DNA from: Heterotrichella gracilis
Taxonomy: Eukaryota > Sar > Xanthophyceae > Tribonematales > Xanthonemataceae
NCBI GenBank assembly: GCA_032358255.1
Contig: JAULBX010001558.1
Span: 1-64,000, forward strand
Length of the DNA: 64,000 bases
Reading direction: 5' to 3'
Made by a program: the position numbers and the translations under genes. The notes under the pieces were generated by a model. It was not told the DNA's origin. It saw nothing but the letters and a program-made list of their open reading frames with translations, and did no database searches. How positions within the stretch are numbered: position 1 is the first letter of the stretch; every line of letters starts with the position of its first letter. This document shows, in pieces, positions 1 to 64,000 of this stretch.

Positions 1-33
1 GTGGGGGGTGGGGGCAGAAATGGAGTGATTAAT

Positions 34-68
34 GGGTGGGGTGGGGTGGGGTGGGGTGGGGTGGGGTG
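34..68. repeat. (GGGGT)n microsatellite
   Basis: Six to seven near-perfect tandem copies of GGGGT lie in what should be the last intron of the aminopeptidase gene. The G-run spacing is compatible with G-quadruplex formation on the plus strand. No exon is recognised in 1-367. Confidence 0.9.
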
Positions 69-367
69 ATGGAGATGGGTGGGGACATGTGGATATAATT
101 TAATGGGTAACCCGCCACTGCATGCCATATGTTCATTTGTGGCATACTCTCAGTGCTCAAGCTACTAAATGGGGTGCAAAATAGGAATCAAATGAGGGGG
201 AGATGTTCTACGTGACCGAGTGGGGGTGCAAAGTGGGGGATAAGCAATCCCCCACATGTCAGATACATGTGTCAGATCATCAAGTTCATAAGTGCATGAT
301 GCTCTTGTGCCACTGCCAGCCCCCCGTTTCCCCCTCTCACCACCTGCCACCCCCCTCCTCCCTTCAG

Positions 368-541
368 ATCGACGCCATCAACCGCCAGGTGGCCTCCCGC
401 ATGGTCAGCTCTTTCACCACCTGGCGCCAGCTGGACACCGAGCGGCAGGCGATGATTCGCGCGCAGCTGCAGCGGATCATGGACACCAACGGGCTGTCGG
501 AGAACGTGTTTGAGATTGTGGAGCGATGCCTGCAGGACTGA
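368..541 (+). CDS. Aminopeptidase N (M1 family), C-terminal exon, 5' part outside window
   Basis: This is the last exon of a zinc aminopeptidase of the M1 family, which removes N-terminal residues from peptides. A pyrimidine-rich acceptor ending CTTCAG stands just before base 368, and the exon reads in phase 0 to a TGA at 539-541. The 57 residues, with blocks such as TTWRQLDTERQAMIRAQL and GLSENVFEIV, match the end of the C-terminal helical domain of bacterial-type PepN, whose proteins usually end in a sequence close to MRAQLERI...GLSENVFEI. The catalytic HEXXH domain lies upstream of the window. A degraded copy of the last 55 bases follows at 638-692, and a TGTAA lies at 896-900. I am confident of the family; organelle targeting cannot be judged from this fragment. 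Confidence 0.82.
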   Translation: MDAINRQVASRMVSSFTTWRQLDTERQAMIRAQLQRIMDTNGLSENVFEIVERCLQD

Positions 542-637
542 GGGGTGGGTGTGCCCTTCAGGGGTGGCCCCTCAAGGAACAGCTGCAGTGTTCACCTTGG
601 GATAGGGAGGCGGCACACACAAAGTGCATGCTATATG

Positions 638-692
638 AACACCAGCGGTCTGTCGGGGAACGCGTTTGAGATTGTGGGGCGACGCCTGCAGG
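638..692 (+). repeat. Exon echo: degraded copy of aminopeptidase exon end
   Basis: This 55-base stretch repeats bases 482-536 of the terminal exon with about seven differences and lies about 100 bases past the stop codon. It is not needed for coding and probably sits in the 3' UTR. Confidence 0.85.
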
Positions 693-895
693 GTTGGGGG
701 AAGGGGAGGGTATAAGCGCCGCCTGGTTGGTGCGCACTATGTGAGGCGTGCTGGTGGCAGTTGTGCCTGGCTGTGCAGTGCTGCCTGAGCGCTGCTGTAC
801 GGTATAATGCAAATGCTTGCATTCTTGTGTATTTTCTCCAACTTATTGCGTTTATGGAATGCAATGTCATTTGTCAACAGGGATATCAGCGACCA

Positions 896-900
896 TGTAA
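896..900 (+). terminator. Putative poly(A) signal TGTAA for the aminopeptidase gene
   Basis: TGTAA is the usual chlorophycean polyadenylation signal. This is the first one noticed downstream of the aminopeptidase stop, about 355 bases past it. Confidence 0.4.
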
Positions 901-1684
901 TTACATTTTCCTCCTCTTGTCTCGGAGGAGGCCTCAGACAGATGCATTTTCCCCTCTTCTTACTACTCAGCACGTCAACTTCAAAAGCTGCAGCGTTTGT
1001 GGGCTGGCATGCAGTCACTGTGCAAGCAATGGCACGTTCAGTGTGCAATTTGTGCACGTCTGGGACATGACTTCACAGGCAATTCTCCATGAAGTGGGAA
1101 CTTGCAAGTTTCCACTTGGCCACCAAGCATGGTTGCCAAGCACTGTTGTAAGGGCAGCAAGAGTTGCATGTGGCATGGGGTGGCAGCCAGGTGAAGAGAA
1201 ATAGGATTTTACTGTTTTACTTAAAACATGGATATATTACCACCGGCCAAAGGTCAGCAAGCTTGGCCGGACCTACAAAGCAGCGAAGTTGAAGTGTTGC
1301 ATATCTACACCTTCCGAGGTAGTCAGACCGTGTGACACTGGTACCTTGATTGCCCCAGTGTCGAACGATTTTTGCATGCATGCATGCTTACGGTTCGTAT
1401 CCCTAGACACGTCTGCACACCTCAGCAGCGCAAGAGGGCACCGAAGCACGCTACGGATACCGCATCGTTGTAAGTTTGAGCGCTGCGTTGCCTATCAAGC
1501 AACAAATTAGAGTACATGTCCGGCTAGCCTGGACAGACGCATATCCCACAGGGCCCCCACTCAGCACGACGTCCTCGAGCTACAGCGCTGCACTGATACC
1601 GCTAAACAGTAGCTGTACATCAGGAAGGGGCGTTTTTACTTCAATTTTCCAAAACGTTTCACGGGTCAATCCGAAAAGTTAGCC
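901..1684. other. Intergenic region, no supported gene
   Basis: Only short overlapping ORFs without recognisable domains are present. A (GCAT)n tract lies near 1374-1387. The region should hold the promoter of the gene starting at 1685, but I see no clear TATA box. Confidence 0.5.
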
Positions 1685-2765
1685 ATGCTGTCAGCCACGC
1701 CTCTCGCCCCTGTTGCTGGACGTTTCCCACAGCTAGTGAGGCCCTCACAGTGTGCTAGGCAACAGTTCTGTACGTCAGGCACGAACAGCGTGTTCAAGAA
1801 ACTTTCATTCCGCCCGCCTGGTTCTATCAAGCATGCCCGCACAACCACAGGTACGCGCCTGGCCAGGGTTTCCTTCGCAACAACGAATACCATCTTATGT
1901 TGTATGGGAACGGTGTGGAAGCCAGGTTTTCGAAGTCATACTGGTGTTACTGCCCCTAGCCCAGGTGGCATTTTGTCCCGCTGTTAACGCTGGTGGCTTG
2001 CATCCCCAAGCGAGTCTGCGTGGCTTGCCACTGTCTGACTTTGCCTTTCCACTATCAGGTGGTGTAACCTTAAGGTCCCGGCGCCTGGTGGTGGCAACAT
2101 GCGCGAACTACTCACCTGTGGGCAGTGTGGCACCCTTGCTCCCCCTTGCTGGAGGCATCATCGCCGTCAGCTTGGTCCCTCTGACAGGGCTCCCTGGCTC
2201 GCAGCAGGTAAAGGCTGTGCTGACCCACAACCCCAGGGTGGACCCGCTCCAGTCTCTCAGGTCATGCAGCTGTAGATATGTCTGAACTGCCGCCTTTGAA
2301 GTATCTCAGGTCTTGGAGTGTACTTTTGAAGCTTCCTGCTGGAAAACGTTTTTTGCTCGATGGTGAACCCACTTGCTACTGTCATAGGTTTTTATCTCAA
2401 GTGGTTTCGTCTTGGCCGCTGCGGTGGGAGCCTTACTAGTTTTCTGGCGGTCTGCACAGCAGCAGGAACGGCTGCACCTGCTACTGCAGATGGAAGGGGA
2501 ACAGCAGGCCCTACAGCATCAGCAGGCAATGGCCACGAGGAAGCAGCAGCACCAGCAGGTGTTTCAACAGCGGGCGGACCAGCATGAGGCTGCGATGTTG
2601 ATGCAGCAGCGGGCGCTGGATCAGCAAGTGCTTTTGCAGGAAAAAGCACAGGAGTTTCAAATGCAGCTCCTGCAGAAACACTGTCAGTGGGATCGTGAGG
2701 AGCAGCTGCGCAGCTTGCAGCAGCAGCAGCAGCAGCAGCAGCAGGCCGATGCAGGGGATCCGTGA
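1685..2765 (+). CDS. Unknown plastid-type membrane protein with Gln-rich coiled coil
   Basis: I do not recognise this gene. Three exons join in phase: 1685-1850, 2059-2207 and 2388-2765, giving about 230 residues. Donors are CAG|GTACGC and CAG|GTAAAG; acceptors are TCAG and ATAG. The first 56 residues are rich in Ser, Arg, Pro and Thr with few acidic residues, as in a chloroplast or mitochondrial transit peptide. Exon 2 holds a hydrophobic stretch (VAPLLPLAGGIIAVSLV). Exon 3 opens with a clear membrane span (GFVLAAAVGALLVFW, about residues 110-126). The rest is a highly charged Gln-rich region likely to form a coiled coil, ending in a CAG-encoded run of nine to ten Gln. A single-pass organelle membrane protein with a scaffold-like tail is an inference. 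An alternative start upstream is possible but would be out of frame with the transit-like segment. Confidence 0.62.
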
Positions 2766-3379
2766 GGGTATGTGGTGCCAGCTTTTGCTCACATGGCACA
2801 GTCATAGAAGTGATGATGTGAAAGGCGTACGTACTATGTACATTGAGTCGCAGGTTCTTGTCCTTTTTATGAGAGGAAGAGGGTAATATGTTCTTTTACC
2901 GTAACGGTATATCGATGTACAGTAATAGTTAAGTAATGGCATGATATCAAAGCAGCAACGAATCGGCCTACCCTTATCCTGAGGGTGCACCATGAGGTAG
3001 GATAATATGATAGCCGCTAGGGTAACCCTAATCAAGGGTTTGTGACAATATTCCTTTTCAACTGACAGTGTACAATGGGTTGAGCACCATGCCACAGTAC
3101 TGTTCGTGTCATGTACAGTTTGTGTCAAAGCTGATACGATGGCATCATATCTCTGTGCAGACTGATTGTTACCTGACCTTGTGCCATTGTAAAGATGTCA
3201 CATGCCATGCCAGTGATTATAATTGGCTAGATTTGAGTCAACTTGCCAGCCCTGGACGTGGTGGCAGTTGCTAATGATAATAGTAGATGATTTATGCCCT
3301 TGAATGTATAAAAATAGTGTTGTTTCCTGTAGATTTGAGGACATGTGCCACATTTCAGTTGTTGCTTAGGAAATTCCGA
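2766..3379. other. 3' flank and intergenic DNA
   Basis: No gene is supported. A TGTAA at 3188-3192 could end the transcript of the gene at 1685-2765. The stretch is AT-richer than the exons. Confidence 0.4.
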
Positions 3380-3419
3380 ATTGCTTTGTGTATGCCAAGA
3401 TTTTCCTAGGGATTTGGCT

Positions 3420-3562
3420 CTGGAATGTTCCACCCTGGTGACCTAGAGAGTTCCCTGGTGATCTGGAGAGTTCCAGTACCATGCTCTAGCGTGTTCCAGT
3501 GGGCCTTCTAGCACGTTCTGCTTGTGAACGTTCTGGATGCCAAGTGACTACTATAAATAGCT
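3420..3562 (+). promoter_or_regulatory. Promoter-like block: TTC/GAA heat-shock-like elements and TATAAATA
   Basis: Between 3420 and 3540 there are repeated GAA/TTC pairs in inverted 5-base spacing, for example GGAATGTTCC and GAACGTTCTGG, resembling heat-shock elements. A TATAAATAG motif follows near 3553. No host gene begins downstream on this strand, so the block may belong to the repeat-like DNA that follows. It could be the promoter of a solo LTR-like fossil; that family assignment is tentative. Confidence 0.4.
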
Positions 3563-3670
3563 GTGTTGCGCCGTTGTTTGGCCCTCTCTCTTGTGTACTG
3601 TGTTTTGTGTAGTGTAGTGTAGCGCTGCCACTGTCTCTGAGTGATAGAGAAGTGCTGCTGGCTGCTCCAT

Positions 3671-3707
3671 TGTTGTAGGCCCTGTTCTCAGAACAGGGCC
3701 TACAACA
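3671..3707. repeat. Perfect 18-bp inverted repeat with 1-base spacer
   Basis: The left arm at 3671-3688 (TGTTGTAGGCCCTGTTCT) is the exact reverse complement of the right arm at 3690-3707, with a single C between them. The arm begins TG and ends CA as retroelement termini do, but no second copy of a long terminal repeat was identified. Confidence 0.9.
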
Positions 3708-3984
3708 CAGTGTGTTGTGGACTGTGGCTGGAGATTGTTTTATGTAAAGAACTGACCCACTAAGTATACCCATGTGTCTTTGTGTCTGCTCATGGCTGGG
3801 TATGCTCTGGGCCCTCCCATAGCCTGCCGTGATTGTGACTAACTCTACCAGCTGTGCACTGTATTCAGCTAGTGCGGCGCGATTTTTTTGTGTGCTGGCA
3901 CGCCCGGTGGGCTGCTACGCAGGGTGGTGCCACAACCAGTAGGGGTGCTGAATTGAATTTCATTAATGTGCCATAGGCTAGAGG

Positions 3985-4025
3985 AGCCTATTCAGTAACT
4001 ACAGTGTTTAGTTACTAAATAGGCT
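3985..4025. repeat. 16-bp inverted repeat, foldback
   Basis: AGCCTATTCAGTAACT at 3985-4000 pairs with 4010-4025 with one mismatch across a loop of nine bases. It lies in the same repeat-like region as the 3671-3707 palindrome. Confidence 0.8.
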
Positions 4026-4369
4026 AGAGCTAGTTTGGCTCTCCGCCTTGTTGGCAGAGAGCCTCGGCGCTGAATGGCAGTGGTCCAATCAGTGCACTGC
4101 TGCAGTGCGCAGCGCATGGGGGCACTGCGTGCTAATGATTAGACGCATGCGTGGCACGTGCCTCATGCTGCGTGCTGGCAGCCAGAATGAAGGTCGCCCA
4201 TGCCATGCAGTGTCACCAAGTCTTGGTGTGTCCAGATGCGCATTATGCTGTAGCTTGCGCCGTTTTGTTAACAAAATGAAACAGGTATACCAACGCATTC
4301 GTTGGTGTGAATGGTTGAACCCACGATAAAATAATAAATTACGTATGACATATAACATTGTTATATGCT

Positions 4370-4374
4370 TTACA
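4370..4374 (-). terminator. Putative poly(A) signal TGTAA for APEX2
   Basis: On the minus strand TGTAA occurs 227 bases past the APEX2 stop codon, a normal 3' UTR length for a green alga. Confidence 0.5.
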
Positions 4375-4600
4375 AGGAAGTGCCACGCAGCCTGAGTCAG
4401 ACGGCGTCCACATGGTAGTGATGGATGGCGCGCAGGTGCAATGTCAAGAATGGAGGTGCCACTGAGCAATGTGAGCAATTAATTGTCTGTTGTTGGGCTG
4501 AAGGCATGCGCAGGCTGCCAAAGCAGCTTTGGTATCCCCCCACTGAAGTCTTCTCACCACTGCCGCTGCCACACCACACCCAAGGCTGCACGCGTTGCCG

Positions 4601-7600
4601 TCACTTGTTCCCCCCCTTGTACTCTCGCTGCGTGGCCCACTTGAAGAAGTCGCAGCGGCCATGCGGCTTGGGGCCATCCGGGCGCGCACAGCACCAAAAG
4701 TCACGGCCTGCACACAGGCGGTGGTCAACAGCTTGTGAGACAGGTGCAGAACATGCATAGTAGTTTCCCAAAAGAGGAAACGTCAGGCCAAGCGACAGGG
4801 TCGGCAACACTATTCTGGTGCAGTGAAGAGTACACAGGAACATGGCAGCCCTCCCATGCATGCGGTTCCTCCACTCTTCCATGAATCTGAGCACATCATA
4901 CGTCCCGCCCAAACCCAGTCACCCCACACCCGTGCGCCTGGTTGCCCACACCCAGCCCCCACCCACCTTGGTTTGGCCCCGCCTTCTTTGTCTTGCGGCT
5001 CACGCACACCTCCCCGTGGCCGGAGCACACAGGGGGCGCCATGCCGCGCTGGATGCGCCGCCACGCCTCAGCCGCACTCACACCGCCGCTGGCACTGGCA
5101 ATCCCACTTGCGCTTGCACTACCACTTGCACTTGCGCTTGCATGTGGATTGTCGCTTGGGTGTGCGCTGATGCCTGCCAAAGGGGCGGTGTTTGGGTCCG
5201 GCAGCGCCCAGGTGGGGGCCCCACTGGTGGGGTGGGAGGTGGACGCGTGAGGTGCATGGCTCTGACCGGGGGTATTGGCGGTGGTAGCATAGGAAGGTGC
5301 AGGGTTGGCCAAGGCGGGTGCGCCACAGGGCGGTGCACTACCCATCTGAGCAGGATTGCTGGCATGGGAGTGGCTGGCGCTGCATGACCCCTGCATATGC
5401 TGTGCATGCGGATGGTGCAACCCAGATGGCTGTGTTGCTCCAGGGGCGGATGCTGGTTGGGTAGCCTCCGGCAGCGTGAAGAAAGTTTTAAGCGTTTTCT
5501 GCTTGGGGACATTGGCACACCCTGGTCCCTGGGATTGTCCTTTTCGCTTTTCTGGTTTGAAGCCTCCACCTGCTGGTCCCTGGGGTCTGCTGCCGCTACT
5601 TTTCTGCAACTGGGGATCCACTTTTTGGGCTGTTGGGGCTGCGCTTACTGATCTTGGGATTGCGGAAGAGGTGGATTGATTGGAGGTGCTGGGGAAGCCG
5701 TTGGAGGTTGTCTGGGATTGGCTCAGTGGCTGGGATGGTCGCTGCGACTGGGTTGATGCTGACAGGAAATCCTTCAAGCTCGTCTGCTTACCTGCAACAG
5801 GGCGGCAGGGAGAATGATAGCAATGTTTGTCTGCTGCAAGGTAGCTGACAAGGAAGGGAATGCTGGGCCATGCCTGGTGAAGACGACGTTGGCTGCGCTT
5901 GCACAGCGTCTCCAAAGTGCACACATATGCAATGAGCACATACAGCCAAGGCATGCCCAGCAGTCCAAAAGGCATATGGATTAGTGCATGGGCAAGCAAC
6001 GAACCCCCATGGAAGTCACATGTTTGTTGCATTAAACCCATCAGCCCCATGCGATGTGCATTCTACAACCCACACAGTTCAGATGACCAACCATAGCTGG
6101 ACAAACCCCACACAAGCCCCTACCTGGGAACAGGTGGCGCATGCTGTTGGGCGGCACCTCCCCACTGCTCTGCAAGGGGGTCGAAAGCTCCAAATCCACA
6201 AACACAGGGGCGTGGTCCGACCCCTGTATCTCGCACCAAATGTCGCACCCCACAAACCTCATTTCAACCCCTTGGCCGCTGCCCTGGCACCCATCTGATC
6301 CATTGGCCTCCCACCAGGCAAGGCTGGCAGACGAGTTGGCACGTGATTGGCTGGGGAGGGATTGCACTGAGGGTCCACGCCTGCCGGCATCGCAGTCCAA
6401 ATTTGGTGGCCCATTTTGCGACCCTGCGTTGCTGACCTGGCATGCTGTGAGTGGCTGTCCTGGCAAGGTTACCGTTCCCCCCCTGCCGCCACCACTACCA
6501 GCATGCTGCGTTCCCTCCTCCCCGTCTGCCCTCCTCCCCTCACCCTCCCAGCATCCCTCAACCCCCTCGTCCAATTGCACCCCTTCCTCCAGGGGTGCGG
6601 CATTTGGGTCAATGACGGGGAGGGCGGTTGAGTCCCAGCCTGCCGCATATATGTGGTCGATGCGCGTGCCGTAGTTGTTGACCCGCGCCCCTGAGGCGGT
6701 GTTCCAGCAGCTGTAGGCGTCGCGCCTGCAGGGTGGGGGGTGGAGGGGTGGAGGGGAGGGGGATGCATGCTGGGGGGTGGGAGGGGTGCAGGGGTGGAGC
6801 CATGTGGGTGATGGGGGGTGAGAAAGGGGAGGGAGCTGTGTGGTGTGGAGGGGGAGACGGGGGGCGTAGCCATGTAGTTGGGATCTAGGGCAAAGCTACA
6901 GGCGTGCTGCCTGGGGTGTGTGGAGGGATGTATGTGGCATGGGTTCTCATGATAGGTACAGGCAAGGAATGCACTTGTCCAGAATAGCAACGGTGCCAAA
7001 GACTTTGCTGCAGGGCTGCATGAAGGCGCCACATTCGTCACACCTGTGGGGGTGGAAGGCGCGGAAGAGGTCGTCCAGCGGGCCCCCTCCCTCCCTGCTC
7101 CATGCGTGCAGCCAGCGCCTGTCGGGCCGCTGGTGGAAGGTGCGATCGGCACGGCCTGAAGTCAAACACACCACACTTAAAACCCTTGCTCATGAGTGTC
7201 AAAACTTACATACCGTACCGGCTCTAAAGGTTCGCGCCCCCTTCCTAGAAACAAACTATAAACATGGTCTTCGTTTTTGCGCCCTCGCATTGGTTATTAA
7301 AATATGTAAATAGTTTCATGCCGACTCATCCAACCACAACAATGAGGCAGACTTTCTAAATGTGTACTCAAGAATGGTCCACAGAAACCCTGCACAGTCT
7401 CCTTTAATTGCGAGCGCACCACACCAGCGACCCTACAGTAGATTGCCATACCTTCGCAGTGGTCTATCCTGTGTGGCGAGATGTTGAGGTCACCCACCAC
7501 CAGAACCCTCCTCCCTGCCGCCAAAAACCCTGACACCCTCAGCTGGATGGCCCTGTAGAACCGCAGCTTGGTCTCCAGCTTGGTGGCCCTGATCTGGGGG

Positions 7601-9179
7601 TCATCTTCGCAGATTGCTTGCCCGTAAATGTTGACCACTATGAATGCCCCGTGGTCGGTCATGAGCACGCGCCCCTCCCTGTCCAGCGCCTGAAGTGTGC
7701 AGTATTTTAGCAGAATACTACATGTGGGAGAGCCAATCAAGTTTCCCGAAATTTACTTACTATAATGAAATTTATTGCCCCATGGTCTGCCGTGAGCACG
7801 CGACTCTCCCGTTTAAAGGGATTATAGTAGAGATGATGGTGTAAGTGGGCACATTGCGCAAGATTCAAATTTTAGTGCATGAGTGCATGGCACAAATGCA
7901 TGCAGCCCACATTGGTCTTCATGCACCCACCTGGGGCAACGCCTACCCCCCTCCTCTCCCCATACACCCACGCACTCACCCACCCACCTGCACCTCCATG
8001 GAGCCACACACACACCACACACCCTCCTCCCAATGTACCCACCCACCCACCACCCACCTGCAGCTCCTCCCTGCTGAACTCCTCATACAGCTCCTGCGCC
8101 CCCTGGTCCACGCGGGTGGCGCTGCCGCTGCGCTGGCCGGGGAAGGGGGTTAGGGTTCCCGAGAAACCCTCCTCGGCTGCAAAGGGAACCGCAATGCCTG
8201 CCCTGCAGAAGGTTGCTGTGCCCGAGTAGCCGGTCTTGGTGCGACAGAATCCGAAAAATGACTCCCTGCGTGTGTGAAAAGTTTTTTTGGTGTCCATGTT
8301 GAGCCCGCAGTACTAACGTGGCTGGCCAGACCTTGGAGAGTAAAACGGTGGTTATAAGTACAGTGCTAGGGCACGTATGGTTGGAACAGCTTGTGCACGG
8401 CTGCTGCAAGCCTGATGTAATGCTGGAATGCAGGTAACCAACGGGTCATGGTGTCTCGCAAGACGTTGATGTGTGCCGTGCGCTGCTGTAGGAATTGGGT
8501 AGGGTTTAAGGTTTAGGGTTTAGGGCGCTGCCACCAGCGTTAGTGGGCAGAGTAGTCTTTGGTGGGCTATGCTGGTGCAGAGCAAGACATCATCTTCCTG
8601 CTTCAATTATGGCCCTAGCTGCACGTTGCGCCTCCCTTTCCGTGAAGCTAGGGTTCTGCCAGGTAGGTGGTAGGGTTTTGTCAGGGTTTGCATCCCACGC
8701 ACCACCCTTGCACCACTGCAAATTCCCGATCCAGCTCTGACCGCGCAACCTTGGTCTCTTGGAAGCATATAATATCTGCAAAGGGGGGGACTAAAGGGTT
8801 GCCGAGCCACCCTGTGTGCACTGGCCCCTTGTGCACTCCTGCCTGCCTAGGGTGCGTCAGGTGGCCAAGGGTGCGCCTAACCCCTGTAGATAGCGGGCTA
8901 GGCGCCTGGCAGCTTCTTTTGCCTGTGAGTATATTGGACCCACTTGTTCAAGGTTGATTCCTTGCCTGAGTTACATGCCAAAGCAACAGACACACTTGTT
9001 CACATAGTCCAGGCACACTGGGTCCACGCAAGCAATGACCCCACACTCATAGAACAGGCGAGGTACTCACCGGCCTCCAGTGCGTCTAAAAGGCCTTTCA
9101 AGCCTCCGAACCTTGGCGAAATGGCTCGGATGCCGTTAATATTCCAGGTGACCACACGCAGCTTCTGTGGTGAAGCCAT
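4601..9179 (-). CDS. APEX2: AP endonuclease 2 with PIP boxes and GRF zinc finger
   Basis: DNA-(apurinic/apyrimidinic site) endonuclease of the exonuclease III family, acting in nuclear base-excision repair and PCNA-linked end processing. Eight exons, all phases closing (756 residues): 9179-9071, 8775-8706, 8265-8058, 7689-7452, 7155-7044, 6725-6124, 5791-4967, 4707-4601. Catalytic-domain motifs in order: WNINGIR, ADIICFQETK, SFFGFCRTKTGYSG, VGDLNISPHRIDH, GTRIDHIYAAG and GSDHAPV. A Gly/Glu-rich insert of about 80 residues separates the last two. The linker begins with QTSLKDFL (about 449-456) and holds a canonical PIP box, QKTLKTFF (about 544-551). The C-terminus is a GRF zinc finger: CSGHGEVC joined through NQGRDFWCCARPDG to GRCDFFKWA. 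The start was chosen because MASPQKLRVVTWNING begins just before the first motif. The linker contains an Ala/Ser minisatellite. It converges with the gene ending at 2765. Confidence 0.93.
7769..7810 (-). repeat. Exon echo of APEX2 exon 4
   Basis: This part of intron 3 repeats the exon 4 stretch at about 7639-7680 with roughly nine differences in 42 bases. It lies about 80 bases from the exon it resembles. Confidence 0.75.
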
Positions 9180-9486
9180 CTGTGTAGCCAATCTGTCAAG
9201 GTCGTGCACATAGGATGTTCCAACAAAGTAACAACCTAGGATTGTAGCGGTATGGGCGTCTACTGTTCCCATGTTATTGGCTGCACAGTCTCTGGGGCAC
9301 AAAACGTTTGCAAAGTCAAACGCATGCATGCATACGAGCCCGGGCATGAGCCCAGAGGCTCCAGTAGAGTGAAGGTGACCCCCCAGGCATGACAAGACTT
9401 GATGCTTACATCATAACCATCGCTGGGTGGCGTTCAGGGCCAAAGTCCGGCCAATAGGTCGCAGCATGCCTAAGCATGGCCAATTT

Positions 9487-9690
9487 GCAACCCGCCCACT
9501 TGGTTGCAACACACCTATCCTATCTGCCCTAGCGTACTTAGACCAGAAGAGAAGGGTGAACAGTAACAAGGTACAACCACACTTTGCAGAGCAACATCTT
9601 GTTTGTTGCTCACTCACGGGCAGGACCAGTGGAGGTGCATCAAGTCAAAAAAAAGGGGACACATGTGCAGATGCATGCATGCAAAAATCA
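9487..9690 (+). repeat. Dispersed repeat, copy 1
   Basis: Two blocks here recur at 11550-11617 and 12387-12560. Shared strings include CGCCCACTTGG, TATCTGCCCTA and GAGGTGCATCAAGTCAAA, followed in both by GGTGCAGATGCATGCATGCA or a close variant. Copy 1 is contiguous and lies upstream of the gene at 9917; copy 2 lies upstream of the allantoate deiminase gene. Confidence 0.75.
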
Positions 9691-9916
9691 CCCAAACATG
9701 TTGCTGCAACACATAATAGGCGGCTAACTAGCTTGTAGGGTTCTAAGCTATAGCTTCTTCTGCTCCTTGACTTCTTATTCTACACACTCAGCCCTGCTCT
9801 ATCGCACATGCAGCCTCCTGGGGGTGGGTAGTAGGGCTTTCTACACTCAACCTCCCCTGGTACACCCCAACTCTTTTCGTGTGTGCTGTGCACCTTTTAC
9901 AGTACCTGACTGCACC

Positions 9917-10431
9917 ATGGAGGCCTCACCTTTCCAGTCTGCCGTTATCGCCGCAACACCAGCACGTCTTAGTTTTAGGTACCACAAGAGAACTGCACCT
10001 TCACTGCATGCAGCGGTTGCCAGAGGTTGTGCCTCCCAGGCGCTGGCATCGAAGCACTCCGTGCAGCTGAACGGCTCAAGCTTTGGCGGGCAGCTCAAGC
10101 TCAGAGCCACCGCCAGGCAGAGCCCTGTGGGTGGCACTGCTCCTGTGACAGTGGTCCAGGTGGGTGTTTTGAGGGTGGTGGCTGCAGGGTGCAGTAGCCC
10201 ACTGGCATGCTTGCACGTCATTCTCGCCACCTTCCTCAACTCTGACTGTGCACCTGCAACTTGCAGGCCAACGCCCGCAGGGTGCCACAGCGCACACAGC
10301 CCCCTGTGCCTCCCTCAAAGCCACAAGGCTTCCGGAACCTGGTCAACAAGGCAGCAAGGCTGGCGAGGCACTTCTGCCTGATGCTGGTTGGCTCGTATGT
10401 CTGTGGTCTGGCATACTGTTTGGTGGTGTAG
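9917..10431 (+). CDS. Unknown small plastid-type membrane protein
   Basis: I do not recognise this gene. Exon 1 (9917-10159) and exon 2 (10267-10431) join in phase 0 through CCAG|GTGGGT and TTGCAG, giving 135 residues. The first 70 or so residues are rich in Ala, Ser and Arg with almost no acidic residues, like a chloroplast transit peptide, and end near KLRATARQSPVG. The C-terminal segment is basic (NLVNKAARLARH) followed by one membrane span (FCLMLVGSYVCGLAYCLVV) at the very end, so it may be tail-anchored. A strong donor (GAAGGTAAGG) near 10464-10473 and another (ACCTGTAAGC) near 10857 suggest that alternative or further exons exist in another frame, so the 3' end is uncertain. The motif SPVGxxAP is shared with the protein of 1685-2765. 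Confidence 0.5.
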
Positions 10432-11136
10432 GTGGTATTCAGTACTTTGTACCCTGTCTGAAGGTAAGGATTTAGACGCAAGTGGGGTCACACCCAGTGT
10501 ACACATGTGGCAGGGTGACAGGGAGCAAGTAGCCTGTGACAGCTTTCTATTGGGTTGTGGCTGGAAAGGAGGTTGTGCTCGTCAACAGCAACACGTTGCC
10601 TTGTAGATTTGCATGTGCTGTAAGAACTGCACAGTTTCATCCCATTCCCAGTGACTGCGTCCTGACTGTGCGTCAGCAACCACCCGTGTACACTGTAATA
10701 GATCCTTTACATGAACCATTTTTTGTCACCATTCTGAACAGGAACCCCGGCCCTGCACCTTTCAAGGATAAGCCAGTCCAAGGGAGACATCAAATGCACT
10801 TCCAGCTCTGCGCCAAGGCAGCGATATGCAGTGACACAGTTGGCAGCGGAAACACCTGTAAGCGGGTTACCTGGTGGTGCAGCGCAGATGCAACACCAAC
10901 CAGCAGCAGCACTGTGACAGTATGCCGCAGCCCGCCTTCCACAACTGTCAAGCACGCACTCAAAGTAGAGCATCAGCACATCCGCGATAGTAACGAGTTT
11001 GGAGTACAATACTAGATCTAGCCTACTGCGTAGCCTGTTTTGTAAATCTGTTTAGCCCACTGTTTTGTATCAAGCGCTGGCACAGTATGTGTAAAAGGTC
11101 CAGTCTTCTATTGCAGTGCGTCAAACGATAGATGTG
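10432..11136. other. 3' flank, possible extra exons
   Basis: Exon-like open stretches at about 10741-10856 end in a good donor, but I could not place them in frame with confidence. TGTAA occurs near 10611 and 11042. Confidence 0.3.
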
Positions 11137-11210
11137 TACGTCTATCAGCGTGTATTAACACCTGTGTTAAAGTTTTGCATCACAGGTGTTGACACATGCT
11201 GTTAGACGTC
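11137..11210. repeat. Long imperfect hairpin
   Basis: Bases 11137-11166 pair with 11181-11210 at about 25 of 30 positions around a 14-base loop. The innermost arms are AACACCTGTG and CACAGGTGTT. It could be a small foldback element or a microRNA-type precursor. Confidence 0.75.
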
Positions 11211-11549
11211 GAAGACGCACGTGCTCACCTCTCGTTTCATGTGCTGTGCAATAGAAGAGTGGACTGGCTTGAGACCGGTAACTGGGTAGAAATGACTATC
11301 ACATCAACACAGTTTCTGCCACCATGTACCTCTGTAGATATACACTTGCTTGGGTATTGAATCAACTGGTTTATGCTCACTTCGGCCTTGCATCTAGGTG
11401 CACCTCCGACTTGAGTAGAAACCAATCAAATTAAAATCCATGCAAGCACAGCTTGATACACTCTAGTGGTTCCAGGTGGTTCAAGCAGCCCATAATTTTT
11501 ATTACAGTTTATCAGTGTCTCCCAGAACACATCAATTGTAATGGTCTAG

Positions 11550-12570
11550 GCAACTCGCCCACTTGGATGCAACACCATTATATCTATCTGCCCTATGCTA
11601 TTACGACAAAAACACAAGAGTGAACAGGGGGCAGGAGTTCCTGCAACTTTTGACACCATCGTGGACTTGGTATTTTTGCATGCACATTTAAGGTCCACTT
11701 AGGCCCCTCTGCAAACCCTGAAAAGGCCAACAAAAATTATGACCTTTTTTTGGGGTGGGGGTGGGGGGGGTGGTTTCAGGGCTCGAAAAAAATGTCAGTG
11801 GAAAAATAAAAAAGCCCGATTTTTTTTTTGTAGAAGATATTAGAAGGCTTGCTATAGCAGAAGACCTCACAAACTGTCTAAGCTTTCGTTTGCACACACT
11901 TACGTGTATATGGGTACTGTCTAGCGCTAGTTGTGGTACCACTTGTACCCTAGGCATATGCATGCATGCACACAAGGATGGTAGGAGGTCTCTCTGAACA
12001 CCCACAGCAGTCCCAGCAGCGCCCCGCCCTTAGGCAGCAGCAGCAGCAGCGCCATCCGTTGATGCGAATAGTCTAGGCAGGGGATAGCTTAGTATGTGTA
12101 CTTGAGGGATGACACCCCACGTGTGTGAGCTTGGGATTGCCAATTTATAATTTTTATTTGTTTGCTGCTCTTGCTGAGTGTTGCAAGGACTTTGGTTTAT
12201 TCAGCCTAACTGGGAAGGCTAGTTAGTGCTCAAAACACCCCTTAAATGTTAAAAACAAGTAAAAAGGGGGGTGGGTGGGTCAAATGACAGGGGGTCCAAA
12301 GAAATGTAGGATGGTGTCTGAAATTATTTTTTCTCCTGCCCCCTGGAGTGAACAAAATCAAGCCATGCTTCCCAGTGCACAGCAGACATCTTGTTTCTTT
12401 TCACTCTCCAGTGCCACTGGAAGGAAGGAAGAAGTATTAAAGGGGCGGCAGCGCCGCAGCCATCCCCGGGAGCTCCTCACACCCGTGCCACTGGCATGCC
12501 ATGGCAATTGAGGTGCATCAAGTCAAATCACGGGGACACAGGTGCAGATGCATGCATGCATAACATTCCC
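11550..12570 (+). repeat. Dispersed repeat, copy 2, interrupted
   Basis: Blocks matching copy 1 (9487-9690) occur at 11550-11617 and 12387-12560, separated here by about 770 bases instead of about 30. The insert contains a G-rich tract near 11752-11771 and a short CAG run near 12040. This copy lies directly upstream of the allantoate deiminase start. Confidence 0.65.
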
Positions 12571-12585
12571 TAAAATGTTAGGGAG

Positions 12586-12599
12586 TGTAACATGTTACA
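12586..12599. repeat. 14-bp perfect palindrome upstream of allantoate deiminase
   Basis: TGTAACATGTTACA is a perfect palindrome about 200 bases before the start codon. Just before it, ACATTCCCTAA and TTAGGGAGTGT form another short inverted repeat. Either could be a dimeric transcription-factor site; this is inference. Confidence 0.6.
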
Positions 12600-12801
12600 A
12601 GCTGAAAGCTTGAAGGAGCATAAACCGTATGTTCTGCTCCCTGTATTCTTGTTATACATACTCGAACTTCTCTGAACGGGACCCTTTCTGCCCCAACACA
12701 TATTCACACCTAATTTCACTGAAATCACAAGGGCACCCACGGTGGAGGTGCATGCCTGCCCTCTTTCCCACTTCCCTTTCGTCCCCCAGATAATTAGGGC
12801 T

Positions 12802-15800
12802 ATGGTGAACTGGAGTGCAAGGACCGCTCTCTTGGTGGTGGCCTGGGCACTTCTCCTCACGCATGTCCGCTGCTCAGGTAGGCTGCTCCCCCTTGCCTTG
12901 TACAAACAGGGCACGTCTGTTCCACCATGGCGTGGCCAAGTGGTCGACTTGTGAAAGTATATGGGAATCGCTATTGGGTGCAACGCTGTTCCTGAGGTTG
13001 CCGTGCATTGCACGTTCGCCCTCGACTAGTCATGCCAGCTGGCCAGGGCAGGTGGACCACGTTCGCCCTCGACCAATTGTCCAAGCGCACTGCCACTGTA
13101 CCATTTACTAAGCTTCGCCTGACAGCGAGGCCTTTCACCCTGCGTAAAGGGCATGGGGATATATGCATGCGTTGCGGACCACCCATTGCCCACCCCTTGC
13201 CCTACCCCTTGTAGTGCCTGTGCAGACCTTATGTCGCCACTGTATATGCACTGCACCCATACGGCTTTGGCTGGGCAACGGTGGTGCCCAACTCTCACTA
13301 GCGACTCCCGATGCCATATTTCTGCTGTGGGAAGCGACTCCAATTCCCACAGCAGAAATATGGCATCTAGCATAGGCAACCCAGTTTGCCAAAATTAACA
13401 GTGCATCTGTTTCACTCGCCACCCTGGTACTGGCACCCACATGGCGCAAACGAGCAGCAATGCGCCGGAGATGCACGGCGGTGCATGGCGTCCACCCCGC
13501 AGCTTTGGTTCCAGAGTACTCCTACAGTCAAGCAAGCGTCCCCTCCCCTCCTAGCCAACCACCCCTTGTGTTCCCCAGGGGAGGATATCAGCGATGAAAA
13601 CCTGCTATACCTGCTGCACAAGGAGCCAAACAGGCAAATCCAGGAGATGGGCAAGGTGAGGGAAGGAGGGGGGGGGGCTCACATCCCGCCTCTACCACAG
13701 CGGGTGTGTCATGGGAATTTACCTGCACGGCCTACACATCCCATGCGCGTACGCTCTAAGCCAATGCCTGTTATCTCAAAACCTTGCTGGTTATCCTGGC
13801 TTGCGGTATAGGCATGGGGGAGGCACCCCACTGTGGAGGCCTTCGGGTTGGACACCTGACCCTCAGCGCTGCGCACAGCTTTCAAAACCCTTGGCCAGGG
13901 TGCGGGGTCCCTCCCCTTCCCTCCCATTAACACCTGGCCCCCCGTTCCAGATCAGCGACCGTGAGGACGTGCTTGTGCGCACCTTCCTGTCACCGGCACA
14001 CCTGCAGGCGGCCAGGAAGGTGCGGCGGGAAACCCTAGGGAAGCCCTACAAACCCTACAACAAACCTTGTGCGCAGCTTGGCCCACCAGTGCAGGCTGCA
14101 GGCATGCAGACCCTAAAAGCCAATTTTCTAAACCCTACACAGTTCTGCCTGGCTTTTCACTCTCTGTATCTCCCCGTTGCAGCTTGAGCAGTGGATGCAG
14201 GCTGCGGGCATGCAGACGTGGATCGACAACATAGGGAATGTGCATGGGAGGATCCATGGCATGAAGCCGCTGGAACCCGCGCTCATCATCGGTACGGCTT
14301 AGGGTTTAGGGTTTGAGACTCACGGCGCGAAATTGCGTGAACGTGCGCTCATCATGGGTACCAATTTGGTATGGTGTAGGTTGTAAAGTCAAGGGGTAGA
14401 GGGTTTAGGTGAGGCTTTTGCACCCGCCAACCCTGCACAAACCCCTGCAGATTTATTAGGAAATCTCGTCCACCAGCTCCTCATTACAAACTGCACTAGA
14501 AAATTGACAGTACCACGCCTCCCCACATGCTCCAATACGGCATAGTCATTGTGGTGGAATATCAAAAAGCACGAGGGGATTATCAGCAGCATCGCACGAG
14601 ACCAATTGTATATTGCAAATCCTGCAAGAACTCCTTGTATTATAAGTCCGTCTGCTAAAAAACCACAAAGTGTCGCATATCATTGCAAGGTCATATGACG
14701 TTACCACTCCTGCCCCACAGGCTCCCACTACGACACAGTCATTGATGGCGGGAAGTTCGACGGCATGCTGGGGGTGTTGAGCGGCATTGCGGCGGTGAAG
14801 GCAGCTGTGGCTTCTGCGGCTGTGAAGGCAGGCAGGATCTCCAATGCTGACCTGGCAGCCAAGCTGGCGGCTGGCAGGGGGTTGGACAGGATCTTGCCAG
14901 GTGGGTGGGGTGTCAGTGTGTCCAAGCCAGTGGTGCAATCTTACTGTCAAAAAATCATTATGAATAACAACAAAGATGGCACCACTCATTCACTCGTGTT
15001 GCTTTGGGCCGCGGCGGGTTCTCATTACTGATGTAGTTATATATTGGGTTGGTCAGTGCGTTGACATATATGCATTGCCCAGCAGGCACCCTTGCACGAG
15101 AAGGTGGCACTGCGTGCGCTGTGTAAAGTATATGTACTATCATATACGACACCCCGACTGAAAATGAACTGTAAGGCGGGAGGATGGTGTCAGTAAGGCC
15201 ATGTTGGTATGCATGTGACCAAGTGCCTTCCTCCCCCTCCTTCCACTGTTATAAAACCCTTCACTGTGGTTTGGACAGGGGGGACGCACATATTGATGGA
15301 GCAGCCTGTGGAGGTGATTGCGTTCTCGGATGAGGAGGGGGTGAGGTGAGCAGCAGCAACCCTAAACCCTAACCCTACATCCTTATGGAGCAGCCTGTGG
15401 AGGTGATTGCATTCCAACATGAGGGGTGGTGAGGTCAGTGGGTGGCCCAACCCTAGCTACTGAACCTATGTGTAGTTTTAGCCGTTGACCCTAAACTCTT
15501 CTGGAGCACCTTCCTTGACAGCCGCAACCCTATGGCGACAAAAATGTCCTGAAATCAAAATACCTTGAGCCAAATGCCTGGTCTCTTCATTCCTTAGCCC
15601 CCAGCCCTCCTCACTCTCCACAAAACCCTTGTCTAGGTTCCGCAGCACCTTCCTTGGTAGCCGCGCAGTGGCGGGCACCTTCATCCGTCACGGGCTGGAC
15701 ACAGTGCATGACGTGAATGGCACGGCGCTGGCGCTGGTGCTGCGGGGGGCGGGGCTGGAGGGGACAAGGGAGGCGCTGGAAGAGGTGGCGATGACGCCGG

Positions 15801-18376
15801 ACCAGGTACGATGTGCGGTGGGGTTTCGCGCTAGGTTTTGTCGAGGGTTCAGTAAAAACTGTTGTTGGCTGGAGGGCACCAGGGAGGCGCTGGAGGAGGT
15901 GGTCACGAATGAGGTCGGTGTAGAAATCCCTCCTCCAGCCATGTGCCGCCATTGACATGGTGCATTTCAAGGCATCCCCTCATATGGCTCCTTGTATGTG
16001 CAACCAGCGCAGTCCATGAGCGCACAGGGTGAAACACCCATTTGTTGCAGTCTGTTGTGAAGTCGACCCCAATCCCATTCCCATCCCCATGCCCCGGCGC
16101 TCGCCTACATAGAGGTTCACTTGGAGCACATACGAATCATATAAATATTTCCTGCTTATCTGATCATTTCTATATATGTTTCCCCCTTGTCTCCCAGGCG
16201 CGTGCCTACGTGGAGGTTCACATGGAGCAGGGCCCAGTGCTAGAGCAGATGAAGCAGCCGCTGGGGGTGGTGGAGGGGATTGCGGGGCAGACCTGGCTGC
16301 AGGTGTCAGTCAGGGGGCAGCAGGTGAGGAGGGTGGTGGGGGGGGGAGTGGGGTCCAACCAGAGTTACCCAATTTGTTTTAAGTGTGGAGGGAGGATGGG
16401 AGGATGGGTGGGGGGAGGTTATGGCACCGCTGCAAATCTAGTTTCCCATCATGTATGAAACAGCACCAGCTTCAAGTCCGACCCTCAACCCACCTTCCTT
16501 TAGTTTGCACCAATCCTGACAATTCCCCCCCATTCCATCCCCAGGGCCACGCGGGGACAGTCCCCATGAAGCTGCGCAGGGATCCTGTAACTGCGGCAGG
16601 CCAGATCTTCAATTTTGTGGAATCTACTTGTGGAGGGGGGCCATCCCCGGGGCCATTGGAAGGTAGGGCTGGAGCGAGGGAAAAAATTGCTCTAGTGGGA
16701 TATGGGCTCTGTTTGAAGCAGGGTTTGATGGAAACAGTTGGATATTTTGCCCTTTTGTGTGGCTACAGACTGTGGAAGCTGCTTGAAATGGGCTACCTGA
16801 CAGGCCTTTCACTATTCTTGCTTGCATTGTAGCCGTCATATGGATATAATCTGGCAGAAGGCTTTGCAGTGTAAGCATGTGCCTGCTCTCTCTGGCTGGT
16901 ACACAATGCACACCCCTTACCAGTGCCGAGGCTGTTCTAACATCCTCTGTAGGGTTTGAAGAGGCAGACAACGTGGTGTGCACAGTGGGGTCGATTTCGC
17001 TGTGGCCGGGGGCCACAAATGTGATCGCGGGAGAGGCAAATTTCACGGTGGACATTAGGACCCGCAACGACGCTGTGCGGAATGTGCTGGTGGAGCGAAT
17101 CAGTGGGGGCATTTCCAAGATTTGTGATGCGCGGGGGGTGACGTGTGTGGTGCGGAATATGCACGAGGCCTCTGCTATCCACTCTGATGCTGCGCTGGTG
17201 GGGGATCTCACGCATGCGGCGGCAGATGCAATCAAGGTGGGTGTGCGCAGGCGCTGGGAAGGGGAGGTGACAGGGTGGTGGTGCATGTGATGCGTCCATT
17301 CAGCACTTTGCTGCCAATGGATGTGATGAGAGGGCCTGCAGTGTGCTGGAAGGTGCTTGAGGCTTCAATATTAGAAATGGTTACGGCCTAGGGTTTTGGG
17401 CTAAGGGCTGCTGGAAGGTACTTGAGGCTGCAATAATGGAATGTCCTCATGCGCTGCTGTGGCTGGTGAGTTGACCCTGCATTCGGCTGCAGGTGTAGAC
17501 AAGGTGGGTGTGGGCACTGTTTTAGGGTTGTTTAGAAATGTGCAAATATGAGCCCAATCATTGCAAAATCCTTTCATAAACATGTATAGGCTACTCCAGT
17601 CTCCTCCCTCACTCTCCCTTTCCCTCCTCGTTTCCAACACAATCAGAATTGCGGCTTACCAAACCCCCTCTGTAATCCCCCCGCAGATTCTTGCATCCCT
17701 GGGCATCGCGGCCCCACCCCCACCTCCACCAGGCGCCATCCCCAGGCGCCAGCTCACCGAATTATCCATCCCAGTGCTAGTCAGCGGTGCGGGGCATGAT
17801 GCGCTGGCCATGGCTGACCTCACGCGGGTGGCCATGCTGTTTGTGAGGTGCAGGGGAGGGGTGAGTGGCGCACTTGGCGGGGAGGGGGGTGGGGGATGGG
17901 AGTGTGTCGCAAAATTGAAAAGTGTCGCAGTACCCATGTATTGGATACCTGTTTTAAACGCCTATTGTATGGTTTATGGGGCGATGGTTTTTGTACATAT
18001 TGCATCACACATGGAGTGGCTGACCTTGCACAGGTGGCCATGCTGTTGGTGAGGTGTCGGGGAAGGGTGGGTGACGCTCAGGCGGATGGGTGGGTGGGGA
18101 TTGGGAATGCATGCATCTTGTATGCATCTTGTATGCGCATACGTTGTACAAAGCCTCGACCCTGACCTTGCAACCCTACTCTTGAACTTGACCTGTCCAT
18201 GTCGCTCTCCTTTATTCCTCCCCATTGTCTCCCAGGTGAGCCATTCCCCCCTTGAGCACGTGGAGCCTGATGATGTGGCAGCAGCCAGCACGGCACTGTA
18301 TGCACTGCTGCTGGCACAGGGGAGCGAGGGGAAGGGGGAATTGGGGGTGGCAGGGGGGGTGCGGGACGAGCTGTGA
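12802..18376 (+). CDS. AAH: Allantoate deiminase (allantoate amidohydrolase)
   Basis: M20-family metal amidohydrolase that converts allantoate to ureidoglycine, CO2 and ammonia, recycling purine nitrogen. Twelve exons close in phase to 529 residues: 12802-12877, 13579-13655, 13951-14019, 14183-14291, 14721-14900, 15279-15345, 15637-15805, 16198-16323, 16545-16662, 16953-17236, 17687-17860, 18236-18376. The N-terminus is a signal peptide (RTALLVVAWALLLTHVRC), in line with the ER location of the plant enzyme. Motifs in order: VRTFLSPAHL, MQTWIDNIGNVHGR, GSHYDTVIDGGKFDG (metal-site His and Asp), EVIAFSDEEGVRFRSTFLGS (acidic catalytic pair), VEVHMEQGPVLE, GIAGQTWLQV, GHAGTVPMKLRRDP, NVVCTVGSISLWPGATNVI, VLVSGAGHDALAMADLT and MLFVRCRGGVSHSPLEHVE. 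Length and order match plant AAH. A TGTAA lies 43 bases past the stop. Introns 3 to 8 and 11 carry exon echoes. Confidence 0.95.
13310..13367. repeat. Perfect 24-bp inverted repeat in AAH intron 1
   Basis: Bases 13310-13333 are the exact reverse complement of 13344-13367, with a 10-base loop. Arm sequence begins GATGCCATATTTCTGCTG. It is either a recent foldback insertion or a functional RNA hairpin. Confidence 0.92.
14071..14560 (+). repeat. Exon echoes around AAH exons 4 and 5
   Basis: Three copies are visible. 14071-14112 repeats the acceptor and start of exon 4 (real copy from 14181). 14338-14362 repeats the end of exon 4 and its donor, separated from it by TTAGGGTTTAGGG. 14528-14560 repeats the start of exon 5 (real copy from 14721). 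Confidence 0.8.
15384..15530 (+). repeat. Exon echoes of AAH exons 6 and 7
   Basis: 15384-15430 repeats exon 6 (GGAGCAGCCTGTGGAGGTGA is identical), preceded by CCCTAAACCCTAACCC. 15500-15530 repeats the start of exon 7 (AGCACCTTCCTT is shared). Both lie in the single intron between these exons. Confidence 0.85.
15867..16130 (+). repeat. Exon echoes of AAH exon 7 end and exon 8 start
   Basis: 15867-15914 repeats the end of exon 7 (GGGAGGCGCTGGA is shared). 16090-16130 repeats the start of exon 8 (GCCTAC, then GAGGTTCAC). The intron thus holds echoes of both flanking exons, each nearest its own exon. Confidence 0.82.
18019..18070 (+). repeat. Exon echo of AAH exon 11 end
   Basis: GTGGCCATGCTGTTGGTGAG and its flanks repeat the end of exon 11 with its donor, about 200 bases downstream inside intron 11. 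Confidence 0.88.
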
Positions 18377-18418
18377 GGGCTTCCTACACCATTTGGGGTT
18401 TAGGTCCAAGGCTTCAGT

Positions 18419-18423
18419 TGTAA
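18419..18423 (+). terminator. Putative poly(A) signal TGTAA for AAH
   Basis: TGTAA lies 43 bases past the TGA, implying a short 3' UTR. If it is used, the exon copies at 20850-21362 lie outside the transcript. Confidence 0.5.
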
Positions 18424-19037
18424 GTATGTATTTGGATATTGCACAGCGGCTGTGGCACTGTGCGTGTTGCTGTTGGGCGTACAGGGTGGGGTGATCGTGC
18501 CAGAAGTTCTAGAAAGGGAGAAAAGGGGAGGCCAGGAGCAGGGGTTTTTATATACAATTGACACAATGACATGTTTTTCTCATCGCTAGAGTTTCTGGTC
18601 CATAGTTGGAAGCTGGAATGGTTGCTGTTATGTATTGCAACGCGTCTGACAATTTCTTGGCTGCCTCCTATCTGCCCTGCGCCCATTTATGGTCTGTCGT
18701 GTCCCAGTTGTTGCTCTTTTGCACTCACTACCTTGCCTGCTATTGCCCTGATAGACTGGCGTTGGCTTGCGCCTTCAGAAAACTGATACCAGCTATACTA
18801 GGGCCACCTGTGGGCGTTTTCTATCTTTCGTTGCCAAAAATGCTTGCTGGAGACGGTTAAAAAGAAATTAATTTAGCATCAAGGGAATTATAAGACAAGG
18901 AAACCCTCATGCCTCGCATGCAGTGGTATAGAGTCCAGTTCTAGCGAAAAGTTGTCCACTTGCTAACGCGTAACTTCCTGTTGGTTACCTAACACCCCTT
19001 CGCGTCTAATTTTATAAACTACTCACAGTCTAATCCA
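18424..19037. other. Intergenic DNA downstream of AAH
   Basis: No supported gene. The stretch is less GC-rich than the exons. Confidence 0.4.
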
Positions 19038-19798
19038 ATGGCTAACAACTTGGAAATCAACCCAGGTGTCGACACTGACATCGGACTGGCCAGATGGTAG
19101 CGAAGCGCGTGAAGAAGAGCGCGACCAGGTACGTTCCTCTCGTATTACACCCGTCTACAAATCGTCTACGTCAGTCGCATAGCGTATGGCTATGAACGGA
19201 GCGGCAAGGGTAGTTTAGGCATGCATGCATGCGCAATATTGATTAAAACTAACCACTGCAGCACACGGCACAGCATAACGATTACTCCCGTCCACTTCTT
19301 CCAAGTACAATGCGTCTCGGGCTTCTGGTAGTACCCTTCTGGCCTGCGGTCCGCTGTCTTGCTTCTTGCATATCCCTTTAATTAAAATGATAATCCCTTG
19401 TAAAAACAAAGTGCACCAGCTCAACCAACTGACGCAGCCATTGCAACACCCAGACAGCACTCTTGGTCACCGACTCACTGCTTGCACATACGCGTAACTC
19501 ACTGTGGTGCTGTTGCGCATTCTCAGGGTATGTGAACGTTCCCTCCACCCTGCCAGTGGCCACTGCACCGGTACCGCCTGCTGGTCCTGACCTTTGGGAG
19601 AAGGTGAAGGTTGTCGGCATCGTGGCTGCGTGCGTGATAGGAACTGCAGCAGTAGCTGCAATGGGGGTGCTAGCAGTTGAAGTGCGCCATCTGGTAGAGG
19701 ACAAGCGCCAGCACATGAGAAACGGTCACGGTTTTTTTTTAGTATGGGGATGGATTTGTTTTGGTATAAGGGTCTTGAATGGGTTTATTTTGGTATAA
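19038..19798 (+). CDS. Possible small membrane protein, low-confidence model
   Basis: The well-supported part is an exon from 19527, after acceptor TTCTCAG. It encodes a Pro/Val-rich stretch, one strong membrane span (VGIVAACVIGTAAVAAMGVL) and a charged tail (EVRHLVEDKRQHMRN). A short first exon 19038-19065 (MANNLEINP) joins in phase but through a weak donor (GTGTCG); a better-looking donor (GTACGT) near 19129 does not keep frame. The last 20 or so residues read into a T-rich tandem repeat, so the true 3' end may differ. I do not recognise the family. An opposite-strand ORF overlaps it and cannot be excluded. Confidence 0.33.
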
Positions 19799-19830
19799 GC
19801 CCCCAAAATGGGTTTGTTTTCATATAAGCA
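19746..19830 (+). repeat. Three imperfect copies of a T-rich 28-base unit
   Basis: The string TGTTTTGGTATAAG or a close variant recurs three times, each after an ATGGRTTT-like stretch. Confidence 0.75.
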
Positions 19831-20056
19831 CTGCACCAAAGGACAAGTTTGGTATATATATCAACATTTTTTGTATAAGCCTGAAAACCCGACAAGGGTT
19901 AACTAAACCTACACCCTGCACAGCAGTGATATATCCCAACAATTGGACAACCCTACAAGGGTATATATTTCAGGGAACATACTGTTAGACCCTGCAGGGC
20001 ACTTTACATAACCCTATTCCCGCAGGCAAACCTAGAAGGGTCTACCTGCCAGGAAA

Positions 20057-20121
20057 AATCACTATTATACCCTGCAGAATCACTATTATACCCTGCAAAA
20101 TCACTATTATACCCTGCAGAA
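20057..20121. repeat. Three tandem copies of AATCACTATTATACCCTGCA
   Basis: A unit of about 22 bases is repeated three times almost without change, so the array is recent. It contains the palindromic core CTGCAG in two copies. Confidence 0.9.
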
Positions 20122-20849
20122 ATGATGGAGGTACATGTGCTCTGTGGTGGGTAGTCGGGTAGCCTGGGAGAGGAGGATAAGCTGCAGCGATGCAGCCCTA
20201 ACCATGTACAAGTGGCAAGCAATTGCCCACTCAATTATGGCACCAGCCTGCTTGCCCCCTTGTCTCACCCATAGGCCCCCATCGATGGATATCCCTGCAG
20301 GCTGATGACAGCTTGATTGGTGTGCAAGGAGCTTGATGGCTAAGAATGGCAACCCAACCTGGTTGTGGTGCTGGCGCTGGTGCGGGTAGCACAACATATA
20401 CAGCAGATGTGGTTGACATGGTGCGTTGTAGCCGTACTGAAAAAGGTGTGCATGGGTGTGCATTCAACAGGCGCCGGGGTGTTCGTCTTTGTATGGGTGT
20501 GCAATTATGGAAGATTTGCTGGCACCTGGCTTGAGTGACATATGATAGGACTTGGTAGTGAAAGGTCTAATTTTCATCATTGATAAGTGGAGTAATGTTT
20601 TTGGGGTTCAGTCCAGCTGGTGTTTTTGCTGGCTTCATGGATCCCTTTGGTCATATGCACACCCACAAATACACGAGGCAGTCACCTTCAGGCTGGCTTA
20701 AATATGGCGCATTGGCTTTTCAGACCTGTCAGTGGGCGATAGGGCTACATAATGGGCTGAACAGTGGGCTGGCACCTACTCGTTACGAAAAGCACCAGTA
20801 AAAAACCCCAAATATTCAAGAAACACATGTCACAGCTCTGTTACCCCCT

Positions 20850-21362
20850 GCTGATTCCCTCCCCACTGTTTCCCAGGTGAGCCATCCCCCTTAGCACGTG
20901 GAGCCTGATGACCTGGCAACAGCCACCGTCGCAACGTTGTATGCGCTGCTGCCGGTACATGGGGGGGAGGGGAAGGGGGGCACAATGGGGACAGCGGGAG
21001 TGCGGGGCGAGCTGTGATGATGTGGGGCGCATCGTTCAACGAACCTGCCGGGGCATTTGTAGCTGTAAATGCTTAATTATATGTTGATTGGCAGTAAATA
21101 CTTAATTATATGTTGATTGGAAGCAGGCACCACGGCGCTGTATGCGCCGCTGCCGGAACAGGGGGGAGAGGGGAATGGGGGAACAATGGGGATAGCGGGG
21201 GTGCGGGCGAGCTGTGATGGTGCGGGCGTATTGTTCACATGAACTGCCGCGGCATTTTAGGCATTTGCATATTTTGTAGACAACACATTTATATCTTTAT
21301 GTTGATGTGCAACCACGGCGCTGTATGCGCTGCTGCTGGCACAGGGGGGGAAGTGGGCTGGC
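20850..21362 (+). repeat. Three tandem decayed copies of the AAH last exon
   Basis: 20850-21018 repeats the intron 11 acceptor and all of exon 12 of AAH through its stop. 21126-21222 and 21311-21362 repeat the middle and end of the same exon. Spacers also match one another: TTAATTATATGTTGATTGG occurs twice in 21065-21125 and TTATGTTGATGTG near 21298. The whole is an array of a roughly 200-base unit 2.5 kb downstream of the source exon. The copies carry frame changes and are not expected to code. Confidence 0.88.
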
Positions 21363-22039
21363 GGGAAAATGCGGTGTGCAAGGGTGACACCTTCACTCGT
21401 CCTCTGCTTCAGCGCTGTGAACGTGAGTTGCCTGTGCTATACCGTGCAGCGTCGGGTTGGTTAGTCTCTTTTGTGTTACATGTCTATGTTTCATTGGGTG
21501 TGGTAGCCCTGGGCCAAAGGAGGACCCGTACAAGGCGAGAAGGGGGGGCAGGGTGACAACCTTCCCACACCCTATGAAACATGGACACTTGACACTGTTT
21601 CTATTTGTAACTTGACTGAGGTATCTATCCCAACACTCTTGGTCTAGATCCCGTGGTTGAAAGCCTGGGCTGGACTGGCACAGGATGTAAGCCAGGCACC
21701 CCTCGCCCCTGGCAGCCTATCATTGCCCACCCTGGGAAGTTGGGCTGACTTTTGCTATCAGTGGACACAGCGTACAGCACAGAAAACCCATGGAGTCATG
21801 TAATGGATGTATCCAACTGCAATTATTATTAAGGCTCAAGGGGTAAAATGCAGAGAAAACCTCCCATGGCTTTTGCAAAAAAACGGGTAACCACTTGAGT
21901 AACCATGTGAAACGCACCAGCAAACGTTCTGTACCCTCAGGCAGTCTCATAGCGCACTATTCGTTCGCCACACAAACCCCCTGTGTTTGCACAGCAAGTT
22001 GCTATTACTAATAGTATTAGCAACATGTGACTTGGGACT
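21363..22039. other. Intergenic DNA, no supported gene
   Basis: Only short ORFs without domain features occur here. Confidence 0.4.
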
Positions 22040-22395
22040 TGTGCAAAAGCCATAGGGTTGAGTTAGCTAGGTTTAGAATGGGTGCCCATGATCTTGAGGT
22101 TAAAACTGGTAGATGGAGACGCATTGATTATGAACATAGGTTGTGCAAATATTGTGAGACGATTGGACATTATCACGTTGAAGATGAACACCACTTTATT
22201 TTTTAATGTCCACTTTACCACGATGTTAGAGAAGCATTTCAGAGCTGCTATAATGGCATTTCAAGAAACTTGTTTAGCTTTTTTGGTAGTAAATGTGGGG
22301 CCAATGTGGCTCCATTAATTCACAGTTTATTTAGTAAGCGGGTTGACTTTTTCAAGCACCCCCAACAGTCTTGTGAGCCCGGGTTGGCTCCCTGA
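22040..22395 (+). mobile_element. LINE remnant, C-terminal end of the reverse-transcriptase ORF
   Basis: Read from the frame of base 22078 upstream and downstream, the translation shows HRVELARFRMGAHDL, then RLCKYC, then VEDEHHFIF, then CPLYHDVREAF. This is the zinc-knuckle-like tail found at the end of many non-LTR retrotransposon polyproteins (pattern CxxC, EDExHFL, CPxYxxxR). A TAA interrupts the frame between HHFIF and CPLY, so this copy is dead. The stretch is clearly more AT-rich than the host exons. No 3' tail or target-site duplication was identified, and the clade cannot be told from this piece. Confidence 0.7.
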
Positions 22396-22531
22396 ATGTG
22401 ACTGTCAAAACAAATCTTGTAAATCTTGTAACAGATTTATAAATGAGCAGCCAGGCAAGTTCTGAACTCCACCTATGACAACATTTCCCTCCAGATGTGA
22501 GCCGGAGTAAGGCGAGGGGTGTCACAGAGGC

Positions 22532-25500
22532 ATGGAGGCAGCGGTTCGGTCCCTCTCATCGCACTGGTATGGGCGTGAGCAACAGATACAGCGGCTGGTC
22601 ACGTTGCTCCAAGATGCACCGAGCACCGTTGGGCCTATCCTGCTGCACGGAAATAGAGCAACTGGCAAAACGGCGATCATACGGTACGCCCAACCAGATC
22701 CACTGCCCAAAACTTGAAAGTCTGGCGCCAAAGTTGCCGGCGTTCGAATCTTCCTGTGTTGCAGGGAGGTGCTGAACGAGCTGAAGCTGCCCTACTCCTA
22801 CGTCAACCTAGCGGAGGTCAGGAAGAACAACTTGGTGTATGGGAGTGTCCACCAGCAACTCAAGGCACGTCCGCCACAACCCAGCTCTATAGATCACGAT
22901 GTGCATATGCATGCATTGTCGGGCATATGCATGCATGCACACGCACCACCTCTGTACGAGGCTTGTTTACGCCTCAGTGGGTACATCCAACTGGCTTGAC
23001 GAAACCCTCTGTTTTATATATCTTCTTCGGGCTACGAGACACACTACATGCCCTGCAATGCCCATGCTTCAAGAGTTAGTCAGTTCGTCGTATCAGGATA
23101 CCAGCCAGAGCAGCGTCTGCCCCGCTCACAAAGTCCTCGTTCCCAACATTCTTTTGCAGGGCTCAGCCACCGGCAGCACCTCCGCCGAGCCCACCACCAC
23201 CACCAAGTCCATGGATGGAACAGAGTTTCTGAGTGCGCTACCATGTGGGTGGCGGGGGTTGCAAAAATAAATATATTTAATAATAATGGGCACTTTGGTA
23301 GGGTGGCTGGTGCATTTGGTCCAGGGGGCTGATGTGGGGGGGGGGGGGTTTATGGGAGGCATTTGTGCGGGGGAGGCCTTACATGGTAGAGGGTCACAGT
23401 GGCGGGATTTCAGATTTCGCATGGGGATCCGATGGTGAGCGGTCAAATGCAGCAATGCAGCAGTCAGCGAGCTACATTGACATGCACTGTAACATGCTCT
23501 GTGCGGTGGCAGCATGCTTTTTGCGTTGCACAGTGGATATTGCCGGCAAAATGCACCCCAAAATACATGCAATCTTTTTAATTTTAAGGGGCTAGAGCTT
23601 TGCGCGCGGCCAGCAAAGTGCACTGTCAGGGCCGCAGCACAACTCAATGGTGCCGGAAGCCTCTTTAGGTATTGGATTAAGGTTTAGGGTTTAAAGTCGC
23701 TCAAACCATGGCAACACCTCGCCATGCGTCCTGTTGTGCATAAAGGCTGCACCGCGCCCAGATCCCCCCCCCCCCCGTTCCGCAGCCCTGCTCCCGCCCG
23801 CCCCCAAGCCCCCCCACTACCTGCTGGTTGACAACGTGCACAGGGCTGCGCGTGGGGACCTGCTGCCAGTGCTGCTCAGGATCAGGGAGATAACATGCGA
23901 GGCAGGTGGGGAGGAAAAAATCACCCAGATTCGTGGTCTACAATCATGAAGAGCTGTCCAGCGGTGGGATGTGGGTGTAGGGGGTTTGTGTGCGTCACCC
24001 AGCTCTACCATGTCAGGCCGTGCACCAGTTGTGGTCAGCAGCCCCTGTATCGGTTCCGATGGTACCATGGGTGTGCTCAGTCCCAAGCACTGTCCCTCGC
24101 TCTGGCACAGCTTGCATCACTCAGCTCTGCCTTACCAACCCTTGTACCAATTATAAATATCAAGCCATGTACCTGGTGATAGTATACATTCAATAGATAC
24201 ATGTGCTCGCTCCCAGCCCCTTGACCCGTACTCCCTGCAGCTCATCACCCCCGCCCACCCCCCACCGCAGGCGCCCACCTGGGCATCATCCTCATCAGCC
24301 GCCTGCCCTGGTCCAGCAATGTGTTTGAGAGTGACACCCTAAGGGTAATACGGCCGCTGTGCGTGCCATTCCCAGACTACGATGATCCAGCGCTGGCAAA
24401 GGTGCGTGCGGTGGGTGGATATTTATGTACATTGTTATTTCAATGTTTCAAAACTTCATGGGCAGCCTGTGCACTTGACTGGAAACAGATAGATTTATGA
24501 GTCGGTCAACCATCACAAAATCGAGTTTGATCACCAGAAAATGTTGGCAAAAGAATTGCATGTCTGTACGTCATGCCAAAGGATTGCCGAGCGATGTGCC
24601 TCAACATTGCACTATGTACAGTGACTTGGAAATGAAATTTCATTGGATGTTATTATTAGCATTAAAGTATGCTACGCAAATGTGGTTCAGATCATCTCCT
24701 ATGTTCTACCTCAAGATGTCCCCCGCGGCAGCGTCCATGCCTGCTAACCCTAGGCTAGGGCCCCACTGGTGCCAGGGTACCACCACCACCACTTACTCCC
24801 CCTTCCCTGACATCATGCACCCCCCTCCCCCCAGATCCTCACGCAGTGGTGCCCCCCTGGCGCCCCCTCGCAGCTGTACGCCAACTTCCTCAATGCCTCC
24901 CTGCGCACCCTGACCAGGATGACAAGGAGCGTGGTGGACATACAGGTGGGGGGACACCACCACCATGCACAGCCAAGCAGCACAAACCCTCATCAGCGCA
25001 TGTGAAAACTCACCTCATACCCACATCAAGGAGCAGTACTGTTTTCGTGTTGGTCTATTTTAGAAAAGTGTCATTCGTTTCCCTATTTACTTTGTATTAA
25101 ATAGTTGCGTTTTAGACGTTGACTTGGAAAAATATGTAATTGGTATGTAGTACATGTCCCTTGCAGGAGCGCCAGCCCACCCTATGGCTGCACCGCATTC
25201 AGCCCCTTTCCACGGACCTACCTCGTTTTTCCTCCCCATTTTGTATCTGCAAAAGGCCATTTCCCCATTTCCACCCTGTAGCCACACTACACCAAACCCC
25301 TTGCCAAGGACCCATTCCTCATTTCAAGCTGTTTACTCTTGAACTGTACATCTCATTCCCCCTGCATCCCACGCCCCCTGCAGGAGCTCCTTTCCTCCCT
25401 GTGGCCCTACTACACCAAGCCCCTTCCCAAGAACCCACCCCATTTTTTCCACCAGGTTGTGAATCCTCGACAGGCTTCATTCCCCATTTCCCATCCATAT

Positions 25501-27850
25501 ATCCGCACACCCCGCAGGAGCTCCTTTCCTCCCTGTGGCCCCACTACACCAAGCCCCTTGCCAGGGACCCATCCCTGTCACCCGCACAGCTGTGGCAGCT
25601 GGTGTCATCCGAGTTCAAGGGGGTGATTGAGAAGTGGGGGGCGGGGCTGGGCTACCCCGTGCAAGGGGGCGGGCGCAGCAGGTGGGCAAACCTTAATTCC
25701 TGGAGGGAAACCCTGAGGGGCTTCAAAAGGGCGAAATGCAAGCAGGGGCCTGGGATTTGGCACCTGGCACCAAGGTTGGGATGAAATTGCACTGAATGTA
25801 ACTTTGGCACATTTATAATCTTTTGTATCTTTACCACATTACTAGTTTCGGGTACATTTCTGAAAGGGCTATACCAAGTTTAGGCTGGTCCCTGCCTGAG
25901 GGTCGCTGTTACAAGCCCTGGGCTCTGGGCTCTGCCTTCTGATCACTCTCTGCCTCACCTTGCCAGCTACCGGCCGCTGCCGCCTTCCTGTCTCGTGGAA
26001 CAACGCTTGCTTCAACCTTAAACCCTAAAGCCCTACCCCGTTTCCCCTTACAGGCCCAGCCCGCCTCTGTGCCAGCTGTTCGCCACATGAAGAAGTGCCT
26101 ATTCCAACCCTAAAACCTATTATTTTACCCTCGCAGGCCCCAGGTACCCCTCTCCGAGCACTCCCTGCCCCACCTTGCCGGCTACCTGCTGCTGGCTGCA
26201 TTTCTTGCCTCGTGGAACAAGCCAGGGTTGGACAAGGCGCTGTTTGAGGAGGGGAGGGGGGGCGGGCGCAAGCGCAGGAGGGGGGCGCTGGCGCATGACA
26301 AGCAGGTGGGGTGGGCGTAAGGAGGAGGTGGAAACGAGTGAAACAAAGGAGGAGGAAGGAGAGGAAGCTGCAAATGCGGAGGTTGAGTGTGGGCAACATG
26401 TGGCAGCCAAAAGGCAGTGCTTGCATCCTTGTGCACCTCTAGGGTTTAGAGGTTAGAACTGGACAAGGCGCTGTTTGAAGAAGGGAGGGGGCCGCCGGCG
26501 CATGAAATGCAGGTGGGGGAGCTTGGGGTCCGCAGTGCAGCTTATTGCTCACGGATCTTCTGCTACTATCAGATGAGCAGATGTCCTTGCATAAGCGGCA
26601 ACAGTCAGCCCTATCCTGACAGGTGTATCCCTGTCTGCATTTGCAATGGCACACAAGCACTGTCCAATTTGAGCGGCGCAGGCACTGGTGTGGTACCACC
26701 GCCATGAGGAGAATGGGGAGGGGTGCAGGAGGGGAGGAGATGGTAAAATGTGCACGCACCTTCCTGTGAAGGAATCTAATTAGTGTTAACCCTCGTCCCC
26801 CCTTGTGTGCCAGGTGGAGGCTGCTCGTGAGACGCAGCTTAAGGGGCCGCAGAGCTTCCCATTTGAGCGGCTCATGGCGCTGTTCTGGTACCTGGTGCGG
26901 GCAGGGGGCCAAGGGGGTGTGGGGGATGCAGCGGCAGGAGGGGAGGACAGCCAGCAAGGGGGCCAGCATGGCACGGTGGGAGCTGACCTGGCGGTCAGGG
27001 CGGAGGCAGGAGGTGGGTGGTGGGGCGGATGGTCAGGGGGGTATCGCATGGTTCCCTGCGGTAATTGAAAATCGCATGGAATGTGAGCGGGAGCCCGTTG
27101 CTTGCACTCTGGTCCAAAAGAAATCTCCGACGTGTGTTGCTGGTTGGTTGGGTTGTTGGAATGCGCATGGCAGGGTGGGAGCCGTTCTGGCGATCAGGCA
27201 TTGGTGGGAGTGGGTGACCACCCACCACCCTTGCTCCGGTCGCCACCCACCCACCCACCCCTTGCGTCGACTGCCTACTCATGGCGGTGACCACCTAGCC
27301 ACACCCACCCACCCACCATGGCTGCTCCCCCCTCACAGGCAGGGCCATCGCCCATGTTGCTGAGCTGGCACCCGATGACACCATGGAGCTTGCGCAGCGC
27401 GCTGACGTGTACACCCTGGTGGCCACGCTGGTGGGGATGAGGCTCATGTCGGAGGTGGGTGCGGGGAGGGGGCTGGAAGCCTTTGCCTCCCTTGGTAGTG
27501 TGTCTGCTCAAAGGGGCGTTCACGGTAGTGCATGGCGGTGTTGCTTGTGCTGTCTTCTGTGGTAATGCTGATGTTGATCCCTGATGACACTGTGGATCTT
27601 GCCCTGCGCATGGGTGGGGATGAGTGCCAGATGGCCACTGCTAGAGTGTCGGGGGAAGTTCCAGATTAGTTGAAATTGTATTTCATTCCGAACTCCAAAG
27701 TGAATAGTAAGCCCACTTCCTCATGTGCGCCAGGTGTCCAATGACGACGCTGAGGTGGCGGTGTACCAGTGCCACGTCAGCGAGGACCACGCGCGCGCAT
27801 TGGCGGCCACACTGGGCGTGCAGCTCAACGCCTACCTGCTGTACGTGTGA
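22532..27850 (+). CDS. ORC5: Origin recognition complex subunit 5
   Basis: AAA+ subunit of the complex that marks replication origins and loads MCM helicase. Eleven exons close in phase to 487 residues: 22532-22683, 22765-22864, 23160-23244, 23786-23905, 24271-24401, 24835-24945, 25518-25681, 26137-26305, 26814-27012, 27339-27454, 27734-27850. The N-terminus has YGREQQIQRL and a Walker A loop, GNRATGKT (residues 40-47), then REVLNELKLPYSYVNLAE. A Walker B-like LLVDNVHRA follows near 124-132, and ILISRLPWSSNVF is the sensor region. The C-terminal part (LAQRADVYTLVATLVGMRL, VSNDDAEVAVYQCHVS, LGVQLNAYLLYV) matches the winged-helix end of ORC5. Intron 2 appears to use a GC donor (AAG|GCACGT); the other introns are GT-AG. 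A Gly/Gln-rich insert in exon 9 is unusual. Echoes flank exons 7 to 11. Confidence 0.92.
24484..24720 (+). other. AT-rich foreign-looking tract in ORC5 intron 5
   Basis: This intron piece is far more AT-rich than its surroundings and holds an open stretch with a CxxC pattern (ELHVCTSCQRIAERC). It may be a decayed transposon coding fragment, perhaps Helitron-like, but I cannot assign it. Confidence 0.3.
25259..25440 (+). repeat. Two echoes of ORC5 exon 7 start
   Basis: 25375-25440 repeats the acceptor and first 60 or so bases of exon 7 almost exactly (GAGCTCCTTTCCTCCCTGTG is identical). 25259-25317 is an older copy (CACTACACCAAACCCCTTGCC). The real exon starts at 25518; only it stays open to a matching donor and to the rest of the protein. 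Confidence 0.88.
25964..26520 (+). repeat. Echoes on both sides of ORC5 exon 8
   Basis: 25964-26010 repeats the middle of exon 8 (TCTCGTGGAACAA). 26455-26520 repeats its end and donor (GGACAAGGCGCTGTTTGA is identical). The true exon lies between them at 26137-26305. Confidence 0.85.
27165..27620 (+). repeat. Echoes of ORC5 exon 9 end and exon 10 middle
   Basis: 27165-27222 resembles the end of exon 9 (GGGTGGGAGC, GGCGATCAGG). 27570-27620 resembles exon 10 around CCCGATGACACCATGGAGCT. Both are more worn than the exon 7 echoes. Confidence 0.65.
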
Positions 27851-27887
27851 ACCCTAGCAAAACCCTCCTGGAGGGTGTCAGGCTATT

Positions 27888-27918
27888 AGTGCAGCTCGGC
27901 GCCCACCTGCTGTATGGG
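27888..27918 (+). repeat. Echo of ORC5 last exon in the 3' UTR
   Basis: GTGCAGCTCGGCGCCCACCT repeats the end of the final exon about 45 bases after the stop. It is flanked on both sides by AACCCTCC...GAGGGT hairpins. Confidence 0.8.
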
Positions 27919-30109
27919 TGGAGCCCATGCAGCAAAACCCTCCACGAGGGTTGCCCCCAGCAGAGCCTCTCAACTGCGCCCAACGCGACTGGGTAGCACT
28001 TGTTGTGACAGATGCTGTGGAGGATGCACTGTCTGCAAGGGATGGGGGGCGGGGTGGAAGGAGAGTTGGGGGGTGGGTTTAGGGGAGGCGCATGCTTTTG
28101 CTGGGTCTTGCTCGCAGTTGGAACATATATGCTGCGGTGTACTTTGGTGTATTTATTTGGGCACCCAGGGCTCCACTGGTTGTGGCCCTATGTGGCTGAC
28201 TGCTGTTGGCTGGGAGGCACAATCCTGACAGGCCCCAGCTTCTAAAACCGTCAACACTGCAGCAGGACTGGCAAGTGACCAGCTATTCGTCTTACGGTAC
28301 CAGGCCTGCCGGCAATCTTTAAAAAATGTTTCCAATTATTTAATTGGAGAAAGGAAATAATGGGAAGGCCAAGTGTGGGCCACAGTGTTTGCCAAGTGTG
28401 GGCCACAGGACTGGTGTGCGGGTGCCTGCAGTCATGCCATGATACACATGCGGCAGTGCATTTGTATCAAGCCTCAGGAATGAAGTGTGGCACTTTCATG
28501 GCGATGGAGGTAACGGTGCCGCGCAGTGCACATGCTGGTTTATGTGCAAGTGACTCAGAAATAACTCTTATTCCAGGTGTTATTTACAAACTGGGAGTCA
28601 AAGGCTTGAAGGCACACTGTGTCACGCTGTTGTTACAGTGACAATCTTGCTGCATTATCACGTTGGGGCACAACACTTGTTACCCTCAGACAGCTTGCTA
28701 AAAGTCTTTCAACAACCGCCATATATGCTGATCTATAATTGGCGGCAAGCCAACATATGTATTCAAAAGGACGCAGGATAATTGGGTTTTATCGTACAAT
28801 ATGGTTCATGTTCCTACCCACTTGTACTCGAGCCGAGCTCAACACTAGCAGCCTCCCAACGACATGTTGTGGAGCATCAAGCTGGCGGAAAAGGTGTTGC
28901 GGGTGCAGCCCAGGCAAACAAAAGGCAAACCCTTTGCAACATAAAATACACGCGCAGGTTGTAACTAGTAAGGAAAAGACCAAGCACTGCTGATGTATAC
29001 GTTTGCTGGGACAAACTTAGTGTGAGCAAAAACAGAGCAATTTTTGGTGGGCAAAATTGAGCTGGCAGCCCACAAACGTGTGTTCAAGCGTCAGGGGTGC
29101 CTAGCATATGGTGCCTAGCAACCAAGTGCCACAATGACCTGGACTAGACAGTGCACAGCTGCACAAGTTCTACAGGGGACTAGCAACCAAAAAAGGGCGC
29201 AGCTAGTGTATGGTATGTAAAACAGCGCAAAAGTGCCCTTGTATGAAGGAGCACAGGTATTTATGCCAATTACCAACCTGCAACGGTGGTAAGCGGTGCC
29301 GGCGTGGTGGTACAAAAAGGGTTCACTATGACATACACTTGCAATGCGTCCACCATCGGTGATGGACAGACTTCAGCACAAAACCAGGCAAGTGGTTTGC
29401 AAGTAGACTCAAAACAGCACAGCACAGTTTCAATGTGCGTCGACACTAGACTAGGTGCTCCAGGTGACACAGCGGGCAAACGATGCTAGCCAATCCACAG
29501 CCCAAAAGCAGCAGGTGCACACTTGGAAGGAAAAACTGTCAACTGTCAACCAGCTCGTGCTTGCTCAGCTGGCTCACATGATGTAGTGCGGTTGCAAAAA
29601 CACGCAGCAAGCAGCGAATCCAAAAGGATAACAGGAAAAAAGTCAGTATGGAAACGGCAATGTAGTACACAGTACACAGTTCACTGTTGTTGTTAGCGTG
29701 GCCGCACTCTTGCCTACCTACAGGGCGCACGCTTAAAAGCAAATATGAAAACACGATACCACCGCCAAAACAAGCAGCATCACATGATATGGCCCCTGCC
29801 GTGTCCTGCACCAAAGCTGTACAAGGGCCAGCAGGGGTAAACAGCTGCACGTGCCAACAACTGCCCGAGGCACGCCAGGTACAACTCCCGACTATTATCC
29901 TGCAGAAAGTCTTCTCCAAGTGCGCCTCTATGGGCACCAGTCAAGTTCAGCAACCTTATACCAACAGGCCAGTGCCACCTGCTACTGCCGCAAGGCTGCA
30001 GGTCCAACATGAGCGTGGTCTTGGAAGGCCGAGGAGCGCCCATTCGAGGAAGAACCCAGGTGAAGCCCTTTGCATCCAGGCTTGCCCACCTGGGGAGTGG
30101 CACACAAGC
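27919..30109. other. Intergenic DNA, no supported gene
   Basis: The stretch holds only short ORFs on both strands and none shows recognisable domains or matching splice sites. It should contain the 3' UTRs of ORC5 (+) and of the gene at 30110-31328 (-). TTACA (minus-strand TGTAA) occurs near 28580 and 28634. Confidence 0.4.
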
Positions 30110-31328
30110 TCACAGGCTGCTGCTGCGGATCAGCTCACAGAACTCGTAGTAGTCCATGCCGTCGATCTTGCCAGCACGGTTCTTTCGCCTGCCTGAGGGT
30201 GAGATGGGCGCTGAGGGTGACACAGGCTCTGAGATGATCGGGAGCGAAGCCATGGGGCTCCTGTGGTTCGAGGGTTCCTTGATGGCCACAGGGGAAGACA
30301 CAGTCTTCAACAGCAGGCGGCGGACACCTGCAGGGACAGGCAACTGACCGGTCAGGCAAGCATACGCAATGGGCGTTCCTTCAACTGTGTGCCATGCCAT
30401 GCCACCTCGTTGCATGTAGCGGGCTGAGATCCACGCTGGTGCTGCAGCAATGGAGAAGGACAACCACAGGTGGTGAAGCGGGTGGACATGGCCGTGTGAC
30501 CAAGACAGGGGCTCTGGAAAAGGTACTGGGTTCGCCGAAGCACCAACCAACCGCACGAGGAGCACAAGCTCGCAGGTCGCAGCTACCCATCGGAGCTATC
30601 GCTACTGTTAGAGCTATACAGCAGGCAATAAAAACAACGTGATTGGGGCTGTCACAGTGTATAAATAACAAACCCAAAGGTACGCTTGGAGCTGCCACAG
30701 CGTCCAACGCGAGGAGGCATGGTTTAGGCTAGTCTAGGAAGAGGATGAAGTCCCCACCAAAACCCACGCGTTTGCCATTCCTCGTCCCATTAACAGTGCA
30801 AGTCTTGGTATCAACAGCGTCGCTAAAACCAACGCCCTGCGTGCGACACTCACCTTCCGGAGTCCCAGCTGCGGTGGCAGGAGGATGGAAGGGCGAAGGT
30901 GGCGGTGCGAAGGGGCTCTTGCCTCCGTCGACACTGTGCCTCCTGGGCGTGCCTCCGTCGTCGTCCTTCCGCTGCAAAACTCCCAAGACACTGCTGTCCA
31001 TGCTCTTGTTGCGGCGCTCGTCGTGTCCTCTGTCCACTTCGGTGTCAACTGCGGAAAGGCCGTGTGTACTCAGTACTTTTTCTGACACGTCAGATAATCT
31101 GCCAAGAACAGGGCTGATCACACCGCCAAACAGGTGGGCAGGCTTACCTTCTTGGCCAATGTGCATACTGAAGTCGTTGAACGAGGGCGATGAGGTCATC
31201 GACTCCTTGAAAGACCCAAAGGAGCCGCTGGTGTAGGGCGAGCTGGTCCTCGAGCTGGGCAGGCTCGAGCCCTTATCATCCACCGCAATCGAGCTGGTTC
31301 TGAACAGGGAGCGCACAAGCGAAGTCAT
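30110..31328 (-). CDS. Unknown Ser-rich protein
   Basis: I do not recognise this gene. Three exons join in phase: 31328-31148 (donor GAAG|GTAAGC), 31048-30854 (donor GAAG|GTGAGT) and 30327-30110, giving 197 residues. The protein is dominated by Ser, Pro, Thr and basic residues. It contains several SSP and TSSP phosphorylation-like motifs (SSRTSSPYTSGSFGSF, MTSSPSF, SAPISPSGRRK) and an acidic/basic middle (RGHDERRNK, QRKDDDGGTPRRHS). The C-terminus, KIDGMDYYEFCELI, is the only segment that looks folded and hints at a short helical docking motif. It is probably intrinsically disordered and soluble, with no signal peptide or membrane span. It is divergent from the secreted-protein gene at 32543. 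Strong splice signals and conserved phase support it being real. Confidence 0.6.
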
Positions 31329-32542
31329 CCTTCACAGTAAGCGTTTGCACCGAGGCGATGAAGAAGAGGCTCGGGACTAGACAGGTGCAGAGGTCGACAA
31401 CAAGATGGGGAGCGTGCTTTATCCTCTTTCGATACACTTTGTCAAAGCTTCGCCCCACCTTTGCCTTCTCACCACTCCGGCACCCATAACTTTTGTAGGC
31501 GAGGGGGTTTTTTGGCTGACGAGGACTGCCACGCACGTGTTGACTTTGAGTATATCACAGCCCCCTTGAGTGACCTCCCCGCGCCCGTTAGGTGGATTCC
31601 CCCCTGGCACAGTGCTTTGGGAAGCGACTCTCGAAGGCAAACTGTTCTGCTGCGGTGCAGATATAGAGCAACACTTGCGCCCGGCTGGCAGTATTCCGAC
31701 ACTGACAGGTGAGACGAGTTGGGCACCGATCCATCCTGGTTTCCGTGCACAGTTCGGTTGCAAACGAGTGTTTCCCTCAGCAAAACCCATGTCTTGAGGA
31801 CTGCATGTTCATTGAAACGTTTCGCGATGTGCAGGTGTTTCCCAGGCCTCGAATCCTTCCCAAGCAAGAACTAAACTTTTTCAGGTATGATCTACACCCA
31901 ATAGAGCTTCCTTGAGCAACTTGAATGGCTGCACATCACGAGTTTTCAGGGTCTCTTGCTGAACGGCATGCCTCGAGGTGCACCTCCTAGGAAGCGCTAC
32001 CAAGGGTCGATGCGTTAGGCCAAACACACGTCTACTTGGAGTCTTAATACAGTGAAAGGGTTCACTGATGTTCATACGATCTGGGTTTTATTGGTACCCG
32101 TTGCATCCTTCTCTATTGGGCAGCACCTGATCGTGGGCGATTGCTGGCTGTCGTTTTGCCACCACCGTTTGGCTGGCATGCCTGCGGGTTCGATATCGCT
32201 CTGCCAGATGGCTTTTTTTTTCTTTCTTACCATTCTTGCTACTGAACCAGACTTCCTGTGTGTCTTGCAAGCCTGTATAGTGTTGCATTTCTAGGTTTCA
32301 TCGAGCACTGCCCTGGGCATTTTAGTCGGCATGCATGCATGCAGCCCACTGCCCAGCTCGAAGCACACTCACTCACCAGTGCACCCCGTTGTTCTCGCAA
32401 CCCAGAAGGTTCGCATCACCGTGTAACCTACACATCGCACCACAACCCTCGGGAATCACGTCCCATCCCACCAGACTCACGCGCCACCTGGCATGCTGCT
32501 GCAGACCAGTCCCGCCCCCGCCTGCCCTCAACAGACGACACC
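31329..32542. other. Shared upstream region of two divergent genes
   Basis: No gene is supported here. The 1.2 kb must contain the promoters of the minus-strand gene at 31328 and the plus-strand gene at 32543. A (GCAT)n tract lies at 32331-32342. Confidence 0.45.
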
Positions 32543-34460
32543 ATGAGGACCGCACACGTGCTCTCGGCCCTGGTGCTGGCCTTGAGCGTGAGCTCAGCCT
32601 TCGGCTCCTTCTTGCCCTTCGACTTCAGCTCCCTTTCCGGTGGTACGGTTTGCCACCTGCACCTCGCTGCTAACACAGTCACTGCAACACCATTCGCTGT
32701 CAACTCAAACCACTACAATACCATCTATTGTGCTTTCTAGCTTCCCGGGCCTTCGTGCACGTCATCACACAACCTTCGTACAAAGGATTCGTACTCATTT
32801 TCGCCCGTTTTCGCTCCCCCTGCAGGCCTGACCAACTGGATGGCCTCGCCCATCAACACCCCCGTGACCACCATGACCACCGCCCCCACCTACCAGAGCC
32901 TGGGCCAGGCCACGTCATCCATCCTGGGCGGCGGCCAGATCACCACCCTGCTGTCCAAGTGGGAGCAGGACTACTGCACCCCTGCCTCCTTCACCCCCAG
33001 CGAGGAGAAGCCAGCCACTTTCAGGGGTAGGTCATGGCTGGGAGTCACCTAGATGCAGTACTGATCAGACTGTCATGCCTCCCTGAATACACCGCTGGGT
33101 CTGAGCCTGTATGTATGTTGTCTGTTGCTGCCTTCTGTCAGTTTGTATCCACAGGTGTATTGCATGATCACCACTTGCATGCCCAACCTCCCCATACTTC
33201 TCTGTTCACCAACCCCTGCCATCCACCGCAAACTTCACCAACATCCACCAGCTGCACCCCACCAAACACGTCCCTTCTCTCATCCCCAGACTCCCTACCC
33301 CCAGCGCGCTCCAACCCACACAATTGTTTAGTAAATAACACCCCGCCTTTTCCCCCCTGCAGGCCCCGCCATGGTGATTGACTTCAAGACCGGCGGCTGC
33401 ACCTTCAACGATAGCAACTACTTTGACGGCGGCAACAAGCAGCTGAACTGCACCAAGCCCTCCATCACGTACGTCAAGGCGCCAGCCAACTTCACCTGCA
33501 AGTACCACACGGCACCCTCCTTCTCAACCAAGGTGTGGCCAGGCGATGGGTTTTTCTGCCGGCGTAGGGTTTAGGGTTTAGGGCTGAGTGCCTTTCTTCT
33601 TTGCAAGGGTCCAGGACTCATTTTGCACAAATTTTCTGTTACAGGTTTCCTTGCCATAGACACCTGATTGGACCTTCACATTGTTGATACAGTTTGGCAT
33701 CAGATATGTCTGTCTGTATGGCATAGCATTGCTTTGCCCACCCCTTGTCCCTGTCCAAAGCACCAGCAACCCCTCCTCTGACATATGTGCCCTTTGCCCC
33801 CTGCCCCCCTCCAGGAGTGCAAGATCCAGAAGAAGTTTGGCGAGCCCGAGGTGAAGGTCATCTACACATTCGAGGAGGGCAAGCCAGTGGACCTGCATGC
33901 CATAGCCCTGGCCCTCCAGCAAGAGATTGCAGGTGGGTGAGCTGGCGCCAAGCCGCGTGTTTCTGTGGGTAGCCAGGCATCAGGCTGCATGCGCCTGATA
34001 CTTTGCTTTGCCATCGTGCGTGCTCCCACCGTCCCTAGTCCAGGTTGTGTCATGCTGCGCCGGTGCTGCATGGCAGAGTGTGTGCAGTTGCATATGTCAA
34101 CAGGCTGGACTCATGAGTATCAGCACTAAGCCTTGTCTGCAAACTCACCTAATAAATTCCCTTGAGATACCCTTGCCTAGGGGTTCCAAGGATTCTACTC
34201 ACCCTCCCTAACCAATTACCAACCCCACAGGCCTCATCTCCGAGACCGTGACCGGCCTTGGCTCCACCGTGAGCACCGTGGCTGGGGGCGTGAAGACCGG
34301 CGTGTCCGGCGCTGTGCAGGGTGTGGGTAGCCTGGTGGGATACAAGCTGGACTGGCTCAAGAACATGCACCCACAGAACTACTTTGGCGGCGGCTTTGGC
34401 CTCAGGATGGCCAACTCCAGTGCCGACGCCATGGCGGGCTGGCCGGTGGGCAACTACTAG
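32543..34460 (+). CDS. Secreted Cys-containing glycoprotein-like protein, unknown function
   Basis: I do not recognise the family. Five exons close in phase to 272 residues: 32543-32642, 32826-33026, 33363-33532, 33815-33932, 34231-34460. The first donor could instead lie three bases earlier. The protein starts with a clear signal peptide (HVLSALVLALSVSSAFGS). The mature N-terminal half has about five cysteines and N-glycosylation sequons (NCTK, NFTC), a disulfide-bonded extracellular look. It includes AMVIDFKTGGCTFNDSNYF and KKFGEPEVKVIYTFEEGK. The last exon encodes a Gly/Thr/Ser/Val-rich repeat-like region (GLGSTVSTVAGGVKTGVSG), perhaps a membrane-active or wall-binding helix. No membrane span follows. 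Exons are GC-rich with strong bias for C and G at third positions, unlike the introns, suggesting high expression. A role in wall, matrix or secretion is inference only. Confidence 0.75.
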
Positions 34461-34600
34461 GCGGAGACCCTGGTGGGAAACCCTTGGCGAGGGTTTGCGC
34501 TGCGCCTGGGAGGAAACCCTGGGAGTGGGGTTTTCGTTGCTGCAGGGGGTAGCTGCTGAGCGCTGCTGGGAGGAAACCCTTGGCGAGGGTTTTTCGGTGG
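34461..34600 (+). repeat. 3' UTR duplication with AAACCC...GGGTTT hairpins
   Basis: AAACCCTTGGCGAGGGTTT occurs twice, near 34479 and 34575, each a 7-bp stem with a 5-base loop. The flanks (CGCTGCGCCTGGGAGGAAAC and CGCTGCTGGGAGGAAAC) are also duplicated. Confidence 0.85.
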
Positions 34601-35450
34601 AATCTGTGTTGACTGCGCCCTGTTGGTCCCCAACTGACCTGTGTTTGAACGCTTGGCCTAGTAGATATTTCAAGAACGTACCCAATTGATTGTATGTGTA
34701 GTGAGCCTTGCCGATTGGCAGTGAAGTGCAATCCCTGCTGTTTATGTGTACCGCAGAAGCATGTTTACATGATTTGATTAGTTTGGTTGCTAGCTGGTTG
34801 CCTGGTGTACGCTATTATATACGGCATTGCAGATCCATCCAAAGAGATATTTTTATTTCTAAATTCATGGACTTTGCTTTATTGGTGATAAATACTAGGT
34901 TTTCACTAGCCAATGGCCACTTGTGCTTTGCTGGATATTTGTCACAGACATGGATGATCATTATGGATGGTGCATGTGATTGGCAGCCCACCAGTCGGCT
35001 GGCTTTATTGGCTAGCTAGCGCCTGTTTGAACTCTTATGTTGTGCCCTTTGCCTGACCAAGAGTAACTCCCAGTTTGCAAGCCATGCCATGTGCATGCCA
35101 TGTGCGCATTCCAGCTACCTCTGCCACAACTTAAATTGCCATTTTTGCCAAGTTGCCTCGCAGCGCGTTGCTCAGTGACTGCAACTGGTACAGACCACTG
35201 AGGGCGTGTTGCATGCACCCGATCTGGAACTTGAAGTTGTTTGTAGGTGACACGCAGTATGGTGCTTTAGTGTTCAGCTTGGCAGTGTGTGGATTCCAAT
35301 CTCTGTAACAGTTGCAACATATTGGCAACTCAATTGCCAGAAGAAGTGGTATACTGTATATAGTATATGATAATTTGCCATGAGTTGCAATTGGGCAGAT
35401 GGCATTGTTCCAAATGGAGTTGACATTGTTCCAAATGGCATTCCATGGTA
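34601..35450. other. AT-rich intergenic tract between convergent genes
   Basis: The tract between the secreted-protein gene and METTL13 is AT-rich with several open but unrecognised stretches on both strands. It may be old transposon DNA. No gene is supported. Confidence 0.35.
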
Positions 35451-35455
35451 TTACA
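35451..35455 (-). terminator. Putative poly(A) signal TGTAA for METTL13
   Basis: Minus-strand TGTAA lies 358 bases past the METTL13 stop. Confidence 0.45.
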
Positions 35456-35812
35456 CATCACATGTCAGACACCAGGCCGCCTCAAGGAGCTTTAACGCCA
35501 AATCATTGAATGCCACTGCTGCATTGGAAATGTTTCACATGCAAAGAAGCATATATACCCATATACCATATCTGTATGCAGCTAAATGCCTTGGAATTCA
35601 AGACGGCATCAAATTTGAAGATGTCAGAACCTATTCAGGTGTATTTCACTTAAGGATGTAAATCCCAAATTATCGCAAACATCTCAGCATGCCATTCACT
35701 CAACTGCACCTATGCGCAGTGGTCTTCCCTGCGACATTCAGATGCAAACCCTATGTGATAGGCTGCCAGATGGAACATGGTTCAAGTCGAACCCCAAGCG
35801 GCTTATTGCAGC

Positions 35813-38800
35813 TTATTGCCCTGCAACCCCTGCACTGGCATCTGCTACGGTCACCCGCTTCAGCCGCCCAATGAAATCTTGCCACATGTCGCCCACAATA
35901 CCCACCGGCACCCCCCCAGCACCCTCCCCACCCCCCGCCTGTGGCTGTGTGAGGAGCCCCAGGCGCGGGCGCACAGCAAACACAATGCGGTTGACATCAC
36001 CGTCCACTTCGCTCTGGTATATCTCCCGGGAGAAATGCTCCTGCATGGTGGGATCACTTGTTTGCTATGCGTTCATCTTTTTTTGGAGTGCGTGTTTTTA
36101 CTGTGGGGAAACGGGGGGTTCATTTGTTGTTTGGTATTTGGTGGGATGCATGGGTGGCACTAGGGTTTCTCAAACCCACACTAACGTTCCACATGCCCTG
36201 CCTCACCCACCTGCACATGCCTCAGCGCCTCCGACCTACTCACACAGTTGATCGCCCGCACCCCTTCTGACCTCATCGCAGCAGGCGCATGCGCCACACC
36301 CTCCCAAAGCTCCACGCACCCTACTAGGGTTTCACTAACCAACCTAGGGTTCACACCACTCCACCCCTCAAGTTTCCCACACCCTTTCTGCCCCTTGACC
36401 CACCTGCACATGCCTCAGTGCTTCCTGGTACACCGCCTCCGACCTACTCACGCAATTGATCGCGAGCACCCCCCCTGGCCTCAGCGCAGCGGCCGCATGC
36501 CCTAGGAAGGGTTGGCGCACAAATGGCTCCGGGGGGCATGACATGGGCTGGCTGGGATCACTGGAGCCAGCATCTAGCAGGATAGCATCTAGCAATGTGG
36601 CTGTGGCTGTGGCTGTGGCTGTGGCTGTGGATGTGGATGTGGATGTGGATGCAACTGTGTCTGTGGGTGTGGTTGTGGCTGTGGTTGTGGCTGTGGCTGT
36701 GATTGCAGCGGCGGCTAGGGATGCCACTGCCTCCAAGCCATCCCCGACACGCACCTGCACAAAGGGGAGACACGGAGCATGGGATCCCTATGAACCTTAC
36801 GCTAATGCGCTTCAGAGGATGGAAGCGCAGTTTGCAGTGACATGCATTCTACACCATCACGGACGTATCGCCCTCATGCCTCAGGTCCTAACCGCCAGCC
36901 ATGCATGTCTGAAGTCCGGAACCCTAGCCATGCAATGACCCCGGGTCATTCATCACTGACAATTTTCTTCCAACTGTTCACCGGACTCTTCCCTCACCTT
37001 CAGGTGTCTAGGGTCCCGGGTTTAGGGTTTCCACCAAGGACGCTTCCCTCACCTCGAGGTGTCTAGGGTTTAGGACATAGGGTCAAGGGTTTCATCATAA
37101 ATCCCTCACCTTGAGCGTGTCTGACTGCTTGAACCCGAACCACTTCACCGCCAGGTCAGCCACCACTGCGTCTAGCTCCACCACATCCACACCCATGCCC
37201 ATCTGCTCGGACATGAACTGGGGCAGGCCACCGCCACCCAGGCCAACCACCAGGCAGCGCTGCGGGGGCCCCTGCGAGGAAGAGGAGGGTGGGTGGGGGG
37301 GCTGCTGGTGTGATGTACGAGTGGGGGTATGCTTGTGGTGTGCAAGCAGGCGTCTGCAGGCCATGTGCCAAGGGCAGGCACATGGATCACCTGGATGTGT
37401 AAGGGGAGACATGCCCTGTGGGTCTTCACGGGGGTTTTGGCACATGGATATGGATGTAGAGATATGCAAGGGGCATATGGGTGCATGCATATGCCAGGGC
37501 TGTGCAAGGGAACGTGTGGTGGGAAGTGCGCACATGTGCGTAGCTTGCCTGCGTGTGCCTCAAGTGCCTACAGCGTCTCTGCATGCAGTGATGACCAGCG
37601 TCGACAGGAAAACAAGACAAACCAGAAAAGTACTTTTGGGACTGTTAGCATACCCCTTAGGCGACTGCGATGTGGTTCCACAACAATAATGTCACATGGG
37701 TTGGGTGATGCTCACATGCTGGGCTGGGGTCCTGTAGTCACATGGGCGGTTGCGTTTGTGAGCGTGATTGCAACTGCATATGTAATTCCAATTGTGGGCG
37801 TGAATGTTACCTGCTGCGATTGGCCCATCAGCTCCAGGAGGCCCGCCAGCATTGCCCTGTGGTAGTCATTGGCCAGGTAGGAGTGGTCTACCGCCATGGG
37901 TCCTGTCAAGGGTTTAGTCGAGGGCTTTTTAGAGGGCTTGGAGGGTTTTTTGGCGCCCTTCTTTTTATGGCTGGCGGTGGACGGCTGCTTGCCAGGGGTG
38001 GCAGTGGTGGCGGCGGGGAGTAATCGCGCCTCGGATTGTGTGAGGGCACGATTGGATAGGAATACCAGTCGGCGCACCACCTGCAGGGGGGTTTGTGTCA
38101 GGGTGGGCAACAGAGGGAAACGCTAGGGTTAGGGTCATCACGTTGGGAGCGGCATCAGGTGGCGGCGTACAAAGGGATGAAATTAGCAAGGGCGGATAAG
38201 GAATGGGAGCATTCAAGGGGAATAATAAGGGCGGTATAAGTAACATCCCTTCATGCACTTCTCTGTTCCCTTGCCTTCACCAGTATGCACATTCCCCCAA
38301 CCTAGCCACCACATGCACCACCCTTTTTGCTCCCACATCCCACCATTACGGCACTCACCTCTTTCCCCTCATCCCCAAAAACCTCCACATCTTCCACCAC
38401 CACCCTCCCGTTAATCTCCGACACACCCTCCCCCCGCACCTCCCGCCACCCGACACCCTCCCCGGTGGTCAGGAAGGGGATGGATTGGGGGGTGGGGCGC
38501 ACCGCGGCGGGGGCCAAGCGCAGGGCAAGGGGGGATAACTCAGCCTGATTGCAAGGGATGGGGAATAAGTCCAGAAAGTATTTAAAAAATACTACAATCA
38601 CATTTTGTTGCAAAACAATCACAAGCATAATCACAATGACAATGACAATGACAATTGCAACCACGGTTGCAATCTAAATCGCAATCACAATTGCAAATCA
38701 CAATCACAATCACACAGATTTGATGATAAGTAAATACAGAAAGGCTCCCCGCCAAGCACCGGCTTATGCCATGACAAAACAAAAACAGAATAATGGTGAA

Positions 38801-41773
38801 AAGCCCGCCTCAGCCATAAACCTCTTGTGCCACAGAATAGCGATCCATAATGTAAACATTTTGTCTGTGCTGTGATATGTAATTGTGCCCTTCCCTCCTC
38901 TTTACCTTGACCGCCTCCATGCTCCCAAAGCTTGCCCCCCTGTTCAATGCAACCAGGATGACCCGCCTTGCCCCGCAGTCCCCCGCCACCATGGCCTGGC
39001 CCTCAGGGGAGGAAAACAGCCACTCGCTCTCACGTCCCTGGAGGAGTGGGGAATTGAAAATAAAATGAGAAGGATCACAACTACTCTCAGCGGGATCAAA
39101 CACGGGGCTGTTTCAACTCCCCCGTATACTCACTCAAGAGCCCTTTGCCATGGGAAGCAGGCATCAAACATGGTGCATGGGATCCCATAGAACATGAGCC
39201 CCCAGCGGTCAAATGCGTCCAGACATTTCTGGGGCAGACACTACAAATTAATTGGTCTTCTGGCAACTCATCGACGAGCATGCTGATGCACGCCCTGGAT
39301 TGTGCGTAACATGTACATCCCATTGCGGCACAATGAAGACTGCGCACTCCCTGGAAGCATCCTCGCCTGTACCCTAAACAGAAAACCCCAAAACCGTAAC
39401 TCCCTAAAACCCTAAACCCACCTGCGGCACGATGAATACTGCGCACTCCATGGCAGCGGCAGCACCCTCGCCCTCCCCTACATCCAGCACAGTAACCGTA
39501 AACCTCCCCCCTTGAGCGCCACTGTCCCCACCACCGCCCCCCGCCCCTTGACCACTCTGCCTGCCACCGCCTGAAGATGTTGACCCTGAGGATTTGGACC
39601 CTGAGGGTTGGGAGTCCGATGCAAACTGGAATGTGGTGCATCTGCCGGGGTGCAGGGTGCCGTAATCCTCCTGTGCTGCGCCCTCATTGGCTGCCGATGC
39701 TGGTGCTGTGCTCCCATTGGCTCCCGATGCTGGTGCTGCTCGGCTGTCGTTCTCTGATTGGACCAGGGCGATGATGTCCCTCACCTGATCGGCATTGCAC
39801 ACTGCGAGAGGGGGTCAACCTCTGCTTAGCTTCAGTCACAACCTCATTTTTAACACTCTGGTAAGAATTAAACCCATGGGAGGCGGGAGGCAGCGCTAAT
39901 GCAGCGCACATCAGACTTGGAGACCAGCAACCCCCTCACCTTTGCCACTTGTGCTACAGCTCAGCTCCACAGGTGGCAGCTGCATCTCCCCAGCAACCGC
40001 CACCTGGCGCTGCGCTGTCAGCAGGAACGGTTGCAGGGGGGAGCCCGCCATATCAGGAGAGGGGGGAACCTGGGACAACAGAGGAGGGGAATGGGGTACA
40101 ATTTCCATGTGCACGATAATGACATCACATTTATTGAACGGGGAGCATCAGGGTACCCCGTATGGATAGTTACAGTCGCATGCAGCCACAGACAGCCCTG
40201 TCCTGGCAAAGCTGCATCTCCTCTGCACCAGCTGTACCGACGCAGCCACGCCGGGATAACATGGGCGAGGGTTTGCACTAGGGTGCTGCAATGCGGTACC
40301 CCATTAGGGTATGCAGTAGGGTATTTGCCCCACCTGTCTCAAGGTGAGTCGCCAGCCCTGCCTGAACGCTCCCAGCACCTGCCTCAGCACCTGGGCCTGA
40401 GCCAGGGTGATGCAATAGTAGGTTCCCTCCCCTGACAGCACCCGTTGCACCTCGCGTAGGAATGCCCCCCCTGCATCCGCAGAGCCAGGCGTATCCTCCC
40501 CCATCAGCGCATCCAAGCCTCCCTTGTCCACCACCACCTCGAAGCTGCCATCCTTGAACTGCAAAGCACATGAATATCTGGGTATATACGTGCACAGAAA
40601 GCAAGAAGCCGACGACGGCTGGGAATGCCTTTCTATTTGTTTGCTTGTTTGTACATTTTCACTGCATCAACAAGTGGATGATGGGTTGATTCTGCCAATG
40701 TTAAAGTAACTTGAAAATGCCTACGCCAACTTAATAACCCTAAACCCTATACCCTAACCCTCTTTAATCCCCTGGGTCCACCAGGACTGCATGCGCTTGG
40801 TCCCCCAGCTCCGTTGTGGCAGGTAGTATGAGCGGGCAGTGCCAGGCAAGCCTTCCCCCCACCTTCATGTTTGTCATGTCCATGAGCAGCCAGCGCATGT
40901 GTGGCCTGGCCTGCACGTGCTTGCGCAGCATGTCGCGGATGCACACCGGGGAGAAGTCGATGTTGGTCAGGTTGGTCACGCCACCGTCGTACCTGCGCAA
41001 GCATCGCAAGGAAGTCCTTTATGCGCACCAAACTCAATTGGTAGTGGGTAATAAGGGAGGGTGGTGGGTGGCTAGCTGCTGACGAGAGCGGCGCTGGCGG
41101 CTGATGTTGGTAGTGGAGCATGGGACAGGGTTAGTGGTCGTGGTGGTGGTGATGGGAAGTGCGGAAGGTGCGGGTGGTGTGCGCGCCACACATGGCGTGG
41201 CATGGCGTATGCTGCAGGGGCCGGTCACCCACTGACCCATTCGTGCCACCGTCTGTGTGCAAACAGATACCCAGTGATGTGTGTGCACAGAAAACACACC
41301 CCACATGACCACGCCAGAGCCCTGTGGGGTGGGTGTATCATGCTTCCCTGGGAGTTCCATGTGTTAGTGAAGAGCTTGTACCACGCTCTTGAACACGCAA
41401 TCTACGGCAGGTCACTCCTACTTCCCTTGATAGTACAGTTTAAGAGCCTGGTACCAGCTGCACGCACAAAACCCCCCACTGTTCACATGCATGCATGCAT
41501 ATACACATGCATGCATGCGAGCCACCAGGTACCACCCCACCACCCCACGAGCCTTGCACGCACTCACATATCGGCGGAAAGCTCCGAGTTGCCGCACCCT
41601 GCCATCAGCACGGCTTTGCCCTTACACCCCGCCTCCAGCAGGGGCCGCAGCTGCCGCCAGTCGCCATACCACTCGAACGCAGACTGGCCTCGAGCGTTGA
41701 AGAAGCCGTCCCAAAACTGAGCGGACCGGAACTCCTCCAGGTCCTGTGGCAGCAGGTCTGCAAACTCTGCCAT
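35813..41773 (-). CDS. METTL13: METTL13-type dual methyltransferase (eEF1A methyltransferase)
   Basis: Family members methylate translation elongation factor eEF1A: the N-terminal domain modifies a lysine and the C-terminal domain the alpha-amino group. Eleven exons close in phase to 799 residues: 41773-41568, 40992-40863, 40558-40334, 40069-39940, 39801-39422, 39037-38906, 38544-38359, 38080-37811, 37271-37110, 36754-36404, 36040-35813. N-terminal SAM domain: FWDGFFNARGQSAFEWYGDW, motif I VLMAGCGNSELSADMYD, LLMDMTNMK, VVVDKGGLDALM and YYCITLAQAQVLRQVL. The middle has CAVFIVPQGRESEWLF and VRRLVFLSNRALTQSEARL, as in human METTL13. The C-terminal SAM domain has CLVVGLGGGGLPQFM, VDVVELDAVV and WFGFKQSDTLKVRVGDG. 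Two low-complexity inserts are alga-specific: a Gly/Ser stretch in exon 5 and a Thr/Ala/Ser stretch from a hexanucleotide repeat in exon 10. Substrate is inferred from family. Confidence 0.93.
36195..36300 (-). repeat. Echo of METTL13 exon 10 end
   Basis: CACCTGCACATGCCTCAG and CTCCGACCTACTCAC are shared with the donor side of exon 10 (from 36397). The copy sits in the following intron about 200 bases away and lacks a short internal piece of the exon. Confidence 0.88.
36598..36710 (-). repeat. In-frame hexanucleotide repeat in METTL13 exon 10
   Basis: Plus-strand units of GTGGCT and GTGGAT, with later GTGGTT, encode Thr-Ala and Thr-Ser dipeptides on the minus strand. The insert adds about 38 residues to a surface loop of the C-terminal SAM domain. 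Confidence 0.9.
36990..37072 (-). repeat. Two tandem echoes of METTL13 exon 9 end
   Basis: TCCCTCACCTTCAGGTGTCTAGGG and TTCCCTCACCTCGAGGTGTC are copies of the donor-side end of exon 9 (from 37103). GGGTTTAGGG separates them from each other and TAGGGTTTAGG from the exon. Confidence 0.8.
38620..38712. repeat. CAATGA/CAATCA hexanucleotide repeat in METTL13 intron 6
   Basis: More than ten imperfect copies of CAATSA-type units lie in the intron between exons 6 and 7. Confidence 0.85.
39318..39376 (-). repeat. Echo of METTL13 exon 5 end
   Basis: Bases TGCGGCACAATGAAGACTGC and following repeat the donor-side end of exon 5 (from 39422) about 100 bases away. CCCTAAA-type motifs fill the space between. 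Confidence 0.85.
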
Positions 41774-43371
41774 GGTGTGGTGCTGTGATCCCTCCTCCCT
41801 CCCACTGGTCAGCGGTGGCGGTGGTGGGCGGTGGTGGGTATTCCCAGGTGCCGGTGGGATACGAGCGGTTAGCAGCTGTCAGCAATGGTTTGAAGGGTGG
41901 GGTGAGAGGCAAGAGGACCTGGGTTATGTGCAGGGGCTTGGAGACAAGTGCAGCAGTGCTATTTGCTTTGGCCACTAGGGTTTAGGCTAAAAGCCATTAT
42001 CGACAAGGTGACAAACCCTGCAGCCAGGCATCATGCATGATGTCACATGGGCGGTTGCAGCTCAGAGATTCCCTCAAGAGGCTCAGGAACTTAGCGATAG
42101 AACACAGAAGCACACTTTGAAATTGGACCATCTTGATGGTCCACGCCCTGTCAATTGGAAATCGCCAGGGGACTTTCATCAGCCTATCAGTGACACGCAA
42201 ATGTGAGATGGTATATATGGCATGACAATGGTACTCGATGGTTCAGCTGGTATTTTCTGTTACAATGTTACTGGCTTGGCCAAAACATAGGCCCCGGAAT
42301 ACGTGCAACAACAGTCCCCATGCGACAACAGGGGAAGGCTGTGCGTGAACAAAGTTGTCAAACCACCTAGTCGGATGTTCTGGCAGGCCAATCATGCCGG
42401 TAGCCTGTACAGATACGCCACCATAGGGTTCCAAAATGACACTGTCTGTAATATACAAGTGCGCTGTTATTCCCCAGGGCCTAAGCTCACGCCCACTAAG
42501 CACCCCTCCAGGCAGCGACTGACACCTAGGATATCGCTGAACCTAGACTAGGTGTAAAAACGTATTATCTTACTAAGGAGGAGACGGACAGGACCATACC
42601 CTTCGTCATAGGTGTCCTACCCAGCTCAAATCCGGGGTGCCAAAGTGTAACCCTCCTGGGAAAAGAGGCACATTAGCCTGTAAAAAGCTCGTGTACAGGT
42701 GCACATAACGAGTGCAATCCTACTCATAGACTACTATCCCACCCAGGAGTTGTCCTAAATCGGTTGTTGGCACCTCTCTACTACAAACTAGAGGTCAACG
42801 TGGCCTGAAAGGCAGGCTGAAGGGTTCACAGGCAAAGGGAAAACTGTAGTGTACAATGCAAGCGGAGCGCACAAGCGCACGCACAAGCTTCAGGCTAATC
42901 AGTCCTACAGTGAGAACAATTCGCTGCAGGGCCGCAGCACAGAGGGTGAACCTTCAACTAACTAGACGTGGCACTGCCCAGACGCAAGTGCGCACTTTCC
43001 CCAAAAGGCTTGTTCAAAAGCTACAACTCAGACGCCAAAATTGCGTGTGGCTGCTGCCGCTTGCAGGCATAAATGAAGCCCGGAAAAGGCAAAAGTTCAA
43101 ATCCCGGTGGGATGGCCATGGGCGGACAGGAACGTTGCTGCTGCACACCCCACCAGGCACAGGCCAAACCCCTTGGCTGCCTCCCACAATCCCAAAAAAA
43201 CCGTGGCATTCCTCCCCTAACGCTCCTCCGCTAACACAGTGCCTTCAATGCTTACTCCTGATTGCAGTCTCAATTCCCCGGCCCCCTGGAAAAGCGGGCC
43301 ACCCATCCTTAACAATACATAATTCCTCTCCCCAGCTTGGTACAAAGCCCTGTGCTGCCAGCCCTGCCCGC
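41774..43371. other. METTL13 upstream region and DUF760 3' flank
   Basis: No gene is supported. A long plus-strand ORF from 42856 is antisense low-complexity sequence running into DUF760. Minus-strand TGTAA at 42260-42264 is the only candidate poly(A) signal noticed for DUF760. Confidence 0.4.
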
Positions 43372-46300
43372 TCATCCAAACCACTCCCACACCTCCAGGT
43401 CCCCCAACAAATCCCACAGCCCCAGGATCCCCCCGCCTGCCGCAATCACCCACCCCGGCAGCAGCAGCGCCCTGTTCCCCCCCGTCTCCTCCTTCCCCCC
43501 CTCAGCCAGCGCCTCCTCCATGGTGCCCTCCAGCTCCAGCCGTACCTCCAGCTGGCGCAGGGTGTAGCCCACGATGAGCAGCCAGTACAGCAGCCGCGCA
43601 AGCTCGGAGGCGCTGCTCTCGCTGGAGGCCACGCGCAGCTGCTCCTCGTCGGAGGTGCCTGCGGGAAGGGGGAAACGCGTGGATGGAAAGGTGGTAATGG
43701 TGAAGAGTAGGTGGGTGCGCGGGTGTATGCGGCCACCAACAACCACCACCAACCCAGCCGGCACTGCACACAGGCGATGAAACCCCCAACCAGCCCCCAC
43801 ACCGCCACCCACTCGCTCAGCAGGCTCAGATCATGCTCGAGCCACCCCCCATCCCTCACCCACCCAGCAGCAGCTTGCATGCTTGTATTCATGCGACCCC
43901 ACACCCCCATCCACTCACACCGCCCAGCAGCAACAGCATGCAAGTATTTATCCATGCGACCCCCCCACACCCCACACCCACCCAGCAGCCGCTGCACGAA
44001 TGTGTTCATTGCCTCCAGCACCTCCTCCCCCGCGCATGCAGTCAGCTCCCCTAGGCCCTCAGGGTCCATCAGGCGCAGGTAGCCGAGCAGCTCGTTAGCG
44101 TCGCTGGACAGGCGCTCAGCATACTGCGCAACCTGCAAAGGGAGGTCAGGGTTGAGACTTTAGGGTTAGCCAAGCAGCCCCATATAGGCGCAACCTGCAG
44201 GGGTGGTGGGAGATGTCCAGTTGCCAATACAACTAAATGCATCAGCAATATCTACTTTCTGCCACCAGCATAATTCCAGAAAATTCCCCATAAGTGTACG
44301 ATGTCAATAATGTAGCCAGGCATGATCTTGGCAATTCCAGCAAATCACCACACGAGACTCAATTTCTTAAAGACGCCTTTCCCCTTCAATAGCACCATCA
44401 CTCCCCGCCTCCCCACCTGCACCCTCAAATGGGTGACTTCCGCCTCCAGCGTCTGGATGTACTCTGCTGCGGGGACTGTCTCTGTCCCCACGTCATTGTG
44501 CCACCGCACCACATCGCCAGACACGCGCGTGGTCTGCGACAGCGGCGCGTAGTTGGTGGAGTGGCCGCCTGCACACAGGGGCAGGCTGGGTTTAGAGTGA
44601 ATGTTTAGGGTTCAGACTCAGGGTTGTGGCACACCGCTGGACCCCAGTCTGTTGGTGGCAGGCGCCGCCTGAGGTGGAACTTCAAACCCTTCCTTGGCAG
44701 ACCTTCAACCTCTTCCTTGACTGTCTCGCCACACATGGTGCGCAAGCAATGCCACATAATAGCATGCGTAGTCCCAAGGTAACATGACATGCCACACGCC
44801 GATCACCACAACCGCCCCACCACACAGTCGCAACGCCCTAACAGTCCCACCACGCAATTCCCAAATTCACTCGTTCCACATCAGTCCACCATCACCACCA
44901 CCCATTTCTCATTACACCGCATTGCTCCACCACCTCCACACCCACCCACCACCCACCACAGTCACCCGCACCTGCCGGCAGCGCCCCCATGCTCTGGCGC
45001 AGCTCCATACGGTAGTATGCATTCCTGAACAAGTAGCCCGTCATGAGCACGCTGTACATCAGCTGCGCCATGTTCTCACCCTCTGCGCACACGGGGGGTT
45101 AGGATTTTTCCGGTATTTAGGGTCCATGGTTTAGGGATCAGAGGGTTTTAGGGTCCATGATTTAGGGTTCAGGGTTTGTAGTGAGTTTAAGCACCCAGCT
45201 GTGTCCTTAGTGGCATATGGCAGTTTCAACTGCACAAAGCGTCAACCTTGATTCTGTTCTGTTCTGTAAGTGGCTTCTCTGCCACACAGCAGGGTATCAG
45301 TCAGCTGTACACACAAGGCGCGAGGCAGGCCTGTCCTGACACTTAAACTGCCTGTACCTGCGCTTACTGCCAACCCTACACCCTACTCAATACTGGTTCA
45401 GGCCTGTACCTGCAGCCACTGTCACTCGGAAGAACTGCGGGGGCAGGCTGCCGATCATGTTGGTCACGGTCTGCTTCATGGCTTCAGTGACAGAGGGGGG
45501 GGCGCCCTCGGCAAACTTCTCCATGACCTGGGGGGGTAGGGAGGGGGTGAGCGGAGATTGCTGTACCAGCAGCACAAAAACATGTCGGAGGGGGAATCCT
45601 CGTAACACTGATGCAAAGTGAGTGGGAGTGCAGTGTGCATTTCATGCCTGGTTTGCTCGGCCACAACAATACGGCATACCCGGCTGGGGCGTCACACGCG
45701 ATGCGTGCTCTGCTTGCAGGCTGTTGGTGTGGTTATGTGCACACCCGGCGTGCACGCTCAGTGGTCCGGTACATGACTTTCTGCGGTCCATTAAGTGTCT
45801 GCTGGGCGTATGGTTGTGGTGTATGCAAACCTAGATAAGCCCTTCCTTGTGTGCCTGAGCCCCACATTGTGATTTGCATCGTGAAGTTCTGGTGCTTCAT
45901 GGCCTTCATGTTTCAAACGTTTCCATGAACCCGTCGCTAAACCCTGCCATTAAAAACCCTAGCGTGAGACCCTAGGTGTACTCACGTGTGGCTGGACCTC
46001 CTGCACGTACTGGAGGAGCACCTTGCGCTTCCGGTCAACCAACTGCAGGTGGGGAGGAGGGAGAGGGGTGAGAGAGGGGAGGGTGGGGCGAGCGGTGAGA
46101 GAGGGAGGGTGGGGCGAGCGTGGGTGGCAGCAATACTGGCAAAGGGCGGTATGCTTTTATGTATGCAAGCATGTGTGTGCCCCAACACTGCCCAGATTAT
46201 GCGTGCAAGCATTTTGGCTGAACACCCTGCACATGGCTTGCCGGTGGAGCGAGTGTGAAAATACAAGCCGATGTTGTAATAAAGGCTGGTGGTTGTGGCG

Positions 46301-47051
46301 TGTGGGTGCACCTGCCAGTGTTGCCAGCAGAGCTGAGCGGAGCACCAGCCAGCAACTGCTGACAACAAGCAACTACGTCTTGCACATAGGACACAATCAC
46401 CAACGGATCGTTTGCCAGTATCAGGTATGTATGGATTGTGTCCATAGAGCAGTATAGGAGATGCGGAATCACTGTACCCCACCCATGGCATCCGTTGCCC
46501 ATGCTACCCTAACCACTAACTAACCACAGTGCCATCCCCACGATACCGTTTACCCACGTGCAGGTGCAGCTGAGAAAGTGCAGTTCTATTGGTGAGAACA
46601 GTTATATTGATGAGATGCAAGGTGCCATAAGTTTCCCATAGCACGATGGGTGCCGCAATGATTAAAGTGCCATGCTGGGGCCACCAAGCACCTTCGCACT
46701 GTCCCACATACAAGGTGCAGCTCAGTGCCTAACAATAGCAACGTTGCACTGCACTGCCCACTAGTACCAAAGCTTTGCCAATGCCGGCCTGCACACAGCT
46801 TGGACTGGGTCCAGTATAGCGTGCGCCAAACTTGCCTGGAGTGCCTCGGGTCCGCTGGTGGCCTTTGCCATGACGGTCCCTCGTCGGGCCCCTCCGGACC
46901 ACACGCCTGGCGCCGCTCCCTCGCACACACGCCTGTGCTTGTAACGCCGCTTCTTGCGAAGGCCGCCGCTGGTGCAGGGCCGCGAAGGCGCGTGCCAGCC
47001 GTGGGGTGCGCTCACCCCTGCCTCTACCGTTTGGAAGGAGGTTGAAGCCAT
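43372..47051 (-). CDS. Plastid DUF760 family protein
   Basis: Member of the DUF760 family of land plants and algae, mostly chloroplast proteins of unknown biochemical role, some reported as stress-induced. Seven exons close in phase to 363 residues: 47051-46836, 46042-45986, 45527-45410, 45082-44972, 44568-44417, 44132-43982, 43658-43372. The first 60 residues are basic and Ser/Gly-rich without an early membrane span, like a transit peptide. The diagnostic block is VLLQYVQEVQPHVMEKFAEG, then MKQTVTNMIGSLPPQFFRVT, then ENMAQLMYSVLMTGYLFRNA and YYRMEL, close to the plant consensus. The C-terminus has a hydrophobic helix (LARLLYWLLIVGYTLRQLEV) and another (GWVIAAGGGILGLWDLL). Intron 1 uses a classical GC donor, CAG|GCAAGT. 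The start was chosen as the only in-frame ATG giving a targeting sequence. Exon 5 echoes lie at 43858-43960. Confidence 0.85.
43858..43960 (-). repeat. Two tandem echoes of DUF760 exon 5 end
   Basis: 43858-43900 and 43916-43958 each repeat the donor-side end of exon 5 (from about 43976): CACCCAGCAGC, then GCATGCAAGTATT or a close variant. The unit is about 58 bases. Confidence 0.82.
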
Positions 47052-48108
47052 CTAGGTGTTGGGTTCAGACTTGGTCAGAAGTTGGAACGCGGAATCAGCC
47101 GGCAGCCCCACCCAGGTATGAATGAGGGACGAGGGAACGTGTTGAGGGGAGCAACGAAACCACCTGGTGTTGGAAATTGGACTGATACCGAGACAGGCTG
47201 ATATGAGTAGGCGAGGGATATGACGCGACACGGGGTGTGCCAAGGCAGGGCTGGATGGGTTACGACCCCCGTACCGATATGTAAAAGGAGGGAACAACAC
47301 TCGTCACCAAAAAGGGACGTGGGCGGGAAGTAAAGCAGCGCTTCAAATCGAGTTACAGTTTTTGCATGTTCTGAGCGCCCTTGGACATCACCATGCCCAG
47401 AGCACACCTAGACGTGCGTTGGCAACACAACTAAGGCAGCAGCAAGCCACGCTGAGGTATGCAAAGAGACAGGATAGAAGCGCGTATCTAACGCTGCCTG
47501 GAGTGAAACAAGCTTGGTGTCGAGGTTAAAAACGCACTTCCTCCCACCATGCCCCAGGAGGTCAACGGTGAAACGTAACGGGGACGATTGAAGCACAAAT
47601 GCATGCATGCGTCAGGTTTGTGCGCTTTCTAGTAGTTGAGCAGGCGACATAACGGTGTGACTGACTCTACACGAACCCAAAACTTCCTTGTTTCTACTGC
47701 ATAGCTGCTAGCTGCCGAAATCGCACCATCGCTACCCCGTTGGCAGTCATTACCTAGGGCCTCACTCTAAGCAGCTAAAAACCCTAACCTAGTAGCTGGC
47801 ACTGCCATGCCGGTACCAGCCTTTGGCTCCAGGCCGGGCTCACGCGTGTGTGCGGCCTGGTATCAAAAGGTGGCCGTCACAGTCACTGTGGCAGCCTACT
47901 AAAAGTACAGACATGGCACTGGGTGAGCTGAAAGGGTGACTCTGGGTCTGGCAGACTGCCAAGGAGGCTCAGCCCTCCAAAACTATTGCTGCAAACCACT
48001 GACGCCAACAGTTGGCAGCAGTGACGGAAGGCACAGAGAATTGGAAGCTCAACCAGTGGAAATGGGCATCCACACCGGGATGGCTGCAGCAAGTTTGGCG
48101 TACATCTT
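47052..48108. other. DUF760 upstream region
   Basis: About 1 kb without a supported gene. It should hold the DUF760 promoter. A (GCAT)n tract lies near 47598-47610. Confidence 0.4.
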
Positions 48109-48140
48109 GTTAGTCTCCATGATGGAGACTAACTGTTACA
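48109..48140 (-). terminator. 25-bp palindrome next to a TGTAA, likely 3' end of the CSC1 gene
   Basis: GTTAGTCTCCAT at 48109-48120 and its exact complement at 48122-48133 form a 12-bp stem with one loop base. Minus-strand TGTAA follows at 48136-48140, 843 bases past the CSC1 stop. A stem-loop beside a poly(A) signal suggests a 3'-end processing site; use is unproven. Confidence 0.45.
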
Positions 48141-48982
48141 CATGCATGTTCAAAAGCTAGCTTCACGTACCGTGAACACTGTCATTTGCAATCCAAATCG
48201 TACAAGGAAAAAACCCTCCACACAAAACGAGGGAAGAGCAAGCCTGCTGCTGGCAGGGATGGGATATAAATTAGAAATAAAGCTACCAGTTAAACTTGCC
48301 TAAACCCAGCACACAATACCAGTGCAGGCAGGATAATGAACTTCAAGATGTAAATGCCTGGCCTGGCATAGACTCCGGAATGGCAACTGGGTAGGGCACC
48401 ACTGGTGCAGGGCACCTGAGCATCGAAACGTGGCAGGGCTCAACCTGCGCCGACAGTCCACACAGTGCTTTCCAGGCACACTAGCACTGCAGCTGCACGC
48501 CACACCACCCACATCATGATCCACATGCTCAGCACAGCCCCGGTGTGTGACACCCCCTGGCTAGGCCCCACAGGGCTGCTCAATAGTCACCCTCCACATA
48601 ACTTAATCCTCCTCCCATTGCACGCAACCAATAGGACGGCAGCCCACACCCACTCCCAGTCATCAAAATGGCACTCAGGTGCTCCCTCCCCACTTATTCA
48701 GCCGTAGGTGCCTCCACACAACCTACGCAACCCCTCCCCTCCATATCCCCATCCCAACCCCATGCCGATTAAAAGTCTCAACCAACCCAAGACCAACTAG
48801 TCCAGACCGGCTAGAAAAGGGTATCCCCAAGCAAATCTATATCCTCCCTTCCCTCACCCTCACTGGCTTTGAGTTCCGCTGGAGGAGGTAAACCCCCCCT
48901 TTCATTGTTGAAACTTCAACCACCCACATAACTTACTCCCCCCTCCCCTCCCCTTCGCCCACACCCAACGCGGTGGCCCCGC

Positions 48983-51900
48983 TCACTTAGCCCCGGGTAT
49001 CTCCCCAGCAAGGGGGGCGGGCGCCGCCGCCTCTCCAGGTGCCACCTCAGCAGGAGCAGGCTTCTCCCCCTCAGTGGCTGTGGGTGTGAGCTCCGCCTCC
49101 TCTTTAGGCAGGGGCTTAGAGGGCGAGGAGTCCCCCGATGAGGAGGAGCCCTTGCCCTTGTTGATGTCCTCCGCCCGCTGCATGATGGAGGTGAATGCCT
49201 CCTCGTCCAGCTTGAACACCGGGGACTTGTACATGTCCAGGGTGCTCTCGTCGTTCACGTGGCCCGCCTGGGGGAAGGGGGTGAGTGGGAGGGATTCATA
49301 CAATTTTAAGAAATAAATAAATAAATCAAGGGTGCTTTGCTCATATCACGGGGACCCATGTTCAAAAGGCACAGGGTTGGGGAGGGGTCTGGTACATGGG
49401 AGGGGGGACCAGACCTGCAGGAGACACCATATAGCCAGACATGCCAACCATCCAGCGCTTGTACGCACCCTAAGTGTCCCAAACTCCATCGCTAGGAGAG
49501 CTTAGCACCACCACTGCCACCACCACTGCCACCACCACCCACCACCACCATCACCACCGCCGCCACCACCACCCAGCTTATCCTGCTCGTCCAGGCAGGA
49601 GGCGTCGTGCAGCGAGATGATGGTCTGGGGGTTTTTGAATACCCTAAGATCCTCAAAACACCGCGACATTGGCAATTTCAACACCACCACCAACGCTACT
49701 CACCAGCTTGTCCTGCTCATCCAGGCAGGAGGCGTCGTGCAGCGAGATGACTGTCTGCGGCTTGTCAAACACCTTGAGGGCGCCCAGGAGGAATGCCACG
49801 TCTATGAGCGGCACTGGGATGAGCAGGAATGCCGGCAGCCATGCCTTCTTGATTGCCAGGCAGCATATGACGGTGAGGTGGGAGAGGGTGATGCCCGTCA
49901 TCAGCTGGCGGAAGGCGGGCGCCCAGATCTGCGGGAGGAGGTGCGAGTTAGGTACATTGTGGACAAGGCTTGATTTATAAGGTGCTGCAATGTTTTATGG
50001 GGGTCAAGCAATTGCACTGCAAGGTTTTTTTTTCTTCTGCGAATCGGCTGCGCACCGCGCCACTCTGTTAGGTCTGCTGGCCCACGTACAGCACCAGGTA
50101 CCTTGGTGCACACAAGTTAGGGTTTTGAGCACGGCATTGCCTCCAGCTAGGGTAAGGGAATTTGCGAGGGTTCCACGCAGGGAATTTCTGTAGCTAGGGT
50201 TTCACAAGGGTTTTGCCACGCACCGCGCCGCCGCTCTCGTAGGTCTGCTGGCCCACGTACAGCACCAGGTACTTGGTGCAGGTGTAGCGCACGGCAAAGT
50301 AGATGAGCGCGGTGATGGTGATGAGCGGGGAGATGAAGGCAAACGCGATGCCGATCATGAAGATGATGTTGTCATCCGCAAGGTCGCGGCCCCACTCAAT
50401 CTCCTGGTGCTGCCACAGGCGGTCCTTGGCCTTCTCGGTGTAGGACAGGCGCGAGCGCAGCCAGAAGATGACCAGGGGGACCACGCGCAGGGTGGCAAAG
50501 GGGATGGACACAAAGGCCTGCGGAGGGGGTGGTAGGGTTTTTATAAGGGTTTCTAAGGGTTTCTTATTTGCTATCCTAGACCCTAAAAACCCTACTCCCG
50601 CCGACCCTCACATAATGTGTGTCATGAAGAACACCGATGTCTGCGGCAGCGCAGTGCTCATGATGACCATAATGCATACATGTTATCGCAATGTTTTTTT
50701 GTTTTTTTGTATCGACTTCCCAACCCACTCCATGAAACCGGCCACGATACGTCATGACAATCCTCTTCTCGCACCCACCCTGATCATGATGTCATACATT
50801 TGTCGGGCTCCTGTACATACATTTTTGGGTTGCTACTCTAAACCCTAACACCCTGCTCGCACCCACCCTGATCATGATGTACGTCATGAAGAACACCGAT
50901 GTCTGCGGCAGCGCAGTGCCCAGGATGACGATGATCTGGCTGGGCTGGTTAATCAGGGTCTTGAACTGGCCGAACACAGAGCCGCCGATGATGGACCCGA
51001 AGAACACAACCACAACCTGCGACAGGCACAACGGCGTTAAACTTGGTCACATGCGGTGAATTGCTGGGGTGGAGCAGCCTGTGCCGGGACTAAATTGGGC
51101 CCCAAGCAGTGCACACAGTCTTCAGCAAAATGTGTGCTTCATACAGCGGAGTACTTGAGTGAATAATGAGCTATCAAACACTGAGGTGTCGATGATGGAA
51201 CTGAAGAACACAACCACAACCTGCGCCAGGCACGATAAGTTGGTCACAGGCGGACAGAATTCCTGGGGTTGAGCAGCCTGTGTCCATGAAACCCTCAACC
51301 CTATACATGTGCCAGTGAAGGCTCTTGTCATGCAGTTGTGGTGAGAAATGGGCCCCAAGCAGTGCACACAATCTTCAGCAAGACGTGGATTTATAAAGGG
51401 AAGGAGCTGACGAGTGAATTCTGAGCTTTCCAAACGCCGAGGTGTCGATGCTGGACCCCACACCCTGAACCCTACACTGGGGTTACCCAGCCCCCCCTCC
51501 TCTCACCTGGAACACGAAGAACTTCTTGGGTATCCCCAGGTCCAGGTTTGATCGCGTGACCACTCCATCCCGACTTATCAATTCAACCATCCTCACCTGG
51601 GTTACATTGTACCACTTCTACATCACCTCATCTGGAACACCCTGTCTACTACCTAGAGCAACACCCAATGAACTTTCCTACTAGTGTACTTATTCCCACC
51701 TGGAACACGAAGAACTTCTTGAGTATCCCCAAATCCAGGTCTGATCGCGTGACCACCCCCTCCAGCCCAGTCATGTAGCGCAGCAGCATGGGCAGGATGG
51801 CGAGGAAGATGGTGAGGACCAGACCTGGAGGAGAGGGATTAGGGTACAGTGTTAGCTAGGGTTTGGATCACACTGACAGGGATTCGGGTAGAGTGTTACG

Positions 51901-54900
51901 ATTTTAAAGATGGTCAAGCAGTGCAAGGCAGGATGGCAAGGAAGATGGTGAGAACCAGACCTGGGTGGGGGACATCAGAAAGGGTATTAGAGCACAATTT
52001 GAGGGGTGAGGACGCCATGGGGAGGTTTGAGACACAATGCAAGGGTATGCATGTGCTCCACAATCAGGTGTAGAAACCCAGATTGTCAGCACCCAAACCA
52101 GGTTTCTAGGGTTTCAGGGTGCACACCTGACAGGATGGTAGATGACAGACCAGCGAAACAGTTCCAAGAGGGCCTGGGTATTTTGGCGGTTTTAGGTTAG
52201 GGTTTCCAGGGTTTCAGGGTGCGCACCTGACATGGCGGCGCTCCAAGGCAGTTCCACGAGGGCCTGGGCGTTGAGCGGTTTTAGGTTAGGGTTTCCAGGG
52301 TTTCAGGGTGCGCACCTGGCAGGATTGCGGTCCAGAGCGACTCCAGCACTGGCACTGCGGAGAAGTTGATGAACTCGGTTGAGCTGATGATGCCCTGCAG
52401 CGCCCCGATGGGAACGAGGAAGAATGTGGTCATGACGATGAAGGCCACGCCGATGACTGCGGAGCGGATGGACTTCTCCCATTGGCGGATCCTGAGGGGG
52501 GTGGGAGGGGGGGGCGTCAGTGGGGTGAAATACAGTTATTTACGTAAAATACAGTTATTTAATTTACTTGGTTGCATAATAACTACGACGGATGGACGTC
52601 TCCCACTATAACTGTAATTGTAAGTAATATTTACTTGGTTGCATAATAACTATGACGGATGGACACCTCCCACTGGCGAATCCTGAATGGGGGTGGGAGC
52701 CACACACCCGAACCCTCTTGAACACGCAGCAAAACCCTAAGGCAGGGTTGTTCCAGCGCGTCACCCCAGGTTTTGATGCCCGGCGGCTACACAACAAAAC
52801 CCTCAACCTCACACAAAACCCTCTTGCCATGCAATAACACTAATACTACTAATAATAATAATAAATAATAATAATAAACTCTGCGGCAGCAGGCAACTCA
52901 CCCCAGGTTTGGCCAGTTGATGTCGGTTGGCGCGGGCGCAGCGCGGCACAGCCATGCGGTTGTGTCGTGGCTCATCAGGGCGTTGGCGGCGATGGTCTGG
53001 GACTTGCGGGTCCTGGGGGGGGGGGGAGGGGTGAATGAACGCAAAGGGTAAGTGCTTGGCTGAGGTGATGAATGCAGAGGGGATCTGCTCCAGGATCTGC
53101 CTCCTGTCCTTGGTTCAGGGTATAAGGCGTACGTTCCAAGGGTTAGGACTGGGAGAAGGTTAAAAAGCTCGCTGCCAGAGAGTGCGCACTCACTCGAAGG
53201 TGATGAATGCTAAGGGGAAGGGCGGTGGACAGGGCTGCTGCTCAAGGATCCGCCTTTTGTCCTCGGTTCAGGGTATCAAGTGTACGTTCTAAGGGTTAAG
53301 ACTGGGAGTAGGGTGTAGGGTTCCAGTCAGGGCGCGCACTCACTTGAAGGTGATGAATGCTGAGGGGAAGTGCTTGGCTGTGGACAGCGGCTGCTGCTCC
53401 AGGATCTGGCGCCTGAGCTCGGTGAGTCGCGAGGTGAGGAATGTCATTGTGTCCACGCTCACGATCTTCTGCTGGGAGCCAAAGGTCTTGGTGCCCCACT
53501 CGCCGTACTGCAGGGGGATGACCTTCTTCTGCAGGAGGGGAGGGCGGGGAGGGGGGGGGTGAGCGTGGGGTGTATAGAGAGGCGGGGGGTGGGGTTTGAG
53601 CTGGGGAGTGGGTGGAAGGGTGTGTGACAGGAGAAGGGGAATGCTGGTGGGTACAAAAGGCATGGGTGGCACCATAGGCGCCTGGGTAAGCGGAGCAGTT
53701 TGTGCATTCTTGGCCAAGCTTGCAGGGGTATTAGTATATGATTATCAGTCTGCTGCTGCTGCTGCTGCTGCCTTTCCGTAAGATCGACCGATTTTTGTTC
53801 TTCGCCAAATTGCTGGTGTAGGTATTTCCTCCTACCTTTGACCTCTTGAGCGGCTTCCCCCTTGCCTTGAGCGAGTGGTAGTGCTCCACCAGGTCGTCCA
53901 GCTGCTGCATCACGCTGTCGTACTCCCCCTTGAGCACGTCAAGCTTGGCGGTATTGTACACCACCTCAACGTCGTGCACCTCGTCACCGTAGATCTCGGT
54001 GAACTCAGCCTCGACAACCTGGGGGGTGTAGGGTTTTGGGTGACGGTCAGGGTTCAAGGCTAGGGTTTGGGTTTAGATGGGCATCTCGTCGCCGTAGATC
54101 TTGGTGAACTCGGCTTCACCAACCTGGAAATTGTTTAAGGTTTGGGGTGCAAGGAACAGGGTGACAAGGGGAACCAAGATTTCGGTGACCCTGAACAACC
54201 TGGGGGAAAGGTTTTAGGGTAATTTACAAACCCTGCAGTAGGGTTTAGGGAACAGGATGGCAAGGGTAAGCCTCAGCCACAACAACCTGGGTTCTAGGGT
54301 ACGGGGAACATCTACCCTGTGCCCTGCCACCCCACCCCTCCCTCCCCTCACCTCCTCAATGGTTGCCCCCTCCTTGACCTTGGCCTTGGCCGCCCTCCAC
54401 ACGTCAAAGTCCACCTGGCGCCCCGCCACCGGCAGCGCCACGTCACCCCCCCCTGTACCCGCAGTCATGAAGGAGGCAACAGACCCCGCGTCCTCGTTGG
54501 CATCCTGGAAGCCGTCGCCATCCTCACTGGGGGCGGTGGAGTGGGTGTTCCTGCAGGGCGGGGAAGGGGTTCAGGCTAGGGTTCCTGCTAGGGTTTGTTG
54601 AGGGGGTCGGGGTTTGCGTCCTGGAAGGCGTTGTTGTCCTTGCTGGGGTCGATGGAGTGGGAAGTTCTGGAGGATGAGAAAGAATTGGGCTAGGATTACC
54701 TAGGATAGGGTTTGTTGAGGGTGTAGGGTAATGATTGGTGATGGATTTGGTAATGGGTTTTGGATGCCACTGACCCCCCTCCTCATGCATGGCCTCCTCC
54801 TCAACCGATTTGACATTTTCTTCCCCCCTTCTCTTGTGCGGCCTAGAGTTTCTGATAGGGTTTCGGGCAGGGTATCGGTGAGTGCTTTAGCGTTTGAACT

Positions 54901-57900
54901 CCACTTCCTGTACTCACTCTGGAACCAGGCTCTCCGCAATCATGAACCTCTCCAGGCGCCTGACCCCCGCCTCCTGCCACTTTTTCGGAAATGAAATAGG
55001 GTGACTATCAGGGTCCTGGCAAAGGTCTTGGGTTTTGCATTTCAGCATCTTGGACAAATCTGCATGCTTTAATACCACTCACTCTGGCACCAGGCTCTCC
55101 GCATCGACCGCAGTCATGAACCGCTCCAGGCGCCTGGCCCCAGCCTGACTGCCCTCCTGGGGCACGCTCTCCTCCTCTATGGAGCTGATCATTTCTCTCC
55201 CCTTCTCCTCGTTCAGCAGCCGCTTCTTGATTCCCTTGGGCAGGAAGCGCAGGGGGGTGTACTCAAGGCGGGAGGAGGCGGTGCCGTAGTCAACCCCGGG
55301 GATGTCGGTGACAAGCACGGTGTGGGAGGCGGTACCCTGGACAAGGGTTTTAGGGGTGAATATGGTGCAATGAAGGGGTTGCGGGGGTTGGGTGACCAAC
55401 GCAGTGTGGGGGCGGTGCTGTGCGCAAGGGTTTGGGGGTTAGATGTACTATGCCAAAACTTGGGCAGGAAATGCAGGGGGGTGTACTCCAGTCGATAGGT
55501 GCCGCATGCGTGGCTCAACTTGGTCCACCCACGTAGGGTCTAGCTAAACCCTTGCTACCAAACCCTAGGTGCGCCACCCTATGCTCATGAGGTACTGCAT
55601 GCGTGGCTCGACTTGGTCCACCCACGTAGGGTTTTGCCCAAACCCTAGCCACCAAACCCTAGGTGCAAACCCTACCTTTGGTATGCTCATGAAGTACTGC
55701 ATGCGGAGCTCGGCGTGGTCCACCCAAATAGGATTTTCAGCAAAACCCTAGCCACCAAACCCTAGGTGCCGCACCCTACATGCAACCCTACCTTTGGTAT
55801 GCTCATGAGGTACTGCATGCGCAGCTTGACGTGGTCCACGTTTGCCTGCCACAGTATCCACCACAGGAAGATTGCGCCTATCCAGGTGACCGCCCAGTTG
55901 ACCCACATCTTGGCGCTGCCAGACTCAATGTTGGCCAGCGTGGTCTGCAGAAAATAGGGGATACATTTAGTTTTCTTGCTGCTGATTATAATGTAATAAC
56001 GTAATGAAATCAATGAGGTATCCATCTTGGCGCTGCCAGACTCAATGCTGGCCAGTGTGGTCTGCAGCAAAAGGGTATATAATTTAGCCCTTTTGATGTA
56101 AAATGAGTGATAAAATCCATTGCGTTATCCATCTTGGCGCTGCCGGGTTCGATGTGGCTAGTGTGTCTTCAAGCAAAAGGGGGTATATTTAGGCTTTTTG
56201 CTGTTAATAAATATTTGAAAATAATAAAATCATTGAGTTATTGAACAAACGACGCTGCTGTTGTTAAGCGGGGGGGGTCATCCACCCACTCATCCATGTG
56301 TTGTAGGTTGGATTCTGGTGTAGGGTTCAGGGTAAATTATGAGTGCAACGGGGAGGGTGCTGACAAGGACAAGGCGGGTTTCCTGCTTACCTTATCCAGG
56401 TCGCTGAATCCATAGTCCGATGACTGGTAGTTGGGGTCATACCTCCATCCCCAGGAGGACCAGTTGGCAGCACCGAAGTACTCCTGGGGGGTGGGCAGGG
56501 GGGGCACACCAGGGGCGTAGGACCACCACAGCAGGCCGGGAGGCGCGTCGGGGGTGGGGGCGTAAAAGTCAGGGGCCTGAGGGGAGGTAGGTGGGGTCGG
56601 GGGTGAGGCAGGGTTGAGGGTTTGGCTCTAGGTTTTGAAACACCAGTGCCCGGCAGGCCTCATGAGAGGGGGGCGGGACTGGCGGTGAGGTAGGTACCAT
56701 TGCCAGGCAGGAAACATGCGGAAAAAAATAAAAAAAAATCGGGATCTAGTTCACAGTCCCAGGAGTTGACACGCATGCTGGACGCTCGTTAGGAATATGC
56801 AGCCAGTGCGCCCACCAAAATTTTCAGCTTTTAGCAAATTTACAAAAAAAAACTGTATTCCATCATTATGCAAGCACAGGTACCCCTACGCTTCCACCGC
56901 ACGCACCGGCACGTATTTCGGCTTGCTCTCCGCTGCAGCTGCTGGGCCGCCTGGGGGTGCGGGCGGCGGCGGTGGCGACAGCCAGTAGGTGAATGGGTTG
57001 GACTGGCCACCCAGCGACAGCAGCGTGTCCACTTGGTTGCCCTGCAGGGTGTAGGGTTTAGGGTAAATGATGGGTTTAGGGTTTATTTTGGGGGCAGTGG
57101 TAACATGGTGGTTTTCAGCAGAGACCGCCAACAGGGGGTTCACTTGGTTGTCCTGCACACTTAGGGTTTAGGGTATGCTAACTGGGTTGCGCAGGATTTG
57201 CAGGCAAGGTACACAGGCGTGCAAGGAGGCCACGTGTCAGGATGCAAGCAAGTAGACTTTATTTTTCTTTCTTTTTTGGTCAGATAGCACCGCATGTTAT
57301 TTCAGTTGCGGGAGACGGGTGGTGGGGCGTGTATGCAAATACGCTTGTTTGAGCTATTACGCATGTATCCCGCCGCACTGTGTCCATAATATGGCAGTGT
57401 GCGATGATAGGGTATCAAGTGTGGTGCGAGGCGTACCGATATGTTTGTTGGCAGGATGGTGATATTGCAGAGGATGCCTAGCACCAGAAACACCGTCATG
57501 GCTGCACAGGGCAAGGGAGGGGGGCGTTACACAACCATAAGCACTGTGGAAGAAAGGGGTGGGTGCTGCAGGAAAGGGCGGACATCAGGATCTGCTGGCA
57601 CCCACCTATTTCACACCCCTGACAATTTGCAATGCTGGGTCCAGAGCACCCCCTCCAACAGGCAACAGTGCTCTAGGTCCCTAAGGGTTAGGGTATTGGC
57701 GGTGCAGCCAGCTTCATGACCCGCAGGTATGCTGGCTGTATGCAAGTAAGGGTTTAGGGTTGTGTAGAGGCACCCAACTTCATGACACCCAGGTAGGGCT
57801 CAGGCGTAGGGTTTTTGTGGTGCAACCAGCGTCACGGCGCGCAGGTGTGGCTAAGGGTTTAGGGTGTTTTGGGCGCACCCAACTACACGGCACGCAGGTA

Positions 57901-58973
57901 GGGTTTTGGGATTTTTGCCTCACCCAGCTTCATGACGCGCAGGTACGTTGCGCTGTCATAGCCCGCAAGCTGCATGACATCGGCCTCAGTCTGCTGGATG
58001 GAGGTCTTGAAGAAGGTCCCAAACTTGTCTGGGATGTCCTTTGGTCGCTTCTTCAGCCCAGGGATGTAGCTGCAAGGGGAGGAGGGGAGGAGAGGGTCAT
58101 GGGGTGAGTGGAGGGAGGAGGGGTGGTTGGGAGGTGGTGGTGGTTGGTGTGGTTATACACCACACGGCGTAAGTAGAAAAGGGACGCGTGAGTTGGAAGA
58201 GCAGGCTTGGCATATGGATATAGAGCAATACCGTTGTGTGCAGGGTGCTTGCTGTACAAGCGCTAACCCAGTTGGACGGTGCTAGTAGATCTAGAGCACG
58301 GTCTGTTGGGCTGCATGCAAGATGGCATGCAAATGCATGCAGCCCTGGGTGCACGGATGCCGGCTAGGCAGGGGTAACAACGTCCCGTTGACCCCTGTAG
58401 CAACGGCTGTTGGGTTGCTGCATGCACTTGCGCGTGTGGCTTCCACAGGGTGCAAACACGTGTACAAGCTGGCAAATCGCAACCGCCACCCTGGGTGCCC
58501 AGTGCGCCACACCGAACCGCCCCCAACGGGGCACTTAAGGCTCCCGAGACTAGGCATTGTGTCTAACTACGCTGTAGGTCACGCAGATTATGCCCGCCCG
58601 GTGCCTTGAAGCCAGGCTCTGGTGGAATGAGCCATGTACGGGTGGCTGGCGATGGGGCCGCGAGACCCATGTGTGCGCGTGTGACAAGGCAGAAAACCCT
58701 GCGATCTGACGCATCGCAGGGACTATACCCCAGTTTGCGCCTAAGAAAGCCTAAACCAACGCGCTGGGCGGTGTTAGAGGGTTGCGCGCGGTGGTATGGC
58801 GCCCCAGGGGCCGCGCCAAGATGTTCTTCGAAGGGTGGGGCTCACCTCTTGGGGGCATAGAACTTCTTGGTGAAGTCCTTCCTGGCGAAGATGCTGAGCA
58901 GAAGCCATAGGAGGAGGCCCACCACGAAGTTAATAGCGGCGGCAATCGCGAAGGACTTGCCAGAAGTTGCCAT
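48983..58973 (-). CDS. CSC1/OSCA-type mechano- or osmosensitive cation channel
   Basis: DUF221/TMEM63/OSCA family membrane channel, which admits calcium on osmotic or mechanical stress. Seventeen exons close in phase to 999 residues: 58973-58846, 58069-57924, 57501-57437, 57041-56907, 56576-56391, 55944-55792, 55336-55083, 54550-54352, 54018-53836, 53528-53344, 53012-52902, 52491-52316, 51824-51700, 51016-50867, 50517-50224, 49928-49704, 49267-48983. The N-terminal span is IAAAINFVVGLLLWLLLSIF. The next two spans are TVFLVLGILCNITIL and WAVTWIGAIFLWWILW, followed by ASHTVLVTDIPG, the start of the cytosolic RNA-recognition-like domain. That loop (exons 7 to 10) carries a Glu/Asp-rich insert. 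The pore region has AVIGVAFIVMTTFFLVPIGA, VFFGSIIGGSVFGQF and SVFFMTYIMIR, then FATLRVVPLVIFWLRSRLSY. The C-terminus is an acidic Pro/Ala-rich tail. Only about 530 bp separate it from divergent APC11. Confidence 0.93.
49503..49570. repeat. CAC/CCA trinucleotide-rich tract
   Basis: Imperfect CACCAC units with GCC interruptions lie in the last CSC1 intron. Confidence 0.85.
49574..49655 (-). repeat. Echo of CSC1 exon 16 end
   Basis: GGCAGGAGGCGTCGTGCAGC and the following GAGATGA repeat the donor-side end of exon 16 (from 49704) almost exactly, so this copy is young. Confidence 0.92.
50050..50112 (-). repeat. Echo of CSC1 exon 15 end
   Basis: GGTCTGCTGGCCCACGTACA and AGCACCAGGTA match the donor-side end of exon 15 (from 50224) with few changes. 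Confidence 0.92.
50610..50800 (-). repeat. Echoes of CSC1 exon 14 end
   Basis: 50610-50672 repeats the exon 14 end (GTCATGAAGAACACCGATGT, then CTGCGGCAGCGCAGTG). 50770-50800 repeats the adjacent donor region (CACCCTGATCATGATGT). The real exon end is at 50867. Confidence 0.9.
51171..51572 (-). repeat. Echoes of CSC1 exon 14 start and exon 13 end
   Basis: 51171-51240 and 51430-51460 repeat the acceptor side of exon 14 (GAAGAACACAACCACAACCT in the first). 51504-51572 repeats the donor side of exon 13 (ACCTGGAACACGAAGAACTT). All three lie in the single intron between these exons, each nearer its own exon type. Confidence 0.9.
51920..52300 (-). repeat. Echoes of CSC1 exon 13 start and tandem echoes of exon 12 end
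   Basis: 51920-51965 repeats the acceptor side of exon 13 (GGAAGATGGTGAGAACCAG). 52107-52205 and 52206-52300 are two tandem copies of a 97-base unit made of the exon 12 donor side plus GGTTTTAGGTTAGGGTTTCC; the third unit is the real exon end at 52316. Confidence 0.9.
52583..52690 (-). repeat. Two echoes of CSC1 exon 12 start
   Basis: ACGACGGATGGACGTCTCCC and ATGACGGATGGACACCTCCC repeat the acceptor side of exon 12, with a shared AT-rich spacer (TTTACTTGGTTGCATAATAA). Confidence 0.85.
52844..52877. repeat. AAT trinucleotide repeat
   Basis: Imperfect (AAT)n in the CSC1 intron between exons 11 and 12. Confidence 0.9.
53050..53335 (-). repeat. Two tandem echoes of CSC1 exon 10 end
   Basis: Units near 53055-53165 and 53186-53330 each hold a copy of the exon 10 donor side (GTGATGAATGC, then CTCAAGGATC or CTCCAGGATC) followed by the same intron stretch (GGTTCAGGGTAT, then TACGTTC). 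Unit length is about 135 bases. Confidence 0.88.
54083..54295 (-). repeat. Echoes of CSC1 exon 9 start
   Basis: 54083-54127 matches exon 9 start closely (GCCGTAGATCTTGGTGAACTC). Shorter, older pieces at 54172-54205 and 54268-54293 keep ACAACCTGGG. Confidence 0.82.
54908..54972 (-). repeat. Echo of CSC1 exon 7 end
   Basis: ACTCACTCTGGAACCAGGCT and TCCAGGCGCCTGACCCC repeat the donor side of exon 7 (from 55083) with a short internal gap. Confidence 0.9.
55494..55735 (-). repeat. Three tandem echoes of CSC1 exon 6 end
   Basis: Copies near 55494-55535, 55573-55630 and 55676-55730 contain GGTACTGCATGCGTGGCTCG or variants, each followed by ACCAAACCCTAGGTG-type intron sequence. The real exon end at 55792 is the fourth unit. 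Confidence 0.9.
56018..56180 (-). repeat. Two tandem echoes of CSC1 exon 6 start
   Basis: ATCTTGGCGCTGCCAGACTC at 56023 and ATCTTGGCGCTGCCGGGTTC at 56130 repeat the acceptor side of exon 6, including the CTGCAG splice site in the first copy. Confidence 0.92.
57106..57158 (-). repeat. Echo of CSC1 exon 4 start
   Basis: The minus-strand translation DNQVNPLLAVSA echoes the exon 4 start GNQVDTLLSLGG, about 65 bases upstream of the exon with TTTAGGG motifs between. Confidence 0.78.
57705..57905 (-). repeat. Four tandem echoes of CSC1 exon 2 end
   Basis: Copies at about 57711, 57769, 57826 and 57878 resemble the donor-side end of exon 2 at 57924 (CAGCTTCATGACGCGCAGGT). The pitch is 50 to 60 bases, and each copy is followed by a TAGGGTTT-type motif. 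Confidence 0.88.
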
Positions 58974-59506
58974 CGTTTCTGCGCACTAGTGCAACGCCGG
59001 AGAGTGAATTGACTGCAGAGCGAACGACGCAGGGTCTATTCCATCGCTGGCCGCTAGGCACGACCCACGGCGCTGAAAACCTACACCAAAGCTTGGTGCT
59101 TTACACGATCGCAGGCGTGCTTTGTGCGTTGTGTGTGACGAGTGGGCTTCACTTTCAAAGGGTTCTGAAATTAATGGGCATTTTTTAATGGGTATTTGTT
59201 TCTATTTTCTGCTGCTTCTGGTTCAGTGCATGCATCTTCAGCTTTGCATCTGGGTATAACCGTGGATATACCTATCGTGTGCAAGCAATCGTTGAGCAGT
59301 TTGCGTGTCCTTCGTGCTACATATCTTGACTGCAGCCACGTTGTGGGTATCGCTCGTTTTGTCACTGCTAAGAGGCACTGTAGAAACCAAAGTGTTTTCA
59401 AACCGGTGTCCAGCGCCAAAGTTATCCTTTCCAGCAGTCTTTTGCTGCGAAGAAGTTCCCTGGTATTAACTCGGTTTTGTGGGCGTTCCACCAACGGCAC
59501 CCAGGC
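58974..59506. promoter_or_regulatory. Shared divergent promoter region of CSC1 and APC11
   Basis: Only 533 bases separate the two start codons, which face away from each other, so regulatory sequence is probably shared. A TTTCTGGTTCAG acceptor-like stretch near 59210-59226 may end a 5' UTR intron of APC11. No clear TATA box was found. Confidence 0.5.
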
Positions 59507-59791
59507 ATGACCTTCAAGGTCACCATCCAGCAATGGCATGCAGTGGGAACCTGGACGTGGGACGCTGGTGACGACGTGTGCGGTATCTGCCGCATGCCCT
59601 TTGACGGCTGCCCTCCTGACGCCAAATACCCAGGCGATGACAGCCCAGTGGTGTGGGGAGTGTGCGGCCATGCCTTCCACCTGCAGTGTATCAACAAGTG
59701 GCTCTCTTCTCAAGCTGAGCAGAAGTGCCCGTTCTGCCGACGGAACTGGGAGTTCAAGTCTGCCAACACCGTGCAAGAGGAAGAGAGCTGA
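59507..59791 (+). CDS. APC11: Anaphase-promoting complex subunit 11, RING-H2
   Basis: RING-H2 subunit that recruits the E2 enzyme to the anaphase-promoting complex, the ubiquitin ligase driving mitotic exit. One uninterrupted frame gives 94 residues, near the 84 of human APC11. The N-terminal strand (MTFKVTIQQWHAVGTWTW) pairs with the cullin-like APC2. RING ligands visible: CGIC, then VCGHAFHLQC, then CPFC, ending RRNWEFKS. In most orthologues the loop between the first pairs reads GCCPDCKxPGDDCP; here it is GCPPDAKYPGDDSP, so three of its four cysteines are gone and the extra zinc site of the family is probably lost. A short acidic tail (TVQEEES) is added. It is the only intronless gene in the window and shares a promoter with CSC1. 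A TGTAA lies near 60525. Confidence 0.93.
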   Translation: MTFKVTIQQWHAVGTWTWDAGDDVCGICRMPFDGCPPDAKYPGDDSPVVWGVCGHAFHLQCINKWLSSQAEQKCPFCRRNWEFKSANTVQEEES

Positions 59792-61620
59792 GTTGGGGAA
59801 AGCTGACATCTTACTACATATACTGGGGTGGGCTTAGCAGGGGTGCACAGCGGGTGGGGTTCAAAGACTGGGGTGGGACACAGGACCACAGAGTTACATC
59901 ACTGCTGACGCTGTGGGGAGGAGTAGCAGAGACTGTGATGCTCTTCATCATGGCACCTTTGCTCGTAACGACAAATTTTTCCTTTATGTGCATATCAGCT
60001 ATGTTCTCCTCATTCCTTCTGTGATTCCTGTGCTGGCAAAGCCTGTCAGGGAGGCATAGAACACTCTGTATCCTATCTTGTTTATTCCAGCTACCTATTC
60101 TGCCCTTGAATACTTGCAGTGGGCACTGTGGGCACGCTACAGCAACTTCCTGTGTGGGGCTGCTGCACCCTTGCAGCCTTTTGTGCGTTCCTCTTACTTT
60201 CCTTCAGAGGTGTACCTGACAGATATGCATGTGGGCGTGCTGCCGAAAGGGCCTGTTGGCGTGCACATCGTGTGCGAGCACTATCCTATGGCCGAAGTAG
60301 TCATGGCCTACTAGTCTTTGCAGTTACCAGTATATCGCCTGTATGGCGTGGGGCGTTTTACCAGTAAGACCTGCCGTAAGTATTCATTTCCCCATAGTTT
60401 GTACATTATGGCGTCGTTGGCTGACGCATTCCCAGCTCTTTCTTGTCCAGCTAGCTGCTATTTGAACTGTTGATGATTCGCGGGGGCTGGCCCGGGAAGC
60501 CTTTGTGCTTCTCTTTGGCAGCTTGTAACTTTTATTACCGTATATATAACTGACAGGGTTGCCACTTTGTGGCTCTATTGACTTTGGCCCTGCCATTGGC
60601 TGCCAGGGCCTAAAGTGACTGGTTGCCAGCCCCTTTCCTTTTTTGGCAATGCATAAAAAAGTAAATATTTAAAATTGGCGCCAATGGAGTGTTCCGTTTG
60701 CATTCACCTGCCGTACTCCCCCCTAAACAGCACGTGCGGGGGCCACAGGCCTTTTGCAGCAAGTCTTGAAAGGCGAGCATCGAACCTGGTGTCGTCAACT
60801 AACGGCGTAACAAGGGGAGCAAAACGTGCAAACGCTCCTGGCTCTCGAGTACCTGATCTGTTGTGGGTGGAATTGCGGCACAGGCTTTGGCCAGCAGACC
60901 GGTTGTTACAGCACGTAGTCACACAGCTTTCATGTGTCTTAATGTGGGAACTGGGCGAGTTCCGTCCTGGTAGGTTGGTGTCCTTGGCATTGCTTGCTGT
61001 GTGCACTCCACCCGCTCGATGGAAGTCCACTGCTTGTAGTAGGTACACATGAACCTTGCGCGGCATGGCCTTGTAGAAACTTCTCAGCAGGTGTCCCAAG
61101 AGGCCAACGTTGCTCAGGACGCTGCAATAATTGCAACGCTTGCTTGTGTTGGCTTAGGAAGAGTTGCATGCTGCCCCAGTCAGATGTTTTTATCAACTTC
61201 TGGGCGACATCTGCACCGTTACGCTTGACCCAGTGGGGGGTGCCTGCTGTGTGCAACTCGCAAGTTGTGGCAGTTATCTAAGGGCTTTCCCCGACCCAGG
61301 TTTCCATGTTGACTATGCCACATCAAGTTTTGATAGCACATTGTGCTCAACAACCAACTAATACCCAAGCCACTTGCATGCAGTCAGTGCCTACAGGAGG
61401 AGGCTCTGACTCCCACACAAGGCTTCCATACCACACCACACCCTGCCTTACAAGACACCTTGCCCTCATCCAGCCCTGTGTACTCTGCAGGCCCCTCCTT
61501 AGTGACCTGCCATCCAGCCAACACTGTTGGTAGCTGCCACCTGCAGTAGCCAGCCCACAGCGCTCTCCTAGCAACACCTGTCACCACACACTCCTGTCGA
61601 AACACACACACATCGCTGCA
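59792..61620. other. APC11 3' UTR and ATE1 upstream region
   Basis: No supported gene. Short ORFs on both strands have no domain features. The TGTAA near 60525 would give APC11 a 3' UTR of about 740 bases. Confidence 0.45.
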
Positions 61621-64000
61621 ATGCCTATGGACTCGATCATCGACGACGGGGGCGTCTACTCCGCCACCTGTGGCTACTGCTCCAGCTCAGACCGGACCAG
61701 CGTCAGCCATGGCATGTATGCACACCGCCTGTCAGTCTCGGCATACCAAGCCCTGCTGGATAGGGGCTGGAGGCGATCGGGCTGCTGGCTCTACAAGCCC
61801 GACCCCTCAGCCTCCTGCTGCCCGCCCTACACCATCCGCCTGGACATCCACAAGTTCACCCCGAACAAGGTGCAGCGCCGCGTGCTGCGAAGGCTGGAGA
61901 ACTACCTGGATGGCAGCTGGCAACCGAGTGGCGAGGGGCCAGCAAAGGGCTCCACCGCATTCCCACCCAACACCACAGCAACGCCACCAACCTCCCCAGC
62001 ACACCACCTGGAGTTGGACCCCCCACCCCACCCCATCCTGCCTCGGGAGGTGGCGCAGCCAGGCCCGTCAGCCCGCAACGTGGGTACCTCCCCCAGCAGG
62101 GCGTGCGCCGAGAAGCGACAGAAGCTGGGCCATTTAGCCCACCTGGGCCCGCCTCACTTCCCCCACTCTCGGCTACAGCTCTTCCTGGAGTCACCCGACG
62201 AGGCAGCACACCAGCTGTGCACCTTGGTGGGGGAGGCAGTGCGGGAGGCGGTGGCACACAAAGGGCTGCCAGACCTGCAATACCCTAACCCTAGGGTTCA
62301 GGTGCCGACACAGAAGGCGCGCAAAACCCTATTAGGCAGCGTGCGCTTCACCTCCCCCTCCTGCTTCGCCATGGCGGCCGAAATTAGGAAGTCCAGCGGG
62401 CAATCAGCCTCCACTAGCGGGGGCGCCACCCCCGCGGCGCCGTTCTCCCCCCCTGCCATTGCGCAGCTGCTGGCAGATGCAGCCAATGAGTTGCTGGCAA
62501 GTGGGGCATCAGTGGAGGCCATGTGGGTGGTGGAGCGGGTGGAGGCTACATCAGGGCACCTCAATTTCTACCTCCTGGGTAGGTCCACAGTATTTTATTG
62601 TGGCACCTCATTTTCAGTTTTCATATCCTATAGCCCTGCTATAGCACCTCGATGTGCATTCCCATTGCCAGGAATTTCCATTTGTATGTGCCTGGCGCTT
62701 CAATGTATATTACCTGGCACCTCAATGCTCACTTCCTGGGTGGCTCCTCTGCAGGCGAGGAGCAGGCGGCGGAGGCGGCATTGGCGGGGCGGGGGGCAGA
62801 TGGAGCGCACGAAACAGGTGGGCATTCTGTTTGGGCCACATGTGGCATTGGCACTGGTGTGGGAGCATGTTGGGAAAGGCCATGGGCTCATCTATGCATG
62901 GGAGGTGCTAGTGGTGGGCACATGCATGCAGGATTGTACTGGGCGCTATGCCGTGTTGGGTGCATGCCACATGCATGCAGCCTCATGTTGGGTGGTAGGT
63001 CGGCATGGAGGACAATGACGGTAGGCCAGCTGTAAGCCAATCAGTGTGTGCATGTGAGCCTTAGGATTGGCAACGTTTGCTGATCATGGCAATATGGTTG
63101 CTGATCAGTGCGAGCATTTGAAATGCGGCACAACGGCGAGTTGAGCTCATGGAACTGTCATTGGACAGGAGAGGGGCGTGTAAATGCACCTGCATTCTGC
63201 CCTCCCTTACCCTACCCGGCACCAATTAGTCGGGTAGTCACAGCGCCAATTTACACCGCCCTCATTTTCCAACCAATGACCCGCTCCCACCCAACCCCCA
63301 CCAGGAGACCCCGACTCCACCCACTCTTCCGACACTGATGCCCCCATTGGGCACCGCACCAGCCCACCAGCCACCACCAGCCACCAGCACCAGCCCACCA
63401 TTTCCACCCGCTCACCAGCGTGCGCGTCCCCGGCGACCGCCATGATGCCCTCCCCTCCTCCACCCATGCGCCACTCCCTTGAGCTGCGCCTCCTGCCCTC
63501 CACACCAGCCCTGGTGGAGCAGGAGTGGCCGTTGTACCGCAAGTACCAGGTGGGGCCTCTTATAGGGTTTGTTGCAGAGGTTTGTAGGGTTTGCGACGTT
63601 GCCCAGTGTATTGGATATACCAGGTGGGGAGCGCAAGACGAGTTTTATTTTGTTGTTAGGGTTGATAACAAACAGGGTTTTGTGGCGGTGGGCACCTCTG
63701 GTGGAGGAGGAGTGGCGGCTGTACCGGAAGAAGCGGGTGCACAGGACTTCTATAGGGTCGCTAATAGGTCTCTTGTCGGGGTTTCAAGCTGTTTTTGTGG
63801 CAATTGCTAGCGATGGTGGAGTAGGAGTGGCCGTTGTTACGCATTTACCAGGTGGTGGGGGCACAGGATTCCTGTAGGGATATTGCAGATCTGTTCTTTG
63901 AAGTACCAAAAAGCCACAACCACCTACCACCACCCCCCGTATTCAACCCCCTTACACGTGCAGATGCTCCACCATGGCGAGAGCCGCGAGGCCACCACCG
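61621..64000 (+). CDS. ATE1: Arginyl-tRNA-protein transferase, N-terminal part, 3' end outside window
   Basis: Transfers arginine from Arg-tRNA to acidic N-termini, marking proteins for the N-degron pathway. Exons seen: 61621-62578, 62755-62817, 63305-63549 and from 63964 to the window edge; phases agree. The start MPMDSIIDDGGVYSA leads into the conserved N-terminal domain: TCGYCSSS, SHGMYAHRLSVSAYQALLDR, GWRRSGCWLYKPD and SCCPPYTIRL. The CxxC plus CC cysteines are the metal or iron-sulfur site known in this family. PNKVQRRVLRRLENYLDGSW follows. Exon 3 has HSLELRLLPSTPALVEQEWP and LYRKYQ, and exon 4 begins MLHHGESREATT, the lead-in to the GNAT-like C-terminal domain beyond the edge. A Pro/Ser/Thr-rich linker, partly in exon 3, is longer than usual. 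Echoes fill introns 1 and 3. Confidence 0.93.
62594..62742 (+). repeat. Echoes of ATE1 exon 1 end
   Basis: TGGCACCTCATTTTC near 62601, CTGGCGCTTCAATGTATATT near 62693 and CTGGCACCTCAATGCTCACT near 62714 resemble the exon end (GGGCACCTCAATTTCTACCT). The last copy also keeps TTCCTGGGTGG. Confidence 0.72.
63602..63870 (+). repeat. Three echoes of ATE1 exon 3 end
   Basis: 63602-63632 keeps the donor (ATACCAGGTGGGG). 63695-63762 keeps GGTGGAGGAGGAGTGGCGGC and TGTACCGGAAG. 63810-63870 keeps GGAGTAGGAGTGGCCGTTGT and ACCAGGTGG. All lie in the intron after exon 3. Confidence 0.85.

Follow-up and report, generated by a model that had tools for sequence, protein, structure and literature searches.

Decayed direct copies of exon edges in adjacent introns of a 64-kb genomic window

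Genes of the window and the excess of exon-edge matches

The window, by which we mean the whole 64-kb stretch of DNA analysed here, carries nine modelled genes with 62 introns and thus 124 exon edges, and has the look of algal or plant DNA. The exon models are predictions that were made with a small gene finder and hand correction, without transcripts. A Pfam scan covered eight of the spliced models (all but G30). Seven were matched, to ORC5_C, RSN1_7TM, DUF760, ATE_N, Exo_endo_phos, Peptidase_M20, and a methyltransferase domain, and the SEC model had no match. An aminopeptidase gene with a DUF3458_C domain was also recognized by Pfam. Frame-wise Pfam searches of the unspliced DNA returned few domains and overlooked real multi-exon genes, AAH and METTL13 among them. 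Because the same scan missed such genes, its silence over the unannotated stretches, where nothing exceeded the cutoff and one weak RING match appeared, is no proof of gene-free DNA. Rfam at its gathering threshold gave no match in the 64-kb window and no tRNA was found there, and searches for relatives in viral contigs (two queries) and genome contigs (one query) found none.

A first-pass annotation of this DNA had reported that introns of seven genes contain degraded copies of adjacent exon ends, here called echoes, and had proposed shuffled and non-adjacent introns as controls. Such echoes are indeed present, since 28 of the 124 exon edges, or more than one in five, match their own introns at a score of at least 36. 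At the same score the reverse complement control yielded 0/124, introns of other genes 2/6,488 edge comparisons, and shuffled introns 0/12,400, so the proposed comparison is strongly positive within the window, and chance or low complexity is ruled out by these controls. Other introns of the same gene gave 7/1,076 matches, whose coordinates show them to be the same echoes, met a second time from the opposite end of a short exon. Passing edges come from six genes, which are spread over both strands (AAH, APEX2, ATE1, CSC1, METTL13, and ORC5). These are six of the seven genes originally named; the seventh, DUF760, offers only a weak pair below threshold and, like SEC and G30, has no edge at this score, leaving three of the nine models without an echo at threshold. 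CSC1 supplies 14 of the 28 edges, and 14 of 94 edges still pass after its removal.

Repeat searches that took no account of exons gave a concordant view. Self-BLAST at E < 1e-3 returned 47 repeat pairs, all 47 in direct orientation and 41 of them spaced 65-302 bp apart, with none linking different genes of the window. A second, more sensitive scan, limited to distances of 600 bp, detected 57 direct pairs and 2 inverted ones, both weak, compared with 0 direct and 0 inverted in each of five shuffled windows. The proposal of a local, direct-orientation duplication process acting over exon-intron borders thus holds for at least six genes on both strands.

Positions of the echoes

The largest series occupies CSC1 (minus strand). 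Echoes of exon ends were found for exons 49704-49928 (echo at 49574..49633, 90% identity), 50224-50517 (50058..50110, 92%, with a frame-breaking indel and a stop), 51700-51824 (51507..51570, 91%), 55083-55336 (54918..54978, 79%), and 57924-58069 (57708..57739, 88%). The end of exon 50867-51016 has both a far echo with its intron part in register (50611..50673, 89%) and a short, young echo of 28 nt that spans the donor (50765..50792, 96%). Two echoes of the end of exon 53344-53528 lie within a 153-nt tandem unit (53030-53114, 71%; 53196-53250, 85%), the nearer having its intron part in register over 92/93 nt, and two echoes of the end of exon 55792-55944 lie in a tandem array of ~100 nt (55580-55621, 90%; 55676-55723, 92%). 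The start of the latter exon is likewise echoed twice (56023-56061, 95%; 56130-56165, 81%). Single start echoes belong to exons 50867-51016 (51177..51220, 86%, adjoining intron repeats at offsets 253-255), 51700-51824 (51927..51960, 94%), 52316-52491 (52656..52699, 86%, with the acceptor side), 53836-54018 (54081..54123, 84%), 54352-54550 (54612..54661, 78%), and 56907-57041 (57126..57175, 80%, with the acceptor side). Exon 55083-55336 is also represented by inner pieces of its 3′ half (54770..54833, 74%) and its 5′ half (55459..55494, 89%).

In AAH (plus strand), exon ends are echoed for exons 15279-15345 (15377..15433, 83% over 58 aligned columns, with the donor), 15637-15805 (15867..15902, 36 nt, 92%), 16953-17236 (17479..17516, 82%), and 17687-17860, where end, donor, and intron start are copied together with the intron part in register (18017..18077, 84%). 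Toward exon starts, there is a short echo near the start of exon 14183-14291 (14090..14111, 22 nt, 95%), an echo that takes in the acceptor as well as the start of exon 14721-14900 (14505..14557, 80%), and a start echo of exon 16198-16323 (16097..16128, 32 nt, 84%). The last AAH exon has three whole or partial copies 2.5-3 kb downstream, within 20877..21347 (141, 107, and 34 nt; 80%, 80%, and 94%), and is the only exon for which whole-exon copying was seen within ±3 kb.

ORC5 (plus strand) carries two echoes of the start of exon 25518-25681 (25268-25319, 88%; 25384-25441, 91%, the nearer with the acceptor), start and end echoes of exon 26137-26305 (25938..26003, 81%; 26460..26519, 82%), and echoes of the first half and the end of exon 26814-27012 (26663..26697, 83%; 27165..27198, 85%). 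METTL13 (minus strand) has end echoes of exons 36404-36754 (36223..36292, 84%) and 39422-39801 (39324..39358, 89%), and ATE1 (plus strand) has two of the end of exon 63305-63549 (63698-63730, 88%; 63814-63851, 87%). In APEX2 (minus strand), the start of exon 7420-7689 is echoed over 35 nt of the upstream intron (7776..7810, 83%), and a weak echo of the end of exon 8058-8265 comprises 10 exon nucleotides plus intron sequence (7949..7997, 82%). The weak DUF760 pair (minus strand) joins 12 exon and 22 intron nucleotides from the end of exon 43982-44132 (43842..43875, 85%).

Similar copies lie past stop codons, so the pattern is not specific to splice sites. On the plus strand, the 3′ coding end of the aminopeptidase gene at 483-544 recurs beyond its stop at 639..700 (85%, offset 156), as had been noted at first pass, and the last-exon end, stop region, and 3′ flank of ORC5 at 27818-27876 recur at 27889..27951 (81%).

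Anatomy and decay of the copies

All 36 exon-intron repeats lie on the side of the nearer exon half, in agreement with the earlier description of left-exon echoes on the left and right-exon echoes on the right. This rule follows from selection retaining the outer splice site, and simulated ordinary tandem duplication reproduces it. Two other routes are rejected on this evidence: local templated insertion without border duplication would ignore side (0/36 violations), and under the Rogers model of intron gain by AGGT duplication, copies of the left exon should stand at the intron's right end, contrary to what was observed. No gained intron was seen in the window.

At a score of at least 34, 21 of 30 echoes come within 6 nt of the junction. 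Among these border-reaching echoes, a splice dinucleotide stands at the exact mapped place in 14 of 21 (GT in 7/12, AG in 7/9). The edge alignments at this score span 22-71 nt at 78-95% identity, and the ages are graded, as noted at first pass. Matches that run longer, up to ~258 nt, extend into intron sequence, cover tandem arrays, or comprise the complete last AAH exon. One copy spans a border in 28 of 49 within-gene pairs, compared with 15.3 when the exon map is rotated. Homology of the whole unit, exon and intron parts alike, is visible in roughly one quarter to one third of cases: the intron part is in register in 8/30 echoes by a fixed criterion and in ~10/30 by a looser reading, with none seen in the rest. 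It is clearest in a 153-nt unit (53085-53406) and in an array (55497-55839). Several young echoes lack intron-half homology, such as that at 50058-50110 with 92% identity.

Differences between echo and exon at the three codon positions number 47/434, 32/438, and 75/433, a pattern that, by our estimate, would combine an unconstrained copy with synonymous drift of the exon. In 28 echoes, 10 of 13 indels break the frame and there are 4 stop changes. The copies therefore are not kept as exons, which rules out functional alternative exons, and they decay without sign of constraint. The same features make it very improbable that collapsed haplotypes or mis-joined reads doubled the exon edges during assembly, as the copies are 5-22% diverged with graded ages, broken frames, and stops, and number as many as three for one edge; allelic copies would also be expected to differ chiefly at synonymous sites.

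A further proposal is that the duplications are old and that gene conversion templated by the exon has renewed their exon halves, or selection has kept these halves as splicing elements. Mismatches are clustered in a few single echoes (CSC1 13L, P = 0.007; AAH 6L, P = 0.016; CSC1 14L, P = 0.017), but over the 25 echoes tested the combined value is not significant (P = 0.12), and the stops, the frame-breaking indels, and a pace of change that we estimate as near-synonymous leave this reading improbable. We give similarly little credence to unequal exchange between strongly diverged alleles whose exon edges were alike and whose introns differed from the outset. Such exchange would suit the frequent ending of homology at the splice consensus and the matching exon-part divergence of echoes with and without a visible intron half (52/419 vs 110/940), but the class lacking the intron half shows no higher synonymous share of differences (50/110 vs 23/52).

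Tandem Repeats Finder reports four arrays inside modelled exons. Their periods of 6, 15, 18, and 30 are each divisible by three, as would be the case were duplications of this kind sifted by selection within exons. Echo-bearing introns are longer, as had been suggested, with a mean of 408 bp for the 24 with an echo and 327 bp for the 38 without (P = 0.006), but a longer intron has more space for echoes in any case.

Origin of the copies and relation to known systems

We consider it probable that recurrent small tandem-type duplications cross exon-intron borders and coding-sequence flanks, after which the outer copy is selected and the inner copy decays. Direct duplications with an offset of ~70-300 bp would recur in the echo-bearing genes, and each one over an exon-intron border or coding end would leave two copies of that border. 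Purifying selection would preserve the outer copy, which continues to serve as exon edge and splice site, and the inner copy, in the intron or 3′ flank, would be freed of selection and degrade. The intron half of the unit would decay in both copies and be fragmented by intron turnover, and hence the exon half would be the part mainly visible. Cases without a visible intron half presumably arose by the same route, and exon borders appear either to undergo duplication more often than other sites or to retain its traces for longer.

The last point was weighed against neutral tandem duplication that is blind to placement, with exon-edge copies being recognizable only because one partner is conserved. 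In our simulations, duplication lengths were drawn from the observed echoes and several rates were set so that the exon-intron count approached the real one. Placement-blind models reproduce the side, the ages, and the contact with the border: exon-part identity was 0.88 in forward simulation and 0.86 in the real data, border reach was 0.61-0.62 vs 0.70, mean intron position was 0.27-0.29 on the left and 0.70 on the right vs 0.37 and 0.71, and the linked-repeat share matches (simulated 0.22-0.31, real 9 per 35). They also account for intron-half loss when introns change faster. An in-register intron part persisted in 114/235 simulated echoes at equal rates and 77/258 with a threefold faster intron, and the real 8/30 is smaller than the share in any of the ten equal-rate simulations (minimum 11/28) and fits the faster-intron setting only. 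A pair simulation without intron turnover predicted intron-half homology in 85% of cases and, because it ignored that turnover, overstated the misfit.

However, these models do not yield the exon-edge excess. Rotating the exon map gave 22.9 ± 3.3 exon-intron pairs against the real 36, a number reached in 0/5,000 rotations. Standalone intron repeats number 6 in the real window, against simulated means of ~9-29; the swap control, in which other genes' exons gave 0 exon-intron and 20 intron-intron pairs, indicates that this count varies with best-hit assignment, a function that the simulations shared. The real standalone share of 6/41 was reached in 0/64 uniform runs, in 1/48 runs of a rate series, and in 0/40, 0/40, and 4/40 runs with intron rates of ×1, ×3, and ×5. 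In the 29 kb of unannotated DNA there are 5 repeats (6 by the window-wide scan), far fewer than the 29-147 simulated. We therefore judge placement-blind duplication with survivorship unlikely as the whole explanation.

Telomere-like motifs are densest in introns, above all in those that bear echoes. AACCCT/AGGGTT reaches a density of 12.2 per kb in the segments from junction to echo, against 7.5 elsewhere in echo-bearing introns and 3.3 in echo-free introns (within-gene permutation, P = 0.020). This richness is a hint of break repair, and staggered double-strand breaks mended with telomere-type filler would leave the broken segment doubled, one copy on either side of the filler. Over an exon border this would place exon edge, filler, and echo in order, and it would account for echoes without an intron half. 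Telomere insertion with direct duplication at staggered breaks is known in the horse (as excerpted from PMC7215372). Nevertheless, any telomere-like motif is present in only 19 of 30 junction-to-echo segments, the strand order predicted for telomerase at both ends is not significant (P = 0.17), and filler repair alone leaves the preference for exon borders unaccounted for, so that we see this route as distinctly unlikely.

The first-pass statement that no known process fits was too strong, since border-crossing tandem duplication has been published. In the accessible part of Ma et al. 2016 (PMC4974935), a tandem duplication over an intron-exon boundary created a new intron in a potato RdRp gene, which also carries an 83-bp tandem duplication inside an intron. 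The duplications seen here are likewise direct, tandem, and inclusive of splice signals, but the potato event gained an intron, whereas here the inner copy decays in an existing one and more than a fifth of tested edges are affected. Like the tandem and mutually exclusive exons surveyed in PMC9013439 (partial text), the echoes are exon homologues in adjacent intronic DNA of the same gene; unlike homologues usable as exons, they are partial, mostly include one border, and have broken frames. By BLAST, ~8-10% of exonic bases here have a copy of at least 80% identity outside the exons of their own gene, compared with ~2% in human, 0.08% in fly, and 0.06% in worm in that survey's quoted figures, which were obtained with a different aligner, exonerate.

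Interstitial telomeric insertions also place telomere repeats at breaks and sometimes duplicate the flank directly (passages of PMC7215372 and PMC2246262). Flank duplication is a minority outcome in those passages, at 3/66 horse loci (as the sole change), 6/130 rodent loci, and 4/25 primate loci, and they tie this duplication to no exons, unlike the exon-linked copies here. The plant telo box AAACCCTA is an identical motif inside genes, but the excerpt of PMC3022908 has it concentrated in 5′ regions in Arabidopsis and rice, its frequency in introns being close to the genome-wide mean or lower, and here it is densest in introns. Introners, as sketched at the start of PMC9860276, resemble the echoes as a repeated intron-shaping process but are copied among many genes, in contrast to the 2/6,488 between-gene matches here, a figure that refers to edges rather than whole introns. 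Going by titles and the opening lines of abstracts, none of the open-licence matches listed describes exon-edge copies filling introns this densely.

Intron growth is an open question, to which transposons are a frequent answer. In this window, intron material derives from the adjacent exon. Every copy has its own constrained original to be dated against, which makes duplication rate, decay, and intron turnover measurable without a second genome. Decaying splice-site copies would constitute a steady supply of near-miss splice sites. If the exon-edge excess held genome-wide, it would indicate that breakage or repair is linked to exon borders. A bolder extension, which we hold to be rather unlikely, is that breakage and repair in this lineage are aimed at the exon borders of transcribed genes, duplicating the border, often adding telomere-type repeats, and serving as a main source of intron length. 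In that event the pattern would be no product of placement-blind mutation, and introns would be built largely from the scars of their own exon edges.

Exon-edge matches and local repeats

Exon models for this window (GC content ~54%) were obtained with a small self-trained gene finder followed by hand correction, and comprise nine genes, with exons totalling 12.4 kb and 62 introns (median length 361 bp) totalling 22.2 kb. The presence of multi-exon genes, of telomere motifs of plant type, and of a DUF760 gene suggests that the source may be a green alga or plant. Pfam was used to check eight of the spliced products, leaving out the ninth (model G30), and seven gave a match, including CSC1 (RSN1_7TM over 1–272 of 274) and ORC5 (ORC5_C over 1–155 of 155); the scanned product of SEC, a secreted-protein model, had no Pfam match. 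For ORC5, intron 2 carries a GC donor in the model (AAG|GCACGT; 22865–22866).

To count echoes, meaning decayed copies of an exon edge inside the adjoining intron, up to 120 nt of exon from each of 124 edges was compared with that intron at a threshold score of at least 36. Matches were recovered for 28 of the 124 edges, versus 0 of 12,400 with shuffled own introns and 2 of 6,488 with introns of other genes, and within this window the excess claimed in the first-pass annotation withstands the shuffled and non-adjacent controls proposed there. No edge (0/124) matched its own intron in reverse complement. Other introns of the same gene gave 7 matches in 1,076 comparisons, and by coordinates each of these is one of the echoes already counted, approached from the opposite end of a short exon. 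When CSC1 is left out, 14 of 94 edges still pass. No edge reached threshold in SEC, in G30, or in DUF760, which had been named among the echo genes and is not retained as one at this score.

Self-comparison of the window (E<1e-3) yielded 47 repeat pairs, every one of them direct, with 41 spaced 65–302 bp apart. With spacing limited to 600 bp, a search for local repeats recovered 57 direct versus 2 inverted pairs; five shuffled windows gave none. The direct pairs divide into 36 exon–intron, 2 exon–beyond-stop, 12 intron–intron, 6 unannotated, and 1 mixed. Rotating the exon map within genes gave 22.9 ± 3.3 exon–intron pairs versus the 36 observed (0/5,000), and pairs having one of their copies across a border numbered 15.3 under rotation versus 28 observed (0/5,000); without CSC1, the rotation gave 10.3 versus 18 observed (1/4,000). 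The same window-wide scan found no repeat within an APC11-type RING gene (59507–59788) modelled with a single exon. Two short direct repeats (34470–34539 and 34560–34599) lie just past the modelled SEC stop (34457). Outside the gene models, repeats 2–3 kb apart (9487–9563 and 11550–11627; 9632–9702 and 12510–12579) are possibly the remnant of a mobile element.

At word size 11, 985 of 12,376 exonic bases (8.0%) have a copy at least 80% identical outside the exons of the same gene, and 1,246 (10.1%) do at word size 7. In a published survey the corresponding share is about 2% in human, versus 0.08% in fly and 0.06% in worm (PMC9013439), a rough comparison because the survey employed exonerate with each gene extended by 15%.

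Anatomy and constraint of the copies

The echo lies beside the nearer exon half in 36 of 36 within-gene exon–intron pairs, as expected from the earlier description of left-exon echoes on the left and right-exon echoes on the right. A whole-exon search over ±3 kb returned the same rule with one exception, the last exon of AAH, which is copied whole with slight upstream intron (18236–18376) 2.5–3 kb downstream at 20877–21017, and again at 21111–21217 and 21314–21347 with ~200-bp spacing. Among 30 echoes with scores of at least 34, junction offsets are 88 to 302 bp and 21 echoes reach the junction to within 6 nt. Among these 21, the claim that echoes usually carry the splice site stands for 7 of 12 donor-side copies, which keep GT at the exact position, and for 7 of 9 acceptor-side copies, which keep AG. 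Echo splice sites include a GT at 51505–51506 (minus strand) and an AG at 25382–25383 (plus strand). The local scan also recovered the previously noted copy past the aminopeptidase stop, as well as one beyond the ORC5 stop, and therefore the feature is tied to coding-sequence borders rather than to splice sites alone.

The 28 strongest echoes differ from their exons at 47/434 first, 32/438 second, and 75/433 third codon positions, with 10 of 13 indels breaking the frame and four changes making stops. We estimate that the copy diverges everywhere by roughly 0.09 per site, and that the exon contributes synonymous changes at a rate like that of the copy. The echo copies behave as unconstrained sequence. 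TRF arrays in modelled exons number four, each with a period divisible by three: 30193–30233 (period 18), 36596–36701 (6), 39570–39606 (15), and 39673–39739 (30). The second is a TGTGGC hexamer array of about 18 copies, read as coding within a METTL13 exon model.

Probable tandem duplication across exon borders

It had been proposed that no named process fits these copies, a view that is too strong given the case of border-crossing tandem duplication published for potato (PMC4974935). Such an event would necessarily copy the exon half and the intron half of the unit together. In-register homology of the intron half persists in 8 of 30 echoes by a fixed criterion and in about 10 of 30 by a looser one, most clearly at 53085–53406 (a 153-nt unit) and in an array at 55497–55839. 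In other echoes, homology ends at the splice consensus, even with an exon half that is 92% identical. A simple pair simulation predicts a visible intron half in 85%. Forward simulation with intron turnover at equal rates left it visible in 114 of 235 (49%), and 10 of 10 equal-rate replicates exceed the real 27%; when intron-born sequence changes three times faster, visibility falls to 77 of 258 (30%). These models can account for the missing intron half, but only with intron sequence turning over faster than exon-derived copies.

Simulated mean echo positions were 0.27–0.29 on the left (real, 0.37) and 0.70 on the right (real, 0.71), and identity and border reach were also close to real values. 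Therefore, by these simulations, ordinary tandem duplication plus selection accounts for most of the anatomy, the left-left, right-right rule among it.

Telomere-like motifs and the excess at exon edges

The motif AAACCCT has a density of 3.6 per kb in introns, compared with 0.4 in exons and 0.8 in unannotated DNA; AACCCTA/AAACCCT motifs are about 10 times as frequent in introns as in exons, and about 4–6 times as frequent as in unannotated DNA. Examples of motif-rich introns are 49929–50223, 55337–55791, and 15346–15636. In the nine modelled genes, AGGGTT is placed towards intron starts. Between junction and echo, AACCCT/AGGGTT reaches 12.2 per kb, versus 7.5 elsewhere in echo introns and 3.3 in echo-free introns (P = 0.020, within-gene permutation), with the motif found in only 19 of 30 such segments; its strand order was not significant (P = 0.17). 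Insertion of telomere repeats at breaks has been described, in some cases accompanied by a duplicated flank (PMC7215372, PMC2246262). We regard the link between motif and echoes as a lead, not a demonstration. This link, the density of copies, and their concentration at exon edges are undescribed in the titles and abstract openings of the literature matches listed.

Simulations in which duplications land anywhere do not explain repeat placement. In this count the real data gave 35 exon–intron pairs and two kinds of intron pair, 6 standalone and 9 linked, and a control with other genes' exons swapped in gave 0 exon–intron and 20 intron pairs. None of 64 uniform runs attained the standalone share of 6 in 41, whereas a rate series did so in 1 of its 48 runs, and intron rates of ×1, ×3, and ×5 did so in 0/40, 0/40, and 4/40 runs; a sixfold edge bias fits better (2/16 and 5/16 runs). 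The 29 kb outside the gene models holds 5 repeats versus 29–147 predicted at the same rate (three rates, four runs each), although part of it may be genic, since known multi-exon genes were likewise overlooked by the frame-wise Pfam scans. Either duplications cluster at exon borders, or the traces they leave in other places are lost faster than modelled.
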